From assembly GCF_024436435.1 (NCBI RefSeq), contig NZ_JAFMZP010000007.1:183612-247611 (forward strand): a DNA stretch of 64,000 nt, in the 5' to 3' direction. Every line of letters begins with the position of its first letter. Within the stretch, counting starts at the first letter, position 1. The position numbers and the translations under genes were made by a program. The notes below the pieces were generated by a model that was not told the origin of the DNA, did not search any database, and worked only from the letters and a program-made list of their open reading frames with translations. Positions 1 through 64,000 of the stretch are shown in pieces. This DNA is from Desertivirga xinjiangensis. GTDB taxonomy: Bacteria; Bacteroidota; Bacteroidia; Sphingobacteriales; Sphingobacteriaceae.

Positions 1-526
1 CTTCCTCAACAGTTAATGTCGAATCCAGTACCAGGGAATTGACCTCCAGTTTTTTATCGACATCGGTAATGCTGAAGACAGCGTAATCGCTTAAAGTATT
101 ATAGGTATTCCCTTTCCAGTATTTGCCGGCTTCCGGAGGGAACACCAGGCGTACAAAGCGTACATTGTCGATAAACTCTTCAGCCCGCTGACCCGTTATA
201 GTTCTGGTGATAACTTTCTGGAAGGTCCAGTTACCATTCTCAGGCTTTTTAAAGCGGTGAATGATCACGGTTTTCCTGTCGCCTTCAGATATATCGTTAA
301 CCACAGAATCCTTTAGCTCAAAGTTATACTGAGTTTGGCTATTGTTAAATCCTGAATAGTGTATGGAATCGACTTCGTAAATGTTTACTCTGCCTGCTTC
401 CAGTGGATAGTAGTTGAATTTAAAATCAAGAGGTGCTGAAGTTTCTTTTTTCTCGCAGGCAGATAACAAAATGATGATTAAAGCGACAGACGCAGAAGTT
501 CTTAAATTGCTGAGAGCTTTAAACAT
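1..526 (-). CDS. Hypothetical lipoprotein (partial, 3' end outside window)
   Basis: The reading frame starts at an ATG (complement of 524-526) and runs off the left edge, so about 175 residues are visible. The N-terminus is a lipoprotein signal: a hydrophobic stretch ending in LLSAC followed by EKKE, with Cys24 as the probable lipidated residue. The protein is therefore probably anchored in the outer or inner membrane facing the periplasm. I recognise no domain in the rest, which is polar and looks beta-rich. It lies 32 nt downstream of the mnmA stop on the same strand and may share its transcript. The lipoprotein call is well supported; the function is unknown. Confidence 0.75.
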   Translation of the reverse strand, partial: MFKALSNLRTSASVALIIILLSACEKKETSAPLDFKFNYYPLEAGRVNIYEVDSIHYSGFNNSQTQYNFELKDSVVNDISEGDRKTVIIHRFKKPENGNWTFQKVITRTITGQRAEEFIDNVRFVRLVFPPEAGKYWKGNTYNTLSDYAVFSITDVDKKLEVNSLVLDSTLTVEE

Positions 527-558
527 AACGGTTATTTAAGCGAATATAATAAAAGCCT

Positions 559-1647
559 TTAAAGTAAAAAACCTCCCCCTAACAAATCATTACCTTCGTA
601 AAAAACAGCGGACTGCCCTGGCGCAATTCCGGCAACTTCATGATGGAAATTGACCTTCATTATATCACCTTCCTGTACAATGCTGCTAAGTGTACCTGCG
701 TCTTTGTATCTTATTTTAGTTACCGCTTCAATAGGCTCAGGGATGGTTTCGTACTTAACCATGTTAACGTTTCTCACTAAAGCGGTGCTGCTGTTCAATT
801 CGTTTTGCGTGCCAAGCATCACAGTGTTGCTTTCAGGCATTATTTTGGTAACGAACATAGGTTGCCCAAGTGCTATGCCTAGGCCTTTACGCTGGCCCAC
901 CGTATAAAAAGGATAGCCCTGATGCTGCCCCACTACCGTGCCATCGGAAAGGATATAGTTTCCTTTGCCGATTTTTTCATCCAGACCCTCCACCTGATGG
1001 CGTAAAAAAGACCGGTAATCGTTATCCGGAACGAAACAGATCTCGTAGCTCTCACTTTTTTTAGCGAGTTCTTCCTGTCCCATGTCCAGCGCCATCTGGC
1101 GAATTTCAGCTTTGGTGAAACTACCGAGAGGGAACTTTGTGCGGGCGAGGTTTTCCTGAGAAACACCCCATAGCACATAAGACTGATCCTTATTCTCGTC
1201 CTTTCCTTTTGATATAACGAAACGTCCGCTGTCTTGCTTGCGAATATTAGCGTAATGCCCGGTGGCAATAAACTCGCAGTCCAGTTTGTCAGCACGCTTT
1301 AAAAGAGCTTCCCATTTTATATAGGTATTGCATAATACGCATGGATTAGGCGTGCGTCCGGCAAGGTATTCATCCACGAAATTGTCGATCACAAAGTCGC
1401 CAAACTCATTACGTATATCTAAAATGTAATGCGGAAATCCATAAGACACAGCCAGTGCGCGGGCGTCGTTAATAGAATCCAGGCTGCAGCAGCCTGTTTC
1501 TTTAGAGGTACTGCCAGAAGACGCATAATCCCATGTCTTCATGGTAAGGCCAATTACTTCATATCCCTGCTCATGCAGCATTACAGAAGCAACAGAGCTA
1601 TCTACTCCACCACTCATTGCAACTAAAATTCGTCCGTGCTTACTCAT
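559..1647 (-). CDS. mnmA: tRNA-specific 2-thiouridylase MnmA
   Basis: MnmA puts the sulfur on C2 of the wobble uridine (U34) of tRNA-Lys, -Glu and -Gln, using ATP and a persulfide relay in the cytoplasm. The 362-residue protein has the usual family length. It shows the PP-loop ATP-pyrophosphatase motif SGGVDSS at residues 12-18, the catalytic Cys106 in NPCVLCN and the partner Cys204 in YEICFVPD, with the C-terminal beta-barrel after about residue 290. The ATG at 1645-1647 lies a few bases after an exact -7 promoter box (1658-1665), which fixes the start and implies a very short leader. The partial lipoprotein gene follows on the same strand. Confidence 0.97.
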   Translation of the reverse strand: MSKHGRILVAMSGGVDSSVASVMLHEQGYEVIGLTMKTWDYASSGSTSKETGCCSLDSINDARALAVSYGFPHYILDIRNEFGDFVIDNFVDEYLAGRTPNPCVLCNTYIKWEALLKRADKLDCEFIATGHYANIRKQDSGRFVISKGKDENKDQSYVLWGVSQENLARTKFPLGSFTKAEIRQMALDMGQEELAKKSESYEICFVPDNDYRSFLRHQVEGLDEKIGKGNYILSDGTVVGQHQGYPFYTVGQRKGLGIALGQPMFVTKIMPESNTVMLGTQNELNSSTALVRNVNMVKYETIPEPIEAVTKIRYKDAGTLSSIVQEGDIMKVNFHHEVAGIAPGQSAVFYEGNDLLGGGFLL

Positions 1648-1657
1648 AATAAAGTGG

Positions 1658-1665
1658 CAAAGATA
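1658..1665 (-). promoter_or_regulatory. Bacteroidota -7 promoter box for mnmA
   Basis: On the minus strand this reads TATCTTTG, an exact match to the Bacteroidota primary-sigma consensus TAnnTTTG, ten bases before the mnmA ATG. No clear TTTG -33 element was seen. Confidence 0.6.
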
Positions 1666-1721
1666 CCTTTTTCGTATGGGATATTTATTTTACGGGAGGT
1701 CAGTTACTTGTAAAATATCTG

Positions 1722-3266
1722 CTATGCGTTTCCGCCTTCAGCAGCCACATGATAAACAGGGTCTTCGAGGATATTTACCTCAATAATACTCTCAGCATTT
1801 TTCAGCAGAAGCCGACAGTCTTCACTAAGATGCCTTAGATGAAGGGTTTTACCTGCTTGCTGGTACCGCTCAGTGAGTTTGTTCAGAGCTTCTATTCCCG
1901 ACATATCAGCAACCCGGCTGTCCCTGAAGTCTACGATAACTTGTTCAGGGTCTTCAGCGATGGTAAATTTTTCATTAAAAGCAGTCACGGAGCCAAAAAA
2001 TAGGGGACCATAGATTTCATAATGCTTTACTCCATCGGCGGTGGTATACTTGCGGGCTCTTATTCTGATTGCGCTTTCCCATGCAAATGCTAATGCCGAG
2101 ATGATAACGCCAATTAACACAGCCAGGGCCAGGTTATGGAGCCATACTGTAATCACAGCGACAAGAATTCCCACAAACACATCCTGCTTAGGCATCTTAT
2201 TGATCACCCTGAAACTCATCCATTCAAATGTGCCGATAGCAACCATGATCATTACACCTGTTAGCGCAGCAATTGGTACCCGTTCAATTATTGGTGCTCC
2301 AAACAGGATGATCACCAGGATGGTCAGAGAAGCAATTATTCCCGACAACCTGGCCCGGGCGCCTGCGGAGAGGTTTACGAGCGTTTGGGCAATCATCGGA
2401 CAGCCTCCCATTCCAAAGAAAAAGCCATTCAGAATGTTAGCGCCACCCTGGGCAAGGCATTCGCGGTTACTATTGCCCCGTGAAGCCGTAATTTCATCAA
2501 CCAAATTTAGCGTCAGCAAACCCTCGGTTAAGCCTACGGCCGCCATTATCAGGGCATAGGGAAAAATAACCTGTAAAGTTTCGGTGTTAAACGGGATTTC
2601 GGGAATACGAAAAGGAGGGAAGCCTCCGCTTACTGAAGCAATATCTTTGACTGTTTTAGTGTCGATGTTGAATCCCAGGACTAAAACGAATACAACGAGG
2701 ATGGCTGCAAGGGAAGGAGGAAAGGCTTTAGTAATACGAGGCATTACTAAAACAATCGCAATAGTTAATGCTACCAGGCCTGCCATGGTCAGCAAGGGTG
2801 GGCCGCTAAGCCAGGTTAGTCGACCATCTACAACTGTTTTAAATTGTTCAATCTGAGCCATGAAGATAATTATCGCCAGGCCATTCACAAATCCAAACAT
2901 GACTGGCTGAGGTACCAGGCGTACAAATTTGCCGAATTTAAAGACTCCTATAAGCACCTGTATCACGCCAGCCAACACCACTGCTGCAAAAACATATTCA
3001 ATTCCATGCGATTTCATGAGGGCAATCAGAACAATCACGGTAGCTCCCGCGCCTCCTGAGATTAGTCCGGGCCTCCCGCCGAAAACCGAGGTTATCAGCC
3101 CCATAGTAAAAGCAGCATATAATCCAACAAGCGGCGGGAAACCTGCCAGGATCGCAAACGATAATGACTCTGGCATCATGGTCATGGCAACTGTAAGGCC
3201 GGCCAAAATTTCATTTCTATAATTTATTTTCTCGGAAAAGTCAAATAAGTGCAGATATGGCTTCAT
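1722..3266 (-). CDS. SulP family inorganic anion transporter with STAS domain
   Basis: This 514-residue inner-membrane protein belongs to the SulP/SLC26 family, which moves sulfate, bicarbonate or similar anions. The first ~390 residues form repeated hydrophobic helices, starting with the family-typical stretch around residues 20-60 (ILAGLTVAMTMMPESLSFAI). Residues ~410-505 form a cytoplasmic STAS domain (VIVDFRDSRVADMSGIEAL). No carbonic anhydrase gene is adjacent, so the substrate cannot be assigned. It is a single-gene unit read towards mnmA with its own -7 box. The family is certain; sulfate versus bicarbonate is open. Confidence 0.93.
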   Translation of the reverse strand: MKPYLHLFDFSEKINYRNEILAGLTVAMTMMPESLSFAILAGFPPLVGLYAAFTMGLITSVFGGRPGLISGGAGATVIVLIALMKSHGIEYVFAAVVLAGVIQVLIGVFKFGKFVRLVPQPVMFGFVNGLAIIIFMAQIEQFKTVVDGRLTWLSGPPLLTMAGLVALTIAIVLVMPRITKAFPPSLAAILVVFVLVLGFNIDTKTVKDIASVSGGFPPFRIPEIPFNTETLQVIFPYALIMAAVGLTEGLLTLNLVDEITASRGNSNRECLAQGGANILNGFFFGMGGCPMIAQTLVNLSAGARARLSGIIASLTILVIILFGAPIIERVPIAALTGVMIMVAIGTFEWMSFRVINKMPKQDVFVGILVAVITVWLHNLALAVLIGVIISALAFAWESAIRIRARKYTTADGVKHYEIYGPLFFGSVTAFNEKFTIAEDPEQVIVDFRDSRVADMSGIEALNKLTERYQQAGKTLHLRHLSEDCRLLLKNAESIIEVNILEDPVYHVAAEGGNA

Positions 3267-3295
3267 TCTGATATTAAGATGTTGGAACAGGGCTG

Positions 3296-3303
3296 CAAAA
3301 GTA
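3296..3303 (-). promoter_or_regulatory. -7 promoter box for the SulP gene
   Basis: The minus strand reads TACTTTTG, an exact TAnnTTTG match about 30 nt before the SulP ATG. Confidence 0.5.
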
Positions 3304-3392
3304 TCGAATTTCCCTGGAGCTGGGATATTTAATTTGTTAACCGGAATTTAACCCGCAAAATTGTACTTTGGAATCAAATTTTTTCAATTGAT

Positions 3393-4247
3393 ATGGAAAG
3401 AGTCTTTACTGCAGCGCTTTTTATGTTGTTCATTGTTCCTAACCTGGGCGCGCAAACCTTAAGGATAGCATCATATAATCTCCGTTTTGCAAATGAGGGA
3501 GATTCGTTGAACGCTTGGCGTTACAGAAAATCCACCGTGTCTGATCTGATTCGTTTTCATGATTTCGATATTTTCGGTACGCAGGAAGGTCTGCATCAGC
3601 AGCTCACCGAGCTCAAGGCAGAGCTGAAGCTGTACGATTACACCGGGATTGGTAGAAACGATGGAAAGGCTGCAGGTGAGTTCTGCGCTATCTTTTATAA
3701 AAAAAGCAAATTTAGCTTCCGGAAAGGGGGAACTTTCTGGCTTTCTGAGAAAGATACAGATAAACCCATTAAAGGATGGGATGCCGTCCTGCCACGGATT
3801 TGCACCTGGGGGCTTTTTAAAGACAATGAGTCTGGACTCAGCTTTTATTTTTTCAATACACACTTTGATCACAAAGGTGTGCAAGCCCGGCTGGAAAGTT
3901 CGAAGCTAATTCTATCAAAGATCAAACAGATTGCCGGCAACTCTCCGGTTGTATTGGCAGGTGATTTTAACGTAGACCAGCATGATAACAGCTATGCAAT
4001 ATTAAATGATTCTCCGCTTATAGAAGATGCCTACCGGCTGGCTGATATTAAACTTGCCAATAACGGAACCTTCAACGGCTTTCGTGTCGGGACGACATCC
4101 TCGTCTCGTATTGATCATATCTTTTTGAGTAATAACTTCAAGGTGAACAGATATGGCATTCTAACCGATAGCTACCAGGGGCGCTTACCCTCAGATCATT
4201 ATCCGGTGCTCATTGTTGTAGAACCAAAAACCGGAAAGAAAGATTAA
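3393..4247 (+). CDS. Secreted endonuclease/exonuclease/phosphatase family protein
   Basis: A 284-residue exported hydrolase of the EEP (DNase I-like) superfamily. Residues 1-21 are a signal peptide ending in LGAQ. The fold's metal and catalytic motifs are in order: YN at 28-29, the metal ligand Glu65 in TQEG, His157 in NTHFD, Asp191/Asn193 in GDFN, then SRIDHIF and SDHYP near the C-terminus. All expected residues are present, so it is probably active on a phosphodiester or phosphomonoester in the periplasm or outside the cell. Members act on nucleic acids, sphingomyelin or inositol phosphates, and the sequence does not tell which. It is monocistronic, divergent from the SulP gene and convergent with the kinase gene. 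Confidence 0.88.
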   Translation: MERVFTAALFMLFIVPNLGAQTLRIASYNLRFANEGDSLNAWRYRKSTVSDLIRFHDFDIFGTQEGLHQQLTELKAELKLYDYTGIGRNDGKAAGEFCAIFYKKSKFSFRKGGTFWLSEKDTDKPIKGWDAVLPRICTWGLFKDNESGLSFYFFNTHFDHKGVQARLESSKLILSKIKQIAGNSPVVLAGDFNVDQHDNSYAILNDSPLIEDAYRLADIKLANNGTFNGFRVGTTSSSRIDHIFLSNNFKVNRYGILTDSYQGRLPSDHYPVLIVVEPKTGKKD

Positions 4248-4313
4248 TCAGGTACAAAAACAGCAAAAAACCTATCTAATTACCCAAAACGCAAAGATTA
4301 ATTACTGGTATAA

Positions 4314-5984
4314 TTATTCAGGATTTTCAGCCAGCGGTATCGTAAAATAAAAAGTTGAGCCTTTGTTTAGCTCGCTTTCTACCCGCATACTGCCATCATG
4401 ACTTTTTACAATCTCGGCTGAGATATAGAGGCCCATACCCAAACCACTTGCACTGTAATTATTATCGTTAGCACGGTAGAAGCGTTCAAAAACCCTCTCA
4501 ATCTGATCGCTTGAGAGTCCAATGCCATAATCTTTCACTGAAACCTGTGCATGCCCATCTAATTTTTCTGCTTTTATTCGAATTGATTTTTCCTCGCAAG
4601 CGTATTTTACGGAGTTATTTATCAGATTCATTACTACTTGTTCAAGTCGTTCAGGATTGCCGTTCACAAAAAGCTGTTCGCTTGTGTCATTGTATATGGT
4701 AAATGTTTCATATATATGGTTAGCATTTTCCACCCATGATTCCAGCAACTCACTCAGGTTTATATCTGTCTTCGCAAACTGAAGCTTCCCTGCCTGGATC
4801 TTTGTCACATTCAGGAGGTCATTTACCAGGTATTGAAGTTTACCTAGCGCGGAATTGGCTTTACCTGCAAACTCCTTGATCTGAGGGGGTACTTCTTCTT
4901 TTTTAAAAGTTTCTATAAGTTGTAAGTATCCTTTCAAACTGGTCAAAGGAGTTTTCAGTTCATGACTGGCAATGCCAATAAACTCGTCCTTTTTTTCCAG
5001 TGCTTTCTTTTGTTCTTCAATGTTAGTAGCGGTTCCTACCCAGAAAAGTACTTTTCCAGCCTCGTTTCTGAATGGCAGGCTCCTGGATAAATGCCATTGG
5101 TAAGTGTCGTCTGCCTTGCGATATCTGTTTTCAACTTCAAAAGCAGTTTCAGTTTTCAATGCCTCTAAAAATTTCTCCATAGTGATCCGCAGATCGTCGG
5201 GATGAATAATTTTTTGCCAGCCCCATGACTTTGTGTCCTTCTCTGTAAGTCCTGTATATTCATACCAGCGTTTGTTGAAGAAATTGACTTCCCCATTTGG
5301 CAAATTGGTCCAGGTCATCTGGGGGATATTATTCGCCATCAGCTTAAAATGTTCCCGGCTTAAAAGCAACTCCTTCGTTCTTTCATTAACGGTATCCTCC
5401 AGTTTGTTGTTTAACAAGATACTAGCCTGTTGTGCTTCTTCAAGCTGCCTGTTTTTGGCTCTTAACTCCTCTTGTGCCGCTTTTTGTTGCGACAAGTCGG
5501 TAAGTATGATACTCATGCATAAGCCCTCGTCCAGTTCCAGAGTGGTGAACGAGAGATGACAAGGAAGCCGGCTTTGGTCACTGCTTTCTAAATGTATTTC
5601 GATTCGTCTATCCTTTTTCCAGCTTTCTTTAAAAACCGATTTAAAAAGTTCTTTTTCGTTTTCTGCAACAAATGAAATAAAAGGCTGCCCTGTAACTTTT
5701 TGGCCGGGCATCTTTAAACTCTGACAAAACGTAGTATTGCTGTAAATGATGATACCTTCGTTGTTTAAAGTCACAGCACCCTCATTCATTTTTTCAATAA
5801 ATACCCTATAAGTTTGATCAGCATTTTTAAGGGTATAGAGTTGATGTCCATTTTCATTCAAAACCACCACAGCATCAACTTTACCTGTCCTGATCGCTTC
5901 GATAGTGTCGTTGGCTTCTTCAAGTTGAAATCGCAGCTCACTTAACTCGCTTTCCAGCTGTTTATATGTTTTATTTGATTCCAT
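4314..5984 (-). CDS. Cytosolic PAS-domain sensor histidine kinase, last gene of the kai operon
   Basis: A 556-residue kinase without transmembrane segments. A short coiled coil (1-30) is followed by PAS 1 (~56-165), a coiled coil (~166-210), PAS 2 with a PAC-like tail (~212-327), a HisKA domain with phospho-acceptor His341 in SHELKTPL, and an HATPase domain (~435-553) with an N box (NLINNSVKY) and G boxes (DYGIGL, GLGMGLYI). It has no KaiB-like sensory domain of its own, unlike cyanobacterial SasA, but a second kaiB ends 10 nt upstream. Position as fourth gene of kaiC-kaiB-kaiB-HK suggests it reads the state of KaiC, which is inference. No response regulator gene is in the window. Confidence 0.93.
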   Translation of the reverse strand: MESNKTYKQLESELSELRFQLEEANDTIEAIRTGKVDAVVVLNENGHQLYTLKNADQTYRVFIEKMNEGAVTLNNEGIIIYSNTTFCQSLKMPGQKVTGQPFISFVAENEKELFKSVFKESWKKDRRIEIHLESSDQSRLPCHLSFTTLELDEGLCMSIILTDLSQQKAAQEELRAKNRQLEEAQQASILLNNKLEDTVNERTKELLLSREHFKLMANNIPQMTWTNLPNGEVNFFNKRWYEYTGLTEKDTKSWGWQKIIHPDDLRITMEKFLEALKTETAFEVENRYRKADDTYQWHLSRSLPFRNEAGKVLFWVGTATNIEEQKKALEKKDEFIGIASHELKTPLTSLKGYLQLIETFKKEEVPPQIKEFAGKANSALGKLQYLVNDLLNVTKIQAGKLQFAKTDINLSELLESWVENANHIYETFTIYNDTSEQLFVNGNPERLEQVVMNLINNSVKYACEEKSIRIKAEKLDGHAQVSVKDYGIGLSSDQIERVFERFYRANDNNYSASGLGMGLYISAEIVKSHDGSMRVESELNKGSTFYFTIPLAENPE

Positions 5985-5994
5985 GTAACGTCAT

Positions 5995-6294
5995 CTAGAT
6001 CCCGAAACCACGAAGGACTTGAGCTGTGTCCGACATATCTCCCACGAACTGCCGCACCGGTAAGGGAGATTTTTTTATTAGCAGGGGCAGTGCAATGATC
6101 TGTTCTTTCTGAGCAATAGATGGCTGCTGATGTATGTCGATAATTTCCAGTTCATACCGGTCCTTTAAATGCGTTTCACAAATGTTTTTAATATTAGATA
6201 TGGCCTTGACGGAGTTGGGGGAAGCACCGGCCACGTATAACCTTAACTTGTAAATGTCCTTGTTTTCTAAATCCAGGCTCTGCACATTTCTCAA
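5995..6294 (-). CDS. kaiB: KaiB-like protein, divergent second copy
   Basis: A 99-residue thioredoxin-fold KaiB family protein. It keeps the N-terminal [13 protein letters not shown] strand-loop and a version of the PVR-x-x-GD-x-S segment, but differs from the upstream copy elsewhere: residues 1-13 are an added tail, PTL is changed to PLL, and the end is cut short after RGFGI. Its start overlaps the stop of the first kaiB by 4 nt, so the two are probably translationally coupled. The kinase gene follows after 10 nt. The divergence suggests a split role, for instance one copy binding KaiC and the other the kinase; this is inference. Confidence 0.88.
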
Positions 6295-6581
6295 TTTATG
6301 GGTCTGATGTTTAGACCAACCAAAACTTTTTCTTCATTAGAAAGATCTCCAATAATTTTGCGTATAGGTACGGGCACTTTTCGTACAAGGGTCGGGACAG
6401 CAAAGATCTGGTCCCCTTCTGCTAATTGAGGTTCAACAAGAAGGTCGATCACTTCTATACGGTATTTGCCGCTTAAATGCTCCTCACAATACTTTTTTAG
6501 ATTATTCAATGCGGTAATTGATTTTGGAGTTTTACCAGCAATGTATAGCCTGAGCTCCCATATTTGTTCTACTATTTCCAT
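6291..6581 (-). CDS. kaiB: Circadian clock protein KaiB, canonical copy
   Basis: A 96-residue protein close to cyanobacterial KaiB in length and sequence: [13 protein letters not shown] at the start, [22 protein letters not shown] in two segments in the middle, and [19 protein letters not shown] near the end. KaiB binds the CI ring of KaiC when KaiC is phosphorylated and changes fold on binding. It lies 15 nt after kaiC and overlaps the next kaiB by 4 nt. Conservation of the KaiC-binding C-terminal half argues that this copy is the working KaiC partner. Confidence 0.93.
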
Positions 6582-6596
6582 AAGATTTCAGGGCTA

Positions 6597-8288
6597 TTAT
6601 TTGTCATTTCCATCTCCACTGCGCATGTTTGTTATATCTTTCCGCGCTCTTTCCAGGATCTCTTTTTTAACTGCCTCTTCCTGGTGAACTCTGTTTAATT
6701 CTTCTTCGACAGATTCGAACTCTGTTTGCAGGCGCGCTATCTTAGATTCCAGCACTCGTCTCTTACGTGATATTTCCTTGTCCTTCCACGTAAGAGAATG
6801 ATCTTTTAATGCAGTTCCTGCCTGCTCCTGCAATATTTGGGCCTCCCTTGCAGAGCCAACTAAAACACCGTCCGAGCCTAAATAAACATCAACCAGATTC
6901 AATCCGTTGTCGGTAATAATAAACTCCCTCACCTGGTTTGAATGCTGCATCCCCCTAGACTTCATGATATACATGCCGCGGTTCCTTTCCCCATTGTATT
7001 CAATATCACGAACCAGTAACCAGGTATCAACCAGCGAAGAAACACCCTCATCGGTTTGTTCGTTGGTTATGTTGTTGAGACTCAGTGCTGTAAACATGAC
7101 CGTGATTTGCTCGTGCTGCAAGAAATCGATCAAGCGTATCAGCATAGCTTTTATTTCACTCACAGAACCAACCGTGATCAGATTAGTAATCGGGTCAAGT
7201 ATAACAACCGCTGGTTTGAAGTCTTTTACAAGCTTATGTATGGATACAAGATGCATTTCCAGCCCGTGTAATGTGGGCCGGGACGCTTGGAACTTCAAAA
7301 GGCCGGAACTGATGTGCTTATCCAGATCCATTCCAATGGAATGCATATTCCTGATGATCTGTTTAGGAGATTCTTCAAAAGCGAAATAGATGCAACGCTC
7401 GTTTCTGTTACAGCTTTCATTGGCAAATGTCGCTGCGATACTAGTTTTCCCTGTACCAGCTGTGCCCGAGACCAAAATACTGCTCCCTTTGTAAAAACCC
7501 TTGCCACCTAACATCTTATCCAGGGAAGGTACCCCTGTTGTTAATCGTTCTGATGATACATCACCTTCGAGTTTAAGGGATGTAACGGGTAAAACGGAAA
7601 AGCCTTTTTCATCAATCAAAAAAGGATATTCATTCGTGCCATGTACGGATCCGCGATATTTAATAATGCGCATCAGCCTGGTGGATATATGATTAGATAC
7701 CCTGTGATCAAGCAGTATCACACAGTCGGAGACATATTCTTCAAGGCCCTGGCGCGTCAGTGTCTTCTCGCCCCGTTCGCCTGTAATTATCGCGGTAACT
7801 CCTTTTTCCTTAAGCCATTGAAATAACCGCCGTAGTTCAGCTCGAAGAATGCTCTCATTAGAGAGACCAGAAAAAAGATTTTCAATAGTGTCGAGAACAA
7901 CCCGTTTTGCTCCTATGCTGTCAATAGCATGTGCCAGGCGGATAAACAAACCATCCAAATCATATTCTCCTGTTTCTTCTATCTCACTGCGTTCAATATG
8001 TACATGATCTATTTTGATCTTTTTCTCCGCCTCCAGTTTTTGCAGATCGAAACCAAGGGAAGATACGTTAACTGCTAACTCTTCTGATTTCTCTTCAAAT
8101 GCCATGAAAACTCCGGGCTCGTTATAATCAATTGCCCCTTTTACAATGAATTCAACAGCCATTAATGTTTTTCCGCAACCTGCGGAACCGCAAACTAATG
8201 TTGGTCTGCCTGCAGGCAATCCTCCGCCTGTAATTTCATCTAAACCGTTTATCCCAGTTGGGGTCTTTGTAAGCTTGTTTATCGTCAT
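6597..8288 (-). CDS. kaiC: KaiC-type double-domain ATPase/autokinase with coiled-coil tail
   Basis: A 563-residue RecA-like tandem ATPase. CI has Walker A GSAGCGKT (34-41) and catalytic Glu65/Glu66; CII has Walker A GTAGTGKT (275-282) and FEES at 304-307. The CII segment aligned with the cyanobacterial phosphorylation site reads DEGVSSLVDT, putting Ser417-Ser418 at the places of Ser431-Thr432 in Synechococcus KaiC, so autophosphorylation is plausible. The KaiA-binding tail is replaced by a charged heptad-like coiled coil (~500-555). A longer coiled-coil tail is known from Rhodobacter sphaeroides KaiC, which works without KaiA; no kaiA is present here either. First gene of a four-gene operon. 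No clear -7 box was found. Confidence 0.95.
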   Translation of the reverse strand: MTINKLTKTPTGINGLDEITGGGLPAGRPTLVCGSAGCGKTLMAVEFIVKGAIDYNEPGVFMAFEEKSEELAVNVSSLGFDLQKLEAEKKIKIDHVHIERSEIEETGEYDLDGLFIRLAHAIDSIGAKRVVLDTIENLFSGLSNESILRAELRRLFQWLKEKGVTAIITGERGEKTLTRQGLEEYVSDCVILLDHRVSNHISTRLMRIIKYRGSVHGTNEYPFLIDEKGFSVLPVTSLKLEGDVSSERLTTGVPSLDKMLGGKGFYKGSSILVSGTAGTGKTSIAATFANESCNRNERCIYFAFEESPKQIIRNMHSIGMDLDKHISSGLLKFQASRPTLHGLEMHLVSIHKLVKDFKPAVVILDPITNLITVGSVSEIKAMLIRLIDFLQHEQITVMFTALSLNNITNEQTDEGVSSLVDTWLLVRDIEYNGERNRGMYIMKSRGMQHSNQVREFIITDNGLNLVDVYLGSDGVLVGSAREAQILQEQAGTALKDHSLTWKDKEISRKRRVLESKIARLQTEFESVEEELNRVHQEEAVKKEILERARKDITNMRSGDGNDK

Positions 8289-8460
8289 ACGGGAAACAAT
8301 TCGTATCCTTACCTAATTTACGCTTAAGATTCGAGATCAGTAAGCAGATACGTAAAAAATCTAATTAAAGTACAATAACAGCAATGGGCCCCAAAAGTTT
8401 TTTGCTTAGATAACACACTAATTAATTATAATATTAAATGGGCTTCCAATACTAAACACT

Positions 8461-8468
8461 TAGTTTTG
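8461..8468 (+). promoter_or_regulatory. -7 promoter box for the GH28 gene
   Basis: Reads TAGTTTTG, an exact TAnnTTTG match. Transcription would start near 8475, before the ATG at 8501. An alternative GTG at 8483 would leave almost no leader. Confidence 0.5.
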
Positions 8469-8500
8469 CAGTATTAATAATTGTGATAAACACATTTAAA

Positions 8501-10093
8501 ATGACATACACTCGGATTAACCATTTAAGAAAACCATTACTCATCTTGTCGTTGTTTATAGCAGCCATAACTTCTGAGTTATATGCTCAGGTAAGTACGA
8601 AAGCACCGGTTGGTATTCCTGTAAAGTCTCAGGTCGGTGCAAACAACATGCCTGCTGAGATAGCGCCCATTAAAGCTCCGTTTGCGATGCCCTTAATGCA
8701 GAAGCCAACGTTTGCTTCTCTCACGATGAGTATCCTCAGCAAGAACGCAAAAAAAGATGTGATCACCACCAAAGAGATTCAGGCAACGATCGATGAAGTA
8801 AATAAACGGGGAGGTGGCACGGTGATCGTTCCTCCGGGAATATGGAAAACCGGGCGTATCAGCTTGAAAAGTAATGTCAATCTGCATATCCAGGAAGGGG
8901 CTGAGCTTCATTTCAGCTCGGAGGTTGAGGATTACAGGCCGGCAGTATTTACAAGGAATGAGGGAATCGAACTGATGTCGCTGGGAGCTTGCATTTATGC
9001 CAACGGCCAGGAGAATATTGCTGTTACAGGCAAAGGGAAGCTTGTAGGACCCGGACAAGGTTCGGTAAGAAAGCAGGTGATGGAGGTGGATGTGATCGAA
9101 AAGGTGGTCCCTTTAGATAAGCCGGTTTCTGAAAGGGTATACGAAGGTTATAACGGAGAGTTTATTTTCCTGCCTATGTTCATATCTCCAATAAACTGTA
9201 AGAACGTTTATATCGAAGGAATTTCTTTGGAGAATACTGCCTTCTGGAACATTGTACCAGTGTATTGCGACGGCGTGATCATTCGCGGAGTGACAGTGAA
9301 TTCGGTTGGCATTCCCAGAGGAGACGGTATTGATATTGAATCCTCAAGAAATGTCCTGATAGAATATTGTACGATTAGTTCTGGCGATGATTGTTTTACC
9401 ATAAAAGCGGGTAGAGGAGAAGATGGTTTGCGAGTGAATAAACCTACTGAAAACGTAGTTGTGCGCTATTGCCTGGCCAGAGAGGGACACGGAGGGATTA
9501 CCTGTGGAAGTGAAACTGCGGGAATGATACGGAACTTATATATTCACGATAGTGTTTTTGATGAAACGGGTGTAGGTATACGGTTTAAAACCCGCCGCAC
9601 ACGTGCCGGAGGAGGAGACAATCTTTATTACGAACGCATCCGGATGAACCTGAAGCACACCGCCTTCAATTGGGATATGCTGGGCAGTGCGATGCACATG
9701 GGTGAGCTGGCAACCCGCTTACCCGCAAGGCCCGTTACTGAACTTACGCCAGCTTATCGGAATATCTTCGCGAAGGACATTATCGTAGAACGAGCTACTC
9801 ATTTTGTTAAGATCAACGGTATACCGGAATCGCCGCTTTCAAATATGCGGATTGAAAATGCAGAGGTGAATTGTAAGGATTTGTTCCTCTTGAATGATGC
9901 AAAAGATATCACGATCAAAAACGTGAATGTGACATGCCCTGATTCTGTGATCAACATCAATGATGGAAGGAATATAAAATTTCAGAACGTCAGGTTTAAC
10001 GTACCTGGTAACAGAGTCACACTTAATAAAACTGGTGAGCTCAGTAAAAATATCAAGTTTAAAAACTGTTCGCCGAAGCCGGTTAAGTTATAG
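8501..10093 (+). CDS. Secreted glycoside hydrolase family 28 (polygalacturonase-type)
   Basis: A 530-residue right-handed beta-helix pectinase. The signal peptide ends around residue 30 (SELYAQ). GH28 catalytic motifs, numbered from this ATG: Asp275 and Asp278 in GDGID (usual NTDGID), Asp296/Asp297 in GDDC, His330 in GHGG, and Arg361/Lys363 in RFK (usual RIK). All are present, so it should be active on polygalacturonate, rhamnogalacturonan or a related uronide. I chose the ATG at 8501 because it directly precedes a normal signal peptide; an in-frame GTG at 8483 is possible. It stands alone with no other pectin genes around it. Confidence 0.92.
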   Translation: MTYTRINHLRKPLLILSLFIAAITSELYAQVSTKAPVGIPVKSQVGANNMPAEIAPIKAPFAMPLMQKPTFASLTMSILSKNAKKDVITTKEIQATIDEVNKRGGGTVIVPPGIWKTGRISLKSNVNLHIQEGAELHFSSEVEDYRPAVFTRNEGIELMSLGACIYANGQENIAVTGKGKLVGPGQGSVRKQVMEVDVIEKVVPLDKPVSERVYEGYNGEFIFLPMFISPINCKNVYIEGISLENTAFWNIVPVYCDGVIIRGVTVNSVGIPRGDGIDIESSRNVLIEYCTISSGDDCFTIKAGRGEDGLRVNKPTENVVVRYCLAREGHGGITCGSETAGMIRNLYIHDSVFDETGVGIRFKTRRTRAGGGDNLYYERIRMNLKHTAFNWDMLGSAMHMGELATRLPARPVTELTPAYRNIFAKDIIVERATHFVKINGIPESPLSNMRIENAEVNCKDLFLLNDAKDITIKNVNVTCPDSVININDGRNIKFQNVRFNVPGNRVTLNKTGELSKNIKFKNCSPKPVKL

Positions 10094-10106
10094 AACTTCA
10101 CAAAAA

Positions 10107-10134
10107 AAGGAGGCAAATGCTACATTGCCTCCTT
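10107..10134. terminator. Hairpin after the GH28 gene
   Basis: Perfect 10-bp stem (arms 10107-10116 and 10125-10134, AAGGAGGCAA/TTGCCTCCTT, 8-nt loop). The T-run follows the stem only on the minus strand, so as an intrinsic terminator it faces away from the GH28 gene; on the plus strand it is a stable 3' hairpin. Confidence 0.5.
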
Positions 10135-10293
10135 AAAAAATTACACATCAATTCAGTTTAACCTCTATATACAGAGCGTTTTATGTTTTGATCTCCTTGT
10201 TCTTACGGATGAAAAGTGATTGAGGTTGTCGTATATTGTAATCCTTTTGTAATCTCTCAAAAACCATGGAATGCCTGGGCTGTTAATGGGAAG

Positions 10294-10602
10294 ATGGTTC
10301 TTGTACAACTTCTGCTGCCACTCTACGATAATGAGGGAAAAATGTTCCCTTCGCATTTTTTCACCGCGTTAAAAACCGAATTGACAGAAAATTTTGGTGG
10401 TATCACAACCTATACCCGCTCGCCGGCTTCAGGGTTGTGGAAAGAGGACGATGATAAGGTTGTTTACGATGATATCATCATTTATGAGGTAATGGCAGAA
10501 GAGCTCGATCTGGACTGGTGGAAGGCTTTTAAGCTTCGGTTAGAGGTTCATTTTAAGCAGGATGAAATAGTGGTAAGGTCATGGCCGATAACGAAGCTTT
10601 GA
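10294..10602 (+). CDS. Small conserved protein of unknown function (~102 aa)
   Basis: From the ATG at 10294 the protein is 102 residues, starting MVLVQLLLPLYDNEG. It has the look of a small cytosolic family found in many bacteria, with the order LLLPLYDNEG, AELTE-like FGG(I)T(T)YTRSPA, DDIIIYEVMAEELD, WW and a C-terminal basic strand ending IVVRSW. That recognition is from memory and no function is known to me. An in-frame GTG at 10216 would add 26 residues that do not resemble the family, so I prefer the ATG. There is no signal peptide or membrane segment. It is flanked by the GH28 hairpin and the mtaB promoter and appears monocistronic. Confidence 0.75.
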   Translation: MVLVQLLLPLYDNEGKMFPSHFFTALKTELTENFGGITTYTRSPASGLWKEDDDKVVYDDIIIYEVMAEELDLDWWKAFKLRLEVHFKQDEIVVRSWPITKL

Positions 10603-10683
10603 GGAGATGTTGGTTTATTTAACGGTATTTTGTTAACAGTATGTAAGGTATTCAGAGATGCTTTTTAAAACCTTTAAAAAACC

Positions 10684-10691
10684 TATCTTTG
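10684..10691 (+). promoter_or_regulatory. -7 promoter box for mtaB
   Basis: Reads TATCTTTG, an exact TAnnTTTG match ending 9 nt before the mtaB ATG at 10701. A possible TTG start at 10689 lies inside this box, which argues against it. Confidence 0.6.
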
Positions 10692-10700
10692 CAGCCTGAT

Positions 10701-12020
10701 ATGAGCAGGAAGGTTGCATTTTATACACTCGGCTGTAAGCTTAATTATTCTGAGACTTCAACTATTGGACGACAGTTTAAGGCTGCAGGTTTTGATACTG
10801 TTGAATTCACGGATCGGGCAGATGTTTATCTGATAAACACCTGTTCGGTAACTGATAACGCTGATAAAAAATGCCGGAAAGTTGTTAAGGAAGCTTTAAA
10901 ACATTCTCCTGATGCCTACATCATCATCGTAGGTTGTTACGCCCAGCTTAAACCTAAGGAAATATCTGAGATTCCCGGAGTGGACGCAGTATTGGGTGCT
11001 GCGGAGAAATTTCGTTTAATTGAATACCTTACTGACTTTACTAAACAGCCTAAGGCCAGGGTTTATAATCAGCCCATTGCAGAAGCCAATGAGTTTGTAG
11101 CTTCTTATTCGTATGGCGACCGCACTCGTACTTTTCTTAAAGTTCAGGACGGATGTGACTATTCTTGTACCTTTTGCACCATTCCATTAGCCCGGGGTTC
11201 AAGCCGTAGCGACACCATCGCCAATATTGTTAAGCAGGCCGAGGACATTGCAGCTTCCGGAGTTAAAGAAATAGTACTGACCGGTGTTAATATCGGCGAC
11301 TTTGGTATCCGGAATAACCAGCGCGAAGATAAGTTCTTCGATCTGGTGAAGGCATTGGACCAGGTGGAAGGTATAGAGCGGATTCGCATTTCCTCCATAG
11401 AGCCAAATCTGCTGACCAATGAGATCATTGAGTTCGTAGCGCAGTCCAGACGCTTTGTGCCGCATTTTCATATCCCTCTGCAATCAGGTTCTAATAAGAT
11501 ACTTGGTTTAATGCGCCGCCGCTATCGCCGCGAGCTTTATGTGGAGCGCGTTGCAAAGATCAAAGAGATCATGCCGGATTGCTGTATAGGCGTAGACGTG
11601 ATCGTTGGTTTTCCGGGGGAAACCCGCGAAGATTTTATAGATACTTATAATTTCTTGAACGATCTGAATATTTCATACCTGCATGTATTCACCTATTCTG
11701 AAAGAGAGAATACTCCTGCTGCGGAAATGGATGGCAGTGTACCCGGATCTCAGCGCGCCGACCGTAGCAAAATGCTTCATATCCTGTCGGATAAAAAACG
11801 AAGGGCCTTTTACGAAAGTCAGCTAGGCAGAGATTCACAAGTGCTTTTTGAATCAGATCATAAAGATGGTATTATGCACGGCTTTACGCCTAATTACGTA
11901 AGGGTGCGAGCTAAGTATGATCCTGTTTCAGTAAACGAAATGCGCCATGTGAAGCTGGTTAATGTCTCTGCTGAAGGTGAGGTTGAAGTCACTGAAGCTG
12001 CGGAAGTACTGGTTCATTAG
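10701..12020 (+). CDS. mtaB: tRNA t6A37 methylthiotransferase MtaB
   Basis: A radical-SAM methylthiotransferase of 439 residues that converts t6A to ms2t6A at position 37 of ANN-decoding tRNAs. Domains: N-terminal UPF0004 domain with the three auxiliary-cluster cysteines (about Cys12 in LGCKLN, Cys48 in NTCSVT, Cys79 in VGCYAQ), radical-SAM domain with Cys152/156/159 in GCDYSCTFC, and a C-terminal TRAM-like domain. The GCKLN start and lack of a MiaB-type N-terminus favour MtaB over MiaB or RimO. The start is set by the promoter box just upstream. Confidence 0.94.
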   Translation: MSRKVAFYTLGCKLNYSETSTIGRQFKAAGFDTVEFTDRADVYLINTCSVTDNADKKCRKVVKEALKHSPDAYIIIVGCYAQLKPKEISEIPGVDAVLGAAEKFRLIEYLTDFTKQPKARVYNQPIAEANEFVASYSYGDRTRTFLKVQDGCDYSCTFCTIPLARGSSRSDTIANIVKQAEDIAASGVKEIVLTGVNIGDFGIRNNQREDKFFDLVKALDQVEGIERIRISSIEPNLLTNEIIEFVAQSRRFVPHFHIPLQSGSNKILGLMRRRYRRELYVERVAKIKEIMPDCCIGVDVIVGFPGETREDFIDTYNFLNDLNISYLHVFTYSERENTPAAEMDGSVPGSQRADRSKMLHILSDKKRRAFYESQLGRDSQVLFESDHKDGIMHGFTPNYVRVRAKYDPVSVNEMRHVKLVNVSAEGEVEVTEAAEVLVH

Positions 12021-12021
12021 G

Positions 12022-12045
12022 CAGGAAGACTGTTAATTCTTCCTG
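12022..12045 (+). terminator. Hairpin after mtaB
   Basis: Perfect 8-bp stem CAGGAAGA/TCTTCCTG with an 8-nt loop directly after the stop codon. The following sequence is pyrimidine-rich but has no clean T-run, so termination is only probable. Confidence 0.4.
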
Positions 12046-12127
12046 ATCTCTTCCATCTTTTCGATGTTTTCCATGTTTTCATTACTGAACCTTTTTCAAC
12101 TTCAAATCCAATCGGTATCTTAGCCGC

Positions 12128-13288
12128 ATGTTTCCAACCCTATCTTATTTAATAGAATATATTACCGGAGTCAATATCCCCTTACCGATACAAACCTTTG
12201 GCTTTTTTGTAGCAATTGCTTTTATTGCTGGATACTGGGCCTTTACTCAGGAATTAAAGCGAAAAGAAGCACTAGGTATCTTACATCCTTTCAAACAAAA
12301 AGTAACTATCGGCGAGCCAGCCACAGCTGGGGAAATAGCCTTGAACGCTGTTTTTGGGTTTCTGGTGGGATATAAGATCGTGTATGGGATATTTAACTAT
12401 TCCGAATTTGTGAATAATCCTCAGGGCTTTATCCTCTCAACGGATGGCAATTTTTTTGGTGGTATCCTGGTAGCTGCGTTGTTCGCATACATGGCTTATT
12501 CTGATAAGAAGAAACACCAGCTGGATAAGCCTAAAGTTGTGGAGCAAACTGTACATCCTTATCAGCTGATGAGCTCGATGATTGTTTGGGCGGCTGTCTG
12601 GGGATTTCTGGGTGCTAAGATCTTCCATAACCTGGAGTACCTGGATGAGTTTATGAAAGATCCTGTTGAAGGACTTTTATCATTCAGTGGATTAACTTTT
12701 TACGGTGGTTTGATCTGTGGAGGGGCCGCAGTTCTTTATATAGCCAATAAAAATGGAATAAAGCCTTTACATATGCTGGACGTTGGTGGTCCGGGCATGA
12801 TGCTGGCTTATGCCGTGGGGCGTATCGGTTGTCATATGTCGGGAGACGGCGATTGGGGAATTTCAAACACTAACCCTAAGCCAGGCTGGCTTAGCTGGGC
12901 ACCCGACTGGGTGTGGTCGTTTAAGTATCCTCATAATGTGATCAATGAGGGGGTGCCGATTCCCGGATGCACCGGTAAATTTTGTCATGAGCTCGCTGAA
13001 GGAGCATATCCAACGCCCTTCTATGAAGTAATTATGTGTCTTATCCTATTCTCCATCATGTGGTCTTTAAGGAAACATATTAAAGCTGCCGGGGTGATGT
13101 GGTTCTTATACCTTATACTGAATGGTATAGAACGTTTTATGATTGAGCATATCAGGGTAAACTCCCTGTATCATGCTTTCGGACTTGCTTTTACTCAGGC
13201 GGAACTGATTTCATTCATTATGATCGTTGTTGGAATTATCGGAATTTTCTGGTCAATTAACCGGCACAAGCAAACATCTTTATCCTGA
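12128..13288 (+). CDS. lgt: Prolipoprotein diacylglyceryl transferase Lgt
   Basis: Inner-membrane enzyme that transfers diacylglycerol from phosphatidylglycerol to the lipobox cysteine of preprolipoproteins, the first step in lipoprotein maturation. The 386-residue polytopic protein carries the Lgt signature region [16 protein letters not shown] around residue 235 and a C-terminal RFMIEHIR segment. It is longer than the ~290-residue E. coli enzyme because of extra residues in the N-terminal half (about 45-110), and the signature has CHMSGDG where many have NFINGE. The inositol monophosphatase gene starts 4 nt after its stop, so the two are one operon. Confidence 0.93.
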
Positions 13289-13292
13289 TACT

Positions 13293-14087
13293 ATGAATTT
13301 AGAAAAACTGACTGAAGAGGTCATCGAACTTGCGAAGCAGGTAGGTGGCTTTATTCGTGAAGAAGCGCAAAAATTTAACAGCGAGAGCATCGAATATAAG
13401 GGGTATAACAACCTTGTTTCTTATGTAGATAAAACTGCAGAGGAAAAGATTGTTGCCCGTTTGTCCGAGCTTTTACCAGAAGCCGGATTCATCACTGAAG
13501 AAGAAACCATAAATAAGACGGGAGAGGTATATAACTGGATCGTTGATCCGCTTGACGGAACGACAAACTTCATTCACGGACTGCCTATATTTTCTGTAAG
13601 CATTGCCCTGGAGCGGAATAAACAATTGGTTTTAGGGGTGGTGTATGAGATAAATATGGATGAGTGTTTTTATGCCTGGAAGGATGGAGGTGCTTATGTT
13701 AACGGGAAATCGATCAAAGTGACTAAGAACACAGAGCTTAACCAGACGCTTCTGGCTACTGGATTTCCGTATTATAACTTTGAAAAGGAAGCTCAGTATC
13801 TCAATATTGTCCGTGAGTTTATGATGCACAGTCATGGAATCCGTAGAATGGGATCGGCTGCTGTGGATATGGCCTATGTTGCCTGCGGAAGGTTTGATGG
13901 TTATTTTGAATATAATATCAACCTTTATGATATTGCAGCGGGAGTGGTGATCGTTAGAGAAGCGGGCGGTACAGCGTTTAATTTTTCAGGAGAAGATGAG
14001 TTTTTTGGTTCGCGGGAAGTAATAGCGAGTAATGGTATTGTTGGAGAAGCTATGAAAGAGGTTATACAAAAGCATTTTTATAGCTAG
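13293..14087 (+). CDS. Inositol monophosphatase family protein
   Basis: A 264-residue cytosolic Mg-dependent sugar/inositol phosphatase (SuhB-like). Metal-binding motifs are complete: Glu69/Glu70 in FITEEE, Asp85-Pro-Leu-Asp88-Gly-Thr in VDPLDGTTNF, and NLYDIAAG near the C-terminus for the third metal ligand. The ATG at 13293 gives the usual family length; a longer frame from 13227 would overlap lgt and is unlikely. It is translated right behind lgt. The substrate (inositol-1-phosphate, NADP, PAP or another) is not decidable. Confidence 0.92.
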   Translation: MNLEKLTEEVIELAKQVGGFIREEAQKFNSESIEYKGYNNLVSYVDKTAEEKIVARLSELLPEAGFITEEETINKTGEVYNWIVDPLDGTTNFIHGLPIFSVSIALERNKQLVLGVVYEINMDECFYAWKDGGAYVNGKSIKVTKNTELNQTLLATGFPYYNFEKEAQYLNIVREFMMHSHGIRRMGSAAVDMAYVACGRFDGYFEYNINLYDIAAGVVIVREAGGTAFNFSGEDEFFGSREVIASNGIVGEAMKEVIQKHFYS

Positions 14088-14096
14088 GAAGAAAAA

Positions 14097-14125
14097 GGGT
14101 GTGTAAATCGAAGATTTACACACCC
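14097..14125 (-). terminator. Terminator between the convergent inositol monophosphatase and Nfu genes
   Basis: Perfect 13-bp hairpin GGGTGTGTAAATC/GATTTACACACCC with a 3-nt loop. On the minus strand it is followed by TTTTTCTT, a good intrinsic terminator for the Nfu gene. On the plus strand the tail is weaker, but the hairpin probably serves both genes. Confidence 0.8.
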
Positions 14126-14135
14126 TAAAGATTTG

Positions 14136-14693
14136 TTACAAAGCTTCAGAAACAACTTCCTGAACTTCAGGAACCATTCTTTTAAGCAGGTTTTCAATCC
14201 CGGCTTTAAGTGTAAAGGTTGAAGAGGGGCATCCACTGCATGAACCTCTCAATTCTACAGTTACAATTCCGTTTTCGAAAGATTTATAGCTGATAGCGCC
14301 GCCATCCTGCTCTACTGCCGGACGAACATAGTCGTGTAATATTTGCTGAATTTTTACTTCCTGCTCTGTCCCTTCAAAGCTCGGGGCTTCATCCACTGTA
14401 ACATCTTGTACCTTAAGCTCTGATTCAACAGCGCCTTTTACAAATTCTTTTAAGATTTGTTCAATATCGGCCCAGTCAGAATCCTCTGTTTTTGTAATAG
14501 TTACAAAGTTACTTGCAAAGAATACGCCATTCACAAAGTTGAACTTATAAAGTTCTTTTGCAAAAGGGGATGTTTCGGCACTCTCCCTGGTTGCAAAATC
14601 TGCACTACCATTTATCAGAAGCTTATTAACCAGGAACTTCATGGTAGCTGGATTAGGAGTAGATTCAGTATATACGTTAATATTCATTGCCAT
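14136..14693 (-). CDS. Nfu/NifU-type iron-sulfur cluster carrier
   Basis: A 185-residue cytosolic scaffold/carrier that hands Fe-S clusters to client proteins. Residues ~5-90 are an Nfu N-terminal domain (TESTPNPATMKF), and residues ~105-180 a NifU C-terminal domain with the cluster-binding CxxC in GSCSGCPSS. Both halves are complete. A methionine two codons further in (MNINVY) is an alternative start. It follows purB with 91 nt between, and has its own -7 box in that gap. Confidence 0.93.
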   Translation of the reverse strand: MAMNINVYTESTPNPATMKFLVNKLLINGSADFATRESAETSPFAKELYKFNFVNGVFFASNFVTITKTEDSDWADIEQILKEFVKGAVESELKVQDVTVDEAPSFEGTEQEVKIQQILHDYVRPAVEQDGGAISYKSFENGIVTVELRGSCSGCPSSTFTLKAGIENLLKRMVPEVQEVVSEAL

Positions 14694-14714
14694 ATTATTC
14701 TATTAAAGTCTGAA

Positions 14715-14722
14715 CAAAATTA
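14715..14722 (-). promoter_or_regulatory. -7 promoter box for the Nfu gene
   Basis: The minus strand reads TAATTTTG, an exact TAnnTTTG match 22 nt before the Nfu ATG. Confidence 0.5.
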
Positions 14723-14784
14723 CCAGTTAAAAAGTTTCCTTGCGTGCTAATCGGAAGTTTTTACAGGTCCCAGACAAAGTGTTA

Positions 14785-16128
14785 TTAAATGCCGGTATAA
14801 GTAGAAGGACTGATCTGCCGGATCTCCTTTTTCACCTCATCAGATACATCCAAAGTCTCCACGAATTCAGAAATAATATTTGCATTTACTTTAGAGTTGG
14901 TGCGGGTAAGTTCTTTCAATGCTTCATACGGGTTTGGATATGCTTCTCTCCGTAAGATCGTCTGTATAGCTTCAGCAACTACCGGCCAGTTATCCTCCAG
15001 ATCCTGTCTTATGGCATCCTCATTTAACAATAATTTGCCTAATCCCTTTTGTGTTGATTTAATAGCAATAAGCGTATGCGCTACCGGAACACCGATGTTC
15101 CTTAGAACGGTTGAATCTGTTAGATCGCGTTGAAGTCTTGAAATAGGAAGTTTGGCTGCCAGGTGTTCAAATAAAGCGTTTGCCAAGCCCAGGTTACCTT
15201 CTGAGTTTTCAAAATCGATAGGATTAACCTTATGAGGCATGGCAGATGAACCAACTTCTCCTGCCTTTATCTTTTGCTTGAAGTAGTTCATGGAGATATA
15301 GGTCCACATGTCCCTGTCAAGGTCAATCAGGATGTTGTTTATACGCTTCAATGCATCGCAATGAGCCGCAAAGTTGTCGTAATGCTCAATTTGCGTAGTG
15401 TATTGGGATCTGGAAAGCTTTAATCTTTTATTTACAAATTCATTTCCGAATACCTTCCAGTCTATTTGCGGGTAAGCTATATGATGGGCGTTGAAGTTAC
15501 CCGTTGCACCTCCAAACTTTGCTGAAAAAGGAATGTGATTGAATAGTGCCAGTTGCGACTCCAGACGTTCAACAAACACCAGGATCTCTTTGCCAAGACG
15601 GGTGGGAGAGGCAGGCTGACCGTGAGTATGCGCTAAAAGCGGAATATGTTTCCAATCCTCCGCCAGTTTCTTAAGTTGTTCTACCAGGTCGTGCAAAGCA
15701 GGCAGATATGATTTTTCTATAGCCAGCTTAAATGAATGGGGGATAGAGGTGTTATTTATATCCTGGGAAGTCAATCCAAAGTGAATAAATTCTTTATGCT
15801 CAGCTAGTCCAAGAGCGTCAAATTTCTCCTTAATGAAATATTCAACAGCCTTAACATCATGATTTGTGATACTTTCAATGTCTTTGATTCGCTGGGCATC
15901 ATCTTCATGGAAACGCTCATAGATCTTTCTCAGATCATCAAATTTTTCTTTAGGGAAATTTTGCAGTTGAGGAAGAGGTATTTCGCATAAAGCGATAAAA
16001 TATTCAATCTCTACATAAACGCGGTATTCAATTAAAGCTGCTTCTGAAAAGTAAGTTGCAAGTTCTTGTGTGGTTTTTCTATAACGTCCGTCAACCGGAG
16101 AAATAGCATATAATGGGGATAAGCTCAT
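14785..16128 (-). CDS. purB: Adenylosuccinate lyase PurB
   Basis: A 447-residue cytosolic lyase that releases fumarate from SAICAR and adenylosuccinate in purine synthesis. It has the fumarase-superfamily signature SSAMPHKVNP around residue 295, the N-terminal SPVDGRYR motif typical of the PurB branch, and THGQPASPTRLG around residue 165. Length and motifs are normal. It is preceded by an exact -7 box and followed on the same strand by the Nfu gene. Confidence 0.96.
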   Translation of the reverse strand: MSLSPLYAISPVDGRYRKTTQELATYFSEAALIEYRVYVEIEYFIALCEIPLPQLQNFPKEKFDDLRKIYERFHEDDAQRIKDIESITNHDVKAVEYFIKEKFDALGLAEHKEFIHFGLTSQDINNTSIPHSFKLAIEKSYLPALHDLVEQLKKLAEDWKHIPLLAHTHGQPASPTRLGKEILVFVERLESQLALFNHIPFSAKFGGATGNFNAHHIAYPQIDWKVFGNEFVNKRLKLSRSQYTTQIEHYDNFAAHCDALKRINNILIDLDRDMWTYISMNYFKQKIKAGEVGSSAMPHKVNPIDFENSEGNLGLANALFEHLAAKLPISRLQRDLTDSTVLRNIGVPVAHTLIAIKSTQKGLGKLLLNEDAIRQDLEDNWPVVAEAIQTILRREAYPNPYEALKELTRTNSKVNANIISEFVETLDVSDEVKKEIRQISPSTYTGI

Positions 16129-16145
16129 ACAAAAAATTTGGTGGG

Positions 16146-16153
16146 CAAAGTTA
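16146..16153 (-). promoter_or_regulatory. -7 promoter box for purB
   Basis: The minus strand reads TAACTTTG, an exact TAnnTTTG match 18 nt before the purB ATG. Confidence 0.55.
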
Positions 16154-16221
16154 CGTTTTTCCTTTTTAACCCGTAACGCTTAAATGTATTCCGACCTTTT
16201 AAGTCTCCGTTAAATTTCTTT

Positions 16222-16251
16222 AGGAAACTTTGGATAAGAAAAAAGTTTCCT
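16222..16251. promoter_or_regulatory. Candidate TetR operator over the efflux-operon promoter
   Basis: Perfect inverted repeat AGGAAACTTT (16222-16231), 10-nt spacer, AAAGTTTCCT (16242-16251). It covers the -33 element and ends at the base before the -7 box of the promoter for the TetR gene. Size and location fit autorepression by the first gene of the operon. Confidence 0.6.
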
Positions 16252-16259
16252 TAGTTTTG
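16229..16259 (+). promoter_or_regulatory. Complete promoter of the TetR-RND efflux operon
   Basis: TTTG at 16229-16232, a 19-nt spacer, and TAGTTTTG at 16252-16259. Both elements and spacing match the Bacteroidota consensus TTTG-N(17-23)-TAnnTTTG. Predicted start of transcription is near 16266, with the TetR ATG at 16289. Confidence 0.75.
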
Positions 16260-16288
16260 TCCGCTGTTATGATTGGGGTAAAACACGA

Positions 16289-16900
16289 ATGGAATTAAAG
16301 GAAAGAATTATAACTAGTACAGAGGCATTGTTTTGTCAGTATGGTATCAAAAGGATGACTATGGATGACATTGCAAAGCATCTGGGAATATCTAAAAAGA
16401 CTATTTACCTGCATTTTAAGGATAAGGAAGAACTCGTTAATACAGTGGTAGCCGAAATGTTAAGCCGGGAGGACTGTATTTCGGAAGAAAACGAAGCGGA
16501 GGCTGAAGACGCAGTAAAAGAAATTTTTTTAGTTGTAACACATTTACAGGATCTGCTCTCTAAGATGAATCCGATGCTATTTTTTGATATGCAAAAATAT
16601 CACCCCAAAACCTGGGAGCTTTTCAGGAACTACAGGTACGATTACGTGCGAAAATGCATTGAGAAAAATTTGCAACGGGGAATTGATGAAGGGTTGTTCA
16701 GGAAAGAGATAAACATGGAGATTATTTCGATTATGAGAATGGAACAGGTGGATATGATCTTTAACCAGGTGGCTTTCGCTCCAGGTAAATATAATTTGTC
16801 GCAGGTGATGACAGAAATAACAGAGCATTACTTACACGGCTTATGCACATTAAAGGGACATAAGCTTATTAACAAATACAAACAAATAACAGAAGAATAA
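16289..16900 (+). CDS. TetR/AcrR family transcriptional regulator
   Basis: A 203-residue one-domain repressor. Residues ~5-50 form the TetR helix-turn-helix (ALFCQYGIKRMTMDDIAKHLGISKKTIYLHF split across the turn), and the rest is a helical ligand-binding and dimerisation region. It is the first gene of an operon whose next three genes make a tripartite efflux pump, with only 10 nt to the TolC gene. The inverted repeat in its own promoter is the likely binding site. The inducer is unknown. Confidence 0.93.
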   Translation: MELKERIITSTEALFCQYGIKRMTMDDIAKHLGISKKTIYLHFKDKEELVNTVVAEMLSREDCISEENEAEAEDAVKEIFLVVTHLQDLLSKMNPMLFFDMQKYHPKTWELFRNYRYDYVRKCIEKNLQRGIDEGLFRKEINMEIISIMRMEQVDMIFNQVAFAPGKYNLSQVMTEITEHYLHGLCTLKGHKLINKYKQITEE

Positions 16901-16910
16901 TTTAAGATTT

Positions 16911-18251
16911 ATGAGAAAAATCCTACTTGTCACCCTTGTAATTCTTAGCGGCTTCGATATACGAGCCCAGGAAAATCCGCAAGGACGAACATTCCAGTTT
17001 AACTTGCAGGAATGTTTACAATATGCTTATGAAAACCAGGATTCAATAAAGAATGCCAAACTAGATATTGAAAGTGCTAATTATAAGGTTAAGGAAACTA
17101 TTGGAATTGGCTTACCGCAGGTTAGTGGAAGTGCGCAGTTTCAGGATTATTTGAAGATACCTACCACACTTATTCCGGGCGACTTCGTTGGAGAGCCAGG
17201 CACTTTTGTACCGGTTAAGTTTGGTGTAAAATATCAAAGTAATGCAGCGCTGGCAGTTAATCAATTGCTTTTTAACGGCAGCTATCTGGTTGGCCTTAAG
17301 GCGTCGCGTACTTACAAAGAACTGAGCGAGAGAAATTATAATCGTACTAAGATTTCTACGACTGTTTCAGTAACCAAAGCCTATTACCAGGTTTTGGTTA
17401 GTAATGAGCAGATTCGCTTGCTTGATGCTAATGTGAGCCAATTGGAGCAACAGTTGAAGGAAACTACAGAGTTGAACAAACAAGGTTTTGTTGAAAAAAT
17501 TGATTTAGACAGGCTTCGTGTTATTTACAATAATTTGTTAACCACCCGTGAAAATACAGAAAGATTGCTTGTGTTGTCCACGCAGATGCTGAAATTCCAG
17601 ATGGGGATGCCGGTGACAGATGATCTAAAGGTGAAAGACAAAATTTCGGCAATAAATATGGATGTAAACACTTCAATTGCTGTTGATACATCTGCTTATA
17701 AAAATAGAATCGAATATGGGTTGTTAGAAACTCAACGTAAGCTAAACGATTTGAATGTTCAAAGACTAAAATCTGAGTATTTGCCAACTCTTTCGGCTTT
17801 TGGAAATTCTTCTTATCAATATCAGGCTGATCAGTTCAGGGATTTGTTTGACCAGAGATTTCCTATGACTGTAGTTGGACTGCAACTGAATATTCCCATT
17901 TTTAGTGGGTTTCAAAGAAAATATCAGATCAAACAGGCTCAGGTTGAGGTTAAAAAAACTGATAACATCCTTAACACCGCCAAGAACGGTATTCTCTTAC
18001 AGCAAGAACAAGCAAGGATCATGTATCAAAACGGCATGAAATCCCTTAATAATCAAAAGGCCAACATGGAGCTTGCAAGGGAAGTACTTCGCGTTTCGAA
18101 GATTAAATACCAGGAAGGAGTTGGTTCGAGCATCGAAGTAACCCAGGCGCAAACCGAACTTGAACAGGCAGAAAATAATTATATCCAGGCATTATATGAT
18201 GCTCTGGTAAGTAAAGTAGACTTAGATAATGCTTACGGGCGTATACAATAA
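16911..18251 (+). CDS. TolC family outer-membrane efflux channel
   Basis: A 446-residue outer-membrane protein with a signal peptide (to about residue 19, GFDIRAQ) and two outer-membrane efflux repeats of long alpha-helices (about 30-220 and 250-440), ending in the typical helix pairs near YQEGVGSSIEVTQAQTELEQ. It would form the exit duct of the tripartite pump encoded with the next two genes. The adaptor gene starts 20 nt after its stop. The transported compound is unknown. Confidence 0.93.
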   Translation: MRKILLVTLVILSGFDIRAQENPQGRTFQFNLQECLQYAYENQDSIKNAKLDIESANYKVKETIGIGLPQVSGSAQFQDYLKIPTTLIPGDFVGEPGTFVPVKFGVKYQSNAALAVNQLLFNGSYLVGLKASRTYKELSERNYNRTKISTTVSVTKAYYQVLVSNEQIRLLDANVSQLEQQLKETTELNKQGFVEKIDLDRLRVIYNNLLTTRENTERLLVLSTQMLKFQMGMPVTDDLKVKDKISAINMDVNTSIAVDTSAYKNRIEYGLLETQRKLNDLNVQRLKSEYLPTLSAFGNSSYQYQADQFRDLFDQRFPMTVVGLQLNIPIFSGFQRKYQIKQAQVEVKKTDNILNTAKNGILLQQEQARIMYQNGMKSLNNQKANMELAREVLRVSKIKYQEGVGSSIEVTQAQTELEQAENNYIQALYDALVSKVDLDNAYGRIQ

Positions 18252-18270
18252 CCGATCACTCAATAAAATA

Positions 18271-19356
18271 ATGAAGAACTTAATTTACTTAACAGTATTA
18301 GCGTTTGTCGTAGCATGCGGGAAACCTAAAGATAAAAAAGCAGAATTAGCGGAATTAAAAAAGCAGCGAACCGCTATCAACGCTCAGATTGCAGAACTTG
18401 AAAAAGAAGTAGGCGGTACTAAGAACATCGAAACAGCGGATGTTTCTGTGATTGAACTGCGTCCGGTAACTTTTAAAAGTTATGTTGAAGTACAGGGCAA
18501 AGTGGATGCACAAGAGAACGTTCAGGTTAGTTCTGAAACTCCCGGTGTAATTACAGCTATTTACGTTAGAGCCGGTCAAAACGTTAGTAAAGGGCAAGTG
18601 TTGGCTCAGCTGGACGATAAGGTGCTTCGCCAGAATGTAGCGCAGTTGCAGACACAGTTAGAGCTGGCCACTACGCTTTATCAGCGTCAGAAAAATCTGT
18701 GGGATCAAAAAATCGGAACAGAGGTTCAGTACCTGAATGCAAAAACTCAAAAAGAAGGTGTAGAAAGACAGATTGCTGTGCTTCGCTCTCAGTTAGCTAT
18801 GTACCGCATGAAGTCGCCGATCTCAGGAACGGTAGATCAAATGGATCTGAAACTCGGACAGTCGATAAATCCGGGAATGCCGGGTATCACGGTAGTAAAT
18901 GCCAGTAATTTAAGAGTAAAGGCCGAAGTGGCTGAATCTTATGCCGGAAGGGTAAACTCAGGTGATGAAGTAAATGTGGTATTACCAGATGTACCAGATA
19001 GTTTACAAACTAAAGTAACCTTTGCTTCAAAAGTGATCGATCCAGCCTCAAGGAGCTTTGGTGTGGAAGTGAAGTTGCCGAGCAGAAAAAACTACCGCCC
19101 TAACATGCTTGCAATCCTTAAGATAGTCGATTACAAGGTTAATGATGCGATTACTATTCCCGTAAACGCTATTCAAAAATCAGAAAGCGGCGAATATGTT
19201 TTTGTTTCTGATAATGGGAAGGCTAAAAAAGTCGATATCAAAACCGGAAAAGTTTCTGATGGTCAGGCGCAGGTAATATCTGGCTTAAAGGCAGGAGATA
19301 AAGTTGTAACCCTGGGCTTCCAGGATCTGAATGAAGGCGATACTTTAAGGTTTTAG
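18271..19356 (+). CDS. RND efflux periplasmic adaptor, lipoprotein type (HlyD/AcrA-like)
   Basis: A 361-residue membrane-fusion protein. The signal sequence ends in FVVACGK, a lipobox with Cys16, so it is probably lipid-anchored in the inner membrane like AcrA. A coiled coil starts at ~20-45, followed by a lipoyl half (GQNVSKGQVLAQLDD), a helical hairpin (~105-165), the second lipoyl half (MKSPISGTVDQMDLKLGQ) and beta-barrel domains. It bridges the RND pump and TolC channel. I start it at the ATG at 18271; an upstream in-frame extension would overlap the TolC gene end and spoil the signal peptide. Confidence 0.93.
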   Translation: MKNLIYLTVLAFVVACGKPKDKKAELAELKKQRTAINAQIAELEKEVGGTKNIETADVSVIELRPVTFKSYVEVQGKVDAQENVQVSSETPGVITAIYVRAGQNVSKGQVLAQLDDKVLRQNVAQLQTQLELATTLYQRQKNLWDQKIGTEVQYLNAKTQKEGVERQIAVLRSQLAMYRMKSPISGTVDQMDLKLGQSINPGMPGITVVNASNLRVKAEVAESYAGRVNSGDEVNVVLPDVPDSLQTKVTFASKVIDPASRSFGVEVKLPSRKNYRPNMLAILKIVDYKVNDAITIPVNAIQKSESGEYVFVSDNGKAKKVDIKTGKVSDGQAQVISGLKAGDKVVTLGFQDLNEGDTLRF

Positions 19357-19389
19357 TCGCTTAATAAATAATAAGTAATTTCTTTTTAA

Positions 19390-22300
19390 ATGAAAGACGT
19401 AAATAAAGAGTTTAAGCCTTCAAGCTGGGCGATAGACAATAAAATGGCCATTTATGTGCTGACTTTTATTGTAACAGTACTGGGCTTGAACGCTTACAAT
19501 AACTTGCCGAAGGAAAACTTTCCGGAAATCATTATCCCGAAGATCTTCGTGACGACCGTATATCCGGGTACTTCTCCGGAAAATATGGAAAACCTGGTTA
19601 CAAAACAGATTGAAAAGGAGCTCAGGGGAACCAAGGGATTGAAGAAGATAACCTCAAATTCCTATCAGGATTTTTCGATAATCACAGCGGAATTTAATAC
19701 CGGTGTTGAAATTGAAGATGCAAAACAGCGGGTGAAGGATGCGGTTGATAAAGCACGACAGGACCTTCCTAATGATCTACCCAATGATCCGGATGTTCAG
19801 GATATCAACCTTTCTGACCTTCCTATCATGTACGTAAATATCTCCGGCGACTATGATCTAAAATCGCTGAAGAAGTATGCGGACGATCTCGAAGACAGGA
19901 TTGAAAGCCTTAAAGAGATTTCAGGGGTCGATATCGTAGGAGCGCTTGATCCCGAAGTTCAGATCAATGTAGACCTGAATAAAATGGCTGCTGCGCAGAT
20001 CTCATTCGGTGATATTGAGATGGCCGTGAAATATGAAAATATGACCATTTCGGGCGGTTCGGTAAAAATGGACGGGGTGCGTCGTACGCTAAACGTAAAA
20101 AAGGATTTCAAAAGTGCTGAGGAGATTGCAAACATCGTGATCAAAACGCCTACGGGTGCAGCAGTATATTTAAAGGATATAGCTGATGTTAAGGATTCCT
20201 TCAAGGAACAAAACAGTTATGCACGTTTGTACGGAAAGAACGTTATCACCTTGAACGTTAAAAAACGAAGCGGTGAAAACTTAATTGAGGCATCTGATAA
20301 GATCAACGCTCTGATCAAGGAAATGCAGGGAACTACTTTGCCTAAGAATCTTGATATTACCCTTACAGGAGATCAGTCAGATCAAACGCGGGTTACCTTA
20401 CACGACCTGATCAATACCATTATTATCGGATTTATCCTGGTAACGGTGATCCTGATGTTCTTTATGGGGGTAACTAATGCATTGTTTGTTGCGCTGTCGG
20501 TACCCCTGTCCATGTTTGTGGCATTTTTAACCATGCCAGCTTTAGGAGCGCTATTTGGGTTCAGTTTTACTATGAACATGATCGTGCTCTTCTCTTTCCT
20601 GCTTGGGTTGGGTATAGTAGTGGATGATGCTATTGTGGTAATTGAAAATACACACCGGATCTTTGATAACGGAAAAGTGCCTATTGTGAAGGCAGCTAAG
20701 ATGGCAGCAGGAGAGGTGTTCCTTCCGGTGCTTTCCGGAACATTGACAACGCTTGCTCCCTTTGTGCCTTTATTGTTCTGGCCTGGAATTATCGGTGAGT
20801 TTATGTTCTTCCTGCCGGTAACTCTTATTATAACCCTGCTTGCTTCGCTTTTGGTAGCATATATCATAAATCCTGTGTTTGCAGTCGATTTTATGAAGCC
20901 TCATTTAGAAGAGGAGCATCATAAGCCAACATTTGACAGATCGGTTAAACGGGCACTTATAGTATTATTAGTTTTAGCGGGTATAGCTTATCTGTTCAGT
21001 TTCGGAGCAGGTAACTTCTTTGTGTTCCTTGCCTTACTTTATCTGCTTAACCATTTTTACCTTACCGGAGCGGTTAAACGTTTCCAGGAGAATGTCTGGC
21101 CTCGTTTCCAGGCGCGTTATGTTAAGCTGCTAACCTGGGCATTGGCCCGTCCGCGGACAATGATTTTTGGTACCATTGGTTTGTTCATTTTCTCAATCGT
21201 TCTTACAGGAATAGTGCCTCCAAAAGTGGTATTCTTTCCAGAGTCGGACCCGAACTTTATCTACGTATACGCCGAATTACCAGTAGGTACAGATCAGGCA
21301 TATACTAATGAGGTTATTAAGAAGATCGAAACTAAAGTTACTGAAGCCGTTGGCGGCAAGAATAACAAAATCGTCTCTTCGATAATTTCCAACGTAACAG
21401 TTGGTGTTACTGATCCTCAGGATGAAGACCAGGGAGAGTACCCTAACCGGGGTAAGGTTACGGTTGCCTTCGTTGAATTTGGAAAGCGGGATGGTGAAAA
21501 CACTTCGCAGTATTTAGATAAAGTGCGTGAGGCTGTTAAGGGAATTCCCGGAGCAGCAGTAACGGTTACAAAAGAGCAATCAGGTCCTCCGACAGCAAAA
21601 CCTATTTCAATTGAAATTACAGGTGATAATCTTGATTCAATTGTGAGAACCTCAGATCGTTTGAAGAAATATCTTGACGCCAAGCAAATTGCCGGAGTGG
21701 AGGAGTTGAAATCTGACTTCCAGAATAACAAACCGGAGATCATCTTTGATATCGATCGTGAACGAGCTAATCGTGAAGGTATATCAAGTGGTCAGGTAGG
21801 AGGTGAATTACGTACGGCTATTTATGGCAAAGAAGTATCTAAGTTCAGAGATGACGATGAAGACTACGAAATCAATGTGCGGGCGCAAGAAGATCAGCGT
21901 AACAATCTTCAATCGTTGAGGAATATGAAGATCACTTACCGTGATATGGCAATGGGTGGTCAAATCCGTCAGGTACCATTATCCTCCTTTGCAGGAATCG
22001 ACTATGTAAATACCTACGGAGGTATCAAGAGAAAGCAGCAGAAGCGAATCATTATTCTATCCTCTAACGTTTTAGGTGATTACAATGCCAATGAGGTTGT
22101 AGCTGAGATTCAGACAGAGATAAATCAGTTTAAAGCACCGGATGGAGTAGAGATTAAGATGGCAGGGGAGCAGGAAGAGCAAATGGAAACTGCTGCATTC
22201 CTGGGATCAGCCTTAATGTACGCTTTCGGATTGATCCTGATTATCCTGGTGATGCAGTTCAACTCGGTGAGTAAGCCATTGATCATCCTGAGCGAGATCC

Positions 22301-22791
22301 TCTTTAGTGTGATCGGGGTGTTACTGGGTATGATCATCTTCCGGATGGAAATGTCTATCGTAATGTCTGGTGTGGGTATCATCGCGCTTGCCGGTATCGT
22401 GGTTAGAAATGGTATCCTTTTGGTTGAATTTACCGACCTCATGGTAGAGCAGGGGATGTCTGTAAGAGACGCAGCTATTGAAGCTGGCAGAACCCGTATG
22501 ACACCGGTGCTCCTGACTGCCACAGCAACGATGCTGGGTTTGATACCATTGGCTGTTGGTTTGAATATGGATTTTGCCAAGTTATTCAGTGAAGGAAACC
22601 CTCATTTATATTTCGGCGGTGATAACGTTGCCTTCTGGGGGCCGCTATCGTGGACGATGATCTTTGGGTTGAGTTTTGCGACTTTCCTTACACTGGTATT
22701 GGTACCATGTATGTACATCATTGCAAACAGCAATTCAAGGAAATTTAAAAATTTCTTGAAGAGGACTTTTGGATCTGAGCATAAAGCTTAA
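19390..22791 (+). CDS. RND family efflux transporter, inner-membrane pump
   Basis: An 1133-residue proton-driven pump of the AcrB superfamily. It has TM1 (~20-40), porter domain, TM2-6 (~335-500) with the essential double Asp in LGIVVDDAIVVIENTHRIF, second porter domain, and TM8-12 (~940-1120). The protein is longer than AcrB (~1050). Part of the excess is residues ~505-560 between TM6 and TM7, which include two additional hydrophobic stretches (ALIVLLVLAGIAYLFSF and NFFVFLALLYLL). It closes the TetR operon and is followed by a strong terminator. Drug versus other substrate is unknown; the VDD motif favours the HAE family over metal pumps. Confidence 0.95.
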   Translation: MKDVNKEFKPSSWAIDNKMAIYVLTFIVTVLGLNAYNNLPKENFPEIIIPKIFVTTVYPGTSPENMENLVTKQIEKELRGTKGLKKITSNSYQDFSIITAEFNTGVEIEDAKQRVKDAVDKARQDLPNDLPNDPDVQDINLSDLPIMYVNISGDYDLKSLKKYADDLEDRIESLKEISGVDIVGALDPEVQINVDLNKMAAAQISFGDIEMAVKYENMTISGGSVKMDGVRRTLNVKKDFKSAEEIANIVIKTPTGAAVYLKDIADVKDSFKEQNSYARLYGKNVITLNVKKRSGENLIEASDKINALIKEMQGTTLPKNLDITLTGDQSDQTRVTLHDLINTIIIGFILVTVILMFFMGVTNALFVALSVPLSMFVAFLTMPALGALFGFSFTMNMIVLFSFLLGLGIVVDDAIVVIENTHRIFDNGKVPIVKAAKMAAGEVFLPVLSGTLTTLAPFVPLLFWPGIIGEFMFFLPVTLIITLLASLLVAYIINPVFAVDFMKPHLEEEHHKPTFDRSVKRALIVLLVLAGIAYLFSFGAGNFFVFLALLYLLNHFYLTGAVKRFQENVWPRFQARYVKLLTWALARPRTMIFGTIGLFIFSIVLTGIVPPKVVFFPESDPNFIYVYAELPVGTDQAYTNEVIKKIETKVTEAVGGKNNKIVSSIISNVTVGVTDPQDEDQGEYPNRGKVTVAFVEFGKRDGENTSQYLDKVREAVKGIPGAAVTVTKEQSGPPTAKPISIEITGDNLDSIVRTSDRLKKYLDAKQIAGVEELKSDFQNNKPEIIFDIDRERANREGISSGQVGGELRTAIYGKEVSKFRDDDEDYEINVRAQEDQRNNLQSLRNMKITYRDMAMGGQIRQVPLSSFAGIDYVNTYGGIKRKQQKRIIILSSNVLGDYNANEVVAEIQTEINQFKAPDGVEIKMAGEQEEQMETAAFLGSALMYAFGLILIILVMQFNSVSKPLIILSEILFSVIGVLLGMIIFRMEMSIVMSGVGIIALAGIVVRNGILLVEFTDLMVEQGMSVRDAAIEAGRTRMTPVLLTATATMLGLIPLAVGLNMDFAKLFSEGNPHLYFGGDNVAFWGPLSWTMIFGLSFATFLTLVLVPCMYIIANSNSRKFKNFLKRTFGSEHKA

Positions 22792-22812
22792 AAAAATCTT
22801 CTTTAATTGATG

Positions 22813-22840
22813 AAGGGCGGCTTGTGGTCGCCCTTTTTTT
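22813..22840 (+). terminator. Terminator of the efflux operon
   Basis: Stem AAGGGCG/CGCCCTT with a 9-nt loop followed by a run of T, 21 nt after the RND stop. A typical intrinsic terminator. Confidence 0.85.
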
Positions 22841-23012
22841 GTGGTGTGCAACTTTCACTGCATTTGTAGAATATGATCGCTGCCGCTGTGCGATTTCTTG
22901 ACTCTATGAGGCTACCCCTATAATTTCTTGGATTTAACGCAAGAAAACGCAATGCGGTCGTGGCTTCTTTACCCGCTAATGGCGAGTTTTTGCGGTATTG
23001 TGAAACTTTTTC

Positions 23013-23032
23013 TGCGTTTTGTTGCATCTTTT
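23013..23032 (+). promoter_or_regulatory. Candidate operator before namZ (10-bp direct repeat)
   Basis: TGCGTTTTGT followed without gap by TGCATCTTTT, i.e. two similar half-sites one helical turn apart. The same first half occurs before susC and before the phosphoesterase gene. Confidence 0.4.
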
Positions 23033-23147
23033 CATTTTAATCTTTATGTTTGGTTCGTGCATCTGTTGCATGAGCTAACCAAAATAAGAATTATAAAATT
23101 TAACTTCTCTTGCTGGGGGAGTTAGACAAAGCATAATAGTTAGATAC

Positions 23148-24368
23148 ATGAAGAAAACTTTACTGCTAGCGCTATTGGCGGGCCTGCTAGGAACTGCAAC
23201 AACAGGCAAAGAAAAGAAATCGGACCGAAAAGCGAAATCGGTTATTATTACAGGTGCTGACCAGACTGACAAATACCTTTCTTATCTGAAAGGTAAGCGA
23301 ATCGGTATGGTAGTGAATCAAACCTCAATAATTGGAAAAACTCATAGTGTCGATAGTCTCAAGTCTCTTGGTGTTAACATTGTGAAGATCTTTGGTCCGG
23401 AGCACGGATTCAGGGGAAATGCCAGTGCCGGTGTGCATGTAGAGGATGAAAAAGATCCAAAGACAGGCATAGAAGTAGTGTCTTTATATGGGAAAAATCA
23501 CAAGCCGTCCAAAGAAAGTCTTTCTAATGTTGATTTAATGGTTTTTGACATTCAGGATGTTGGTGCACGATTCTATACATATATAGCAACCATGCACCGG
23601 GTGATGGAAGCGTGTGCTGAGAGCGGGAAGGAATTGCTAATTCTTGATCGTCCCAACCCCCATGGTTACCTGATCGACGGACCAATTCTTGATATGGCTA
23701 ACAAGTCCGGGATCGGTATTCATCCTGTCCCTATTGCTCACGGAATGACAGTAGGTGAGTATGCTAAGATGATCAATGGTGAAAAGTGGCTGGCTAATGG
23801 TGTGCAGTGTAAAATTACAATCATACCTGTTGCCAATTATTCCCATGATCTTCCTTATGATCTTCCAGTCAATCCTTCCCCTAATCTTAATACTCCCGAA
23901 TCAATTATTCTCTATCCATCGACCTGTCTGTTCGAAGGAACAGTCATCAGTCAGGGAAGAGGTACGTATACGCCATTTACTGTATTAGGGAATCCGCAGC
24001 TGAAAGGGAAATACACTTTCTCATTTACGCCTAAAAGTATAAAAGGAATGAGCGAGACCCCCTTGCATATGAACGAGGAGTGTTATGGTCTTAATTTACG
24101 CAATCAGGAAACCGTTGCTGCTCTCCGGAAGTCAGGAAAAATCAATTTGAAGTGGATGATGGACTTATATGCAGCGTATCCGGACAAAGAAAAGTTTTTT
24201 GACTCAAGTCAAAGTAAGGAAATTGGAAATATCGACAGGTTGGCCGGAGTGAAGCAGTTTAAAGAGCAGATTGTTGCAGGACTTTCTGAAGAAAGAATCC
24301 GAAAAAGCTGGAAAAAAGGCTTGGATGGTTTTAAAAATATGCGGAAAAAGTATTTGATCTACCAATAA
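23148..24368 (+). CDS. namZ: Exo-beta-N-acetylmuramidase NamZ (DUF1343, GH171)
   Basis: A 406-residue exported protein of the DUF1343 family, whose Bacillus subtilis member NamZ removes MurNAc from the non-reducing end of peptidoglycan chains. A hydrophobic signal covers residues 1-20, without a lipobox. Family motifs: GMVVNQTS (~53-60), IFGPEHGFRG (81-90, with Glu85 as a likely catalytic residue), DIQDVGARFYTY (~139-150), DRPNP and QGRGTYTPF. Full family length. In B. subtilis namZ is clustered with nagZ, amiE and murQ, and the same functions follow here, so the assignment is strong. It begins the plus-strand peptidoglycan locus, upstream of susC by 280 nt. Confidence 0.9.
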   Translation: MKKTLLLALLAGLLGTATTGKEKKSDRKAKSVIITGADQTDKYLSYLKGKRIGMVVNQTSIIGKTHSVDSLKSLGVNIVKIFGPEHGFRGNASAGVHVEDEKDPKTGIEVVSLYGKNHKPSKESLSNVDLMVFDIQDVGARFYTYIATMHRVMEACAESGKELLILDRPNPHGYLIDGPILDMANKSGIGIHPVPIAHGMTVGEYAKMINGEKWLANGVQCKITIIPVANYSHDLPYDLPVNPSPNLNTPESIILYPSTCLFEGTVISQGRGTYTPFTVLGNPQLKGKYTFSFTPKSIKGMSETPLHMNEECYGLNLRNQETVAALRKSGKINLKWMMDLYAAYPDKEKFFDSSQSKEIGNIDRLAGVKQFKEQIVAGLSEERIRKSWKKGLDGFKNMRKKYLIYQ

Positions 24369-24493
24369 TTGCTTTTTTGATCCACTTTGTATTCTTGGGA
24401 TCGCAGTTTTGGATTGTGTAGATGGAAATAATAGGAGTTTGCTGTGGATTTTTGCATGTTTTAGCTTATTTGTTGAATTTTTATGTCAATTTC

Positions 24494-24513
24494 TGCGTTT
24501 TTTTGTCGAAAAA
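24494..24513 (+). promoter_or_regulatory. Candidate operator before the SusC gene (10-bp direct repeat)
   Basis: TGCGTTTTTT followed by TGTCGAAAAA, 155 nt before the ATG. The flanked form TTTCTGCGTTTTxTTG is almost identical to the site before namZ. The rest of the 280-nt gap 24369-24648 is AT-rich and shows nothing else I can name. Confidence 0.4.
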
Positions 24514-24648
24514 ATTTGAAAGTTGCAGATTCAAGTATTAAATTTGAAGAAGTATGAGGGGGGGATTCATCTTAAGATACGTTATTATGCCTGTTTGTTC
24601 GTCATTAAAGAAAAATTTAACTATATATAACTCAATCACTAATTTATT

Positions 24649-27600
24649 ATGAAAAGAAGGCTACTCAATTTAATTATGGGTTTGGTCTTGATGTCGCTAA
24701 ACGTAATTGCTCAGGAAAAGGTGATTACAGGAACGGTGACATCTGCCGAGGACGGGCTACCTCTTCCAGGGGTTTCTGTCAAAATAAAAAACTCAGTTCT
24801 GGCTACAAGTACGGGCACTGATGGAAAGTACACCATTCGCGCCACACAGGGCCAAGTTCTGATTTTTTCGTACATAGGCACCCTGACGATGGAAAAGATC
24901 ATTGGTTCAGAAAGTGTGGTCAATGCTGCCTTGAAATCTGATGCCAAGGCTCTTGGAGAAGTGGTTGTTACGGCCTTGGGTATCGAGAGGGATAAAAGAA
25001 CTTTAGCTTATTCCGTCCAGACCGTGAAAGGAGAAGATTTAAGGGAGTCTAATCAGTCAAATATTATTAACGGACTTCAAGGTCAAATTGCCGGAGCGCA
25101 GATCACTTCTTCCGGTGGGTCTCCTGGCCTTCCTTCTGAGATCATCTTAAGGGGCGTATCTTCTCTAAGCGGAGATAATCAACCGTTAATGATCGTGGAT
25201 GGCATTAGGGTCAGTAATGCATCTACAGACGGCACCGTAAACAGGCTTGCTGATTTTAATCCTGAGGATATTCAGGACATCTCTATTTTGAAAGGTGCGG
25301 CTGCCTCTGCGCTTTATGGTATTGATGCAGCGTCGGGTGCTATTATTATTACAACAAAAAAGGGGAAATCAGGAACAACTCAAATGAATGGCTCTTATAA
25401 GTCATTTTTAGAGACGGTCGGTCGTCTTCCGAAGCAACAAAGCTTATATACCTCTGGTACAGGCAGTGGTTTTGACGAGAGTTCTATTTCATCTTGGGGA
25501 AGAAAGTTTAGAAGTGATGAACTCATATATAATAACCTCGACAGATTCTTCGAAACAGGTCAGATTAATGATGTAAACTTTAACGTAAACGGAGGTGCGG
25601 AAAAATACAATTATTACTTTTCTGGTAATTATAGGGATGGTTCCTCTATTATTCCCAATACAAGGTCCGATAAATTATCTGTCTTAATAAAGGGCACCAC
25701 TAAGCTTACGAGAAAAATCGAGTTAACAGCTTCAGCAAATTATATCAACAATAATATTAAGGAAGGTATCGTAGGAGGCAGTTCAGGTGGTTATGCCAAT
25801 AGTATTTATATGTATCCACTACGGTACGATATACAACGATATCAATACGATAATGGTAAGCCCTACTACGAGTACTATGAGAATAGTGGTGTAGAAGAAA
25901 CAGCAAGAATATCGCCTATGTGGGCGATCATGAAAAATGCAAGGAACACAGGAACGCAACGATTTGTAATAAATGGTAATCTCGCCTATAAGCCTGTTGA
26001 CTGGATCAATCTGTCTTATAGAGTTGGACAGGATTTTTATAACCAGGATTATGGCTATGTAACGGTGCCGGGCACACCAGGTTTTATGGATGGCCGTTTA
26101 TACGAAAGTAAAGGAAACTTTATTTATCAAACCAATATATTTAATGCCAGTTTTGACAGAAAGATAAATAATGATCTAAGGGCTACATTAATTTTAGGAG
26201 CTAGTTCAGAGTACTTTGAAGCCAAGACAAATGTTGTTAGCGGTGAGGATTTCGTTGTTCCCGACATTTACAGTGTAAATAATATAGCAGCAGCGAATCT
26301 GGTTTCATCAGAAGGTTTTAGAAGACGGCAGCGATATGCTCTATATGGTGATTTCAAGCTGGACTATAAAAATATGTTGAGCTTAGGGATCACCGGTCGA
26401 AACGACTGGTCGTCTACGTTGCCTCAAGACGCCAGATCTTTCTATTCGCCTTCGATATCAGGTAGTTTTACATTTTCTGAATTGTTTGATAATAAAAATG
26501 AATGGTTTGGAAAGTTAAGGGTTAGTTATGCCAAAGTAGGTAAGGATGCTCCTATCTATGCAACTTATACAAATCTGGTCCCTTATCTCGGAATCGGCGG
26601 AGGTTATCAGAACTTCGCTACCGGAGGTAATCTTCATCTTGTTGCCGAAACGACAGTAGAAAATGAGTATGGTCTTGAATTCAGGTTGTTTAGAAATCGT
26701 TTAAATCTCGAAGCTACATACTATGATAAAGAGAGCCGGGATCAAATAGTAACGGCGAGAGTACCTCTTCCAACTGGTTTTGTTGAACAAACTTTCAATG
26801 TTGGAAAACTTCGAAACCGGGGAATTGAAATGTCTCTAAGCGGAAGTCCGTTTAAGTCTAAAAACTTTACCTGGAATACCACATTAAATGCTTGGAAAAA
26901 TACTTCAAAAATGCTTGAGTTTCCCGGACATATCGAAGTATTCCCTTATACATTCGGTCAGCCGTACACTTCCGCTTACGGAGCATCAATGATCGATAAA
27001 CCGGTGTTGGGTATTGTGGGCAGCGATTATCTGAAAAATGATGAAGGATACACGGTTATCGGCAGTGATGGGTATCCCGTTATCAATCGTCAGGATAACT
27101 CGTTGTATATTGGTAATCGGGAACCTAAGTTTAATATTGGTTTACTGAATAAATTCAGTTACAAAAATCTTAATCTATCCTTTTTATGGGACTTCCGATT
27201 TGGAGGCGATGTTTACAATGCGACCAGATTAGGTATGGTGTCCAGGGGGATCGCCTACGATGTTGGACAGTTGAGAGATCGGGCGTTTGTGTTTAACGGG
27301 GTAGTTGAACAGCCAGATGGTTCCTATGTCAAAAATACTAAGGAGGTTGCGTTAGACTATAACTACTTTGTCAATAATTATACGTCGGTTGGATCCAACT
27401 TTGTCGAAACGGTAAATTGGGCCAGAGTAAGATATATTACACTTGGTTATACTGTTCCAAAAAAATATACTGACAGACTGAAAGTGTCAAGAGTTAGTTT
27501 TGAGTTGTCTGCACAAAATCCGATTCTAATTACAAATTATTCTGGTGGGGATCCGGAAGTGAACAGTGCAGGACCAAATGCAGGAGGGGGAGGAGGCAGC

Positions 27601-27672
27601 ACCATGGGTGTTGATTTCGGTGCAATTCCTGTATCAAGGACTTATTCATTAGGTGTATCAGTTGGATTTTAA
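24649..27672 (+). CDS. SusC/RagA family TonB-dependent outer-membrane transporter
   Basis: A 1007-residue TonB-dependent receptor. Signal peptide 1-22 (NVIAQ); carboxypeptidase-regulatory-like beta-sandwich (~25-95, ITGTVTSAEDGLPLPGVSV); plug domain (~115-225) with the SusC-typical GALGEVVVTALG-like junction and PLMIVDG; then a 22-strand barrel to the end, finishing in a terminal Phe. With the SusD-like lipoprotein 13 nt downstream it forms a nutrient import complex for oligomers. Neighbouring MurNAc enzymes suggest muropeptides or glycan fragments of peptidoglycan as cargo; this is inference from context. Confidence 0.95.
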   Translation: MKRRLLNLIMGLVLMSLNVIAQEKVITGTVTSAEDGLPLPGVSVKIKNSVLATSTGTDGKYTIRATQGQVLIFSYIGTLTMEKIIGSESVVNAALKSDAKALGEVVVTALGIERDKRTLAYSVQTVKGEDLRESNQSNIINGLQGQIAGAQITSSGGSPGLPSEIILRGVSSLSGDNQPLMIVDGIRVSNASTDGTVNRLADFNPEDIQDISILKGAAASALYGIDAASGAIIITTKKGKSGTTQMNGSYKSFLETVGRLPKQQSLYTSGTGSGFDESSISSWGRKFRSDELIYNNLDRFFETGQINDVNFNVNGGAEKYNYYFSGNYRDGSSIIPNTRSDKLSVLIKGTTKLTRKIELTASANYINNNIKEGIVGGSSGGYANSIYMYPLRYDIQRYQYDNGKPYYEYYENSGVEETARISPMWAIMKNARNTGTQRFVINGNLAYKPVDWINLSYRVGQDFYNQDYGYVTVPGTPGFMDGRLYESKGNFIYQTNIFNASFDRKINNDLRATLILGASSEYFEAKTNVVSGEDFVVPDIYSVNNIAAANLVSSEGFRRRQRYALYGDFKLDYKNMLSLGITGRNDWSSTLPQDARSFYSPSISGSFTFSELFDNKNEWFGKLRVSYAKVGKDAPIYATYTNLVPYLGIGGGYQNFATGGNLHLVAETTVENEYGLEFRLFRNRLNLEATYYDKESRDQIVTARVPLPTGFVEQTFNVGKLRNRGIEMSLSGSPFKSKNFTWNTTLNAWKNTSKMLEFPGHIEVFPYTFGQPYTSAYGASMIDKPVLGIVGSDYLKNDEGYTVIGSDGYPVINRQDNSLYIGNREPKFNIGLLNKFSYKNLNLSFLWDFRFGGDVYNATRLGMVSRGIAYDVGQLRDRAFVFNGVVEQPDGSYVKNTKEVALDYNYFVNNYTSVGSNFVETVNWARVRYITLGYTVPKKYTDRLKVSRVSFELSAQNPILITNYSGGDPEVNSAGPNAGGGGGSTMGVDFGAIPVSRTYSLGVSVGF

Positions 27673-27685
27673 CCTCAATTATAAC

Positions 27686-29221
27686 ATGAAAAAAATATTA
27701 AGAACGTTATCGATTATGCTGATAGTGGTGCTTGCATCATGCAGTAAGTTGGATATTAATGTAAATCCGGTGCAGCCGGTAACAACAGAAGCTAATCTTA
27801 GATTACCTGCAATATTGGGTAATATGGCTTATCACATTTACTCCCAGGCCCGTTTCACATCATATCATTCGCTCTATCTAAATAGTAGATACAACAGTAG
27901 CAATAATGGTTACACTGCGCCATTAGTTCACTGGAACTATACTTTAGCACAGAGAATTGGTGCCTGGCGGTGGCATTACTTCGATGTCGGCAGTAATTGT
28001 CTAGGGATGATTGAAAGGGCCGAAAGGGACGGGGCAAATAATTACAAGGGAGTTGGCAAAATAGTGCTTGCTTTTTCTTACCTGACAGCGACCGATGTTT
28101 TTGGAGATATGCCTTATACGGAGGCTTATACAGGTATCTATTACCCTAAATATGATACGCAGGATGTCGTATATGCAGGTGTGTTATCACTGTTAAACGA
28201 AGGTATCGAGGCGCTTAATAGTGCCTCTTCTGCAGATCCGGTTATGGATTCTAGCGCTGATTTGATTTATGGAGGTGACATTAATAAATGGAAAGCTTTT
28301 GCAGAAGCCGTACGAGCCAGACTTTTGTTACATACAGCAAGTTTTGAAAAAAACTACGATGAGGTCCTGGCAGTTACTAATGCTGCTTTAGCAGGGTTTT
28401 CAGACGCGATGTTTAGGTATGCGGAAGCTCCTTCCAGGGATTGGGAAACTAATATGTGGGGCCCGGATATTCCCAGACCTGAGTGGAACTTTGCAGATAT
28501 AACTAACGTCTTAGAATCATCTGTACATACAGATTTCTTTATGAACTATCTTACCGTTAATGATCCTGGATTAAAATATGATCCCAGGTTACTAAAGTTG
28601 ACTACTCCGGGAGTTAAAGGAGTCTATAACGGGGCGATGATATCAGAGGGTCTGGCAGTGAAAAATTGGCCTAAGGATACTCCAGTCCCTGCAATGGAAG
28701 ACTTTGCAAAATTATATAATGGCTATTGGACTTCTGATAATTCTCCTCAGCCATATATCCTGAAAGAAGAACTATACTTTATCAAAGCTGAAGCGGCTTT
28801 TTACCAGAATGATAGAAACACAGCTTTTGAAGCATATAGAGAAGGAATCAGGTTGAACATGGAGAGATTGGGGGTAAGTGCGGGCGAAATCACAGGTTAT
28901 TTATCCTCTTCAAAAGTTAAACACGACGCCTCTGAACTAACGGTAAGCGATATTATGGGGCAAAAATATATTGCGATGTACTTACAGCCAGAAAGTTGGG
29001 TGGATATGAGGAGGTATAAATACAGTGCAAAGGCTTATCCCGGCATTTATTATCCTAAAAATGTGACATCTGATGCTGCCGGAAGATGGCTTCAGAGAAT
29101 GCCCTACGATCCTCAAACAGAACCTATTTATAACCCAAGAGAGTTGGAAAGGCTCGGTGCTAATGCCAGAAACTGGCTATTCGTACCGGTATGGTGGGCA
29201 GAAAAGTCGCAATTAAACTAA
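27686..29221 (+). CDS. SusD/RagB family substrate-binding lipoprotein
   Basis: A 511-residue outer-membrane lipoprotein. Lipobox LASCSK puts the lipidated Cys at about residue 18. The N-terminal TPR-like helices and a C-terminal half with WVDMRRYKYSAKAYPGIYYP fit the SusD/RagB fold that caps the SusC barrel. The ATG at 27686 begins a normal lipoprotein signal; an 11-codon upstream extension would overlap the susC end. It binds the cargo before import. The cargo is not readable from sequence. Confidence 0.93.
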   Translation: MKKILRTLSIMLIVVLASCSKLDINVNPVQPVTTEANLRLPAILGNMAYHIYSQARFTSYHSLYLNSRYNSSNNGYTAPLVHWNYTLAQRIGAWRWHYFDVGSNCLGMIERAERDGANNYKGVGKIVLAFSYLTATDVFGDMPYTEAYTGIYYPKYDTQDVVYAGVLSLLNEGIEALNSASSADPVMDSSADLIYGGDINKWKAFAEAVRARLLLHTASFEKNYDEVLAVTNAALAGFSDAMFRYAEAPSRDWETNMWGPDIPRPEWNFADITNVLESSVHTDFFMNYLTVNDPGLKYDPRLLKLTTPGVKGVYNGAMISEGLAVKNWPKDTPVPAMEDFAKLYNGYWTSDNSPQPYILKEELYFIKAEAAFYQNDRNTAFEAYREGIRLNMERLGVSAGEITGYLSSSKVKHDASELTVSDIMGQKYIAMYLQPESWVDMRRYKYSAKAYPGIYYPKNVTSDAAGRWLQRMPYDPQTEPIYNPRELERLGANARNWLFVPVWWAEKSQLN

Positions 29222-29228
29222 TAAGAGT

Positions 29229-30020
29229 ATGAAGAACTGTAAAATATTTTTATTCGCAATATTAGTGGTTGTTGGTTTGTCTTGTAAGAAGAACAATCCA
29301 ATTGAAGAAATTGGAGCTTTAGGCGGCGGACATAAAGCCCAGTTAAGTGTTTCGTTAAGCAACCGGACTCCTGCTTTAGGAGACATTGTGGTAGTAACAG
29401 CGACAACTTCTCATAAGTCAGATAAAATAACAAAGGTTGAATTTTCACATACGCTATCAGAGAGGTTTGGTATTTATCTGTCATTGGATAACACCGTTAT
29501 TAATACCTGGCACGACACCAATCCAATATTGATTGTCAGAGATACTATTGTGAACAATGATATCTGGAAAACGGTAAGTAGTGGTGCGGCTGATGACTTG
29601 GAAAACTACTATCGTACAAACGAAAATTACTTCGTCATACCGGCCCGATACACATTATTTGCTCAGCGTGCGGGCAAGTACGATCTGGCCGGGCCCGGTT
29701 TGTTGCTACAACTTCCTGATGAAGCGTTTGAGATCTTAAAAAGTCAGTTAGCACGAACTATTAAAGTGTCGGAATATGCAAGGTTATTTCCCACGGCCCC
29801 CGATGGAAACTATGTAATGACAGCGGGTACAAAAACAGCTATTTCTGCCATTGGAAAGGCTTTCTTGCGATCAAATCTCAGTAAACAGAATTTAATTGAC
29901 AATGGCTTAAAGGAGATACATAAAGAAGGAGTGATGGCCGCTTCAGTGAACGTCAGAGTTACCACGGAAAATGGTATAATTAAGGAAACCAGCAACAGTT
30001 TTGAATCGGCATACCAATAG
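29229..30020 (+). CDS. Hypothetical surface lipoprotein in the SusCD operon
   Basis: A 263-residue protein with a lipoprotein signal (VVVGLSCKK, Cys19). I recognise no domain. After a Gly-rich linker the part around residues 35-75 looks like an Ig-like beta-sandwich (LSVSLSNRTPALGDIVVVTA). It begins 7 nt after the SusD stop and is followed after 5 nt by the PKD lipoprotein, so it is part of the same transcript. The position corresponds to that of surface glycan-binding proteins in other Sus-like loci, which is the best guess for its role. Confidence 0.8.
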   Translation: MKNCKIFLFAILVVVGLSCKKNNPIEEIGALGGGHKAQLSVSLSNRTPALGDIVVVTATTSHKSDKITKVEFSHTLSERFGIYLSLDNTVINTWHDTNPILIVRDTIVNNDIWKTVSSGAADDLENYYRTNENYFVIPARYTLFAQRAGKYDLAGPGLLLQLPDEAFEILKSQLARTIKVSEYARLFPTAPDGNYVMTAGTKTAISAIGKAFLRSNLSKQNLIDNGLKEIHKEGVMAASVNVRVTTENGIIKETSNSFESAYQ

Positions 30021-30025
30021 AAATT

Positions 30026-31615
30026 ATGAGAAAACTTAGTTTATTATACTTTATATCTTCAATGCTTCTGATGTTTGGTTGCAAGGAAGATGAGGTTTCA
30101 AGGATCGAACCTCAGGGTAATTTCGCAGTGAATTTTACTCTTCCTGAGGGTGACATTACTGCACCAGCAAAAGTTCTGTTAACGAACAGGTCGAAATATT
30201 CAGAAAAATATCTTTGGAAATTTCCCGAAGGTAAGGCCCTTACTAAAGAAGGGTTGGTTGATCGGGAAAGCAGCGAGGCATTAGTGCCGGACACAATTTA
30301 TTATGATTTGCCGGGTGAGTATAAGGTAACCCTTGTAGCCTGGCAGGGCGGTAAAATCGATTCGGTTACAAAATCGGTAAATGTGATTAAGATGCAACCT
30401 CAAATTGTACTGCCTGCTAATATTGGTATTATGGCTGAGGTAGAATTTAGTGCAAATGTCTTTAAATATCCCGGCCAGGAGGGTACTTATTCCTGGGATT
30501 TCGGCGAACCTGGCCTGGTATCTACTGAAGCAAAGCCAAAAGTCACCTTTCAGAATGAAGGAGTTCATACAGTCACTTTAGCCTTTAATGACGGAGAGGA
30601 AACACTGACCACTACAGTGCAGGTAAATGTAAGGGGGGAGTTGACAAAAGCCCTGTACTTTACTGATATAATCACGAAAAAGATATATAAGTATCAGTTT
30701 AAGCAATTGACAGCTCCTGTAACAACTCAATTGCCTCATTCTTTAGGCAGTCATCCATTATCTCTCAGTGTTTATAACGATAGGGTATTTATAACTGAAG
30801 CAGGTAATAACGCATGGTTTATCACCTCCGCTAATGCTGACGGACGCATTTACTCGACTAATTTGGGGGGTACTAATGATATTACGCTCACAACAGCCAC
30901 AGGGATTTATCAGCAAGATCCTTTTGCTCATGAGATTGATCCTGCAACTGGTATACTTTATTTCCTCACCCGGAATTTTAATGTAAGAGCTATTTCGACA
31001 ACAGGACAGGACCTTACGTATCCAACCACTCAAAAGCTCGGTATAGTTGTGGGGAATGCGGCCGGCGTTACCACTGTATTTAATTGGGTAGATGGAGGTG
31101 TCCGGGTTGTGGATGGAGAAATTTGGTATTCAAAACATGCGAACGGTAAAGGATTGTATAGATTCAATTTAACGACAAATGCCTTTTTAGGACGAATTGG
31201 AAGTTTAGAAGAAGTAAAGATCCGCAGTTTTGTGGTAGACTCCAAAAATGGGAAGATTTACTTTTATGTCAATTCGATAGGAGGTAACTTAACTCCAGGG
31301 TTATATCGGTGTGATATCAATGGGGCTAATATTGTTCTTATCGACAATCTTAGTAACCTTAGTCAGGAGGGTAGTGGCACGGAAATTCTTGGCATTACCG
31401 GAATGGCGTTAGATACCGACCCGGATGATGGATCGGCAGGGTACTTATACTATGGATTCAGAGCTGTAACTGATGTAAACAATTTGGGAGCTGTAGTAGG
31501 TACAGGAGCTAATTCTGGAATTAAGAAATATGCGTTAGATGGAAGTAAACCGGCAGAGTTTTTAATTAAGGGTTATGCACCCTATGGAATTGGCATTGAT
31601 CATACTAAAAGATAA
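30026..31615 (+). CDS. PKD-domain lipoprotein with C-terminal beta-propeller-like region
   Basis: A 529-residue lipoprotein (LLMFGCKED, Cys19). One PKD-like sandwich lies at ~30-120 and a clearer PKD domain at ~125-205, with YSWDFGEPG and FQNEGVHTVTLAFNDG. Residues ~210-529 carry repeated strands with LYFTDIITKKIYKY, GKIYFYV and GYLYYGF patterns, as in SMP-30/NHL-type six-bladed propellers. No catalytic motif is visible. It is probably a surface-exposed binding protein of the SusCD system. A stable hairpin follows its stop, which may reduce read-through to the GH18 gene. Confidence 0.82.
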   Translation: MRKLSLLYFISSMLLMFGCKEDEVSRIEPQGNFAVNFTLPEGDITAPAKVLLTNRSKYSEKYLWKFPEGKALTKEGLVDRESSEALVPDTIYYDLPGEYKVTLVAWQGGKIDSVTKSVNVIKMQPQIVLPANIGIMAEVEFSANVFKYPGQEGTYSWDFGEPGLVSTEAKPKVTFQNEGVHTVTLAFNDGEETLTTTVQVNVRGELTKALYFTDIITKKIYKYQFKQLTAPVTTQLPHSLGSHPLSLSVYNDRVFITEAGNNAWFITSANADGRIYSTNLGGTNDITLTTATGIYQQDPFAHEIDPATGILYFLTRNFNVRAISTTGQDLTYPTTQKLGIVVGNAAGVTTVFNWVDGGVRVVDGEIWYSKHANGKGLYRFNLTTNAFLGRIGSLEEVKIRSFVVDSKNGKIYFYVNSIGGNLTPGLYRCDINGANIVLIDNLSNLSQEGSGTEILGITGMALDTDPDDGSAGYLYYGFRAVTDVNNLGAVVGTGANSGIKKYALDGSKPAEFLIKGYAPYGIGIDHTKR

Positions 31616-31622
31616 AAAAACT

Positions 31623-31653
31623 CCATGTTCTCTGTCTAAATCAGAGAACATGG
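31623..31653. terminator. Intercistronic hairpin between the PKD lipoprotein and GH18 genes
   Basis: Perfect 12-bp stem CCATGTTCTCTG/CAGAGAACATGG with a 7-nt loop, starting 8 nt after the stop. No T-run follows on the plus strand (it follows on the minus strand), so partial termination or protection of the upstream mRNA is more likely than full termination. An ATG at 31650 lies in the hairpin. Confidence 0.5.
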
Positions 31654-31667
31654 AAAATTTGAATAAA

Positions 31668-32708
31668 ATGAAAAGACTTTTATATATAGCAGCAATTTTT
31701 CTTGGGGGCTTGTATTCTTGTAAGGATGAAGTAAAATGGGTTCCGGATGACTACCATAAAGGTGCCCATGAGATCCCTTCTGGTGAATATGTTACAGACC
31801 GTAGCTTTAAAATGGTAGCTTATTATGCTGAAGCGAATGAGCCTGATTCGATTGAAATGGAGAAGTTCAAGATGATCACTCACCTTCATTATGCATTTGC
31901 CTATCCAAATGCCGATGGAACTATTCAACCTTTGATAAAACCGCAAAATTTCGCTAAGATTATGCAGCGGGCAAAAGAGAACGGGGTGAAGAGAGCAGTG
32001 TCATTCGCCGGATCTCAGGCGATATACTCAGCTATAGCTGCCGACTCCGTATTGCGTTCAAAATTCATTGACAACATTGTCACCTTCGCTTTAAAGTATG
32101 ATCTGGACGGTATAGATATAGATTGGGAATATCCGAACGCTGGCCTTTCCAACGACATCACTTTTGAAAAATTTATGAAAGAGCTCTCAGGTAAGCTCCA
32201 TAGATATCATTTGTATTTAAGTGCTGCTGTTACTGCAGGTCTTTTTGCTGGTGATGTCCGTGATGGCATAACTCCAGGAGCAGTTGAGGCAATGGACTTT
32301 GTTAATTTAATGGCTTATGATGCAAAAGGACTGGACCCGCAGGAGCCTAACCATCATTCAACCTATGTTATAGCCCAAAAAGTAATGGATGCCTGGTTAA
32401 ACATTAAAGGATTGCCGAAAGAAAAAGCAGTGTTAGGTTTTCCTGCTTATGGAAAAACGGCAGATCCAACCCCTCTGGCAATGTCGTACAGAGAATTATT
32501 AAAAAATGGCGCGAAGCCACTACTTAATTCGGCAACTGTCATAACCGGGAACAGAACGGATATTTATTATTACAATAGTCTTGATGTGGTGAAGTTGAAA
32601 GCTCAACTAGCGAAGGATAACGCCAATGGCCTAATGGTATGGGAGCTTTATCAGGATGCTAATGGACCAAATTCAATGGTCAAAGCGGCTTACGACGTTA
32701 TTAAATAA
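31668..32708 (+). CDS. GH18 family glycosidase, lipoprotein
   Basis: A 346-residue lipoprotein (LGGLYSCKD, Cys18) with a TIM-barrel GH18 domain (~45-345). The catalytic signature is intact: DGIDIDWE at 147-154 with the acid Glu154 and the Asp relay. Other barrel motifs are VSFAGS, MDFVNLMAYD and GLMVWELYQD. GH18 enzymes cut beta-1,4 GlcNAc bonds in chitin, N-glycans or, in some members, peptidoglycan; the surrounding MurNAc genes favour a peptidoglycan N-acetylglucosaminidase, but an endo-glycosidase for N-glycans is the main alternative since GH18-SusCD loci of that kind exist. I chose the ATG at 31668 for its clean signal peptide. Confidence 0.88.
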   Translation: MKRLLYIAAIFLGGLYSCKDEVKWVPDDYHKGAHEIPSGEYVTDRSFKMVAYYAEANEPDSIEMEKFKMITHLHYAFAYPNADGTIQPLIKPQNFAKIMQRAKENGVKRAVSFAGSQAIYSAIAADSVLRSKFIDNIVTFALKYDLDGIDIDWEYPNAGLSNDITFEKFMKELSGKLHRYHLYLSAAVTAGLFAGDVRDGITPGAVEAMDFVNLMAYDAKGLDPQEPNHHSTYVIAQKVMDAWLNIKGLPKEKAVLGFPAYGKTADPTPLAMSYRELLKNGAKPLLNSATVITGNRTDIYYYNSLDVVKLKAQLAKDNANGLMVWELYQDANGPNSMVKAAYDVIK

Positions 32709-32737
32709 GCCGATCAAGTACAGTTTTAAGTCACGAG

Positions 32738-32769
32738 ATAAAGCCTTCTCTGCGCAGAGAGGGCTTTAT
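32738..32769 (+). terminator. Long hairpin after the GH18 gene
   Basis: Nearly perfect 15-bp stem (ATAAAGCCTTCTCTG against CAGAGAGGGCTTTAT, one G-T pair) with a 2-nt centre. The tail is AT-rich but lacks a pure T-run. It probably ends the SusCD-GH18 transcript; an operator-like repeat and a new transcription unit follow. Confidence 0.6.
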
Positions 32770-32839
32770 AAAACATTTTATAGCATAAAAATTGGGAATG
32801 CATTTTTAAAATGATTTATTGGTAAAAAAGCTAATGTTT

Positions 32840-32859
32840 TGCGTTTTTATGCGTTTTGT
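32840..32859 (+). promoter_or_regulatory. Candidate operator before the phosphoesterase gene (10-bp direct repeat)
   Basis: TGCGTTTTTA followed without gap by TGCGTTTTGT: the clearest of three related repeat pairs in the locus, 83 nt before the chosen ATG. Confidence 0.45.
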
Positions 32860-32922
32860 TCTGGTTTAGACTCTTTATTAAATAAAAATTGCATGTTTGT
32901 GCCGATTTATTTGTATAATTGT

Positions 32923-34800
32923 ATGACAAATTGCCACCGTCTAATTATGAATGGGAGTCCTATTGCGGTTTTGCTCTTTTTGTGGGTATTTGAGTCAAAT
33001 GCACAATCCCTCAAATTCGCTTTTGTCTCCGACACACATATCGGTAATCATACTGCCGCTGAAGATCTTCGGCGCACTGTCACCGATATTAACAGCCAGG
33101 CTGACATCCAGTTTGTAGTGATCAGCGGTGATATTACCGAATTTGGTTCAGATGAGGAGCTGAAGCTTGCGAAGCAGATCCTGGATAGTTTAAATATGCC
33201 CTGGCATATTATCGCGGGAAACCATGACTCCAACTGGTCGGAGAGTGGCAGTAACAGCTTCCTCCGGGTATTTGGCGGAGAAACCTTTTCTTTTACGGCA
33301 GGTGGTTATTTCTTTGCCGCTACCAGTTCTGGTCCAAACATGAGAATGGGGCCGGGGCAGGTGCCAAGAGAAAATATTGTCTGGCTTGATTCGGTGCTAA
33401 ACAATATGCCTAGTCCATCCATGCCGGTTATCTACATTAATCATTATCCCCAGGATTCTTCTCAAAACAACTGGTACGAAGCAATCGACAGGGTGAAAAA
33501 GAGGAATGTTCAGCTGCTGCTTTGCGGGCACGGGCATGCAAACAGAAAGTTTAATGTAGAGGGTATTCCTTCAGTGATGGGGCGTTCCAACCTGAGAGCA
33601 AAAGACAGTATTGGCGGGTATAACATTGTTACTATCCAAAACGGAACGGCGAGTTTTGACGAAAGAAAGCCGCTTATTCAAACCAATAGAAAATGGACTG
33701 AGGTGGCTTTGGCAAACCATCATTTTGAAAAAGACACTACAACGTATTTCAGACCTTCATTTGCTGTTAATAAAAAGTTTCTGGGCGTTAAAACTCTATG
33801 GGAATACCAGGATCAGAGTGATATAGGTGCGGGAACAGCAATGTCTAAGATTTTTGTATTCGCAACCAACACCAAAGGATCAATTAATGCACTTCATAGA
33901 AAAACCGGTTTAAAGGCCTGGCAATACCAAACTGGCGGCAAGATTTATTCAACTCCTTATTATGCTGAAGGTTATGTCCTCGCTGGTTCATCTGACAATT
34001 TTATTTATTGTCTTTCTGCTAAGGATGGTAGTTTGAAATGGAAGTTCCCTGCCTTACGGCCGGTTCTTGGCTCTGCCCTTGTGAAAGGAAATCAGGTTTT
34101 TATTGGAAGTTCCGACGGGCATTTTCGTTCGCTAGACCTGAAGTCGGGAAAGTTGATCTGGGACTTCGACCAGGTGAAGGGATTTGTTGTAACAAAGCCG
34201 ATGATCTATGAAGGTCTGATTTATTTTGGTTGTTGGGCTAACGACTTCTATGCTTTAGATATAAAGACTGGTCAATTGGCCTGGAAGTGGAACAACGGCG
34301 CATCTAACCGGATGTTTTCTCCTGCAGCCTGCTATCCTGTTGCAGCAAATGGCCGGGTATTTATCGTCGCTCCCGACAGGTATATGACTGCCTTTAACGC
34401 AAAAACTGGCCATGTGATATGGAGAACCCAGATGAAAAATGTCAGGGTGCGCGAGTCGATGGGCTTATCCGAAGATAAAAGCCTGGTATATGTTAAAACA
34501 ATGGATGGTGAATTGTATGGCATCTCGACCACTACTCCCCAGATGGACCTAACCTGGAAGGGAGATTTGAAGCTTCCTTATGAGCTTACTCCTTCAGCTA
34601 TTATTGAGAGCCGGGGCGTGATCTATGTGCCGAGTCATTCCGGATTGGCTTCTGCTGTTGACCGGAAAACAGGAGAGGTGCTGTGGCAATATAAGACGTC
34701 AAATTGCTTGATGAACCCAATTATGCCTTTAGATAAGAATAAAGTTATTGTTAGTACAATGGACGGGAAAGTTGCCTGTTTAGAATACTCCACTAAATAG
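32923..34800 (+). CDS. Exported calcineurin-like phosphoesterase fused to a PQQ-type beta-propeller
   Basis: About 625 residues. A hydrophobic signal ends in VFESNAQ. The metallophosphoesterase domain (~30-270) has the full metal set: SDTHIG, SGDITEFG, AGNHDSNW, NHYPQD and GHGHANR. Residues ~300-620 are a PQQ-like/WD40 propeller with repeated blades of the type TGLKAWQYQTGGK, GSLKWKF, GKLIWDF and TGEVLWQYKT. It would act in the periplasm or on the surface on a phosphate ester. Its link to peptidoglycan is only positional: next gene 8 nt away. Start is uncertain; ATGs at 32839, 32923 and 32947 are possible, and I prefer 32923 for its basic n-region. Confidence 0.85.
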   Translation: MTNCHRLIMNGSPIAVLLFLWVFESNAQSLKFAFVSDTHIGNHTAAEDLRRTVTDINSQADIQFVVISGDITEFGSDEELKLAKQILDSLNMPWHIIAGNHDSNWSESGSNSFLRVFGGETFSFTAGGYFFAATSSGPNMRMGPGQVPRENIVWLDSVLNNMPSPSMPVIYINHYPQDSSQNNWYEAIDRVKKRNVQLLLCGHGHANRKFNVEGIPSVMGRSNLRAKDSIGGYNIVTIQNGTASFDERKPLIQTNRKWTEVALANHHFEKDTTTYFRPSFAVNKKFLGVKTLWEYQDQSDIGAGTAMSKIFVFATNTKGSINALHRKTGLKAWQYQTGGKIYSTPYYAEGYVLAGSSDNFIYCLSAKDGSLKWKFPALRPVLGSALVKGNQVFIGSSDGHFRSLDLKSGKLIWDFDQVKGFVVTKPMIYEGLIYFGCWANDFYALDIKTGQLAWKWNNGASNRMFSPAACYPVAANGRVFIVAPDRYMTAFNAKTGHVIWRTQMKNVRVRESMGLSEDKSLVYVKTMDGELYGISTTTPQMDLTWKGDLKLPYELTPSAIIESRGVIYVPSHSGLASAVDRKTGEVLWQYKTSNCLMNPIMPLDKNKVIVSTMDGKVACLEYSTK

Positions 34801-34808
34801 AATTTGAT

Positions 34809-36026
34809 GTGAGATACGCATTGCTAATTGCTTTGTTTTTTGATTCTCTCAGGCTGTCAGCTCAGACTCTGCCTGATTCAGCCAGTGTTTGGACTGTCAT
34901 CAGCGAGGTTAAAAAAGAGCTTGCGCCTGACAGGAGGACTGCTTATTTCAAAGTGAACATCAAATCGCAGTCTCCCTTTGTTATAGAATTGGAGAGTACG
35001 CAAGCAAATGCCGCAGAAATATTAAAGAAAAGGTTTATGACTCAAAGTATAAGCGCTACTGTTCTTGAATCTTTGCTGCCTTCTAACGCTCTGCAGGGAA
35101 AGGTTTACGGAGTGGCGACTCTTTCAGTTTGCAACAGCCGCTTTGAACCTGATCATACAGCAGAAATGGCTACACAGGTCTTGCTTGGAACTCCCGTCGA
35201 AATTCTTAAAAAGGAGCGAGGATATTATCTTGTCCGTACGCCTGACAACTATATTTCCTGGACTGATGACGCCGGTATTGAGGCAATGACGAGTGAAGAA
35301 TTTACTGAATGGCAATCTGCCGATAGAGTAGTTTATACCAGCCAGTACGGTCATGCGTTTAGTAAGCCTTCGGGTAATTCCAGCCCTGTATCGGATGTTG
35401 TGGCAGGCAATATTTTAAAGGTCTTAGGCCGCAAAAAAAAATACTATAGAGTTTCCTACCCTGACCAGCGCATCGCATACATCCCGGTTAAGGACGCGGC
35501 AAAATACAATAACTGGGTTTCCAGACCTAATCCTCAGGCGTTCAATATTCTGAACACAGCAACAAGCCTTATAGGTATCCCTTATTTGTGGGGAGGCACG
35601 TCTGTTAAAGGCTTCGACTGTAGTGGATTCACTAAGACCTGTTATTACCTGAACGGAATTATCCTTGCCAGAGATGCTTCTCAACAGGTGCTGTCTGGCG
35701 AGCAGGTAGACATATTTGAGTCTGACACTGTGAATCTTACTAAAGCCTTAAAAAATCTTAAAGCTGGTGATCTACTGTTTTTTGCCGCAGGAAAACATAA
35801 AGTTGACAAGCCCAGGGTGACGCATACGGCGATCTACATGGGTGAAGGAAAGTTCATTCAGGCAGCAGGACTGGTCCGCATAAACAGCTTAGTTTCCGGT
35901 GATCCTGATTATGATGAATTTCAAACCCGGACACTTGTTAACGCAAAGCGAATTCTTACCTCTATAGGTAAACCTGCGATTACCCGGGTAGATGAGCATC
36001 CATTTTACTCAGTTAGAAAGGATTAA
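34809..36026 (+). CDS. Secreted NlpC/P60 peptidase with SH3-like domains (YkfC type)
   Basis: A 405-residue cysteine peptidase with a signal peptide (to ~19, LRLSAQ). Two SH3b-like regions (~100-155 and ~170-230) precede an NlpC/P60 domain (~240-395) with Cys271 in FDCSGF, His339 in VTHTAIYMG and Gln351 in FIQAAG where many members have a third His. Such enzymes cut the gamma-D-Glu-diamino acid bond in stem peptides; B. subtilis YkfC does so on free L-Ala-gamma-D-Glu-diamino acid peptides. It starts at GTG (34809), 8 nt after the upstream stop, and the epimerase that would use its product follows by 2 nt. Confidence 0.92.
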   Translation: MRYALLIALFFDSLRLSAQTLPDSASVWTVISEVKKELAPDRRTAYFKVNIKSQSPFVIELESTQANAAEILKKRFMTQSISATVLESLLPSNALQGKVYGVATLSVCNSRFEPDHTAEMATQVLLGTPVEILKKERGYYLVRTPDNYISWTDDAGIEAMTSEEFTEWQSADRVVYTSQYGHAFSKPSGNSSPVSDVVAGNILKVLGRKKKYYRVSYPDQRIAYIPVKDAAKYNNWVSRPNPQAFNILNTATSLIGIPYLWGGTSVKGFDCSGFTKTCYYLNGIILARDASQQVLSGEQVDIFESDTVNLTKALKNLKAGDLLFFAAGKHKVDKPRVTHTAIYMGEGKFIQAAGLVRINSLVSGDPDYDEFQTRTLVNAKRILTSIGKPAITRVDEHPFYSVRKD

Positions 36027-36028
36027 CA

Positions 36029-37159
36029 ATGAGCAGCAGAAGAGAATTTATAAAAAGTTCGGGACTACTAATGGGAGCCTCTTTAACGACAGCTCCCGAG
36101 GACTTGTTTGCCGCTCAGAAGAAGAAAATGAGTGGTGCCGGGTCTTTAAAGCTTCGTTTCAGACCCTACATTTTAAACCTTAAACATGCCTTTAATCTAG
36201 CCACAAGTTCGCGTACCACAACACCAGTGGTTCTCACGGAGCTTGAGTATGACGGCGTGATTGGTTATGGAGAAGCTTCTATGCCTCCCTATTTGGGCGA
36301 ATCTCATGAAACAGTTACAAAGTTCCTTTCAAAAGTAGATCTCTCGAAATTTGATGATCCTTTTGAAATGGAGAATATACTCCGATACGTTGATGAGATT
36401 GAAGTGGGCAATAGAGCCGCAAAGGCTTCCGTTGATATTGCCCTTCATGACCTGGTTGGAAAATTAGTAAAGCAGCCCTGGTATAAAATCTGGGGTTTTG
36501 ATGCTTCGAAAACACCACTAACGTCCTATACCATCGGCATAGATACGGCTGAAGTGGTGAGACAAAAAGTTAAAGAAGCTGCGCCGTACAAGATCTTAAA
36601 GGTTAAGCTGGGCCGGGATACAGATAAAATGATGATCGAAACTATCCGGCAAATCACTGACAAGCCAATATGTGTGGATGTAAACCAGGGCTGGAAGGAC
36701 AAGTCTTTTGCCCTGGAAATGGCTCATTGGTTACACGAGCGCGGAGTGATCTTCCTGGAACAGGCGATGCCGAAAGAGCAGATCGATGACAATGCATGGC
36801 TGACAGAAAGGAGTCCGATACCAACGGTTGGCGATGAAGCAGTACAACGTCTGGATGATGTCTTGAAAGCGCATCAGGTGTATCATGGCATCAATATCAA
36901 ATTGATGAAATGCACCGGAATGAGGGAGGCTCATAAAATGCTTACCCTGGCCAGGGCTTTGAATATGAAAGTGATGATGGGTTGTATGACGGAAACTTCA
37001 TGTGCTATTTCGGCTGCCGCGCAATTAGCGCCTATGGTTGATTGGGCCGACCTTGATGGCGCAGTCTTAATTTCAAATGATGTCTACAAGGGAGCAGAGA
37101 TCATTAATGGAAAGGTAACCCTGAAGGACCTGCCAGGCATTGGAATTAAAAAGATTTAA
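36029..37159 (+). CDS. L-Ala-D/L-Glu dipeptide epimerase with Tat signal
   Basis: A 376-residue enolase-superfamily enzyme. Catalytic and metal residues are complete: Lys191 and Lys193 (KVK), Asp217 (DVNQG), Glu244, Asp269 (GDE) and Lys291 (NIKLMK). The Asp341-Leu-Asp343 motif near the end is the dipeptide-recognition feature of Ala-Glu epimerases. It would turn L-Ala-D-Glu from peptidoglycan into L-Ala-L-Glu. Unusually, the N-terminus SSRREFIKSSGLLMG is a twin-arginine motif followed by a hydrophobic stretch, so the enzyme is probably exported folded. It lies directly behind the NlpC/P60 gene that would supply its substrate. Confidence 0.93.
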   Translation: MSSRREFIKSSGLLMGASLTTAPEDLFAAQKKKMSGAGSLKLRFRPYILNLKHAFNLATSSRTTTPVVLTELEYDGVIGYGEASMPPYLGESHETVTKFLSKVDLSKFDDPFEMENILRYVDEIEVGNRAAKASVDIALHDLVGKLVKQPWYKIWGFDASKTPLTSYTIGIDTAEVVRQKVKEAAPYKILKVKLGRDTDKMMIETIRQITDKPICVDVNQGWKDKSFALEMAHWLHERGVIFLEQAMPKEQIDDNAWLTERSPIPTVGDEAVQRLDDVLKAHQVYHGINIKLMKCTGMREAHKMLTLARALNMKVMMGCMTETSCAISAAAQLAPMVDWADLDGAVLISNDVYKGAEIINGKVTLKDLPGIGIKKI

Positions 37160-37175
37160 GAAATAAAGTATAAAA

Positions 37176-40130
37176 ATGTACACATCTCATTTTTTTATAA
37201 AAAGGTTTATATCCAGGTCGATCTTGCCTGCACTTGCTCTTTGCCTGTCTTCTTCTGCTAAAGGACAAGACTTTCTCCAAAATACGCCCGCTTCCAAAAT
37301 CTGGGTGGAAAAAACATTCAGCAAACTATCAAAAAGGCAAAAGATAGCACAGCTAATGGTGATCCGTCTTTCGGAAAAAAGAGGGAATGAGGTTGTATTT
37401 TTCGATAAAGAGGTTCAAAAATACGTCAGGAAATACAATATAGGTTCGGTTTGTCTTTTCCAGGGAAACTCAGCACAGCAGGCTGATGTGATCAACAAGC
37501 TTCAGTCAAAAGCAAAAACGCCCTTGCTTGTATGTATTGATGGGGAAACCGGCGTCGGAATGAGATTTGGTGATGTAAAGCCTTTCCCGGATCAGCTGAC
37601 CCTGGGTGCAGCGCCTGATGCGTCTCTTGCTTATAAAGTAGGAAAGGCAATTGCCGAGCAATGTAAACGTGCAGGCATCCAGGTAGATTATGCTCCGGTT
37701 GTTGATATCAATAATAACCCCAACAACCCTGTGATCAACTTTCGCTCATTGGGTGAAGATAAATACAAGGTTGCTGCCTTCGGTATTCAGATGATGCGCG
37801 GAATGCAAGATGCTGGTGTGATGGCCTGTGCCAAACATTTTCCGGGTCATGGCGATGTAGCGGTGGATTCCCATCTGGATCTGCCTGTAATTAATAAATC
37901 GATCGGGTCCCTGGATTCCCTGGAAATGTATCCCTTTAAAGAGCTGATTAAAGCAGGTGTAGGGAGTATGATGGTAGCTCACCTTTATATTCCTGCGATC
38001 GATGATACGCCTAATCAGGCAAGCTCGCTTTCCAAGAAAAATGTAACAGGTATATTAAGAGAACAACTGGGTTTCAAAGGAATTACATTTACCGATGCAC
38101 TTGAAATGAAAGGCGTTGCAAAATTTTATCCACAGGGTGAGGCAGCTGTGCAGTCAATCATTGCAGGGAATGATATGTTATGCCTTCCCGGTGATATTAA
38201 GGGCAGCATCAGGAAGGTACGTAAGGCCATCCGTCAGAATAAACTTAGATGGGAAGACATAGATGAAAAGGCACGTAAAGTACTACTTGCAAAATATAAC
38301 CTGGGTTTAAGTAATGCGACACCCATAGATACCCTGGGTATTGCGGCTGATCTAAATTCAAAGGTTAGAGGGATCAAACTGGAAGTATACGAAAATGCCA
38401 TCACCCTGTTAAAGCAGGAGGAGTCAGCCATGTTGCCACTCATGGCCTCTAAGAAAGTGGCGTTTGTTGGTGTGGGACTAAAAGATGAGAATCACTTTGC
38501 GAAGCTATTGAAGGAAAACTTTAAGGCAGATTGTTATTACTTTGACTTCGCTTCTGATTCTGTAAAAGCACAGGAAATTGCTCAAAGCCTTCGAGGAAAA
38601 TATGATGCAATTATTGTCGGACTACATAAGTATAAAAAGTACCCTGCAAATAATTTTGGAATAAGCGCGGCTCCCGTGAAATTGATGCAGCTGCTGCAGG
38701 ATCAAAAAAACGTGATAAGCTTTGTATTCGGTAACCCTTATGCCATCAAAAATATTACTGCCGCTAAAAACATTGTAGCGTGTTATGAAGATGATGATCT
38801 GATGCATGATGTTGCTTTAAAGCTTCTGAAGGGCACAGTATCTCCCAAAGGAAAACTGCCTGTCAGTGTATCCCCTGAATTTCAGTATGGAACCGGCGTT
38901 ACCGGTAGCCATTATCTTCCGGCTGCAAGTCCCGAATCAGTTGGCTTGAATAGTAAAAAACTCAATGAAATAGACGCAATTGCACTGACGGCCATAGAAA
39001 AGGGAGCAACCCCGGGTGCTGTAGTGTTGGTTGTCCGGGATGGTAAAGTTGCCTTTCAAAGAGCCTATGGTTATATGAACTACGACAGGAAGGAGCCGGT
39101 TACACTTGAAACTGTTTATGACCTGGCATCGGTAACTAAAATATCTGCCACTACCGTTGCAGTCATGAAATTATACGAAGAAGGAAAGCTCGATCTAAAT
39201 AAAACGCTTGGAGATTATTTATCATGGACAAGGGGATCTGATAAAGCTGGTTTGAAGCTAAAAGACATCTTGTTACACCAGGCAGGCCTGGTAGCGTTCA
39301 TCCCTTTTTATAAAGAAACACTGGACAAAAATGGCAAGCCGAAGCAGGGAATGTACAGCACAGCGATGTCCGATCTTTACCCGGTACGGGTGGCTGAAAA
39401 CATGTATATGCCGCAAAGCAGGATCGATAGCATGTACAAAAAGATCCTTGAAAGTAAACTTGGGCCTTTAGGGAAATATGTATACAGCGACAATGACTTT
39501 ATTTTTCTTGGGAAAGTGGTGGAAGCAATAAGCGGCAAAACACTCGATCAATATGTTAAAGATAACTTTTATACGCCTCTTGGAATGCTTAGCACGACCT
39601 TCAAACCAAGGGAGCATATTCCTCTTAACCAGATAGCGCCCACAGAGAACGAAAAGTATTTCCGGCTTCAGCATATCCAGGGAGATGTGCACGATCCAGG
39701 GGCTGCAATGTTCGGCGGGGTTGCCGGGCATGCAGGCTTGTTCAGCAACGCTAATGATCTTGCAAAACTGTATGTACTGTTATTAAACGGCGGGGAGCTT
39801 AATGGGGTACGCTTATTAAAAAAGGAGACCATCGATTACTTTACTGCTTACCACAGTGAAATAAGCAGGAGAGGCCTCGGCTTTGACAAGCCTGAAAAGG
39901 ATAATTTGACAAGCAGTACTCCATACCCAAGTCTCAGCGCTTCTCCCTTAACTTTCGGACACACTGGCTTTACCGGCATAGGAGTTTGGGCTGATCCCAA
40001 ATACAAGCTGTTATATATTTTCCTTTCAAACCGTGTTAATCCTGATAGCGCAAATAACAAGCTTGGAATCATGAATGTAAGAGGAGATATACAGGAGTTG
40101 ATCTATCAGTCAATTATCAGAACAAAATAA
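37176..40130 (+). CDS. nagZ: NagZ-type GH3 N-acetylglucosaminidase fused to an AmiE-like serine hydrolase
   Basis: A 984-residue exported fusion. Signal peptide ~1-31. GH3 domain (~40-380) with the NagZ signature KHFPGHG (220-226), the acid/base dyad Asp231-Ser-His233 and nucleophile Asp307 in FTDALEM; a Rossmann-like GH3 C-terminal domain (~400-570); then a beta-lactamase/COG1680 domain (~590-980) with Ser652-Val-Thr-Lys655, Tyr770-Ser-Asp and His929-Thr-Gly. In B. subtilis NagZ and the serine-hydrolase amidase AmiE are separate neighbours that remove GlcNAc and then the peptide; here both would sit in one chain. This architecture occurs elsewhere in Bacteroidota. The amidase activity is inferred. 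Confidence 0.92.
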   Translation: MYTSHFFIKRFISRSILPALALCLSSSAKGQDFLQNTPASKIWVEKTFSKLSKRQKIAQLMVIRLSEKRGNEVVFFDKEVQKYVRKYNIGSVCLFQGNSAQQADVINKLQSKAKTPLLVCIDGETGVGMRFGDVKPFPDQLTLGAAPDASLAYKVGKAIAEQCKRAGIQVDYAPVVDINNNPNNPVINFRSLGEDKYKVAAFGIQMMRGMQDAGVMACAKHFPGHGDVAVDSHLDLPVINKSIGSLDSLEMYPFKELIKAGVGSMMVAHLYIPAIDDTPNQASSLSKKNVTGILREQLGFKGITFTDALEMKGVAKFYPQGEAAVQSIIAGNDMLCLPGDIKGSIRKVRKAIRQNKLRWEDIDEKARKVLLAKYNLGLSNATPIDTLGIAADLNSKVRGIKLEVYENAITLLKQEESAMLPLMASKKVAFVGVGLKDENHFAKLLKENFKADCYYFDFASDSVKAQEIAQSLRGKYDAIIVGLHKYKKYPANNFGISAAPVKLMQLLQDQKNVISFVFGNPYAIKNITAAKNIVACYEDDDLMHDVALKLLKGTVSPKGKLPVSVSPEFQYGTGVTGSHYLPAASPESVGLNSKKLNEIDAIALTAIEKGATPGAVVLVVRDGKVAFQRAYGYMNYDRKEPVTLETVYDLASVTKISATTVAVMKLYEEGKLDLNKTLGDYLSWTRGSDKAGLKLKDILLHQAGLVAFIPFYKETLDKNGKPKQGMYSTAMSDLYPVRVAENMYMPQSRIDSMYKKILESKLGPLGKYVYSDNDFIFLGKVVEAISGKTLDQYVKDNFYTPLGMLSTTFKPREHIPLNQIAPTENEKYFRLQHIQGDVHDPGAAMFGGVAGHAGLFSNANDLAKLYVLLLNGGELNGVRLLKKETIDYFTAYHSEISRRGLGFDKPEKDNLTSSTPYPSLSASPLTFGHTGFTGIGVWADPKYKLLYIFLSNRVNPDSANNKLGIMNVRGDIQELIYQSIIRTK

Positions 40131-40174
40131 TATATATAAGCTGAATCAATCAGCATATGCTACAATAAAAAATC

Positions 40175-41008
40175 ATGACAGAAATTAAGGAATTACATAT
40201 GGAAATTACAACAGAAAGAGACTCTAACTATAAGGATTTAGATAAGATGTCTGTTAGGGAGATTTTAGAGAATATCAACAGGGAGGACAAGACCGTTCCT
40301 GATGCAGTTGAAAAAACAATTCCCCAGATTGAAAAACTAGCAACGGCTGTGGCGGAAAAAATGGCCGACGGCGGTCGCTTGTTTTATATTGGTGCCGGTA
40401 CCAGCGGGCGTTTAGGTGTTGTTGATGCCTCCGAATGTCCTCCAACCTTTGGTGTGCCCTTTGACTGGGTGATTGGAATAATCGCCGGAGGAGATACTGC
40501 AATCCGTAAAGCGGTAGAATTTGCTGAAGATGATACAGAACAAGGATGGCTGGATCTCCTAAAGTATGATATAAACGAAGGCGATGTGGTGGTAGGCATA
40601 GCTGCTTCGGGCACTACTCCTTATGTAATAGGGGCACTGAGAAAAGCAAATGAAAATGGCCTGATCACCGGGTGTGTGGTGTGTAATTCGAACAGTCCTG
40701 TAGCTGCTGAAGCCCAGTTTCCCGTAGAAGTAGTTGTAGGACCTGAATTCCTGTCGGGATCCACCCGTATGAAGTCGGGAACTGCACAGAAGCTCGTGTT
40801 AAATATGCTGAGCACGGCAGTCATGATCAAATTAGGGAGGGTAAAAGGTAATAAAATGGTGGATATGCAGCTCACCAATCATAAGTTATTTGTTCGCGGA
40901 GTAAGAATGATCATGAAAGAAACAGGTCTTGATCAAACTACCTCCACCCAGTTACTGGAACGGTATGGAAGTGTGCGTAAAGCCATTAACGCTAGTGTTC
41001 CCCAGTAA
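40175..41008 (+). CDS. murQ: N-acetylmuramic acid 6-phosphate etherase MurQ
   Basis: A 277-residue SIS-domain enzyme that splits the lactyl ether of MurNAc-6-phosphate to GlcNAc-6-phosphate and D-lactate in the cytoplasm. Motifs: NINREDKTVP (34-43), GAGTSGRLGVVDASECPPTFG in the active site (split here at residues 73-93) with Glu87 and Glu118 matching the two catalytic Glu of the E. coli enzyme, and GSTRMKSGTAQKLVLNM. It is the key marker that the locus handles MurNAc. An ATG at 40199 (MEITTERDSNY) gives the more usual N-terminus and is equally possible. Confidence 0.96.
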   Translation: MTEIKELHMEITTERDSNYKDLDKMSVREILENINREDKTVPDAVEKTIPQIEKLATAVAEKMADGGRLFYIGAGTSGRLGVVDASECPPTFGVPFDWVIGIIAGGDTAIRKAVEFAEDDTEQGWLDLLKYDINEGDVVVGIAASGTTPYVIGALRKANENGLITGCVVCNSNSPVAAEAQFPVEVVVGPEFLSGSTRMKSGTAQKLVLNMLSTAVMIKLGRVKGNKMVDMQLTNHKLFVRGVRMIMKETGLDQTTSTQLLERYGSVRKAINASVPQ

Positions 41009-41078
41009 AATTAACAGGGATCTGATTTAATGGTCCCGGAGAAACCTTGATACATTCCAGATAATTCCAAGATAATTT

Positions 41079-42587
41079 ATGTCTCCAATAGTTTTATTAT
41101 CATTTTTAATAGGATACTTTGCTGTCCTAATCCTTATTTCAGCGATAACCTCGAAAGGAGCGTCGGATAACTCAAGCTTTTTTATTGCTAACCGGAATTC
41201 CAAATGGTATTTCGTGGCATTCGGTATGATTGGAACCGCACTTTCAGGGGTAACGTTTATATCGGTCCCCGGAGCCGTTTTCAACAGCGGCTTTGGTTAT
41301 TTTCAGTTTGTGCTTGGCAATGCCGTAGGTTTTGTTATTATAGCCACCGTACTGTTGCCTCTATATTATAAGATCCATCTCATCTCCATCTATACTTACC
41401 TTGAAAAACGCTTAGGTTTCTGGAGTTATAAATCCGGTGCTATGATCTTCTTAATTTCCCGGACCATTGGCTCGGCTTTTAGATTATACCTGGTAGCAAT
41501 CGTCCTGCAAAAGTTCATATTTGATGCGTGGAATGTCCCTTTTTGGGCAACTATCACGATTTGCCTGGTTCTGATCTGGTCATATACCTACAAAGGGGGC
41601 TTAAAAACCATTATCATCACAGATACCCTGCAAACGGTATTTTTACTGTCTTCCGTAGTGCTTTCCATTTATTTTATATCTAAAAGTTTAGACCTGGATC
41701 TGGCACAGACGTTCGAAACAGTTAAGAACAGTTCCTATTCAAAAGTTTTCTTCTGGGAGGACTTCTTTAGCAGTAAGAATCATTTCGTTAAGCAGTTTTT
41801 AGGCGGCGTTTTCGTGACGGTAGCTATGACGGGCCTGGACCAGGATCTGATGCAAAAGAACCTTAGTTGTAAGAATATTGGTGAAGCCCAAAAGAACATG
41901 CTGACCTTTACATCTGTATTCCTGGTTATCAACATCTTCTTTCTGAGTGTTGGCGCTTTGCTTTATCAATACGCGGCTGCTAAAGGGATCGATGTAAGTA
42001 CTCTCGCCACTCCGGATCATCTTTTCCCTGAAATTTCACTGAACTATCTGGGAATGGCTCCGGCAATCATCTTTATGCTTGGCCTGACAGCGGCTACGTT
42101 CGCTACAACAGATTCAGCCCTGACAGCCCTGACTACTTCCTTTTGTGTAGATTTTTTAGGGTTTGATAAGAAGAAGGATCAGAACGATGCATCGCTGGTG
42201 AGGACCAGGCATATGGTGCATGTGCTGTTTTCTTTTGTGATGTTGCTTGTGATCCTGGTATTTAAGGTTATTAACAACGACTCTGTGGTAAATGCCATTT
42301 TTAAAGCCGCAGGATACACTTATGGGCCTCTTCTTGGCTTATTTGCATTTGGAATGATTACAAAACGAAAAGTGACTGACAAGTATGTTCCATATATTTG
42401 TATTTTGTCTCCGATAATTTCGTATTTTATCGATTATAACTCGTTAAGCTGGATAGGCTACTCCATTGGATTCGAACTAATAGTGATCAATGGTTTAATA
42501 ACTTATGTCTTTCTATGGCTTAACAGTAAAAAGAAGATGAAAGAAAAGGAATATTTCGGCGTGCCGGAGGTAGCCGATTTAAATTAA
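41079..42587 (+). CDS. Sodium:solute symporter, candidate MurNAc importer
   Basis: A 502-residue inner-membrane protein with about 13 hydrophobic segments and SSS-family features (FFIANRNSKWY, GTALSGVTFISVPG, SYTYKGGLKTIIITDTLQ). It follows murQ after 70 nt and precedes the D-lactate dehydrogenase by 16 nt. In Tannerella forsythia a transporter gene (murT) next to murQ imports MurNAc; as I recall it is also of this type. I infer MurNAc, a MurNAc-peptide or amino-sugar uptake here, but the family also carries sugars, sialic acid and proline. Confidence 0.9.
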   Translation: MSPIVLLSFLIGYFAVLILISAITSKGASDNSSFFIANRNSKWYFVAFGMIGTALSGVTFISVPGAVFNSGFGYFQFVLGNAVGFVIIATVLLPLYYKIHLISIYTYLEKRLGFWSYKSGAMIFLISRTIGSAFRLYLVAIVLQKFIFDAWNVPFWATITICLVLIWSYTYKGGLKTIIITDTLQTVFLLSSVVLSIYFISKSLDLDLAQTFETVKNSSYSKVFFWEDFFSSKNHFVKQFLGGVFVTVAMTGLDQDLMQKNLSCKNIGEAQKNMLTFTSVFLVINIFFLSVGALLYQYAAAKGIDVSTLATPDHLFPEISLNYLGMAPAIIFMLGLTAATFATTDSALTALTTSFCVDFLGFDKKKDQNDASLVRTRHMVHVLFSFVMLLVILVFKVINNDSVVNAIFKAAGYTYGPLLGLFAFGMITKRKVTDKYVPYICILSPIISYFIDYNSLSWIGYSIGFELIVINGLITYVFLWLNSKKKMKEKEYFGVPEVADLN

Positions 42588-42603
42588 AAGATTAAATTAC
42601 TTA

Positions 42604-45417
42604 ATGGAAATAGCAAGTCTTCTTGAGTCCGTATTACCTAAAGAAAGAATAAAGTCACGGCTAATTGATGTGGTGGCTTATGCTTCAGACGCCGGCTTTT
42701 ATTACCTGCGCCCTAAAGCAGTGGTCCAGCCAGTCTCTAGAGAAGAGGTAGCTGGCCTTTTTCACTTTTCACACCAGCATAGAATTCCCCTTACTTTTCG
42801 CACAGGTGGCACCAGTTTATCGGGACAGTCAATTACGGATGGCATTCTGGTAGATTTAAGTCAGCATTGGAACAGGGTTATTGTAGAAAACGACGGACAT
42901 TCAGTCAGGGTTCAGCCGGGAGCTATCGGCGCAATAGTGAATGCGTACCTTAGAAAGTCCGGCCGAAAGATCGGCCCTGATCCTTCCAGTATCAATTCGG
43001 CGATGATGGGAGGGATCCTATCCAATAACTCAAGCGGAATGTGCTGTGGGGTAAGCAAAAACTCTTACCACACTACAAAATACATCAGGTTCATTCTTCC
43101 TAATGGCTTTAGTTTTTCTACAGAAGAGCCCGCTGATTATGAGAGGTTCAGAGTAGAGTGCCCTGCTATTTATCAGGAAATTGAATTGCTTAAAACTTCG
43201 CTGAGGACGAATCCAGCTATCCGTGATCGGATCAGGGCTAAGTATAAAACGAAAAATACGGTAGGTTACTCTGTAAATGCATTTATAGATTATGATGAGC
43301 CGCTGGATATTCTCGCTCATCTTATGATCGGAGCAGAGGGTACTTTGGGCTTTATTGCAGAGGCTGTTTTGGATACGGTGCCCGATTACCCTGCAAAGTC
43401 AACGGCTTTAATGTATTTTCCTGATATTTATGCTGCATGCCAGGCTATTGTGCCTTTGACAATAACAGGAGCAGAGGCGGTTGAACTAATGGACAGGGCT
43501 TCCCTAAGGTCAATCGAAGATATTAAAGGTGTTCCTGCCTTTTTTAAAGAACTTCCGGAAGGTGCCGCGGCGCTGTTGGTGGAATATCAGGGGCACAATC
43601 TGGAAGAACTGCAGCTAAAAGTTGACCGCTTCCTGGAACTTTCTTCCGAGCTGCGGCAACTTAATAGACCCTTGTTTACCACGGATCCGGCGGAGCAGGA
43701 TTTTCTTTGGAAGCTGAGGAAAGGAATGTTTCCGGCAGTAGGGGCTGTGCGTGCAAGCGGAACCACTGTTATCCTGGAGGATGTAGCATTTCCGGTGGAG
43801 CGTTTAGGTGATGCTATTTTAGAGCTGCAACAGCTTTTCATAAAGCATAAGTACGATAATGCTATAATATTCGGTCATGCTAAGGATGGCAATATCCACT
43901 TTGTGGTTACCCAGGCTTTTAATACTCCCTCGGAAATTACACGTTATGATGCATTTCTTAAGGATGTGGTCAGCCTGGTTGTTGAACGGTATGGCGGGAC
44001 GTTAAAAGCTGAGCATGGTACAGGCCGTAATATGGCTCCATTTGTTGAAACCGAATGGGGGCCGGAAGTATACCAGGTCATGAAACGTCTTAAACAGGTT
44101 GTAGATCCGGAGAACCTGCTTAATCCCGGCGTTATCATTAATGAAAATAAACAAGCGCATCTCCACAACCTGAAAGATCTGCCAAGTGTAGAGCCAGAGG
44201 TAGATAAATGTATGGAGTGCGGCTACTGCGAACATAAATGTCCGAGCAGGGATATCACACTCACTCCGCGCCAGCGAATTGTTGTGCGGAGAGAACTGGT
44301 GAAGCTTAAAGAAACTGGTCGCTCGGCTAGCCATAAGGAACTTTTGCAGCAGTATCAGTATGACGGAATGGACACTTGTGCTGTAGACGGCATGTGCGCT
44401 ACCGCTTGTCCGGTCGATATCAATACAGGCGAACTGATCAAGCGATTGCGCCGTGAGAGTCATAGTCCAATAGCAAATAAAGTAGCTCTTATCGCTGCGA
44501 AGAATTTTGGAACGGTGGCAGGCACTGTAAAAGTAGCTCTTAGAGCCGGTGCCGGCATTAATGCAGTATTTGGCAGAAATACTTTGAGAGCACTTACCAG
44601 CGGCGTGAAAAAGGTTATTCCGGCTGTGCCCTTATGGAGTAACCAGATAAGGACTACCTCAAATATTCCGAGGCAAAATGTTTCAAAGGCTGAGGCAAAG
44701 GTGGTTTATTTTCCTACCTGCATTTCGCGGGTGATGGGTGGTACGCCAGAAGGGAAGAAGAATTTAATCGAAACCTTTGCCAGTGTTTCTGCTAAGGCTG
44801 GTCTGGCTTATATGATACCAGAGAACATTGCGGGAATGTGCTGCGGTCAGATATTCTCTTCAAAGGGATTCAGTAAAGCTTTCGAACATACAGCTAACTC
44901 CATCATCAGCAATGCCTGGGAATGGACAAATGCCGGGCAGCTGCCTATTGTGTTGGACATCACCTCCTGTACCCAAACCCTGCAAGCCTGCCGGCCAGTG
45001 CTTAGCCCGGAGAACCAGGAGAAGTTTGATAAGCTACGCATTATTGACAGCATTGATTACCTGATGGAATTTATTTTGCCGAAGGTTACGGCGAAAAAAA
45101 CCAAACCGCATATTGCCCTGCATCCGGTATGTTCTTTAAAAAAGATGGGGCTGGAAGGAAAGTTTGTGAAAATTGCCCGCCAGTTTGCTGACGAGGTAGA
45201 GATCCCATTGCACGCAGGCTGCTGCGGAATGGCCGGTGACCGTGGATTTTTGTTTCCGGAATTAACCAAAGCTGCTACAGCAAAGGAGGCTGCGGATTTG
45301 AAGTCGCGGGATTATGACGGATACTATTCTTCTTCAAAGACCTGCGAAATTAACCTGTCGGACGCTGTGGGGAAAAATTACGAATCAATAATCTACCTGG
45401 TTGACGAATGCTGCTAG
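42604..45417 (+). CDS. FAD/4Fe-4S D-lactate dehydrogenase (Dld-II type)
   Basis: A 937-residue fusion. FAD-binding PCMH domain (~35-260; TFRTGGTSLSGQS, GADGTLGF-like MIGAEGTLGF), FAD-oxidase C-terminal domain (~265-515; FGHAKDGNIHF, AEHGTGRNMAPF), two ferredoxin-like clusters (Cys536/539/542/546 and Cys592/598/602), and two CCG domains (GMCCGQ at ~760 and GCCGMAGD at ~870). This is the membrane-associated quinone-linked D-lactate dehydrogenase architecture; glycolate or 2-hydroxyglutarate oxidation are alternatives. Next to murQ, which releases one D-lactate per MurNAc, D-lactate is the obvious substrate; that link is inferred. Confidence 0.92.
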   Translation: MEIASLLESVLPKERIKSRLIDVVAYASDAGFYYLRPKAVVQPVSREEVAGLFHFSHQHRIPLTFRTGGTSLSGQSITDGILVDLSQHWNRVIVENDGHSVRVQPGAIGAIVNAYLRKSGRKIGPDPSSINSAMMGGILSNNSSGMCCGVSKNSYHTTKYIRFILPNGFSFSTEEPADYERFRVECPAIYQEIELLKTSLRTNPAIRDRIRAKYKTKNTVGYSVNAFIDYDEPLDILAHLMIGAEGTLGFIAEAVLDTVPDYPAKSTALMYFPDIYAACQAIVPLTITGAEAVELMDRASLRSIEDIKGVPAFFKELPEGAAALLVEYQGHNLEELQLKVDRFLELSSELRQLNRPLFTTDPAEQDFLWKLRKGMFPAVGAVRASGTTVILEDVAFPVERLGDAILELQQLFIKHKYDNAIIFGHAKDGNIHFVVTQAFNTPSEITRYDAFLKDVVSLVVERYGGTLKAEHGTGRNMAPFVETEWGPEVYQVMKRLKQVVDPENLLNPGVIINENKQAHLHNLKDLPSVEPEVDKCMECGYCEHKCPSRDITLTPRQRIVVRRELVKLKETGRSASHKELLQQYQYDGMDTCAVDGMCATACPVDINTGELIKRLRRESHSPIANKVALIAAKNFGTVAGTVKVALRAGAGINAVFGRNTLRALTSGVKKVIPAVPLWSNQIRTTSNIPRQNVSKAEAKVVYFPTCISRVMGGTPEGKKNLIETFASVSAKAGLAYMIPENIAGMCCGQIFSSKGFSKAFEHTANSIISNAWEWTNAGQLPIVLDITSCTQTLQACRPVLSPENQEKFDKLRIIDSIDYLMEFILPKVTAKKTKPHIALHPVCSLKKMGLEGKFVKIARQFADEVEIPLHAGCCGMAGDRGFLFPELTKAATAKEAADLKSRDYDGYYSSSKTCEINLSDAVGKNYESIIYLVDECC

Positions 45418-45430
45418 ACTTATAACTCAC

Positions 45431-45462
45431 AACTTAATACTTACAACTTAGAACTTAATACT
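45431..45462 (+). repeat. Direct repeat AACTTAATACT before the nagB fusion gene
   Basis: The 11-mer occurs at 45431-45441 and 45452-45462, 21 bp apart, in the 56-nt gap between the D-lactate dehydrogenase and the nagB fusion. A further AACTTA lies between. It may be a regulator site or just low-complexity sequence. Confidence 0.35.
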
Positions 45463-45473
45463 CATAATTCACA

Positions 45474-47393
45474 ATGTCAAGATTAAATCTTTTAGAAGAA
45501 ACACGGTTTGAAAAACTGCCCGTTACAGTCTTTCCTGACGAAAGCACGGCATCAAAAGTTATTGCGCGCAGAATTGCTGATTTGATTCTTGCGAAACAAA
45601 AGACAGGCGAAAAAGCGGTATTAGGTTTGGCTACCGGCGCCTCGCCGGTCAGGGTGTATGCCGAGCTGGTGCGGCTTCACCGGGAAGAAGGTTTAAGCTT
45701 TAAAAACGTTGTTACTTTTAACCTCGATGAGTATTATCCAATGAACGCTGATGCAGCTCAAAGCTATGTCACGTTCATGAATGAGAACCTTTTCAGTCAT
45801 ATCGATATTGATATGGCTAATGTACATATCCCGGATGGTACTCTTCCACTCGAGAGAATTACGGAGTTTTGTCTTGATTATGAAAATAAGATCACTTTAT
45901 TCGGTGGTTTAGACCTTCAGATCTTAGGTATTGGTCGTACGGGACATATTGGTTTTAACGAGCCTGGTTCGGCCCCCAACTCTGGTACGAGGCTGGTGAC
46001 CCTTAACGATCTTACCAGGCGGGATGCGTCGCGTGACTTTGGGGGAAAAGAAAACGTTCCTACCAAGGCGATCACCATGGGGATCGGAACCATTTTCAAA
46101 GCCCGGGAAATCATCCTGATGGCCTGGAATAAGAAAAAGGCAGGGATCATAAAGAAAGCTGTGGAAGGCGAAATTTCCTCAGAAGTGCCTGCAACGTACC
46201 TGCAGTTATCGGATAATGTCGAATTTATCGTTGACCAGGATGCAGCCTCAGAATTGACGCGCTTTGATACCCCATGGCTGGTGAAAGATTGTGCATGGGA
46301 GAAAGGATTAATTAAGAAAGCGGTTATCTGGTTGGCAAGAACATTACAGAAACCAATCCTGAAGCTAACGGAAGAGGATTATAATAATCATGGGATGGCC
46401 CAGCTGGCGACTGAAAAGGGGCCGGTATACAACATCAATATAGATATCTTCAACCAGATCCAGCATACGATCACCGGCTGGCCGGGTGGAAAACCAAATG
46501 CAGACGACACCGACAGACCTGAGCGCGCAACTCCGGATAAAAAGCGGGTGATCATCTTTTCACCTCATCCGGATGATGATGTGATCTCCATGGGAGGGAC
46601 ATTTATTCGGCTGGCAGATCAGGGGCATGATGTTCATGTGGCTTACCAGACTTCCGGAAATACAGCCGTTTGGGATGATGAAGCTTTGCGTTTTGTCGAG
46701 TTTGCCATCGACTTTATAAAAGTTCAGGGCTACAACTCCGGTGATCTTGAATCCTTATATCAGAACATGCGTGAGTTTCTTGCCAAGAAACTACCAAATC
46801 AAACTGATATAAAAGAGATACAAACGGTAAAAGGGCTTATCCGGAAAGGTGAGGCTATAGCCGGAGCGAGATTTGCAGGCCTGCCGGATGATCATATTCA
46901 TTTTATGGCACTTCCTTTTTATGAGAGGGCCAAGACTGAGAAAAGGCAAACTACAGAGGATGATGTGAGGATTACCATGGAGCTTCTGCAAAAGGTGAAG
47001 CCTCATCAGATATTTGCCGCTGGCGATTTTGCTGATCCGCATGGAACGCATAAAGTTTGCTTTGACATCATTCTGCAGGCAATGGACAGATTGCGTGAAA
47101 CCGAAGAGTGGACTAACGACTGCTGGTTATGGATGTACCGGGGCGCGTGGCATGAATTTGAAACTCATGAAATAGAAATGGCTGTTCCTTTATCACCACA
47201 GGAAGTGGAAAGAAAACGGAATGCCATATTCAAGCACCAGTCGCAGAAAGATATACCTGTATTTCCGGGCGATGATGCACGTGAGTTCTGGATAAGAGCC
47301 GAAGACCGAACCCGCGAAACAGCAAGAGCTTATGATGCTTTAGGACTGGCTGATTACGAAGCGATGGAAGCTTTTGTAAGGTGGAAGTTTTGA
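45474..47393 (+). CDS. nagB: Glucosamine-6-phosphate deaminase fused to a PIG-L deacetylase domain
   Basis: A 639-residue cytosolic fusion. Residues ~1-290 are an NagB-type isomerase/deaminase: GLATGASPVRVY, NLDEYY with Asp85, and GIGRTGHIGFNEPG with His158 and Glu163. Where E. coli NagB has catalytic Asp141 (Asn in some homologues) this protein has Thr156. Residues ~355-580 are a PIG-L/LmbE deacetylase domain with HPDDD (365-369) and DPHGTHK. The second domain could remove the N-acetyl group that classical NagA would take, so the chain could turn GlcNAc-6-phosphate into fructose-6-phosphate alone. The fusion is common in Bacteroidota; the deacetylase substrate is inferred. Confidence 0.93.
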   Translation: MSRLNLLEETRFEKLPVTVFPDESTASKVIARRIADLILAKQKTGEKAVLGLATGASPVRVYAELVRLHREEGLSFKNVVTFNLDEYYPMNADAAQSYVTFMNENLFSHIDIDMANVHIPDGTLPLERITEFCLDYENKITLFGGLDLQILGIGRTGHIGFNEPGSAPNSGTRLVTLNDLTRRDASRDFGGKENVPTKAITMGIGTIFKAREIILMAWNKKKAGIIKKAVEGEISSEVPATYLQLSDNVEFIVDQDAASELTRFDTPWLVKDCAWEKGLIKKAVIWLARTLQKPILKLTEEDYNNHGMAQLATEKGPVYNINIDIFNQIQHTITGWPGGKPNADDTDRPERATPDKKRVIIFSPHPDDDVISMGGTFIRLADQGHDVHVAYQTSGNTAVWDDEALRFVEFAIDFIKVQGYNSGDLESLYQNMREFLAKKLPNQTDIKEIQTVKGLIRKGEAIAGARFAGLPDDHIHFMALPFYERAKTEKRQTTEDDVRITMELLQKVKPHQIFAAGDFADPHGTHKVCFDIILQAMDRLRETEEWTNDCWLWMYRGAWHEFETHEIEMAVPLSPQEVERKRNAIFKHQSQKDIPVFPGDDAREFWIRAEDRTRETARAYDALGLADYEAMEAFVRWKF

Positions 47394-47438
47394 CAGGAGG
47401 ACTAGTTTAGCACATGCGGCACGCGTTCGCTAAACTAT

Positions 47439-47471
47439 GTGCCGAGATGCAATTTTCGGCACCCTTTTTTT
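47439..47471 (+). terminator. Terminator of the peptidoglycan locus
   Basis: Stem GTGCCGA (47439-47445) / TCGGCAC (47456-47462), then CC and seven T. A strong intrinsic terminator 45 nt after the nagB-fusion stop. Confidence 0.85.
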
Positions 47472-47475
47472 ATTT

Positions 47476-47564
47476 CGTCGTCATCCTGAACTTGTTTCAG
47501 GACCTCTTGCCTGAGCAGTTCCAGGCATAGCTCAAAAGGTGCCGAATAAATTCGGCATGACGAT
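47476..47564. repeat. Dispersed-repeat-like element with TCGTCAT...ATGACGA ends
   Basis: The segment begins TCGTCATCCTGAAC, contains the small hairpin CCTGAAC-TTG-TTTCAGG, and ends CGGCATGACGA, so the outer 7 bp are inverted. This motif family (CGTCATCCTGAACTTG...) is, from memory, frequent between genes in Bacteroidota and other phyla. No second copy is in this window. Confidence 0.45.
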
Positions 47565-47639
47565 CAACTATGACAATCAATTAATGACAATACGTTACGA
47601 GAATAGACAGTTGCTTTAATCACCCTTTATATCGCTTGC

Positions 47640-47664
47640 TGGCGCACGCAGCACACGTGCGCCA
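47640..47664. repeat. GC-rich palindrome sharing a 12-mer with the chrA-dnaB gap
   Basis: TGGCGCACG, 7-nt loop, CGTGCGCCA. The flanking 12-mer GCTGGCGCACGC recurs at about 59719-59730 after the chromate transporter gene. Confidence 0.5.
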
Positions 47665-47717
47665 CTGGCTAGCTTTATCTGTCTACTATCGTAAATCGTA
47701 ACTTCCAACTTGTATAT

Positions 47718-48461
47718 CTAAATAACTTCTATACTTTTCGAATATCCCTTTACCGAATCATTATGCGGGTCAACGTCTGTTATCAGGTAATGAACTGAAC
47801 CTAATGGACATACCGTCATCTTTTGTACAGAGTTAAGTTTTTCAGCAATACTAACAATAGCCGTTTTTTGAGAGGATTTGATCATCGCTTTTTTTACCTG
47901 TACCACTTCCCAGTCAGAATCAGTAACACCTTCATCCACAGATAATCCATTGGTTCCAAGAAGGCAGAGGTCCGCTTTAATTTCACTTAGCTGATTGATC
48001 ACCTGTGCACCGGTATTGATGTGGCTGTCTTTAGAAAGTCGTCCACCAATAAGGATCACATCCAGGCTGGATCGTTCTGCCATCTCTAATGCAACCAGCG
48101 GACTCACGGTAAAAAATGTTCCAGTAAGATGCTCCGGCATGTTCCTGGCTACTTCAATCATTGTAGTGCCGCCTCCGGCAAGGATCACCATTCCATTATG
48201 CATCAGTTTGGCTACCTTTTTTGCTATTTCTTTTTTGGAATCTCTCGCATAGGTGTCTGCGGGCTGAAAAGGGTAATTGAAGGATTTAGAAAGCGCCCCG
48301 CCATATACTTTCAGCACTTTACCTGTTTCTGCCAACTCATTTAAATCCCTTCTGATAGTGTCTTCGGATACACTTAACTGAATACTTAGGTCGGATGAAA
48401 GTACCTTATTGTGCAGATTTATCTGCTTCATTATAAAAGCCTGGCGTTCTTCTTTTAACAT
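47718..48461 (-). CDS. DeoR family transcriptional regulator
   Basis: A 247-residue regulator: N-terminal winged helix (~5-55; SSDLSIQLSVSEDTIRRDLNEL) and a DeoR-C sugar-phosphate sensor domain (~75-235; ILAGGGTTMIEVARNM, LLGTNGLSVDEGVTDSD). DeoR proteins usually repress catabolic genes and are released by a phosphosugar; MurNAc-6-P or GlcN-6-P would fit here. It faces the peptidoglycan locus convergently from its far end, so control of that locus is inferred from position. A perfect palindrome just upstream of its own ATG is a likely autoregulatory site. Confidence 0.93.
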   Translation of the reverse strand: MLKEERQAFIMKQINLHNKVLSSDLSIQLSVSEDTIRRDLNELAETGKVLKVYGGALSKSFNYPFQPADTYARDSKKEIAKKVAKLMHNGMVILAGGGTTMIEVARNMPEHLTGTFFTVSPLVALEMAERSSLDVILIGGRLSKDSHINTGAQVINQLSEIKADLCLLGTNGLSVDEGVTDSDWEVVQVKKAMIKSSQKTAIVSIAEKLNSVQKMTVCPLGSVHYLITDVDPHNDSVKGYSKSIEVI

Positions 48462-48464
48462 GCT

Positions 48465-48481
48465 GAAAATTTCGAATTTTC
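48465..48481. promoter_or_regulatory. Palindrome at the DeoR gene start, candidate operator
   Basis: GAAAATT-TCG-AATTTTC, a perfect 7-3-7 inverted repeat beginning 4 bp upstream of the DeoR ATG. It contains TTTCG, which is common in DeoR-family operators. Autoregulation is a guess from position. Confidence 0.4.
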
Positions 48482-48502
48482 AAATATAATTTATTAAATA
48501 GA

Positions 48503-48533
48503 AAAACCGCTTCTGTTTTACAAAAGCGGTTTT
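48503..48533 (-). terminator. Terminator of the DPP III gene
   Basis: Stem AAAACCGCTT/AAGCGGTTTT with an 11-nt loop; on the minus strand the stem ends in a T-rich tail (TTTTTCTATTT). It lies 23 nt after the peptidase stop. Confidence 0.8.
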
Positions 48534-48555
48534 CTATTAATTTAGAATCCGTGCC

Positions 48556-50598
48556 TTAATTCATCACAGGCAAAAAAGAATAATTCTTGCCATATTCTAC
48601 CATTTGTTTGTAGAACGAATCAGGGTAAGTAACCTTAATATCAATGATATCATTACCTTTCAAAACAGGAACCAGCTTCGGCTGGATGAAACCTTTGTAA
48701 GCTTTCACATTTAATTTAGCATAACGATCAAGAACCTCTTTAAGTAAAGCCTGGTCAACCTTTACTCCATAATTTTCGATCAGGTTTTTACCGGCTTCAA
48801 AATCTCCTTCCGACTTCACACGCTGAATCTCACGCAAAAGTTGTCCGAACAGATCGCGAAGCTTATTGTAATCATTGATCTTAGTATAGGTCTTGCCGTT
48901 TTCCTTTACCAATTCAATAACATTATCTTTTTTACCCATCTGGTACGCCCACATCGCATTCAATTGCCTGTTACGCATATGAGCTTCTTCCAGGTTATCA
49001 CCCAGTTTTAATCGCGTAAGCTGAGAGATGAGGCCATTCATGATATAACTATCATACTCTGCTTTTCCCACTTCCAGATTTGGCATCACCCCGATTTCAA
49101 CAAGCTTAGGATCCATGATATAGTATAAAGCTACCAGATCTGCACGAGCTTCTTCCAAAGCAGAAGCATAGTTTTTAAGGGTTTTATCCGGCGTTTCGAT
49201 GCCTGGATTTATCTGACCAGAAGCATGACCAATACACTCATGCATATCAGTATGTAAATCGGACGATAAGGCGCCATATTTGATGATCCTTGCTTTCACG
49301 TCATCTCCATACGCGAATTCATTCAGGGAGCCACTGTTGCTGCTGGAAAGATTGTAAGCATGGATGATGTTACTCAGGGAAACAGATTTAGAGCCATGCT
49401 CCTTTCTAACCCAGTCAGAGTTCGGGAGATTAATACCTATTGGTGTAGAAGGCGCAGCGTCTCCTGACTCCATAATAACAGTTATAGCTTTAGCTGTTAT
49501 TCCTTTTACCTCTTTCTTCTTATGTGCCGGCATTAGAGGAGAATTATCTTCAAACCATTGTGCTTGTTTCGCAATAGCCTGTATACGCTTTGTAGCTTCA
49601 AGGTCTTTCAAGGATACAACACTTTCGAAGCTGCCTTTTTTGCCGATAGCATCATTGTAAACTTCAATAAAGCCATTAACAACGTCGATACGTGAGGCAG
49701 TATCGGCCACCCAGGCGATGTTGTATTCATCGAAATCCTTCAGGTAGCCAGAACGGTAATATTTCACCAGCTTTTGCAGTGCATCTTTCTGTTGTGCATT
49801 CTCAGCAAACGGAATCGCTTTTTCGAGCCAGAACACAATTTTCTCAATGGCTGGACCGTACATCCCTCCAATTTTCCATGTTTTTTCCACCAGCTTTCCA
49901 TTCTGCTTTAAGACTTTGCTGTTCAATCCCCAGGAAGGTGCGTTGCCTTTCGTTTCAAACTTCGCATAAAAATCTTCGACCTCTTTTTGTGTAACACCTT
50001 CGTAAAAGTTGTTTGAGGAGGCTTTTACATTGTCAATATCGGGTGCCTGGTTAACCATCTTCGGCTGAAACGAAGGATCAAATATGATCGGCTTCAGTCT
50101 TTGGATGAATGCGTTAAGAGTCTCCCCTTTGTTTAATGGAAAACCTGTCGGGGCAGAGTTTTTTACCAGCTGACTAAAGTATTCAAATGAATGAGCCGGA
50201 ACAAACTTGTCGTTTCCATAATGATGGTGGAAACCATTGCTAAACCAAAAGCGGCCCGTATATATTTTAAAGTTATTCCAGTCCTTACTGGTCTTATCAC
50301 CTTTATAAGTGGTATAAATATTTTCAATCGTTTTCCGGACCAGTAAATTGTATTTGCCCTTTTGGTCATAAATAATATCGCGGCCGGCAAGTGCGGCTTC
50401 CGAAAGATAATAGGCAAGTTTTTTCTGATTGAGGCTCAGTTCCTCAAATCCAGGTACCTGGTAACGCAGGATCTGAAGATCAGCAAAGGATTCAGCGGTT
50501 ATGTTGAATGGCTGTGTTTGTGTTTTAGTAGTTTGTGCCTCCACTATGGAGTTGCCCGCAACGAGGGCTGCACTTAATGCAAATAATTTTAATTTCAT
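48556..50598 (-). CDS. Dipeptidyl peptidase III family (M49) zinc peptidase
   Basis: A 680-residue zinc metallopeptidase that releases dipeptides from the N-terminus of short peptides. The M49 motifs are intact: HECIGH at 453-458 (HExxGH) and EEARAD at 482-487 (EExxxD, third zinc ligand). Residues 1-22 are a signal peptide (VEAQ), so the enzyme is probably periplasmic, unlike the cytosolic eukaryotic forms. Length is close to the Bacteroides thetaiotaomicron enzyme. It may process stem or other oligopeptides next to the peptidoglycan locus, but it is transcribed separately and the connection is only proximity. Confidence 0.93.
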   Translation of the reverse strand: MKLKLFALSAALVAGNSIVEAQTTKTQTQPFNITAESFADLQILRYQVPGFEELSLNQKKLAYYLSEAALAGRDIIYDQKGKYNLLVRKTIENIYTTYKGDKTSKDWNNFKIYTGRFWFSNGFHHHYGNDKFVPAHSFEYFSQLVKNSAPTGFPLNKGETLNAFIQRLKPIIFDPSFQPKMVNQAPDIDNVKASSNNFYEGVTQKEVEDFYAKFETKGNAPSWGLNSKVLKQNGKLVEKTWKIGGMYGPAIEKIVFWLEKAIPFAENAQQKDALQKLVKYYRSGYLKDFDEYNIAWVADTASRIDVVNGFIEVYNDAIGKKGSFESVVSLKDLEATKRIQAIAKQAQWFEDNSPLMPAHKKKEVKGITAKAITVIMESGDAAPSTPIGINLPNSDWVRKEHGSKSVSLSNIIHAYNLSSSNSGSLNEFAYGDDVKARIIKYGALSSDLHTDMHECIGHASGQINPGIETPDKTLKNYASALEEARADLVALYYIMDPKLVEIGVMPNLEVGKAEYDSYIMNGLISQLTRLKLGDNLEEAHMRNRQLNAMWAYQMGKKDNVIELVKENGKTYTKINDYNKLRDLFGQLLREIQRVKSEGDFEAGKNLIENYGVKVDQALLKEVLDRYAKLNVKAYKGFIQPKLVPVLKGNDIIDIKVTYPDSFYKQMVEYGKNYSFLPVMN

Positions 50599-50725
50599 GA
50601 CTTTATCAACGGTATATCTATCTTTTGCAGGTTGATACCTCTTTCAGTAAATATATGACTCTTGAAGAGCTTAAACGTATTTAAAATGTTTTTTGACTCA
50701 ATCTAAACTATGCTTTTGAAAATAC

Positions 50726-50733
50726 TACATTTG
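50726..50733 (+). promoter_or_regulatory. -7 promoter box for the Fsr-like MFS gene
   Basis: Reads TACATTTG, an exact TAnnTTTG match 16 nt before the ATG at 50750. No convincing -33 element at the right distance. Confidence 0.5.
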
Positions 50734-50749
50734 TGCGCTACTTTATATT

Positions 50750-51955
50750 ATGAGTGATGTTTCTACTAATAACAGCGTTGAGAAGACGGTGTTCCCCATC
50801 TTATTTGCCTTAAGTTTTTCGCACTTATTAAACGACACTATCCAGTCGCTGATACCCGCGATATATCCTATTGTTAAAGCCGATTACAATCTCAGTTTTT
50901 CGCAGATAGGTTTGATAACATTAAGTTTTCAGCTTGCGGCATCACTGTTGCAGCCAGTGGTTGGTCTTTATACTGATAAAAAGCCCCAGCCATTCTCTCT
51001 GGCAATTGGGATGGCCTTTACCTTGTGCGGACTTATTGTACTGTCGCTTTCTAACAGTTTCCACGTCATACTGATGGCTGTTGCACTGGTAGGAGTAGGC
51101 TCTTCTATCTTCCATCCGGAGGCATCGCGGATGGCTTATATGGCTTCAGGCGGTAAAAGAGGTTTGGCCCAATCGGTTTTTCAGCTGGGAGGCAATGCCG
51201 GGAGCTCCATCGGTCCCTTGCTGGCAGCCTGGATTATTGTACCTCATGGACAATTCAGTGTGATCTGGTTTTCCTTAATTGCTTTACTGGCTATCGTGAT
51301 TCTTAGCAACGTTGGACGCTGGTATAAGGGGCGGCTCAGTATCGCGTCTGTGAGTAAGAAAAAAATACCAGTATTGAGTCAGGGTTTATCAAAGGGTCGT
51401 ATCATCTCTTCGATAATCATTTTGCTTGTACTGATCTTTTCAAAGTATTTTTATATGGCCAGCCTTACCAGCTATTTTACTTTTTACCTGATGAGCAAGT
51501 TCAATGTTTCTGTGCAAAGTTCCCAGATCTATTTATTTGTTTTCTTGTTTTCAGTGGCAGCAGGTACTCTTGCCGGCGGGCCAATAGGGGATAGGATTGG
51601 AAGAAAGTATGTGATCTGGTTCTCCATTTTGGGTACGGCCCCCTTTGCTTTGTTATTACCGTATGCCAGCTTATTCTGGACGGGTGTGCTCATCGTTCCG
51701 ATCGGGATTATTTTAGCCTCGGCCTTTTCCGCAATACTAGTTTACGCACAGGAATTGATCCCCGGAAAGGTTGGTTTGGTGTCGGGATTGTTTTTTGGTT
51801 TTGCCTTTGGTATGGGAGGAATCGGTTCTGCTCTGCTGGGAGAACTTGCTGACAGGACCAGTATCACTTATGTTTATGGCATCTGCTCCTTTCTTCCTTT
51901 GATTGGTTTACTAACTGGCTTTCTGCCAAACATTGAAAAAGGAAAAAGTAATTAA
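50750..51955 (+). CDS. MFS transporter of the fosmidomycin-resistance (Fsr) type
   Basis: A 401-residue inner-membrane protein with 12 predicted helices. The beginning (ALSFSHLLNDTIQSLIPAIYP) is characteristic of the Fsr branch of the major facilitator superfamily, as is SSIFHPEASRMAYMASGGKRG around residue 120. Fsr exports fosmidomycin in E. coli; the natural substrate is unclear. Its stop codon overlaps the stop of the convergent VOC gene by 4 nt, with no terminator between. Confidence 0.9.
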   Translation: MSDVSTNNSVEKTVFPILFALSFSHLLNDTIQSLIPAIYPIVKADYNLSFSQIGLITLSFQLAASLLQPVVGLYTDKKPQPFSLAIGMAFTLCGLIVLSLSNSFHVILMAVALVGVGSSIFHPEASRMAYMASGGKRGLAQSVFQLGGNAGSSIGPLLAAWIIVPHGQFSVIWFSLIALLAIVILSNVGRWYKGRLSIASVSKKKIPVLSQGLSKGRIISSIIILLVLIFSKYFYMASLTSYFTFYLMSKFNVSVQSSQIYLFVFLFSVAAGTLAGGPIGDRIGRKYVIWFSILGTAPFALLLPYASLFWTGVLIVPIGIILASAFSAILVYAQELIPGKVGLVSGLFFGFAFGMGGIGSALLGELADRTSITYVYGICSFLPLIGLLTGFLPNIEKGKSN

Positions 51956-52314
51956 CCCTTTAGCACAAATTCGTTGTCGTCGTCATCGAGAAATACCGCG
52001 AATTTTCCCCAGGGCATCTCATTCAGTTCCTGCTTAAATCGTATGCCCTGGCTTTTCATGTACATGTAAAAGTCTTCGATATCCTCACATAAAAAGACGA
52101 TGGATGATTTACGTTCATTCCAGTCTTTCATTATTTTTCTTGGATACAACACTACGCTGGTTTCAGCACCTTTGGGCGCGACTTCGATCCATTTGAATCC
52201 AATTCCCATGTCTTCGTTCTTTCGCAGTTCAAAATCCATTTTTTCTGTCCAGAATTCCAATGCTTTGTTTTGGTCTGTAACGTAAACCGCCTGGGTAGCA
52301 ATTTTCCTGATCAT
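51952..52314 (-). CDS. VOC family (glyoxalase/bleomycin-resistance fold) protein
   Basis: About 120 residues from the ATG at 52314 (MIRKIATQAVYVTDQNKALEFW). It has the paired beta-alpha-beta-beta-beta units of the vicinal oxygen chelate fold, ending FAVFLDDDDNEFVLKG. A candidate metal ligand is Glu117 in NEFVL, but the N-terminal metal ligand is not a His, so metal use is uncertain. The function could be small-molecule binding, isomerisation or resistance. A longer frame from 52368 adds 18 residues unlike the family. Convergent with the MFS gene. Confidence 0.82.
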   Translation of the reverse strand: MIRKIATQAVYVTDQNKALEFWTEKMDFELRKNEDMGIGFKWIEVAPKGAETSVVLYPRKIMKDWNERKSSIVFLCEDIEDFYMYMKSQGIRFKQELNEMPWGKFAVFLDDDDNEFVLKG

Positions 52315-52486
52315 AACCTTTTGATTAGCGTGATAATCTTTATCAAATGGCACACGCGCAACGGCCATGCGCCGCGTATGCTTATGCCTGCTCTAATTTT
52401 AAGCAAAAATTTGGTTAAAAGTTTGCGTAAATACAGAAAAATCCTGTTCTGAAATGCGTTATTATTCGGTAAAATTGCATCTTGTT

Positions 52487-53473
52487 ATGGTATTAAAGAA
52501 GAGAGAGGATACGAGCAGGGAGCACAAGCCGCAGATGGAAGAGAAAAGCGCCTTACATCCACGTAATAAACATCGCCTCGGCTATGATTTTAAAGCGCTT
52601 AGCGAGGTTTGTCAGGGTTTGGAAGCCTTTGTGCACCTTAATCAATATCAGAGGGAAACCATTGATTTTGCAAACCCTGATGCCGTTAAAATGCTTAATA
52701 AAGCCTTACTTTTGCAATTCTATGGTGTGTCAGAATGGGATCTGCCTCCAGGCTACCTTTGCCCGCCAATACCCGGAAGAGCTGATTATATTCACTATGC
52801 GGCAGATCTGTTAGCCTCAGCTAATGCGCAGATAATTCCTGAGGGAAAGAAGATAAAAGTGCTGGATATAGGTACCGGAGCAAATTGCATCTATCCGATC
52901 ATTGGTTCGATGGAATATGGCTGGAGCTTTATTGGTTCTGATATCGATAAAAAGGCAATTGACTGGGCACGCCGGATTATTGCTTCAACCACAAGACTTG
53001 GAAAGGTTGTTGAATTACGCCATCAAAAATCTTCATCAGATATCTTCAAGGGCATAATTAAGCTGCATGACTATTTTGATCTGAGCATCTGTAACCCGCC
53101 GTTTCACGCCTCCATGCAGGATGCTATCTCAGGCACCATGCGTAAGCAGAAAAATTTAGGTTTGGATAAGAAAACTCCTGTCCTGAACTTTGGCGGCCAG
53201 AAAGCTGAGCTTTGGTACCCCGGAGGGGAAATTGCTTTTGTTAGAAAAATGATTGAGCAAAGTGCTGAGATACCCCAAAATTGTTATTGGTTTACTACGC
53301 TTGTATCAAAGAAAGAAAATCTGCGGCACATATACAGCTTACTTCGCCATTTGAAGGCCTTTGATGTGCGAACAATAACAATGAGCCAGGGGCAAAAAAC
53401 AAGCAGGGTAGTGGCATGGACTTTCTTGGACGAAGAGCAGCAGGTAATGTGGAAGAAAAGGCGTTGGTCTTAA
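52487..53473 (+). CDS. rlmF: 23S rRNA m6A1618 methyltransferase RlmF
   Basis: A SAM-dependent methyltransferase that makes N6-methyladenosine at position 1618 of 23S rRNA. Family start LHPRNKHRLGYDF, SAM-binding VLDIGTGANCIYPIIG, and the adenine-methylase catalytic motif NPPF (in SICNPPFHAS) are all present, with the C-terminal SRVVAWTF. The start is uncertain: ATG at 52454, 52487 or 52535; the conserved part begins only after 52535, and I use 52487 as a compromise. Its stop overlaps the stop of the convergent ankyrin gene. Confidence 0.93.
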   Translation: MVLKKREDTSREHKPQMEEKSALHPRNKHRLGYDFKALSEVCQGLEAFVHLNQYQRETIDFANPDAVKMLNKALLLQFYGVSEWDLPPGYLCPPIPGRADYIHYAADLLASANAQIIPEGKKIKVLDIGTGANCIYPIIGSMEYGWSFIGSDIDKKAIDWARRIIASTTRLGKVVELRHQKSSSDIFKGIIKLHDYFDLSICNPPFHASMQDAISGTMRKQKNLGLDKKTPVLNFGGQKAELWYPGGEIAFVRKMIEQSAEIPQNCYWFTTLVSKKENLRHIYSLLRHLKAFDVRTITMSQGQKTSRVVAWTFLDEEQQVMWKKRRWS

Positions 53474-53964
53474 CCCGGTTCATCTAAAGTATATTCTTCT
53501 ATTAACTCAACTGCTTCTATATTTCCTTGCTGAACTGCGAGGTCAAGCGCGGTAAGCCCGCGACTTTCTTTAATATGGATATCAGCGCCGCTTCTAAGTA
53601 AAACTTTAACTAACTCGTTGCGCCCAAACATGGCGGCAAACATAAGTGCTGTGCCGCCATTTCCATGCTGCAGGTTCAGATCCGACCCGTGGGAAATAAG
53701 AAGTTCTGCAATCTGCGGATAGCCTTTGAAACATACACCCATTAAGGCTGTATTACCCCCATTGTCCTGGATGTTTGGATCTGCGCCGGCTTCGAGCAGG
53801 AGCTTCGTTGCTTCATATTGTTCATTATAGGCTGCAATAATCAGGGGAGTGTAACCTTTGGTATCCTGCGCATTGACATCAGCATGCCCTTTTAAAAGTT
53901 CCTGAAGTTCGCTTACATCGCCAGCGCGGGCTGCATCAAAAAGTGCATAGTATTTGTTTTCCAT
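53470..53964 (-). CDS. Ankyrin-repeat protein downstream of catalase
   Basis: A 164-residue soluble protein of about four ankyrin repeats (DTKGYTPLIIAAYNEQYEATKLLLEAGA, split here, is the clearest), without signal peptide. It lies 64 nt after the catalase gene on the same strand. In Pseudomonas aeruginosa the ankyrin gene ankB follows katB and is needed for full catalase activity; a similar helper role is plausible here, although AnkB is exported and this protein shows no signal. A hairpin lies between the two genes and may lower its expression. Confidence 0.9.
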   Translation of the reverse strand: MENKYYALFDAARAGDVSELQELLKGHADVNAQDTKGYTPLIIAAYNEQYEATKLLLEAGADPNIQDNGGNTALMGVCFKGYPQIAELLISHGSDLNLQHGNGGTALMFAAMFGRNELVKVLLRSGADIHIKESRGLTALDLAVQQGNIEAVELIEEYTLDEPG

Positions 53965-53987
53965 TCAAGTATGTAAATCAGAAATCA

Positions 53988-54014
53988 AGATCCTGTCTAA
54001 AAAAGACAGGATCT
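53988..54014 (-). terminator. Hairpin after the catalase gene
   Basis: Perfect 11-bp stem AGATCCTGTCT/AGACAGGATCT with a 5-nt loop, 15 nt after the catalase stop. The minus-strand tail is only moderately T-rich, so it may be a partial terminator before the ankyrin gene. Confidence 0.6.
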
Positions 54015-54028
54015 GCCGAGGTATGAAC

Positions 54029-55648
54029 TCAATAAGGTTTTGCTTCGTTCGAAACATTTTCGGCCTGTGTAACAGCATCATGAGACTGGGTGGAGCCAAT
54101 TGGTCCCTTTTGGATGTCCATGCCTGCAGCATTAGCTAAGCCTTCAGAAACCCTCCGTCCGTAATCAGCGTCGCACTGCGTAAATAGTTCAACCATTTTC
54201 TCCTGGATGTGTTTTTTAACAGGAGCAAGGGTATTGACAAGGTTTTTAATCAATTCGTCCCTTTCCCAATCTTCCATGTTGCGGTACGTGTCGCCGGCTT
54301 GTCCGAAATTATTTTGCTTGTCGATTTTTTGACGTACCAGGGCTGCATTATAGTGAGGGGTGTGATCTTTCCCTGTCCGCTCTGCTTCACGAAGGCCATT
54401 GAGAGATGAAGGCTCATAATTGACGTGCGGATTAACACCCTCAACCAGATCCTGATGGTATGCCATTTGTCCATCTCGCTGATTGGTTGCTACGTGATGC
54501 TTGGGCGCATTTATCGGTAACTGAAGATAGTTAGTACCAACCCGATAACGCTGTGTATCGGAATACGAAAAAGTACGACCCTGGAGCATCTTGTCGTCTG
54601 AAAAGTCGAGCCCATCGACAAGGACACCGGTACCGAAAGCCGACTGCTCAACTTCCGCAAAAAAGTTTACAGGATTCCTGTTCAATGTCATTTTACCAAC
54701 TGGTAGCCAGGGAAATTTATCCTTTGGCCATATCTTCGTATCATCAAGCGGATCAAAGTCCAGTTCCGGATGTTCATCATCACTTAGGATTTGAACGAAT
54801 AACTCCCATTGAGGGTAGTTACCGCTTTCAATAGCTTCATAGAGATCCTGGGTTGCATGATTGAAGTTTTTTGCCTGGATCTCTTCAGCCTGTTCCTGCG
54901 TTAAATTCTTTATTCCTTGCAGCGGTTCCCAATGATATTTTACTAACACCGCTTCACCTTCAGAATTTACCCATTTATAGGTATTGACCCCCGAACCCTG
55001 CATATGCCTGTAATTTGCTGGAATTCCCCAGGGAGAGAACAGGAAAGTGATCATATGAAGAGCCTCAGGTGTATTGCTGATAAAGTCGAAAATCCGCTCG
55101 CCGTCTTGTCTGTTGGTTACCGGATCAGGTTTAAAAGCATGTATCAAATCGGGAAATTTCAATGCATCCCTGATAAAAAATATCTTGAGATTATTACCTA
55201 CAAGGTCCCAGTTACCATCTTCAGTGTACATTTTCACTGCAAAGCCGCGGGGATCTCTGAGCGTTTCGGGTGAGTGCCCCCCATGGGTAACTGTTGAAAA
55301 CCTCACAAACAGGGGAGTTTGTTTCCCTTTCTCCTGGAACACCTTAGCTCGGGTATACTTAGAAACAGGTTCTTCCCCAACCATACCATATGCTTCGAAA
55401 TAACCATGGGCACCTGTTCCCCGTGCATGAACCACTCGTTCAGGTACTCGTTCCCTGTCGAAGTGGGACATCTTTTCAAGGAACTGATAATTTTCCAAAG
55501 TTGCAGGACCTCTGTTTCCCACGGTTCGCATACTTTGATTATCGTACACAGGATGTCCTTGTCTGGTGGTCAGGATGTTTTTATGTTCCTGATTCCCTGA
55601 AGTTTGCTCTTGTGGTGATGACGGTGTGGATTTTTCTTGCTGGCTCAT
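54029..55648 (-). CDS. Heme catalase
   Basis: A 539-residue monofunctional catalase that dismutates hydrogen peroxide. Residues visible: active-site His in [15 protein letters not shown] (~78), distal Asn in [14 protein letters not shown] (~150), and the heme-ligand Tyr in [13 protein letters not shown] (~360). Length puts it in the small-subunit class with a short C-terminal extension (after ~500) rather than the ~750-residue class. It is cytosolic, with no signal peptide; the first ~25 residues are Ser/Gln-rich and poorly conserved. The ankyrin gene follows. No OxyR-type gene is nearby. Confidence 0.95.
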
Positions 55649-55719
55649 CGTTGTAAGTTTTAGAACTTAACAATCGACAGACTTGCAGGTTTTGAAACAA
55701 TATATAAGTTTGAAACTAT

Positions 55720-57021
55720 TTATATGATCATCCCAACTATTGCGGCAGTAAGCAAACAAGCAAGAGTTCCGCCAATTAAGGCTTTGATCCCAAGCTTTGA
55801 TAAATTCTCTCTTTGATTCGGAGCTAACGCGCCGATGCCGCCGATCTGAATACCGATCGAAGCGAAGTTTGAGAAACCACATAAAGCGTAGGTGGCGATG
55901 ATAATAGCCCTTTGATCTGTTAATGCTCCGCTTGTTTTTAAGTTAGCCAGGGTGCCATAAGCATAAAACTCATTCAAAATTGTCTTTTCACCCAATAGCT
56001 GACCCACCTGGGTCATACTTGCTGTGTCCACCCCGATCAACCAGGCAACAGGAGAAAAGATATATCCTAAAATATACTGCAATGTAAGGCCTTCATATTT
56101 TCCTGCGGAAGAGGACTTAATGATGTCGTTTAAGCCTGTCCAGCTACCAATACCTTGCAGAAATAGATAGTTGATCATAGCCATTAGAGCTGTAAACACC
56201 AATAGCATTGCACCAACGTTCACAGCCAGTCTTAAGCCGTCGCTTGTACCAATCGAAATGGCTTCAAGCACATTTGATCCTACTTTTTCTTTTGATAGCT
56301 GGAGGCTCGAATTGATTTTTTCTGGTTCAGTTTCGGGAAGTAAAATTTTAGATATGAGAATTGCTGCCGGCGCAGACATAACTGACGCGCACAATAAATG
56401 TGTGGCGAAGACCTGCTGACCTTCAGGAGTTGTGCCGCCCAGAAAACCTACATAAGCTGCAAGAACACCGCCTGCAATAGTAGCCATACCGCCAATCATT
56501 AAACACAGTATTTCCGACCGGGTCATCTTTTCAATGTAGGGCTTTACAAGCAGAGGGGCTTCTGTTTGTCCGAGAAATATGTTGCCGGCTGCCGCCAAAC
56601 TCTCAGCGCCAGACAACCGCATAAACTTTGATACGATCCAGGCGAAAACAAACACTATCTTTTGCAGGATATTGAGATAATATAGAAGTGACGTCAGAGC
56701 CGAGAAAAAAATAATTGTCGGAAGCACCTGAAACGCAAATATATAGCCGAAAGAATCAGTTCTGGTGATCAAATCGCCGAATAAAAAGGTAGCTCCGGCT
56801 TTGGTAAAATCGAGAACTCCTACAAAAATGCCCGAGACTGCGGCAAAAAAGGACTTAATAAGGGGGATTTTTAAAACGCCTATCGCAAAAACTAACTGGA
56901 TAATCAGTCCTGAGATAACAATTTTCCAACTGATTGATTTTTTTGCGGAGCTTAATAAAAAAGCTAAACCAATAATGAACAGAGCGCCTAAAAGGCCCCT
57001 GGAAATGTGAATTATGTCCAA
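55720..57021 (-). CDS. NupC-type concentrative nucleoside transporter
   Basis: A 433-residue inner-membrane symporter of the CNT family with an N-terminal helix set, a gate domain (~170-290; GQTEAPLLVKPYI) and a C-terminal domain (LSEFYAYGTL-like LNEFYAYGTLANL, ALCGFSNFASIGIQIGG). The GQTEAPL and GFSN segments carry nucleoside- and sodium-binding residues of the family. It starts at TTG (complement of 57019-57021); I found no in-frame ATG nearby upstream. It imports nucleosides using sodium or protons. Confidence 0.92.
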   Translation of the reverse strand: MDIIHISRGLLGALFIIGLAFLLSSAKKSISWKIVISGLIIQLVFAIGVLKIPLIKSFFAAVSGIFVGVLDFTKAGATFLFGDLITRTDSFGYIFAFQVLPTIIFFSALTSLLYYLNILQKIVFVFAWIVSKFMRLSGAESLAAAGNIFLGQTEAPLLVKPYIEKMTRSEILCLMIGGMATIAGGVLAAYVGFLGGTTPEGQQVFATHLLCASVMSAPAAILISKILLPETEPEKINSSLQLSKEKVGSNVLEAISIGTSDGLRLAVNVGAMLLVFTALMAMINYLFLQGIGSWTGLNDIIKSSSAGKYEGLTLQYILGYIFSPVAWLIGVDTASMTQVGQLLGEKTILNEFYAYGTLANLKTSGALTDQRAIIIATYALCGFSNFASIGIQIGGIGALAPNQRENLSKLGIKALIGGTLACLLTAAIVGMII

Positions 57022-57093
57022 ACTCTTTAAATTTGAGCTTAAAATAAGATAAGAATCTGGGAAAATGAATTATTGAAAAATTATTTCACACCG

Positions 57094-57690
57094 TTATAAT
57101 GCTTTTCTTTTACTCAGTTCGTCGCGGATACTCGCAGCTTTTTCATAAGCTTCATCTGCCAATGCCTGCTGTAGTTTTTCTTTTAACTCTTCATCAGAAA
57201 GCGATGCGTAAGAACTCTGGGATGTAGGCGATTTTTCTTCAGTTGGACTTTCAATATTTTCAAGGAAAACAAAGTCGTTTCCTTCTATCATAATACCTGC
57301 AGTTGAAAGAATAAACTCATAAGTATGGATCGGGCATTCAAAACGTACCGCCAGTGCTATAGCATCAGAAGTGCGGGCATCGATCTCAATAGTCTTTTTT
57401 CCATCGTTGCAAATAAGTTTAGCATAGAAGATCCCGTCGACAAGATTGTAAATGATTACTTCATCCACATGGATACCAAAGGATTGTGCAAAAGATTTAA
57501 AGAGGTCATGGGTTAATGGCCTGCTCGGGGTCATTTTTTCAATTTCAATGGCAATTGCCTGTGCTTCAAATCCACCAATGATAATAGGAAGCCGGCGTCT
57601 TCCGTTTACTTCGCCCAAAACAAGTGCGTATGCGCCAGATTGTGTCTGGCTGTATGATAGTCCTACAATATCTAGTTTTATTTTCTTCAT
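57094..57690 (-). CDS. Bifunctional nuclease (DUF151) family protein with UVR motif
   Basis: A 198-residue soluble protein. Residues ~1-135 are the BFN/DUF151 domain (LPIIIGGFEAQAIAIEIE, RPLTHDLFKS, IDARTSDAIALAVR), and residues ~160-195 a UvrB/UvrC-type helical hairpin (LKEKLQQALADEAYEKAASIRDEL in part). Plant and mycobacterial BFN proteins are reported to cut DNA or RNA; the bacterial role is unclear. The UVR motif suggests contact with a partner protein. It has its own -7 box ~110 nt upstream. Confidence 0.92.
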   Translation of the reverse strand: MKKIKLDIVGLSYSQTQSGAYALVLGEVNGRRRLPIIIGGFEAQAIAIEIEKMTPSRPLTHDLFKSFAQSFGIHVDEVIIYNLVDGIFYAKLICNDGKKTIEIDARTSDAIALAVRFECPIHTYEFILSTAGIMIEGNDFVFLENIESPTEEKSPTSQSSYASLSDEELKEKLQQALADEAYEKAASIRDELSKRKAL

Positions 57691-58108
57691 GCGTACGAAG
57701 CCTCTCGGCTCAATCCAATTCCTTTAATGCTTTTGTTCTACAATTATAGCACCAATCGGGTGTGCTATTTACTTAGCGCGGCCAACCAAGCCTGCGGCAA
57801 AGGTACTTTTTCAGTAGCTTTTAACGATTAATCTATCCTAATTTTTCTCATTTCGTTTGTATGGCGGATATATAGAAAGCGGCATATAATGTATATGCCC
57901 TTACAAGCAAATTGTTTTCATTTTATTTTGTTTTTCAGGCATTTCATTCGCTCACAGGTATATTGAATTCGATATTATCGTTGTTTAAATATATTTTTGT
58001 AGTCAAATCAAGCGAACATTTGTTCTTGTTAACTATTTTGCAAACTTACATAAATTTTGTCTTTAGCATTTTTGCAAAACAATTTACATTATTAATTCTC
58101 TAAATAAA
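57691..58108. other. Divergent intergenic region between the BFN and TPR genes
   Basis: 418 nt, strongly AT-rich towards the TPR gene. It contains the minus-strand -7 box for the BFN gene (57798-57805) and a small hairpin in its leader (around 57737-57757, TAGCACC/GGTGTGCTA). On the plus strand the best TPR promoter candidate is CATTTTTG around 58068, one mismatch from TAnnTTTG. No gene or RNA recognised. Confidence 0.5.
57798..57805 (-). promoter_or_regulatory. -7 promoter box for the BFN gene
   Basis: The minus strand reads TACCTTTG, an exact TAnnTTTG match. It implies a leader of about 100 nt before the BFN ATG, longer than for other genes here. Confidence 0.5.
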
Positions 58109-58444
58109 ATGAGCGGAACCCGTTTACAAAAGCTGCTTGAGTTCTATAACAACGAACCCAACGACCCGTTTTTAAAATATGCTCTTGCAACAGAATATTT
58201 ATCGGCAAACGATCTGAGTACCGCTTTATCTTTTTTTGAAGATCTGAAAAACAACCATGAGTCGTATGTGGGCACTTATTATCATCTGGGAGGACTCTAT
58301 GAGAAACTTGATCGAAAAGATGATGCGATCTCTACCTACCAGAAAGGAATGCAGGTCGCAAGAGCCGCAAGGGATAATCATGCTTATTCCGAGTTACAAA
58401 CCGTTTATAATTCTGCAATGGGTTTAAATTATGAAGATGACTAA
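58109..58444 (+). CDS. Small tetratricopeptide-repeat protein
   Basis: A 111-residue cytosolic protein with about two and a half TPR units (DPFLKYALATEYLSANDLSTAL, split here at residues ~20-42; GTYYHLGGLYEKLDRKDDAISTYQKG in part at ~57-83). TPRs mediate protein contacts; no partner can be named. It lies 19 nt upstream of the chromate transporter gene on the same strand and may be cotranscribed, but I see no functional link. Confidence 0.88.
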   Translation: MSGTRLQKLLEFYNNEPNDPFLKYALATEYLSANDLSTALSFFEDLKNNHESYVGTYYHLGGLYEKLDRKDDAISTYQKGMQVARAARDNHAYSELQTVYNSAMGLNYEDD

Positions 58445-58463
58445 CCGTTAAACCATACTGGTT

Positions 58464-59663
58464 TTGAAAACGAAGCATATTCTTTTTATCCGCGATGTTA
58501 CCTTGTTTACTTTCACAGCATTCGGGGGGGCACAGGCGCATATTGGAATAATGCTCAAAGACTTTGTCAAACGAAGACATTATATTACAGAAAAAGAGTT
58601 GCTGGAACTCAATGCCTTAACCCAGGTACTTCCCGGCCCGTCCTCTACTCAAACCCTGGTAGGAATTGCTTATAAGGTAGGAGGCTTGTGGCTCTCCTTG
58701 TTAACATTTTTTATATGGATAATCCCTTCCGCTGCAGCGATGTGCTTTTTTGCAGTCGCTTATACATTTCTCGACGATAAGGAAACGTTCAGTTCTATTC
58801 TTAAATATGTTCAGCCTATTGCCGTAGGCATTGTTGGATTTGCCGCTTTTTCACTCGCCAGGGCGATACTCAAGACCAATGTCTCGATTTGGCTGGCCTT
58901 TGCCGCCATCCTGGTCACCCTCATCCTCAAAAATGCCTATGTATTTCCCATTATGATTTTGTTGGGAGGTATTATCTCGTCCGCACTGGAAACGAGCACC
59001 GAAGAAACGGAGATCAGAGTGAAGTTGTTCTCCAGTATCAACAAGAAAAAAATACTCTACTTTTTAGGGGTCTTAATGTTTTTTGCGGCTCTGGGTGCTG
59101 TGATCAACAGGACATCGCCATTCAGTTTACCGGTACGTTTATTTGAAAACTTTTACAGGAACGGCATTCTCATTTTTGGTGGAGGAAATGTGCTGGTTCC
59201 GTTGATGTTTACAGAGTTCGTTAAGATGAAGCAATACATTTCGGCTGATGTTTTTATCAGTGGTTATGCTTTACAACAGGCTTTGCCCGGACCAACATTC
59301 TCATTCACTTCCTTTGTGGGAGCGATGACTATGAAGCATTCGGGTGTCGGCATTGGTGGACAGATAATTGGTAGCCTGGTAGCAACTTTAGGTATCAATC
59401 TTCCAGGTCTGATACTTGTTCTTTTCTTTGTGCCCTTTTGGGAAGATCTAAAAAAGATTACACGGATAAGGAAATCTCTTTCTGGCGTTAATGCTGTATC
59501 TGTCGGTTTTATAATCGCTGCTTTTATCTTTCTCCTTCAGCCGATAGAATTAAATGTCACTTCGATCTGCCTGGTTGCAGCAACTTTTTTAATTCTGAAA
59601 TTCACGATGATCAGAACTCCTTTTTTAATCATCGCCGGAATTTTGATGGGGATGTATTTGTAA
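58464..59663 (+). CDS. chrA: Chromate transporter ChrA (long, two-domain form)
   Basis: A 399-residue inner-membrane protein of the CHR family, with two homologous halves (~1-185 and ~195-399). The first half has FTAFGGAQAHIGIM and QVLPGPSSTQ, the second FRNGILIFGGGNVLVPLM-like FYRNGILIFGGG and ALPGPTFSF: the FGG and PGP motifs of each half. ChrA exports chromate in exchange or symport with protons; without a ChrB regulator nearby, sulfate-like anion transport is also possible. It starts with TTG at 58464; no better start is in frame after the TPR stop. Confidence 0.9.
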   Translation: MKTKHILFIRDVTLFTFTAFGGAQAHIGIMLKDFVKRRHYITEKELLELNALTQVLPGPSSTQTLVGIAYKVGGLWLSLLTFFIWIIPSAAAMCFFAVAYTFLDDKETFSSILKYVQPIAVGIVGFAAFSLARAILKTNVSIWLAFAAILVTLILKNAYVFPIMILLGGIISSALETSTEETEIRVKLFSSINKKKILYFLGVLMFFAALGAVINRTSPFSLPVRLFENFYRNGILIFGGGNVLVPLMFTEFVKMKQYISADVFISGYALQQALPGPTFSFTSFVGAMTMKHSGVGIGGQIIGSLVATLGINLPGLILVLFFVPFWEDLKKITRIRKSLSGVNAVSVGFIIAAFIFLLQPIELNVTSICLVAATFLILKFTMIRTPFLIIAGILMGMYL

Positions 59664-59872
59664 AAAAACCTTGCACACGCGGCAAGCGTGCCCAAGCGGG
59701 CAGCGGGTTTGCGTATGCTGGCGCACGCCTGTGCCTTTAAGCCGGCATAGATAGGTTAAAATCCCGTCGCTGTCCGTGGTCTTGTGAAGAGGTTGTGAAT
59801 AGGGGGACTAGAAACCCTTCCGAATTCTATGGACAGTATGAGTTATAAGTTCGGAACGTATAACTTATCACT
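59664..59872. other. Intergenic region with GC-rich repeat remnants
   Basis: 209 nt between chrA and dnaB stops. The first 90 nt are GC-rich with partial palindromes built on CGCACGC-like units, including GCTGGCGCACGC shared with 47638-47649. A weak hairpin AGTTATA/TATAACT (59841-59865) lies near the dnaB stop. Confidence 0.45.
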
Positions 59873-61447
59873 TTAAAATGGTGGTTCTTCATCCATTTCG
59901 TCCATACGGGAAGGACGAATAATAAAGTTACTTGGTTTCTCGAAGTCCTCAGAAGGTGCCATACCGGCGAACGGACTGGCGCCGCCTAATCCAGGATTGC
60001 CGCCACCGAAATCTTCTTCGAGATCGGCGAACTTCACAAATTTACCAATAAAGCGCAAAGGCACTGTCCCGGTTTCACCATTACGGTGCTTGGCAATAAT
60101 TACCTCGCCCACGCCGATGGTAGACCTTCCTTCCTCATCCTCTGTCAATCCGTAGTACTCGGGCCGGTAAAGGAAAAGTACCATATCCGCATCCTGCTCA
60201 ATAGAACCCGACTCACGCAAATCTGATAGCATTGGTTTTTTCTGTGCTCCAGGACGACTCTCTACCGCACGACTTAACTGCGATAGTGCCAGTACGGGGA
60301 CATTAAGCTCCTTTGCAACCGACTTAAGAGCCCGTGAGATACTACCAATCTCCTGCTCACGGTTACCGCCGCCTTTTCCTTCGCCTTTACCATGCATCAA
60401 CTGAAGATAATCGATAATGATCATCTGGATGTCGTACTGCGCTTTTAACCTACGGCATTTTGCCCGGAACTCAAAAATATTCAATGCAGGGGTATCGTCT
60501 ATGAAAAGAGGAGCCTCTGTAAGATTGCCGATCTTCGAATGGAGTTGTTGCCATTCCCATTCTGCCAGGTTGCCTTTACGAAGTTTCTCCTGTTCAATTT
60601 CGGCTTCACCGGAGATCAAACGATTGACAAGTTGAACAGATGACATTTCCAGGGAAAACACTACTACCGGTTTACCAAACTGCACTGATGCATTTCTGGC
60701 GCAGCTTAATACAAAGGCAGTTTTACCCATGGCCGGACGAGCTGCAATGATCACCAAATCCGAAGGCTGCCAGCCTGATGTCATTCTATCAAGCGCCGTA
60801 AAGCCGGATGGCACACCAGTTAATCCATCAACGCGATCTTTAATTGCTTCCAGTGCTTCAAGCGATTCCCTGATGATGTCGTCCATCTTCCTTGAATCGC
60901 GTCTAAGATTATTCTGTGCAATATCAAAAAGATTTTTCTCGGCCATATCCAGCAGATCAAAGATGTCGGTGGTATCTTCGTAGGCATTGTTGATGATCTC
61001 GGTTGATATACGGATCAGCTCGCGCTGGATGTATTTCTGAGAGATGATACGGGCGTGGAACTCAATATTTGCTGCAGAAACTACGCGGTTGGTAAGCTCT
61101 GTAATATAATAGGCTCCGCCAATCATTTCGAGGTGGCCAGTTTGCCTTAATTGGGATGTTACTGTCAGGATATCAATAGGAGAGGACTTTTGAAACAACA
61201 TATGTATTGCCTCAAAGATCTTCTGGTGACTATCCTTATAAAAAACTTCTGGCTTTAGAATGTCGATAACTGCTGAAAGTGCATCTTTCTCAAGCATTAG
61301 TGCACCTAACACAGCTTCTTCTAAATCAACGGCTTGGGGAGGCAGCTTTCCAAGACCACTAATGGCATTTCCTAACGGACTTTTGCGGTAGTTACCTTGC
61401 TGGCCTCTTCGCGCCGGATTATAATCGTTTTCTTTTTCCAAACTCAT
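59873..61447 (-). CDS. dnaB: Replicative DNA helicase DnaB
   Basis: About 524 residues. N-terminal DnaB domain (~35-140; PPQAVDLEEAVLGALMLEKDA), linker helix, and RecA-like helicase domain with Walker A ARPAMGKTAF (~247), Walker B MIIIDYLQLMHG, and the arginine-finger-region motif SQLSRAVESRPGAQKKPMLSDLRESG in part. A Gly/Pro-rich acidic tail closes it. No intein is present. It unwinds DNA at the replication fork as a hexamer. The ATG at 61447 is chosen because an exact -7 promoter box (61453-61460) lies immediately upstream; a start at 61486 would lie inside the promoter. Confidence 0.96.
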   Translation of the reverse strand: MSLEKENDYNPARRGQQGNYRKSPLGNAISGLGKLPPQAVDLEEAVLGALMLEKDALSAVIDILKPEVFYKDSHQKIFEAIHMLFQKSSPIDILTVTSQLRQTGHLEMIGGAYYITELTNRVVSAANIEFHARIISQKYIQRELIRISTEIINNAYEDTTDIFDLLDMAEKNLFDIAQNNLRRDSRKMDDIIRESLEALEAIKDRVDGLTGVPSGFTALDRMTSGWQPSDLVIIAARPAMGKTAFVLSCARNASVQFGKPVVVFSLEMSSVQLVNRLISGEAEIEQEKLRKGNLAEWEWQQLHSKIGNLTEAPLFIDDTPALNIFEFRAKCRRLKAQYDIQMIIIDYLQLMHGKGEGKGGGNREQEIGSISRALKSVAKELNVPVLALSQLSRAVESRPGAQKKPMLSDLRESGSIEQDADMVLFLYRPEYYGLTEDEEGRSTIGVGEVIIAKHRNGETGTVPLRFIGKFVKFADLEEDFGGGNPGLGGASPFAGMAPSEDFEKPSNFIIRPSRMDEMDEEPPF

Positions 61448-61452
61448 TTGTA

Positions 61453-61460
61453 CAAAGTTA
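61453..61460 (-). promoter_or_regulatory. -7 promoter box for dnaB
   Basis: The minus strand reads TAACTTTG, an exact TAnnTTTG match only 5 nt from the dnaB ATG, suggesting a leaderless or nearly leaderless mRNA. Confidence 0.55.
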
Positions 61461-61513
61461 AAAATTAGGGTGTCATCTTTGTACACATTGGCTTTTTTAC
61501 ACTTACTTATTTT

Positions 61514-61611
61514 TGTTGATAACTTGAGTCTTATCCTAACATTTGCATGTGGATAAAATGTTAACTAAGCAGAATTATAGCAATATAGCGTCATAAGGGA
61601 CATGTTAATAA
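61514..61611. promoter_or_regulatory. Cluster of DnaA-box-like 9-mers between dnaB and rlmB
   Basis: One exact DnaA box (TGTGGATAA at 61548-61556, i.e. TTATCCACA on the minus strand) and two with one mismatch (TGTTGATAA at 61514-61522, TGTTAATAA at 61603-61611), in an AT-rich 256-nt divergent gap. It may let DnaA control dnaB. Confidence 0.4.
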
Positions 61612-61703
61612 CTTTTTGCAATGTTAAAAACCAAATCATTTATTGATAGCAAAGGCCGGTAATGACGAAAATATGAGTATTTTGCCTGCTTAATTTTTTA
61701 GGA

Positions 61704-62483
61704 ATGAACACTAAGCCTGTCAAGCAAAAACGGGAGTCCAATCAGATGGTATTTGGTATCCGCGCTGTAATTGAGGCGGTTAAAAGCGGGAAGGATATTG
61801 AATCTATTTTGGTGCAGAGAGGTTTAACAGGAGCCATCTTTCAGGAATTGCGGGATCTGCTTAAAGAAGAGGGCCTCACATACCAATTAGTGCCTGTAGA
61901 AAAACTTAATCGGATCACGACTAAGAACCATCAGGGAGTAATTGGAATTATTTCTCCGGTAAGTTATCAGAAGATTGAGGATGTAATACCAGGAATTTTT
62001 GAAAAAGGCGAAACGCCTTTAATCATTATGCTTGACGGAGTGACTGATGTGCGTAATCTTGGGGCAATAGCCAGGACGGCCGAGTGTGCCGGAGTGCACG
62101 CTATTATAATTCCAGCCAGGGGTTCGGCTCAAATCAACCCTGATGCAATAAAGACCTCGGCTGGTGCGCTGTTTAAAATTCCGGTGTGCCGGCACGAAAG
62201 CCTTGTCAAGACCGCAAAGTTCCTGCAGGAATCCGGTCTGCAACTTGTAGCATGTACAGAAAAGACAAATGATTTCCTTTATAAGCCTGATTACAAATTG
62301 CCAACGGTAGTGATCATGGGTTCGGAAGAGGATGGAATTTCTAATGAGCTTATTCGTATCTCCGAGCATTTGGCTAAAATTCCAATGTATGGCGAAATCT
62401 CGTCTTTAAACGTATCTGTCTCTGCTGGAGTAATTTTATATGAAGCTGTAAGGCAGAGGGGCGGATCAGAACTACTCACATGA
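61704..62483 (+). CDS. rlmB: 23S rRNA 2'-O-methyltransferase RlmB (SpoU family)
   Basis: A 259-residue SPOUT methyltransferase; RlmB methylates the ribose of G2251 in the peptidyl-transferase loop. The N-terminal substrate-binding domain (~12-85; MVFGIRAVIEAVKSG) is followed by the trefoil-knot catalytic domain with motif 1 LDGVTDVRNLGAIARTAE (~113-130), IIIPARGSAQINPDAIKTSAGA and motif 3 ISSLNVSVSAGVILYEAVRQ. Start TATTTTG-like promoter sequence precedes it by ~25 nt. It overlaps ubiX by 4 nt. Confidence 0.94.
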   Translation: MNTKPVKQKRESNQMVFGIRAVIEAVKSGKDIESILVQRGLTGAIFQELRDLLKEEGLTYQLVPVEKLNRITTKNHQGVIGIISPVSYQKIEDVIPGIFEKGETPLIIMLDGVTDVRNLGAIARTAECAGVHAIIIPARGSAQINPDAIKTSAGALFKIPVCRHESLVKTAKFLQESGLQLVACTEKTNDFLYKPDYKLPTVVIMGSEEDGISNELIRISEHLAKIPMYGEISSLNVSVSAGVILYEAVRQRGGSELLT

Positions 62484-63043
62484 AAAAGAAAATTGTAGTA
62501 GCTATCACAGGAGCCAGCGGTGCCATTTACGCTAAACTGCTTTTAGATGCGCTTAAGTACCTGGAGGCGCAGATTGAGGATGTAGCTGTAGTGATGTCGG
62601 ATAACGCCCGGCAGGTTTGGGAATTTGAACTTGATAATAAGGAATATTTGAATTATCCTTTTTCATTCTTCGACAAACAGGACTTTATGGCTCCCTTTGC
62701 ATCAGGCTCCGCTAAGTATGATACAATGATTATAATTCCTTGTTCCATGGGAACGTTGGGCCGGATAGCTTCTGGGGTTTCAAATGATCTGACAACCCGG
62801 GCGGCAGATGTGATTTTGAAAGAGCGGCGTCGGCTGATACTTGTGGCGAGGGACACTCCGTTCAGCTTAATTCATATCAACAACCTGAAGACGGTTACCG
62901 AAGCTGGCGGCATTATTTGTCCGGCTATTCCATCTTTTTATAGTAAACCTCAAAGTATTGAAGAACTGGCCGGGACTGTAGTAAACAGGGTTCTTGATCT
63001 GGCCGGCCTGGAACATGACTCGTTCAGGTGGGGGGGAGGATAG
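62480..63043 (+). CDS. ubiX: UbiX flavin prenyltransferase
   Basis: A 187-residue flavoprotein that attaches a dimethylallyl group to FMN, giving the cofactor (prenyl-FMN) of UbiD-type decarboxylases. Motifs: TGASGAIYAKLLL (FMN binding, ~10-22), MSDNARQVWEFE, PCSMGTLGRIASGVSNDLTTRAADV in part (~90-112), and ERRRLILVARDTPFS with the basic prenyl-phosphate site. Complete. Translationally coupled to rlmB (ATGA overlap). The partner decarboxylase is not in the window. Confidence 0.95.
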   Translation: MKKKIVVAITGASGAIYAKLLLDALKYLEAQIEDVAVVMSDNARQVWEFELDNKEYLNYPFSFFDKQDFMAPFASGSAKYDTMIIIPCSMGTLGRIASGVSNDLTTRAADVILKERRRLILVARDTPFSLIHINNLKTVTEAGGIICPAIPSFYSKPQSIEELAGTVVNRVLDLAGLEHDSFRWGGG

Positions 63044-63060
63044 TGCCAGTGCCCAGAATA

Positions 63061-63135
63061 ATAAACATTTGTTTATAATTTCTAGACACTGCTGTACTGT
63101 AAAACAGTTACTTATGGTTTATTAACATTTGTTTA
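63061..63135. repeat. Pair of AACATTTGTTTA 12-mers, the first inside a palindrome
   Basis: The 12-mer occurs at 63064-63075 and 63124-63135, exactly 60 bp apart. The first copy is the centre of a perfect palindrome ATAAACA-TT-TGTTTAT (63061-63076). Operator-like, unknown factor. Confidence 0.45.
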
Positions 63136-63219
63136 GAAGCAAAAGCGGTGTTGGCACACTTCTAGTATATGCTTAAGTACTCATTCATACTTTTTACATT
63201 TTTTAAAAATTAACTTACC

Positions 63220-63246
63220 AAAGAGCCCGATCAGATCGGGCTCTTT
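63220..63246 (+). terminator. Terminator downstream of ubiX
   Basis: Perfect 13-bp inverted repeat AAAGAGCCCGATC-A-GATCGGGCTCTTT, ending in CTCTTTGTGTT. It lies 177 nt after the ubiX stop, so it may end the rlmB-ubiX mRNA or a separate small RNA. Confidence 0.75.
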
Positions 63247-63299
63247 GTGTTAGGTTTACAGCCTTTACTCAAGCGTCTTCGCTAGTGTTCATCGGCAAA

Positions 63300-63473
63300 C
63301 GTACCGGAAGGCTTGCGGACAGCTACCGAAAAGCTTCGTAAAAGATTATCCCCAGGTAGCGGAAGGCTTCGGGGTTTCTTCGGGAAAACCTACCCTTTCT
63401 TCGGGAAGTGTTCGGGAGGGCTTCGGAAAAAAGCGAAGCCGCTTCGGGAAACCTCCGGAAACTGTCGAAGCGG
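63300..63473 (+). repeat. Degenerate 11-bp tandem repeat array A (GCTTCGGGAAA type)
   Basis: About 16 units in 11-bp register, for example gcttgcggaca at 63311, gcttcgtaaaa at 63333, gcttcggggtt at 63366, tcttcgggaaa at 63377, gcttcggaaaa at 63420, gcttcgggaaa at 63441. CTTCGG-like cores fall at 63312, 334, 367, 378, 399, 410, 421 and 442, i.e. steps of 11 or about 21-22. Weaker phased copies (CTTTCGG, CTTTCCG, CTTGCC) continue to about 63560. Not a multiple of three, so not a coding repeat. Confidence 0.65.
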
Positions 63474-63571
63474 CCGGCCGCATTTCCCAAAGCAGGGGCG
63501 CCCCCTTTCGGTCTCTTTCCGGGCCTCTTGCCAGAGACTTGCCAAATGCCTTATACGGAAAAAGCTTTAAA

Positions 63572-63723
63572 CTCGCCCTACCACCTTCTAATCTTCTTCA
63601 TACCATCTCCTGACCACGCTCTGGAGTTTATATGAGATCTTAAGCTACTGGTTAGGCTTCCCATTGGCCATATCCAATGAGGTCCTAAACCATCTCCAAC
63701 AGATCTCCTAACCATCTCAATAG
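63572..63723 (+). repeat. Degenerate 11-bp repeat array B (ATCTCCTAACC type)
   Basis: Units in 11-bp register include ctcgccctacc (63572), accttctaatc (63583), ttcttcatacc (63594), atctcctgacc (63605), then weaker units, and atctccaacag (63692), atctcctaacc (63703), atctcaatag (63714). The units at 63605 and 63703 match at 10 of 11 positions. Confidence 0.55.
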
Positions 63724-63754
63724 ATTATTAAAGCTTGTTCAGGAGATGGTATGA
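63598..63754. repeat. 16-bp perfect inverted repeat around array B
   Basis: TCATACCATCTCCTGA at 63598-63613 and its exact complement TCAGGAGATGGTATGA at 63739-63754, enclosing 125 nt. It could fold a long RNA hairpin or mark a small mobile element. Confidence 0.6.
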
Positions 63755-63904
63755 CTGTGAGTAGAAGCGGTTCGAAGAACTTACGATAGGGCTTCGGGAT
63801 GAATATCCCGAAGAGCAAAGGGCATACCCGGACTGCCCCTCAAAAACTAAAACCCTCTTTAACAGCGTTCTCATCCAAAAGTTTGAAATTTTTCACCTGA
63901 CCCC

Positions 63905-63935
63905 TTGACACGTATTAAAAATAATCCCACCTTTG
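63905..63935 (+). promoter_or_regulatory. Strong promoter-like sequence, possibly of an rRNA operon
   Basis: TTGACA at 63905-63910, 17-nt spacer, CACCTTTG at 63928-63935 (one mismatch to TAnnTTTG). The following ~65 nt contain no start codon with a frame and include a GGCG/CGCC hairpin, as expected of a stable-RNA leader. The RNA gene itself would lie beyond the window. Confidence 0.45.
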
Positions 63936-64000
63936 CAGTCCCAAAACGAATAAGGGGAAAACAAAAACGTGACGGCGCAAGGCCGGAACGCCATTGAAAG

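Follow-up and report, generated by a model that had tools for sequence, protein, structure and literature searches.

We find that Desertivirga xinjiangensis, a relative of Pedobacter, carries a locus of 14 plus-strand genes (23148–47393), with a convergent DeoR gene beside it, that is likely to be a peptidoglycan-directed polysaccharide utilization locus (PUL) importing cell-wall fragments. The original prediction for the 64,000-nucleotide stretch analyzed here (the window) was that a Sus-type importer is joined with both a MurNAc set and an L-Ala-D-Glu set, and the genes of the locus confirm this. The grouping of these genes is beyond chance. As had been proposed, a synteny search for NamZ, SusCD, and MurQ shows that it recurs across genera and families.

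Pfam and NCBIfam assignments recovered every gene named in the original prediction, in the predicted order and orientation. The families were correct throughout, DeoR included, although the DeoR gene lies on the minus strand (47718–48461) and is convergent with the operon. Two starts taken from the longest open reading frames are more likely at 27686 (SusD) and 31668 (GH18). Intergenic gaps are 2 to 70 bp, with two exceptions: 280 bp between NamZ and SusC, and 214 bp between GH18 (with its assumed start) and the phosphoesterase. Thus, one to three transcripts are plausible. All catalytic motifs checked are present in the locus proteins.

The front end has the organization of a PUL, with susC and susD adjacent and in tandem (24649–29221). 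The SusC/RagA TonB-dependent outer-membrane transporter (24649–27672; TIGR04056, 562.7 bits; cut-off, 368.25) is followed by its SusD-like_2 lipoprotein partner (27686–29221; Pfam, 4.6e-46; lipobox LASC). Two further lipoproteins are encoded downstream. LipoA (29229–30020) matched no Pfam family, has 9 other homologues in a large protein search, and is predicted by fold comparison of its structure model (pLDDT 80.7) to be an Ig-like beta sandwich; the second has a PKD domain (30026–31615; Pfam PKD, 4.4e-12; lipobox MFGC). The GH18 enzyme (31668–32708; Pfam, 1.2e-41; structure model pLDDT 87.7) is a predicted lipoprotein with an intact catalytic motif (DGIDIDWE) and a cysteine that is invariant in 21 of 21 aligned sequences, its own included. 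Lipoproteins and glycoside hydrolases of the GH18, GH3, and NamZ families are thus co-encoded, with lipoprotein-type signals and a putative surface location, and a candidate regulator gene, DeoR, lies beside them.

The locus also encodes a Bacillus subtilis–type muropeptide rescue set, in which NagZ, an AmiE-type enzyme with predicted amidase activity, and NamZ occur together. NamZ (23148–24368; NamZ_N, 4.5e-79; NamZ_C, 6.9e-32) is a predicted secreted member of the exo-beta-N-acetylmuramidase family and matches PDB 4jja (6.6e-110). This family corresponds to GH171, and ybbC is an older name of namZ. NagZ (GH3) is fused to an AmiE/PBP4B-like serine hydrolase of beta-lactamase fold (37176–40130), with the motifs KHFPGHG and SxTK present. 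A calcineurin-like phosphoesterase (Metallophos) fused to a PQQ-type beta propeller (32923–34800; Pfam/NCBIfam) precedes a Ykf-type pair of adjacent genes, 2 bp apart, whose activities are predicted. The first is a YkfC-like SH3-NlpC/P60 peptidase (34809–36026; NLPC_P60 with SH3 domains), which matches PDB 3npf (3.2e-72) and 3h41 (1.3e-23) and is predicted from its sequence to be of the gamma-D-Glu-diamino acid endopeptidase type. The second is a predicted L-Ala-D/L-Glu (dipeptide) epimerase of the enolase superfamily (36029–37159; motif check), which carries a twin-arginine motif and is nearest to dipeptide epimerases (PDB 3iji, 4.1e-149; 1jpd, 1.2e-33).

MurNAc catabolism is represented by the MurNAc-6-phosphate etherase MurQ (40175–41008), which scores above the TIGR00274 cut-off (322.7 bits; cut-off, 302). 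It is followed by a sodium:solute symporter (SSS; 41079–42587; Pfam SSF, 4.3e-22), a candidate MurNAc importer, and by a FAD/4Fe-4S D-2-hydroxyacid-type dehydrogenase (42604–45417; FAD_binding_4/FAD-oxidase_C and 4Fe-4S domains). This candidate D-lactate dehydrogenase probably disposes of the D-lactate released by MurQ. The last plus-strand gene encodes a NagB glucosamine-6-phosphate deaminase fused to a PIG-L domain (45474–47393; PRK02122, 1046.7 bits; cut-off, 384; Pfam Glucosamine_iso and PIG-L). The genome encodes two NagA proteins above cut-off and has no match to AmpG (TIGR00901). No MurNAc kinase was found in the locus or the window. Two BadF-type kinase candidates are encoded on another contig, C11, with a PF01869 match there below cut-off; they share 40% and 32% identity with an ATPase whose gene lies beside murQ in Parabacteroides, and a BadF-type kinase lies beside MurQ in G280 and G288. 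The original prediction was silent both on D-lactate disposal by the FAD/Fe-S dehydrogenase and on the missing kinase.

These families and signal sequences, on which every step rests, suggest a route by which wall fragments would end up as a sugar of glycolysis, as pyruvate, and as amino acids. GH18 would cut glycan strands at the cell surface, and SusCD with the two lipoproteins would import the pieces. In the periplasm, NagZ-AmiE would remove GlcNAc and strip the peptide, NamZ would free MurNAc, and NlpC/P60 would trim the peptide to L-Ala-D-Glu, which the epimerase, probably Tat-exported, would convert to L-Ala-L-Glu. The symporter would take MurNAc over the inner membrane, where a kinase encoded outside the locus would phosphorylate it. 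MurQ would then yield GlcNAc-6-phosphate and D-lactate; the FAD/Fe-S enzyme would convert D-lactate to pyruvate, while NagA, encoded elsewhere, and NagB would complete sugar breakdown. DeoR, assigned by Pfam/NCBIfam, is a candidate repressor that may hold the locus silent until sugar-phosphate appears. A possible Bacteroidota promoter (TTTG-N-TAnnTTTG; 24515–24546, plus strand) lies ahead of susC, favored by nothing but its position in the 280-bp gap, given that the motif occurs 3 times in the window versus 2.36 expected in shuffles.

We compared 19 MurQ loci of interest, the window included, with 20 control MurQ loci, with gene presence scored by bit-score limits of our own setting. Near the loci of interest were SusC (17), SSS (16), SusD (15), NamZ (15, partly a selection criterion), DeoR (13), FAD/Fe-S (12), NagZ (11), the phosphoesterase-propeller (11), and GHL10 (7); only 3 had the NlpC/P60 and epimerase pair. 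In contrast, SusC, NagZ, and GHL10 were each found near 1 control, and SusD, SSS, NamZ, DeoR, and FAD/Fe-S near 0 of 20, where the controls saw less DNA (13–20 kb, one 41 kb, versus 20–46 kb for the loci) and the NamZ value is partly by choice, the controls being MurQ copies without a listed NamZ close by. Controls drawn randomly within the family could have included G005, G016, G018, G020, and G029, which have NamZ and SusC. Among 10 loci chosen solely by NamZ within about 25 kb of MurQ, 8 had SusC, 7 SSS, and 6 FAD/Fe-S; such neighbor loci were picked by eye, with G145 (67 kb apart) excluded, and number at least as many as counted. NamZ and SusC also lie near MurQ in all 5 further genomes chosen for a single MurQ adjoining a symporter.

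The D. xinjiangensis genome has copies of the recycling-type enzymes outside the locus: MurQ (C25, 71%), NamZ (C11, 68%), NagZ (C20, 40%), and serine hydrolases (C1 and C2, 41%). The locus therefore looks like a dedicated second set, and because these separate copies exist, its inputs are more likely to be outside wall material than the cell's own turnover. A second MurQ was found in 11 of 15 genomes counted. In the MurQ tree, seven locus copies, from the window and six other genomes, form one supported group (95/86), set apart from the other MurQ copies of the five member genomes with such a copy in the tree; label changes number 4 against a shuffled mean of 13.5, and 0 of 500 shuffles were as low. 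The window MurQ is thus a lineage apart from its own genome's other copy. These results, together with the controls that have no SusD, SSS, DeoR, or FAD/Fe-S nearby, argue against the view that the locus recycles the cell's own wall turnover, with SusCD taking leaked fragments back up for use in central metabolism. That view draws on the fact that the catabolic enzyme families are known from recycling, and that almost every genome of the sets searched has members of the MurQ and NamZ families (56 of 60 relatives and 236 of 247 of a phylum sample, respectively). Furthermore, the locus holds the only MurQ found in at least nine genomes (G021, G017, G280, G288, G005, G016, G018, G020, and G029), in which it would need to cover recycling as well. 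We consider this explanation unlikely, if slightly less so in view of these single-MurQ genomes, which also lower our confidence in the main reading a little.

Of the 14 genomes, from several genera, in which we found the window-type block (SusC-SusD-LipoA-PKD-GH18), 12 have MurQ and SSS next to it. The block was sought through GH18, found at E ≤ 1e-85 in 21 of 251 genomes; of the 17 inspected (all but G347, G426, G351, and G409), 13 have it, with P. arcticus (L005 and G377) counted once and the block SusC of G497 and G425 at or past the edge of the stretch examined and not seen. The fourteenth is S. corticibacterium (L006). Conservation of the SusCD-GH18 part apart from the MurNAc genes, which would speak against the original prediction, is seen in 2 of the 14 (G429 and G369) and not in the other 12, and counts partly against that prediction. 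Those two genomes would fit a front end for the uptake of chitin or some other polymer of GlcNAc, with the MurNAc genes as a separate neighboring unit. The 280- and 214-bp gaps on either side of the block point the same way, as does NagB, which is usable for any GlcNAc polymer, and a SusD-like protein named BT3984 is among the relatives of SusD. GH18 itself could be a chitinase: its closest solved relatives are chitinases, one of them from a chitin utilization locus, and sequence and fold comparison does not separate chitin from peptidoglycan. However, besides the 12 genomes with linked MurNAc genes, other SusCD types replace the block beside the same genes in G001, G030, G021, and other families. 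The SusCD front end is thus exchangeable, and we judge a separate front end for chitin or a similar polymer to be quite improbable.

It is extremely doubtful that the locus is confined to small, soluble compounds (free MurNAc and short peptides) released by the enzymes of other organisms, with GH18 in a side role: the S. corticibacterium and P. arcticus loci do keep SusCD, GH18, MurQ, and SSS with no NagZ-AmiE, NlpC/P60, epimerase, or NamZ in the 20–21 kb examined, but the window has a full hydrolase set, including predicted secreted exo-enzymes, and SusCD systems usually take oligosaccharides.

A peptidoglycan-directed PUL might extend beyond D. xinjiangensis. We see evenly balanced prospects for a Bacteroidota-wide, necromass-feeding PUL with a constant MurNAc core, exchangeable SusCD matched to wall types, D-lactate disposal, and in some genomes also D-glutamate disposal, which in many genomes would stand beside a separate recycling set. 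Its core would comprise NamZ, MurQ, and the symporter, often with NagZ, D-lactate dehydrogenase, and DeoR. Carbon and nitrogen are abundantly available in the walls of bacterial cells, and among the nutrient importers of Bacteroidota the SusCD systems have been studied best. If our reading is correct, the locus identifies genes that would let such bacteria feed on foreign walls, and NamZ-SusCD-MurQ could serve as a marker set for genomes. The recurrence of the FAD/Fe-S gene leads to a specific prediction of what becomes of the D-lactate that MurQ sets free.

Bacillus subtilis has a murQ-murR-murP-amiE-nagZ-namZ operon and ykfABCD. The window similarly has MurQ, NagZ, an AmiE-type enzyme, NamZ, and YkfB/YkfC-type peptide enzymes. 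Unlike in B. subtilis, which has PTS uptake and no outer membrane, the window encodes SusCD and SSS, NagZ and AmiE are fused, and both enzyme sets lie in one locus. Like the window NagZ, RmNag3 of Rhodothermus marinus is a beta-N-acetylglucosaminidase of family GH3 whose C-terminal domain has a beta-lactamase fold, but its gene has no glycoside hydrolase genes next to it (PMC6987092). The GH18 of a Flavobacterium johnsoniae chitin utilization locus (by the title of PDB 6xyz) shares the fold of the window GH18 at 28% identity, whereas MurNAc and stem-peptide enzymes are a feature of the window locus.

Among Bacteroidota, Tannerella forsythia is a scavenger of foreign MurNAc, and its ampG-ybbC-murTKQ genes form one transcript. 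This operon resembles the window in having ybbC and MurQ, together with a MurNAc transporter for which the window has a candidate, but AmpG and the kinase MurK are absent from the window, and susCD, GH18, and the epimerase are not among the genes named for it in the accessible sections (PMC5388701, PMC7670621). Our open-access literature search found one drawn, putative murein PUL: that of a Urechidicola symbiont, of about 27 kb, for which the authors name no substrate (PMC10199937). Two susCD pairs, ampG, bioF, ampD, dacA, nhaC, and GH10 are drawn there and were not found among the window's 14 genes, whereas the window's NlpC/P60 and FAD/Fe-S dehydrogenase are not listed in the figure legend. 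Both loci have susCD, deoR, a sodium cotransporter, murQ, nagB, L-Ala-D/L-Glu epimerase, GH3, GH18, and GH171. As far as that drawing goes, the window locus is comparable to a murein PUL already in print (PMC10199937).

We find that the window's MurNAc locus is probably a polysaccharide utilisation locus (PUL) directed at peptidoglycan. Fourteen genes, from NamZ to NagB-PIG-L, lie on the plus strand (23148-47393), with a DeoR gene beside them on the minus strand (47718-48461). Pfam and NCBIfam searches confirmed the families that the original prediction had named for the locus genes. In a motif check, the GH18 catalytic motif (DGIDIDWE), NagZ motifs (KHFPGHG and TDALEM), serine hydrolase motif (SVTK), MurQ motif (DASE), NlpC/P60 motif (DCSG), epimerase motif (KVK), and the catalytic motifs of NagB/PIG-L were all intact. 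Lipoprotein-type signals are predicted for SusD, LipoA (29229-30020), the PKD-domain lipoprotein (30026-31615), and GH18, whose lipoprotein cysteine is the same in all 21 aligned sequences. NamZ, NlpC/P60, and the NagZ-AmiE fusion (37176-40130) are predicted to be secreted, and the epimerase has a twin-arginine motif at its N-terminus; by eye, MurQ, the dehydrogenase, and NagB have no evident signal sequence. The predicted layout of the locus proteins thus appears sensible from their signal sequences.

Several other features of the region were observed. A 14-pair hairpin lies between the PKD gene and GH18 (31621-31655); this pattern, with the T run on the minus strand, does not fit a terminator for the operon. 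A minus-strand gene for an M49 peptidase of the dipeptidyl peptidase III type adjoins DeoR (48556-50598). LipoA had just nine further homologues in a large protein search, and its model suggests an Ig-like sandwich similar to the C-domains of arrestins and to RbmA, a biofilm protein.

Single proteins have close structural relatives. The epimerase matches PDB 3iji (E 4.1e-149), named there a muconate cycloisomerase and presumably a dipeptide epimerase from Bacteroides, as well as 1jpd, named L-Ala-D/L-Glu epimerase (E 1.2e-33). NlpC/P60 matches 3npf (E 3.2e-72) and 3h41 (E 1.3e-23), NamZ matches 4jja (E 6.6e-110), and the GH3 half of NagZ-AmiE matches the YbbD structure 3bmx over residues 48-565 (E 6e-62). 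Fusion of NagZ to a beta-lactamase-fold domain is an already known architecture: RmNag3, which has it, is reported to be an active beta-N-acetylglucosaminidase (PMC6987092). The 60 relatives include 23 genomes from other families, most of which have a full-length match to the fusion; within the window's own family, NagZ and serine hydrolase are mostly separate genes.

We looked for synteny of NamZ, SusC, SusD, and MurQ, and it recurs. Nineteen MurQ loci (the window's and 18 selected for GH18 or NamZ near MurQ, a second MurQ copy, or a MurQ close to the window's) were compared with 20 controls, drawn from MurQ copies without a listed NamZ nearby and covering less DNA. SusC lies near MurQ in 17 of the 19 loci versus 1 of the 20 controls, and SusD in 15 versus 0; NamZ is likewise at 15 versus 0, a count made partly circular by the selection of both groups on NamZ. 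The sodium:solute symporter (SSS; 41079-42587 in the window) follows the same pattern (16 versus 0), as do DeoR (13 versus 0), the FAD/Fe-S gene (12 versus 0), NagZ (11 versus 1), and GHL10 (7 versus 1). The cleanest subset comprises 10 loci chosen solely for NamZ near MurQ, of which there are at least 10 in a 247-genome sample of the phylum. Here, SusC is present in 8, SSS in 7, and the FAD/Fe-S gene in 6; in two genomes of this subset, G108 and G178, both SusC and SSS are missing near MurQ. Five more single-MurQ genomes, chosen for MurQ adjoining the symporter, all have NamZ and SusC nearby. A fusion of a phosphoesterase and a PQQ-type propeller (32923-34800) was also seen in 11 loci and no controls; no function in wall degradation is known to us for this fusion.

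The SusCD front end appears to be exchangeable. The SusC-SusD-LipoA-PKD-GH18 block of the window's kind was found in 14 genomes. The original prediction had placed this part and the MurNAc genes in one locus, which stands for 12 of the 14, where MurQ and SSS lie beside the block, and fails for G429 and G369, where a search of about 60 kb around each block found neither. In these two genomes, DeoR adjoins the block, with NagB-PIG-L and a GHL10 gene upstream. No other result argues as strongly against a strict link between the window-type front end and MurNAc. Three genomes (G001, G030, and G021) have another SusCD pair at the block's place, next to the same MurNAc genes, and three (G019, G497, and G425) have both kinds. 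By eye, G001 has a further serine-hydrolase-like gene between NagZ-AmiE and MurQ (stretch L092:17874-19127), and G030 has GH20-, GH9-, and polysaccharide deacetylase-like genes between SusCD and NagZ-AmiE (stretch L097:15269-19838).

It is unlikely that the locus serves instead to recycle the cell's own wall, since the genome holds further copies of recycling-type enzymes elsewhere: a second MurQ on contig C25 (71%), whose neighbours are by eye unrelated to wall breakdown, a second NamZ on C11 (68%), a separate NagZ on C20 (40%), and serine hydrolases on C1 and C2 (41%). A second SSS (C19:774509-775978, 79% identical) has no other locus gene in the 20 kb around it. In the MurQ tree, the window's copy falls into one group (95/86) with those from the loci of six relatives, not with the genome's other copy; the locus copies together do not form one clade (4 label changes). 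From these extra copies and the tree, the locus would in this genome be a dedicated catabolic set alongside a recycling set. MurQ itself is near universal (56 of 60 relatives), and a second copy occurs in 11 of the 15 sampled genomes among the 17 SusC-bearing loci. In favor of recycling, the locus MurQ is the sole copy in G021, G017, G280, and G288, as it is in G005, G016, G018, G020, and G029, so that in some relatives one enzyme would have to serve both purposes. Recounting these genomes slightly raised our estimate for recycling and slightly lowered that for a peptidoglycan PUL.

MurQ yields GlcNAc-6-phosphate and D-lactate. Gene context makes D-lactate a candidate substrate of the FAD/Fe-S protein (42604-45417), as supported by the gene's recurrence in 12 of the 19 loci. 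The protein is of the GlcD/GlpC type (209.7 bits against the YdiJ model, far below its cut-off of 1350), with matches beyond the family at only 25-38% identity. Two NagA copies above cut-off occur in the genome. A search of the window for a kinase gave none. On C11, two BadF-type proteins share 40% and 32% identity with a Parabacteroides ATPase whose gene immediately precedes murQ; they score below cut-off with PF01869 and have a counterpart in the BadF-type kinase gene beside MurQ in G280 and G288. In P. arcticus, a GHL10 gene lies between GH18 and MurQ. We take E. coli DigH to be a member of the GHL10 family. This enzyme is reported to cleave denuded glycan strands (PMC12288456).

A peptidoglycan-directed PUL is of a kind already known, and the locus is a variant of it. 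The nearest printed case in the open-access literature is a locus of a Urechidicola symbiont (PMC10199937); subscription journals may hold others. In Tannerella forsythia, ampG-ybbC-murTKQ are on one transcript, and SusC is not named in the sections describing that operon (PMC5388701, PMC7670621). To these systems, our analysis adds recurrence measured with controls, exchangeable front ends, further recycling-type copies, and the D-lactate and L-Ala-D-Glu branches.
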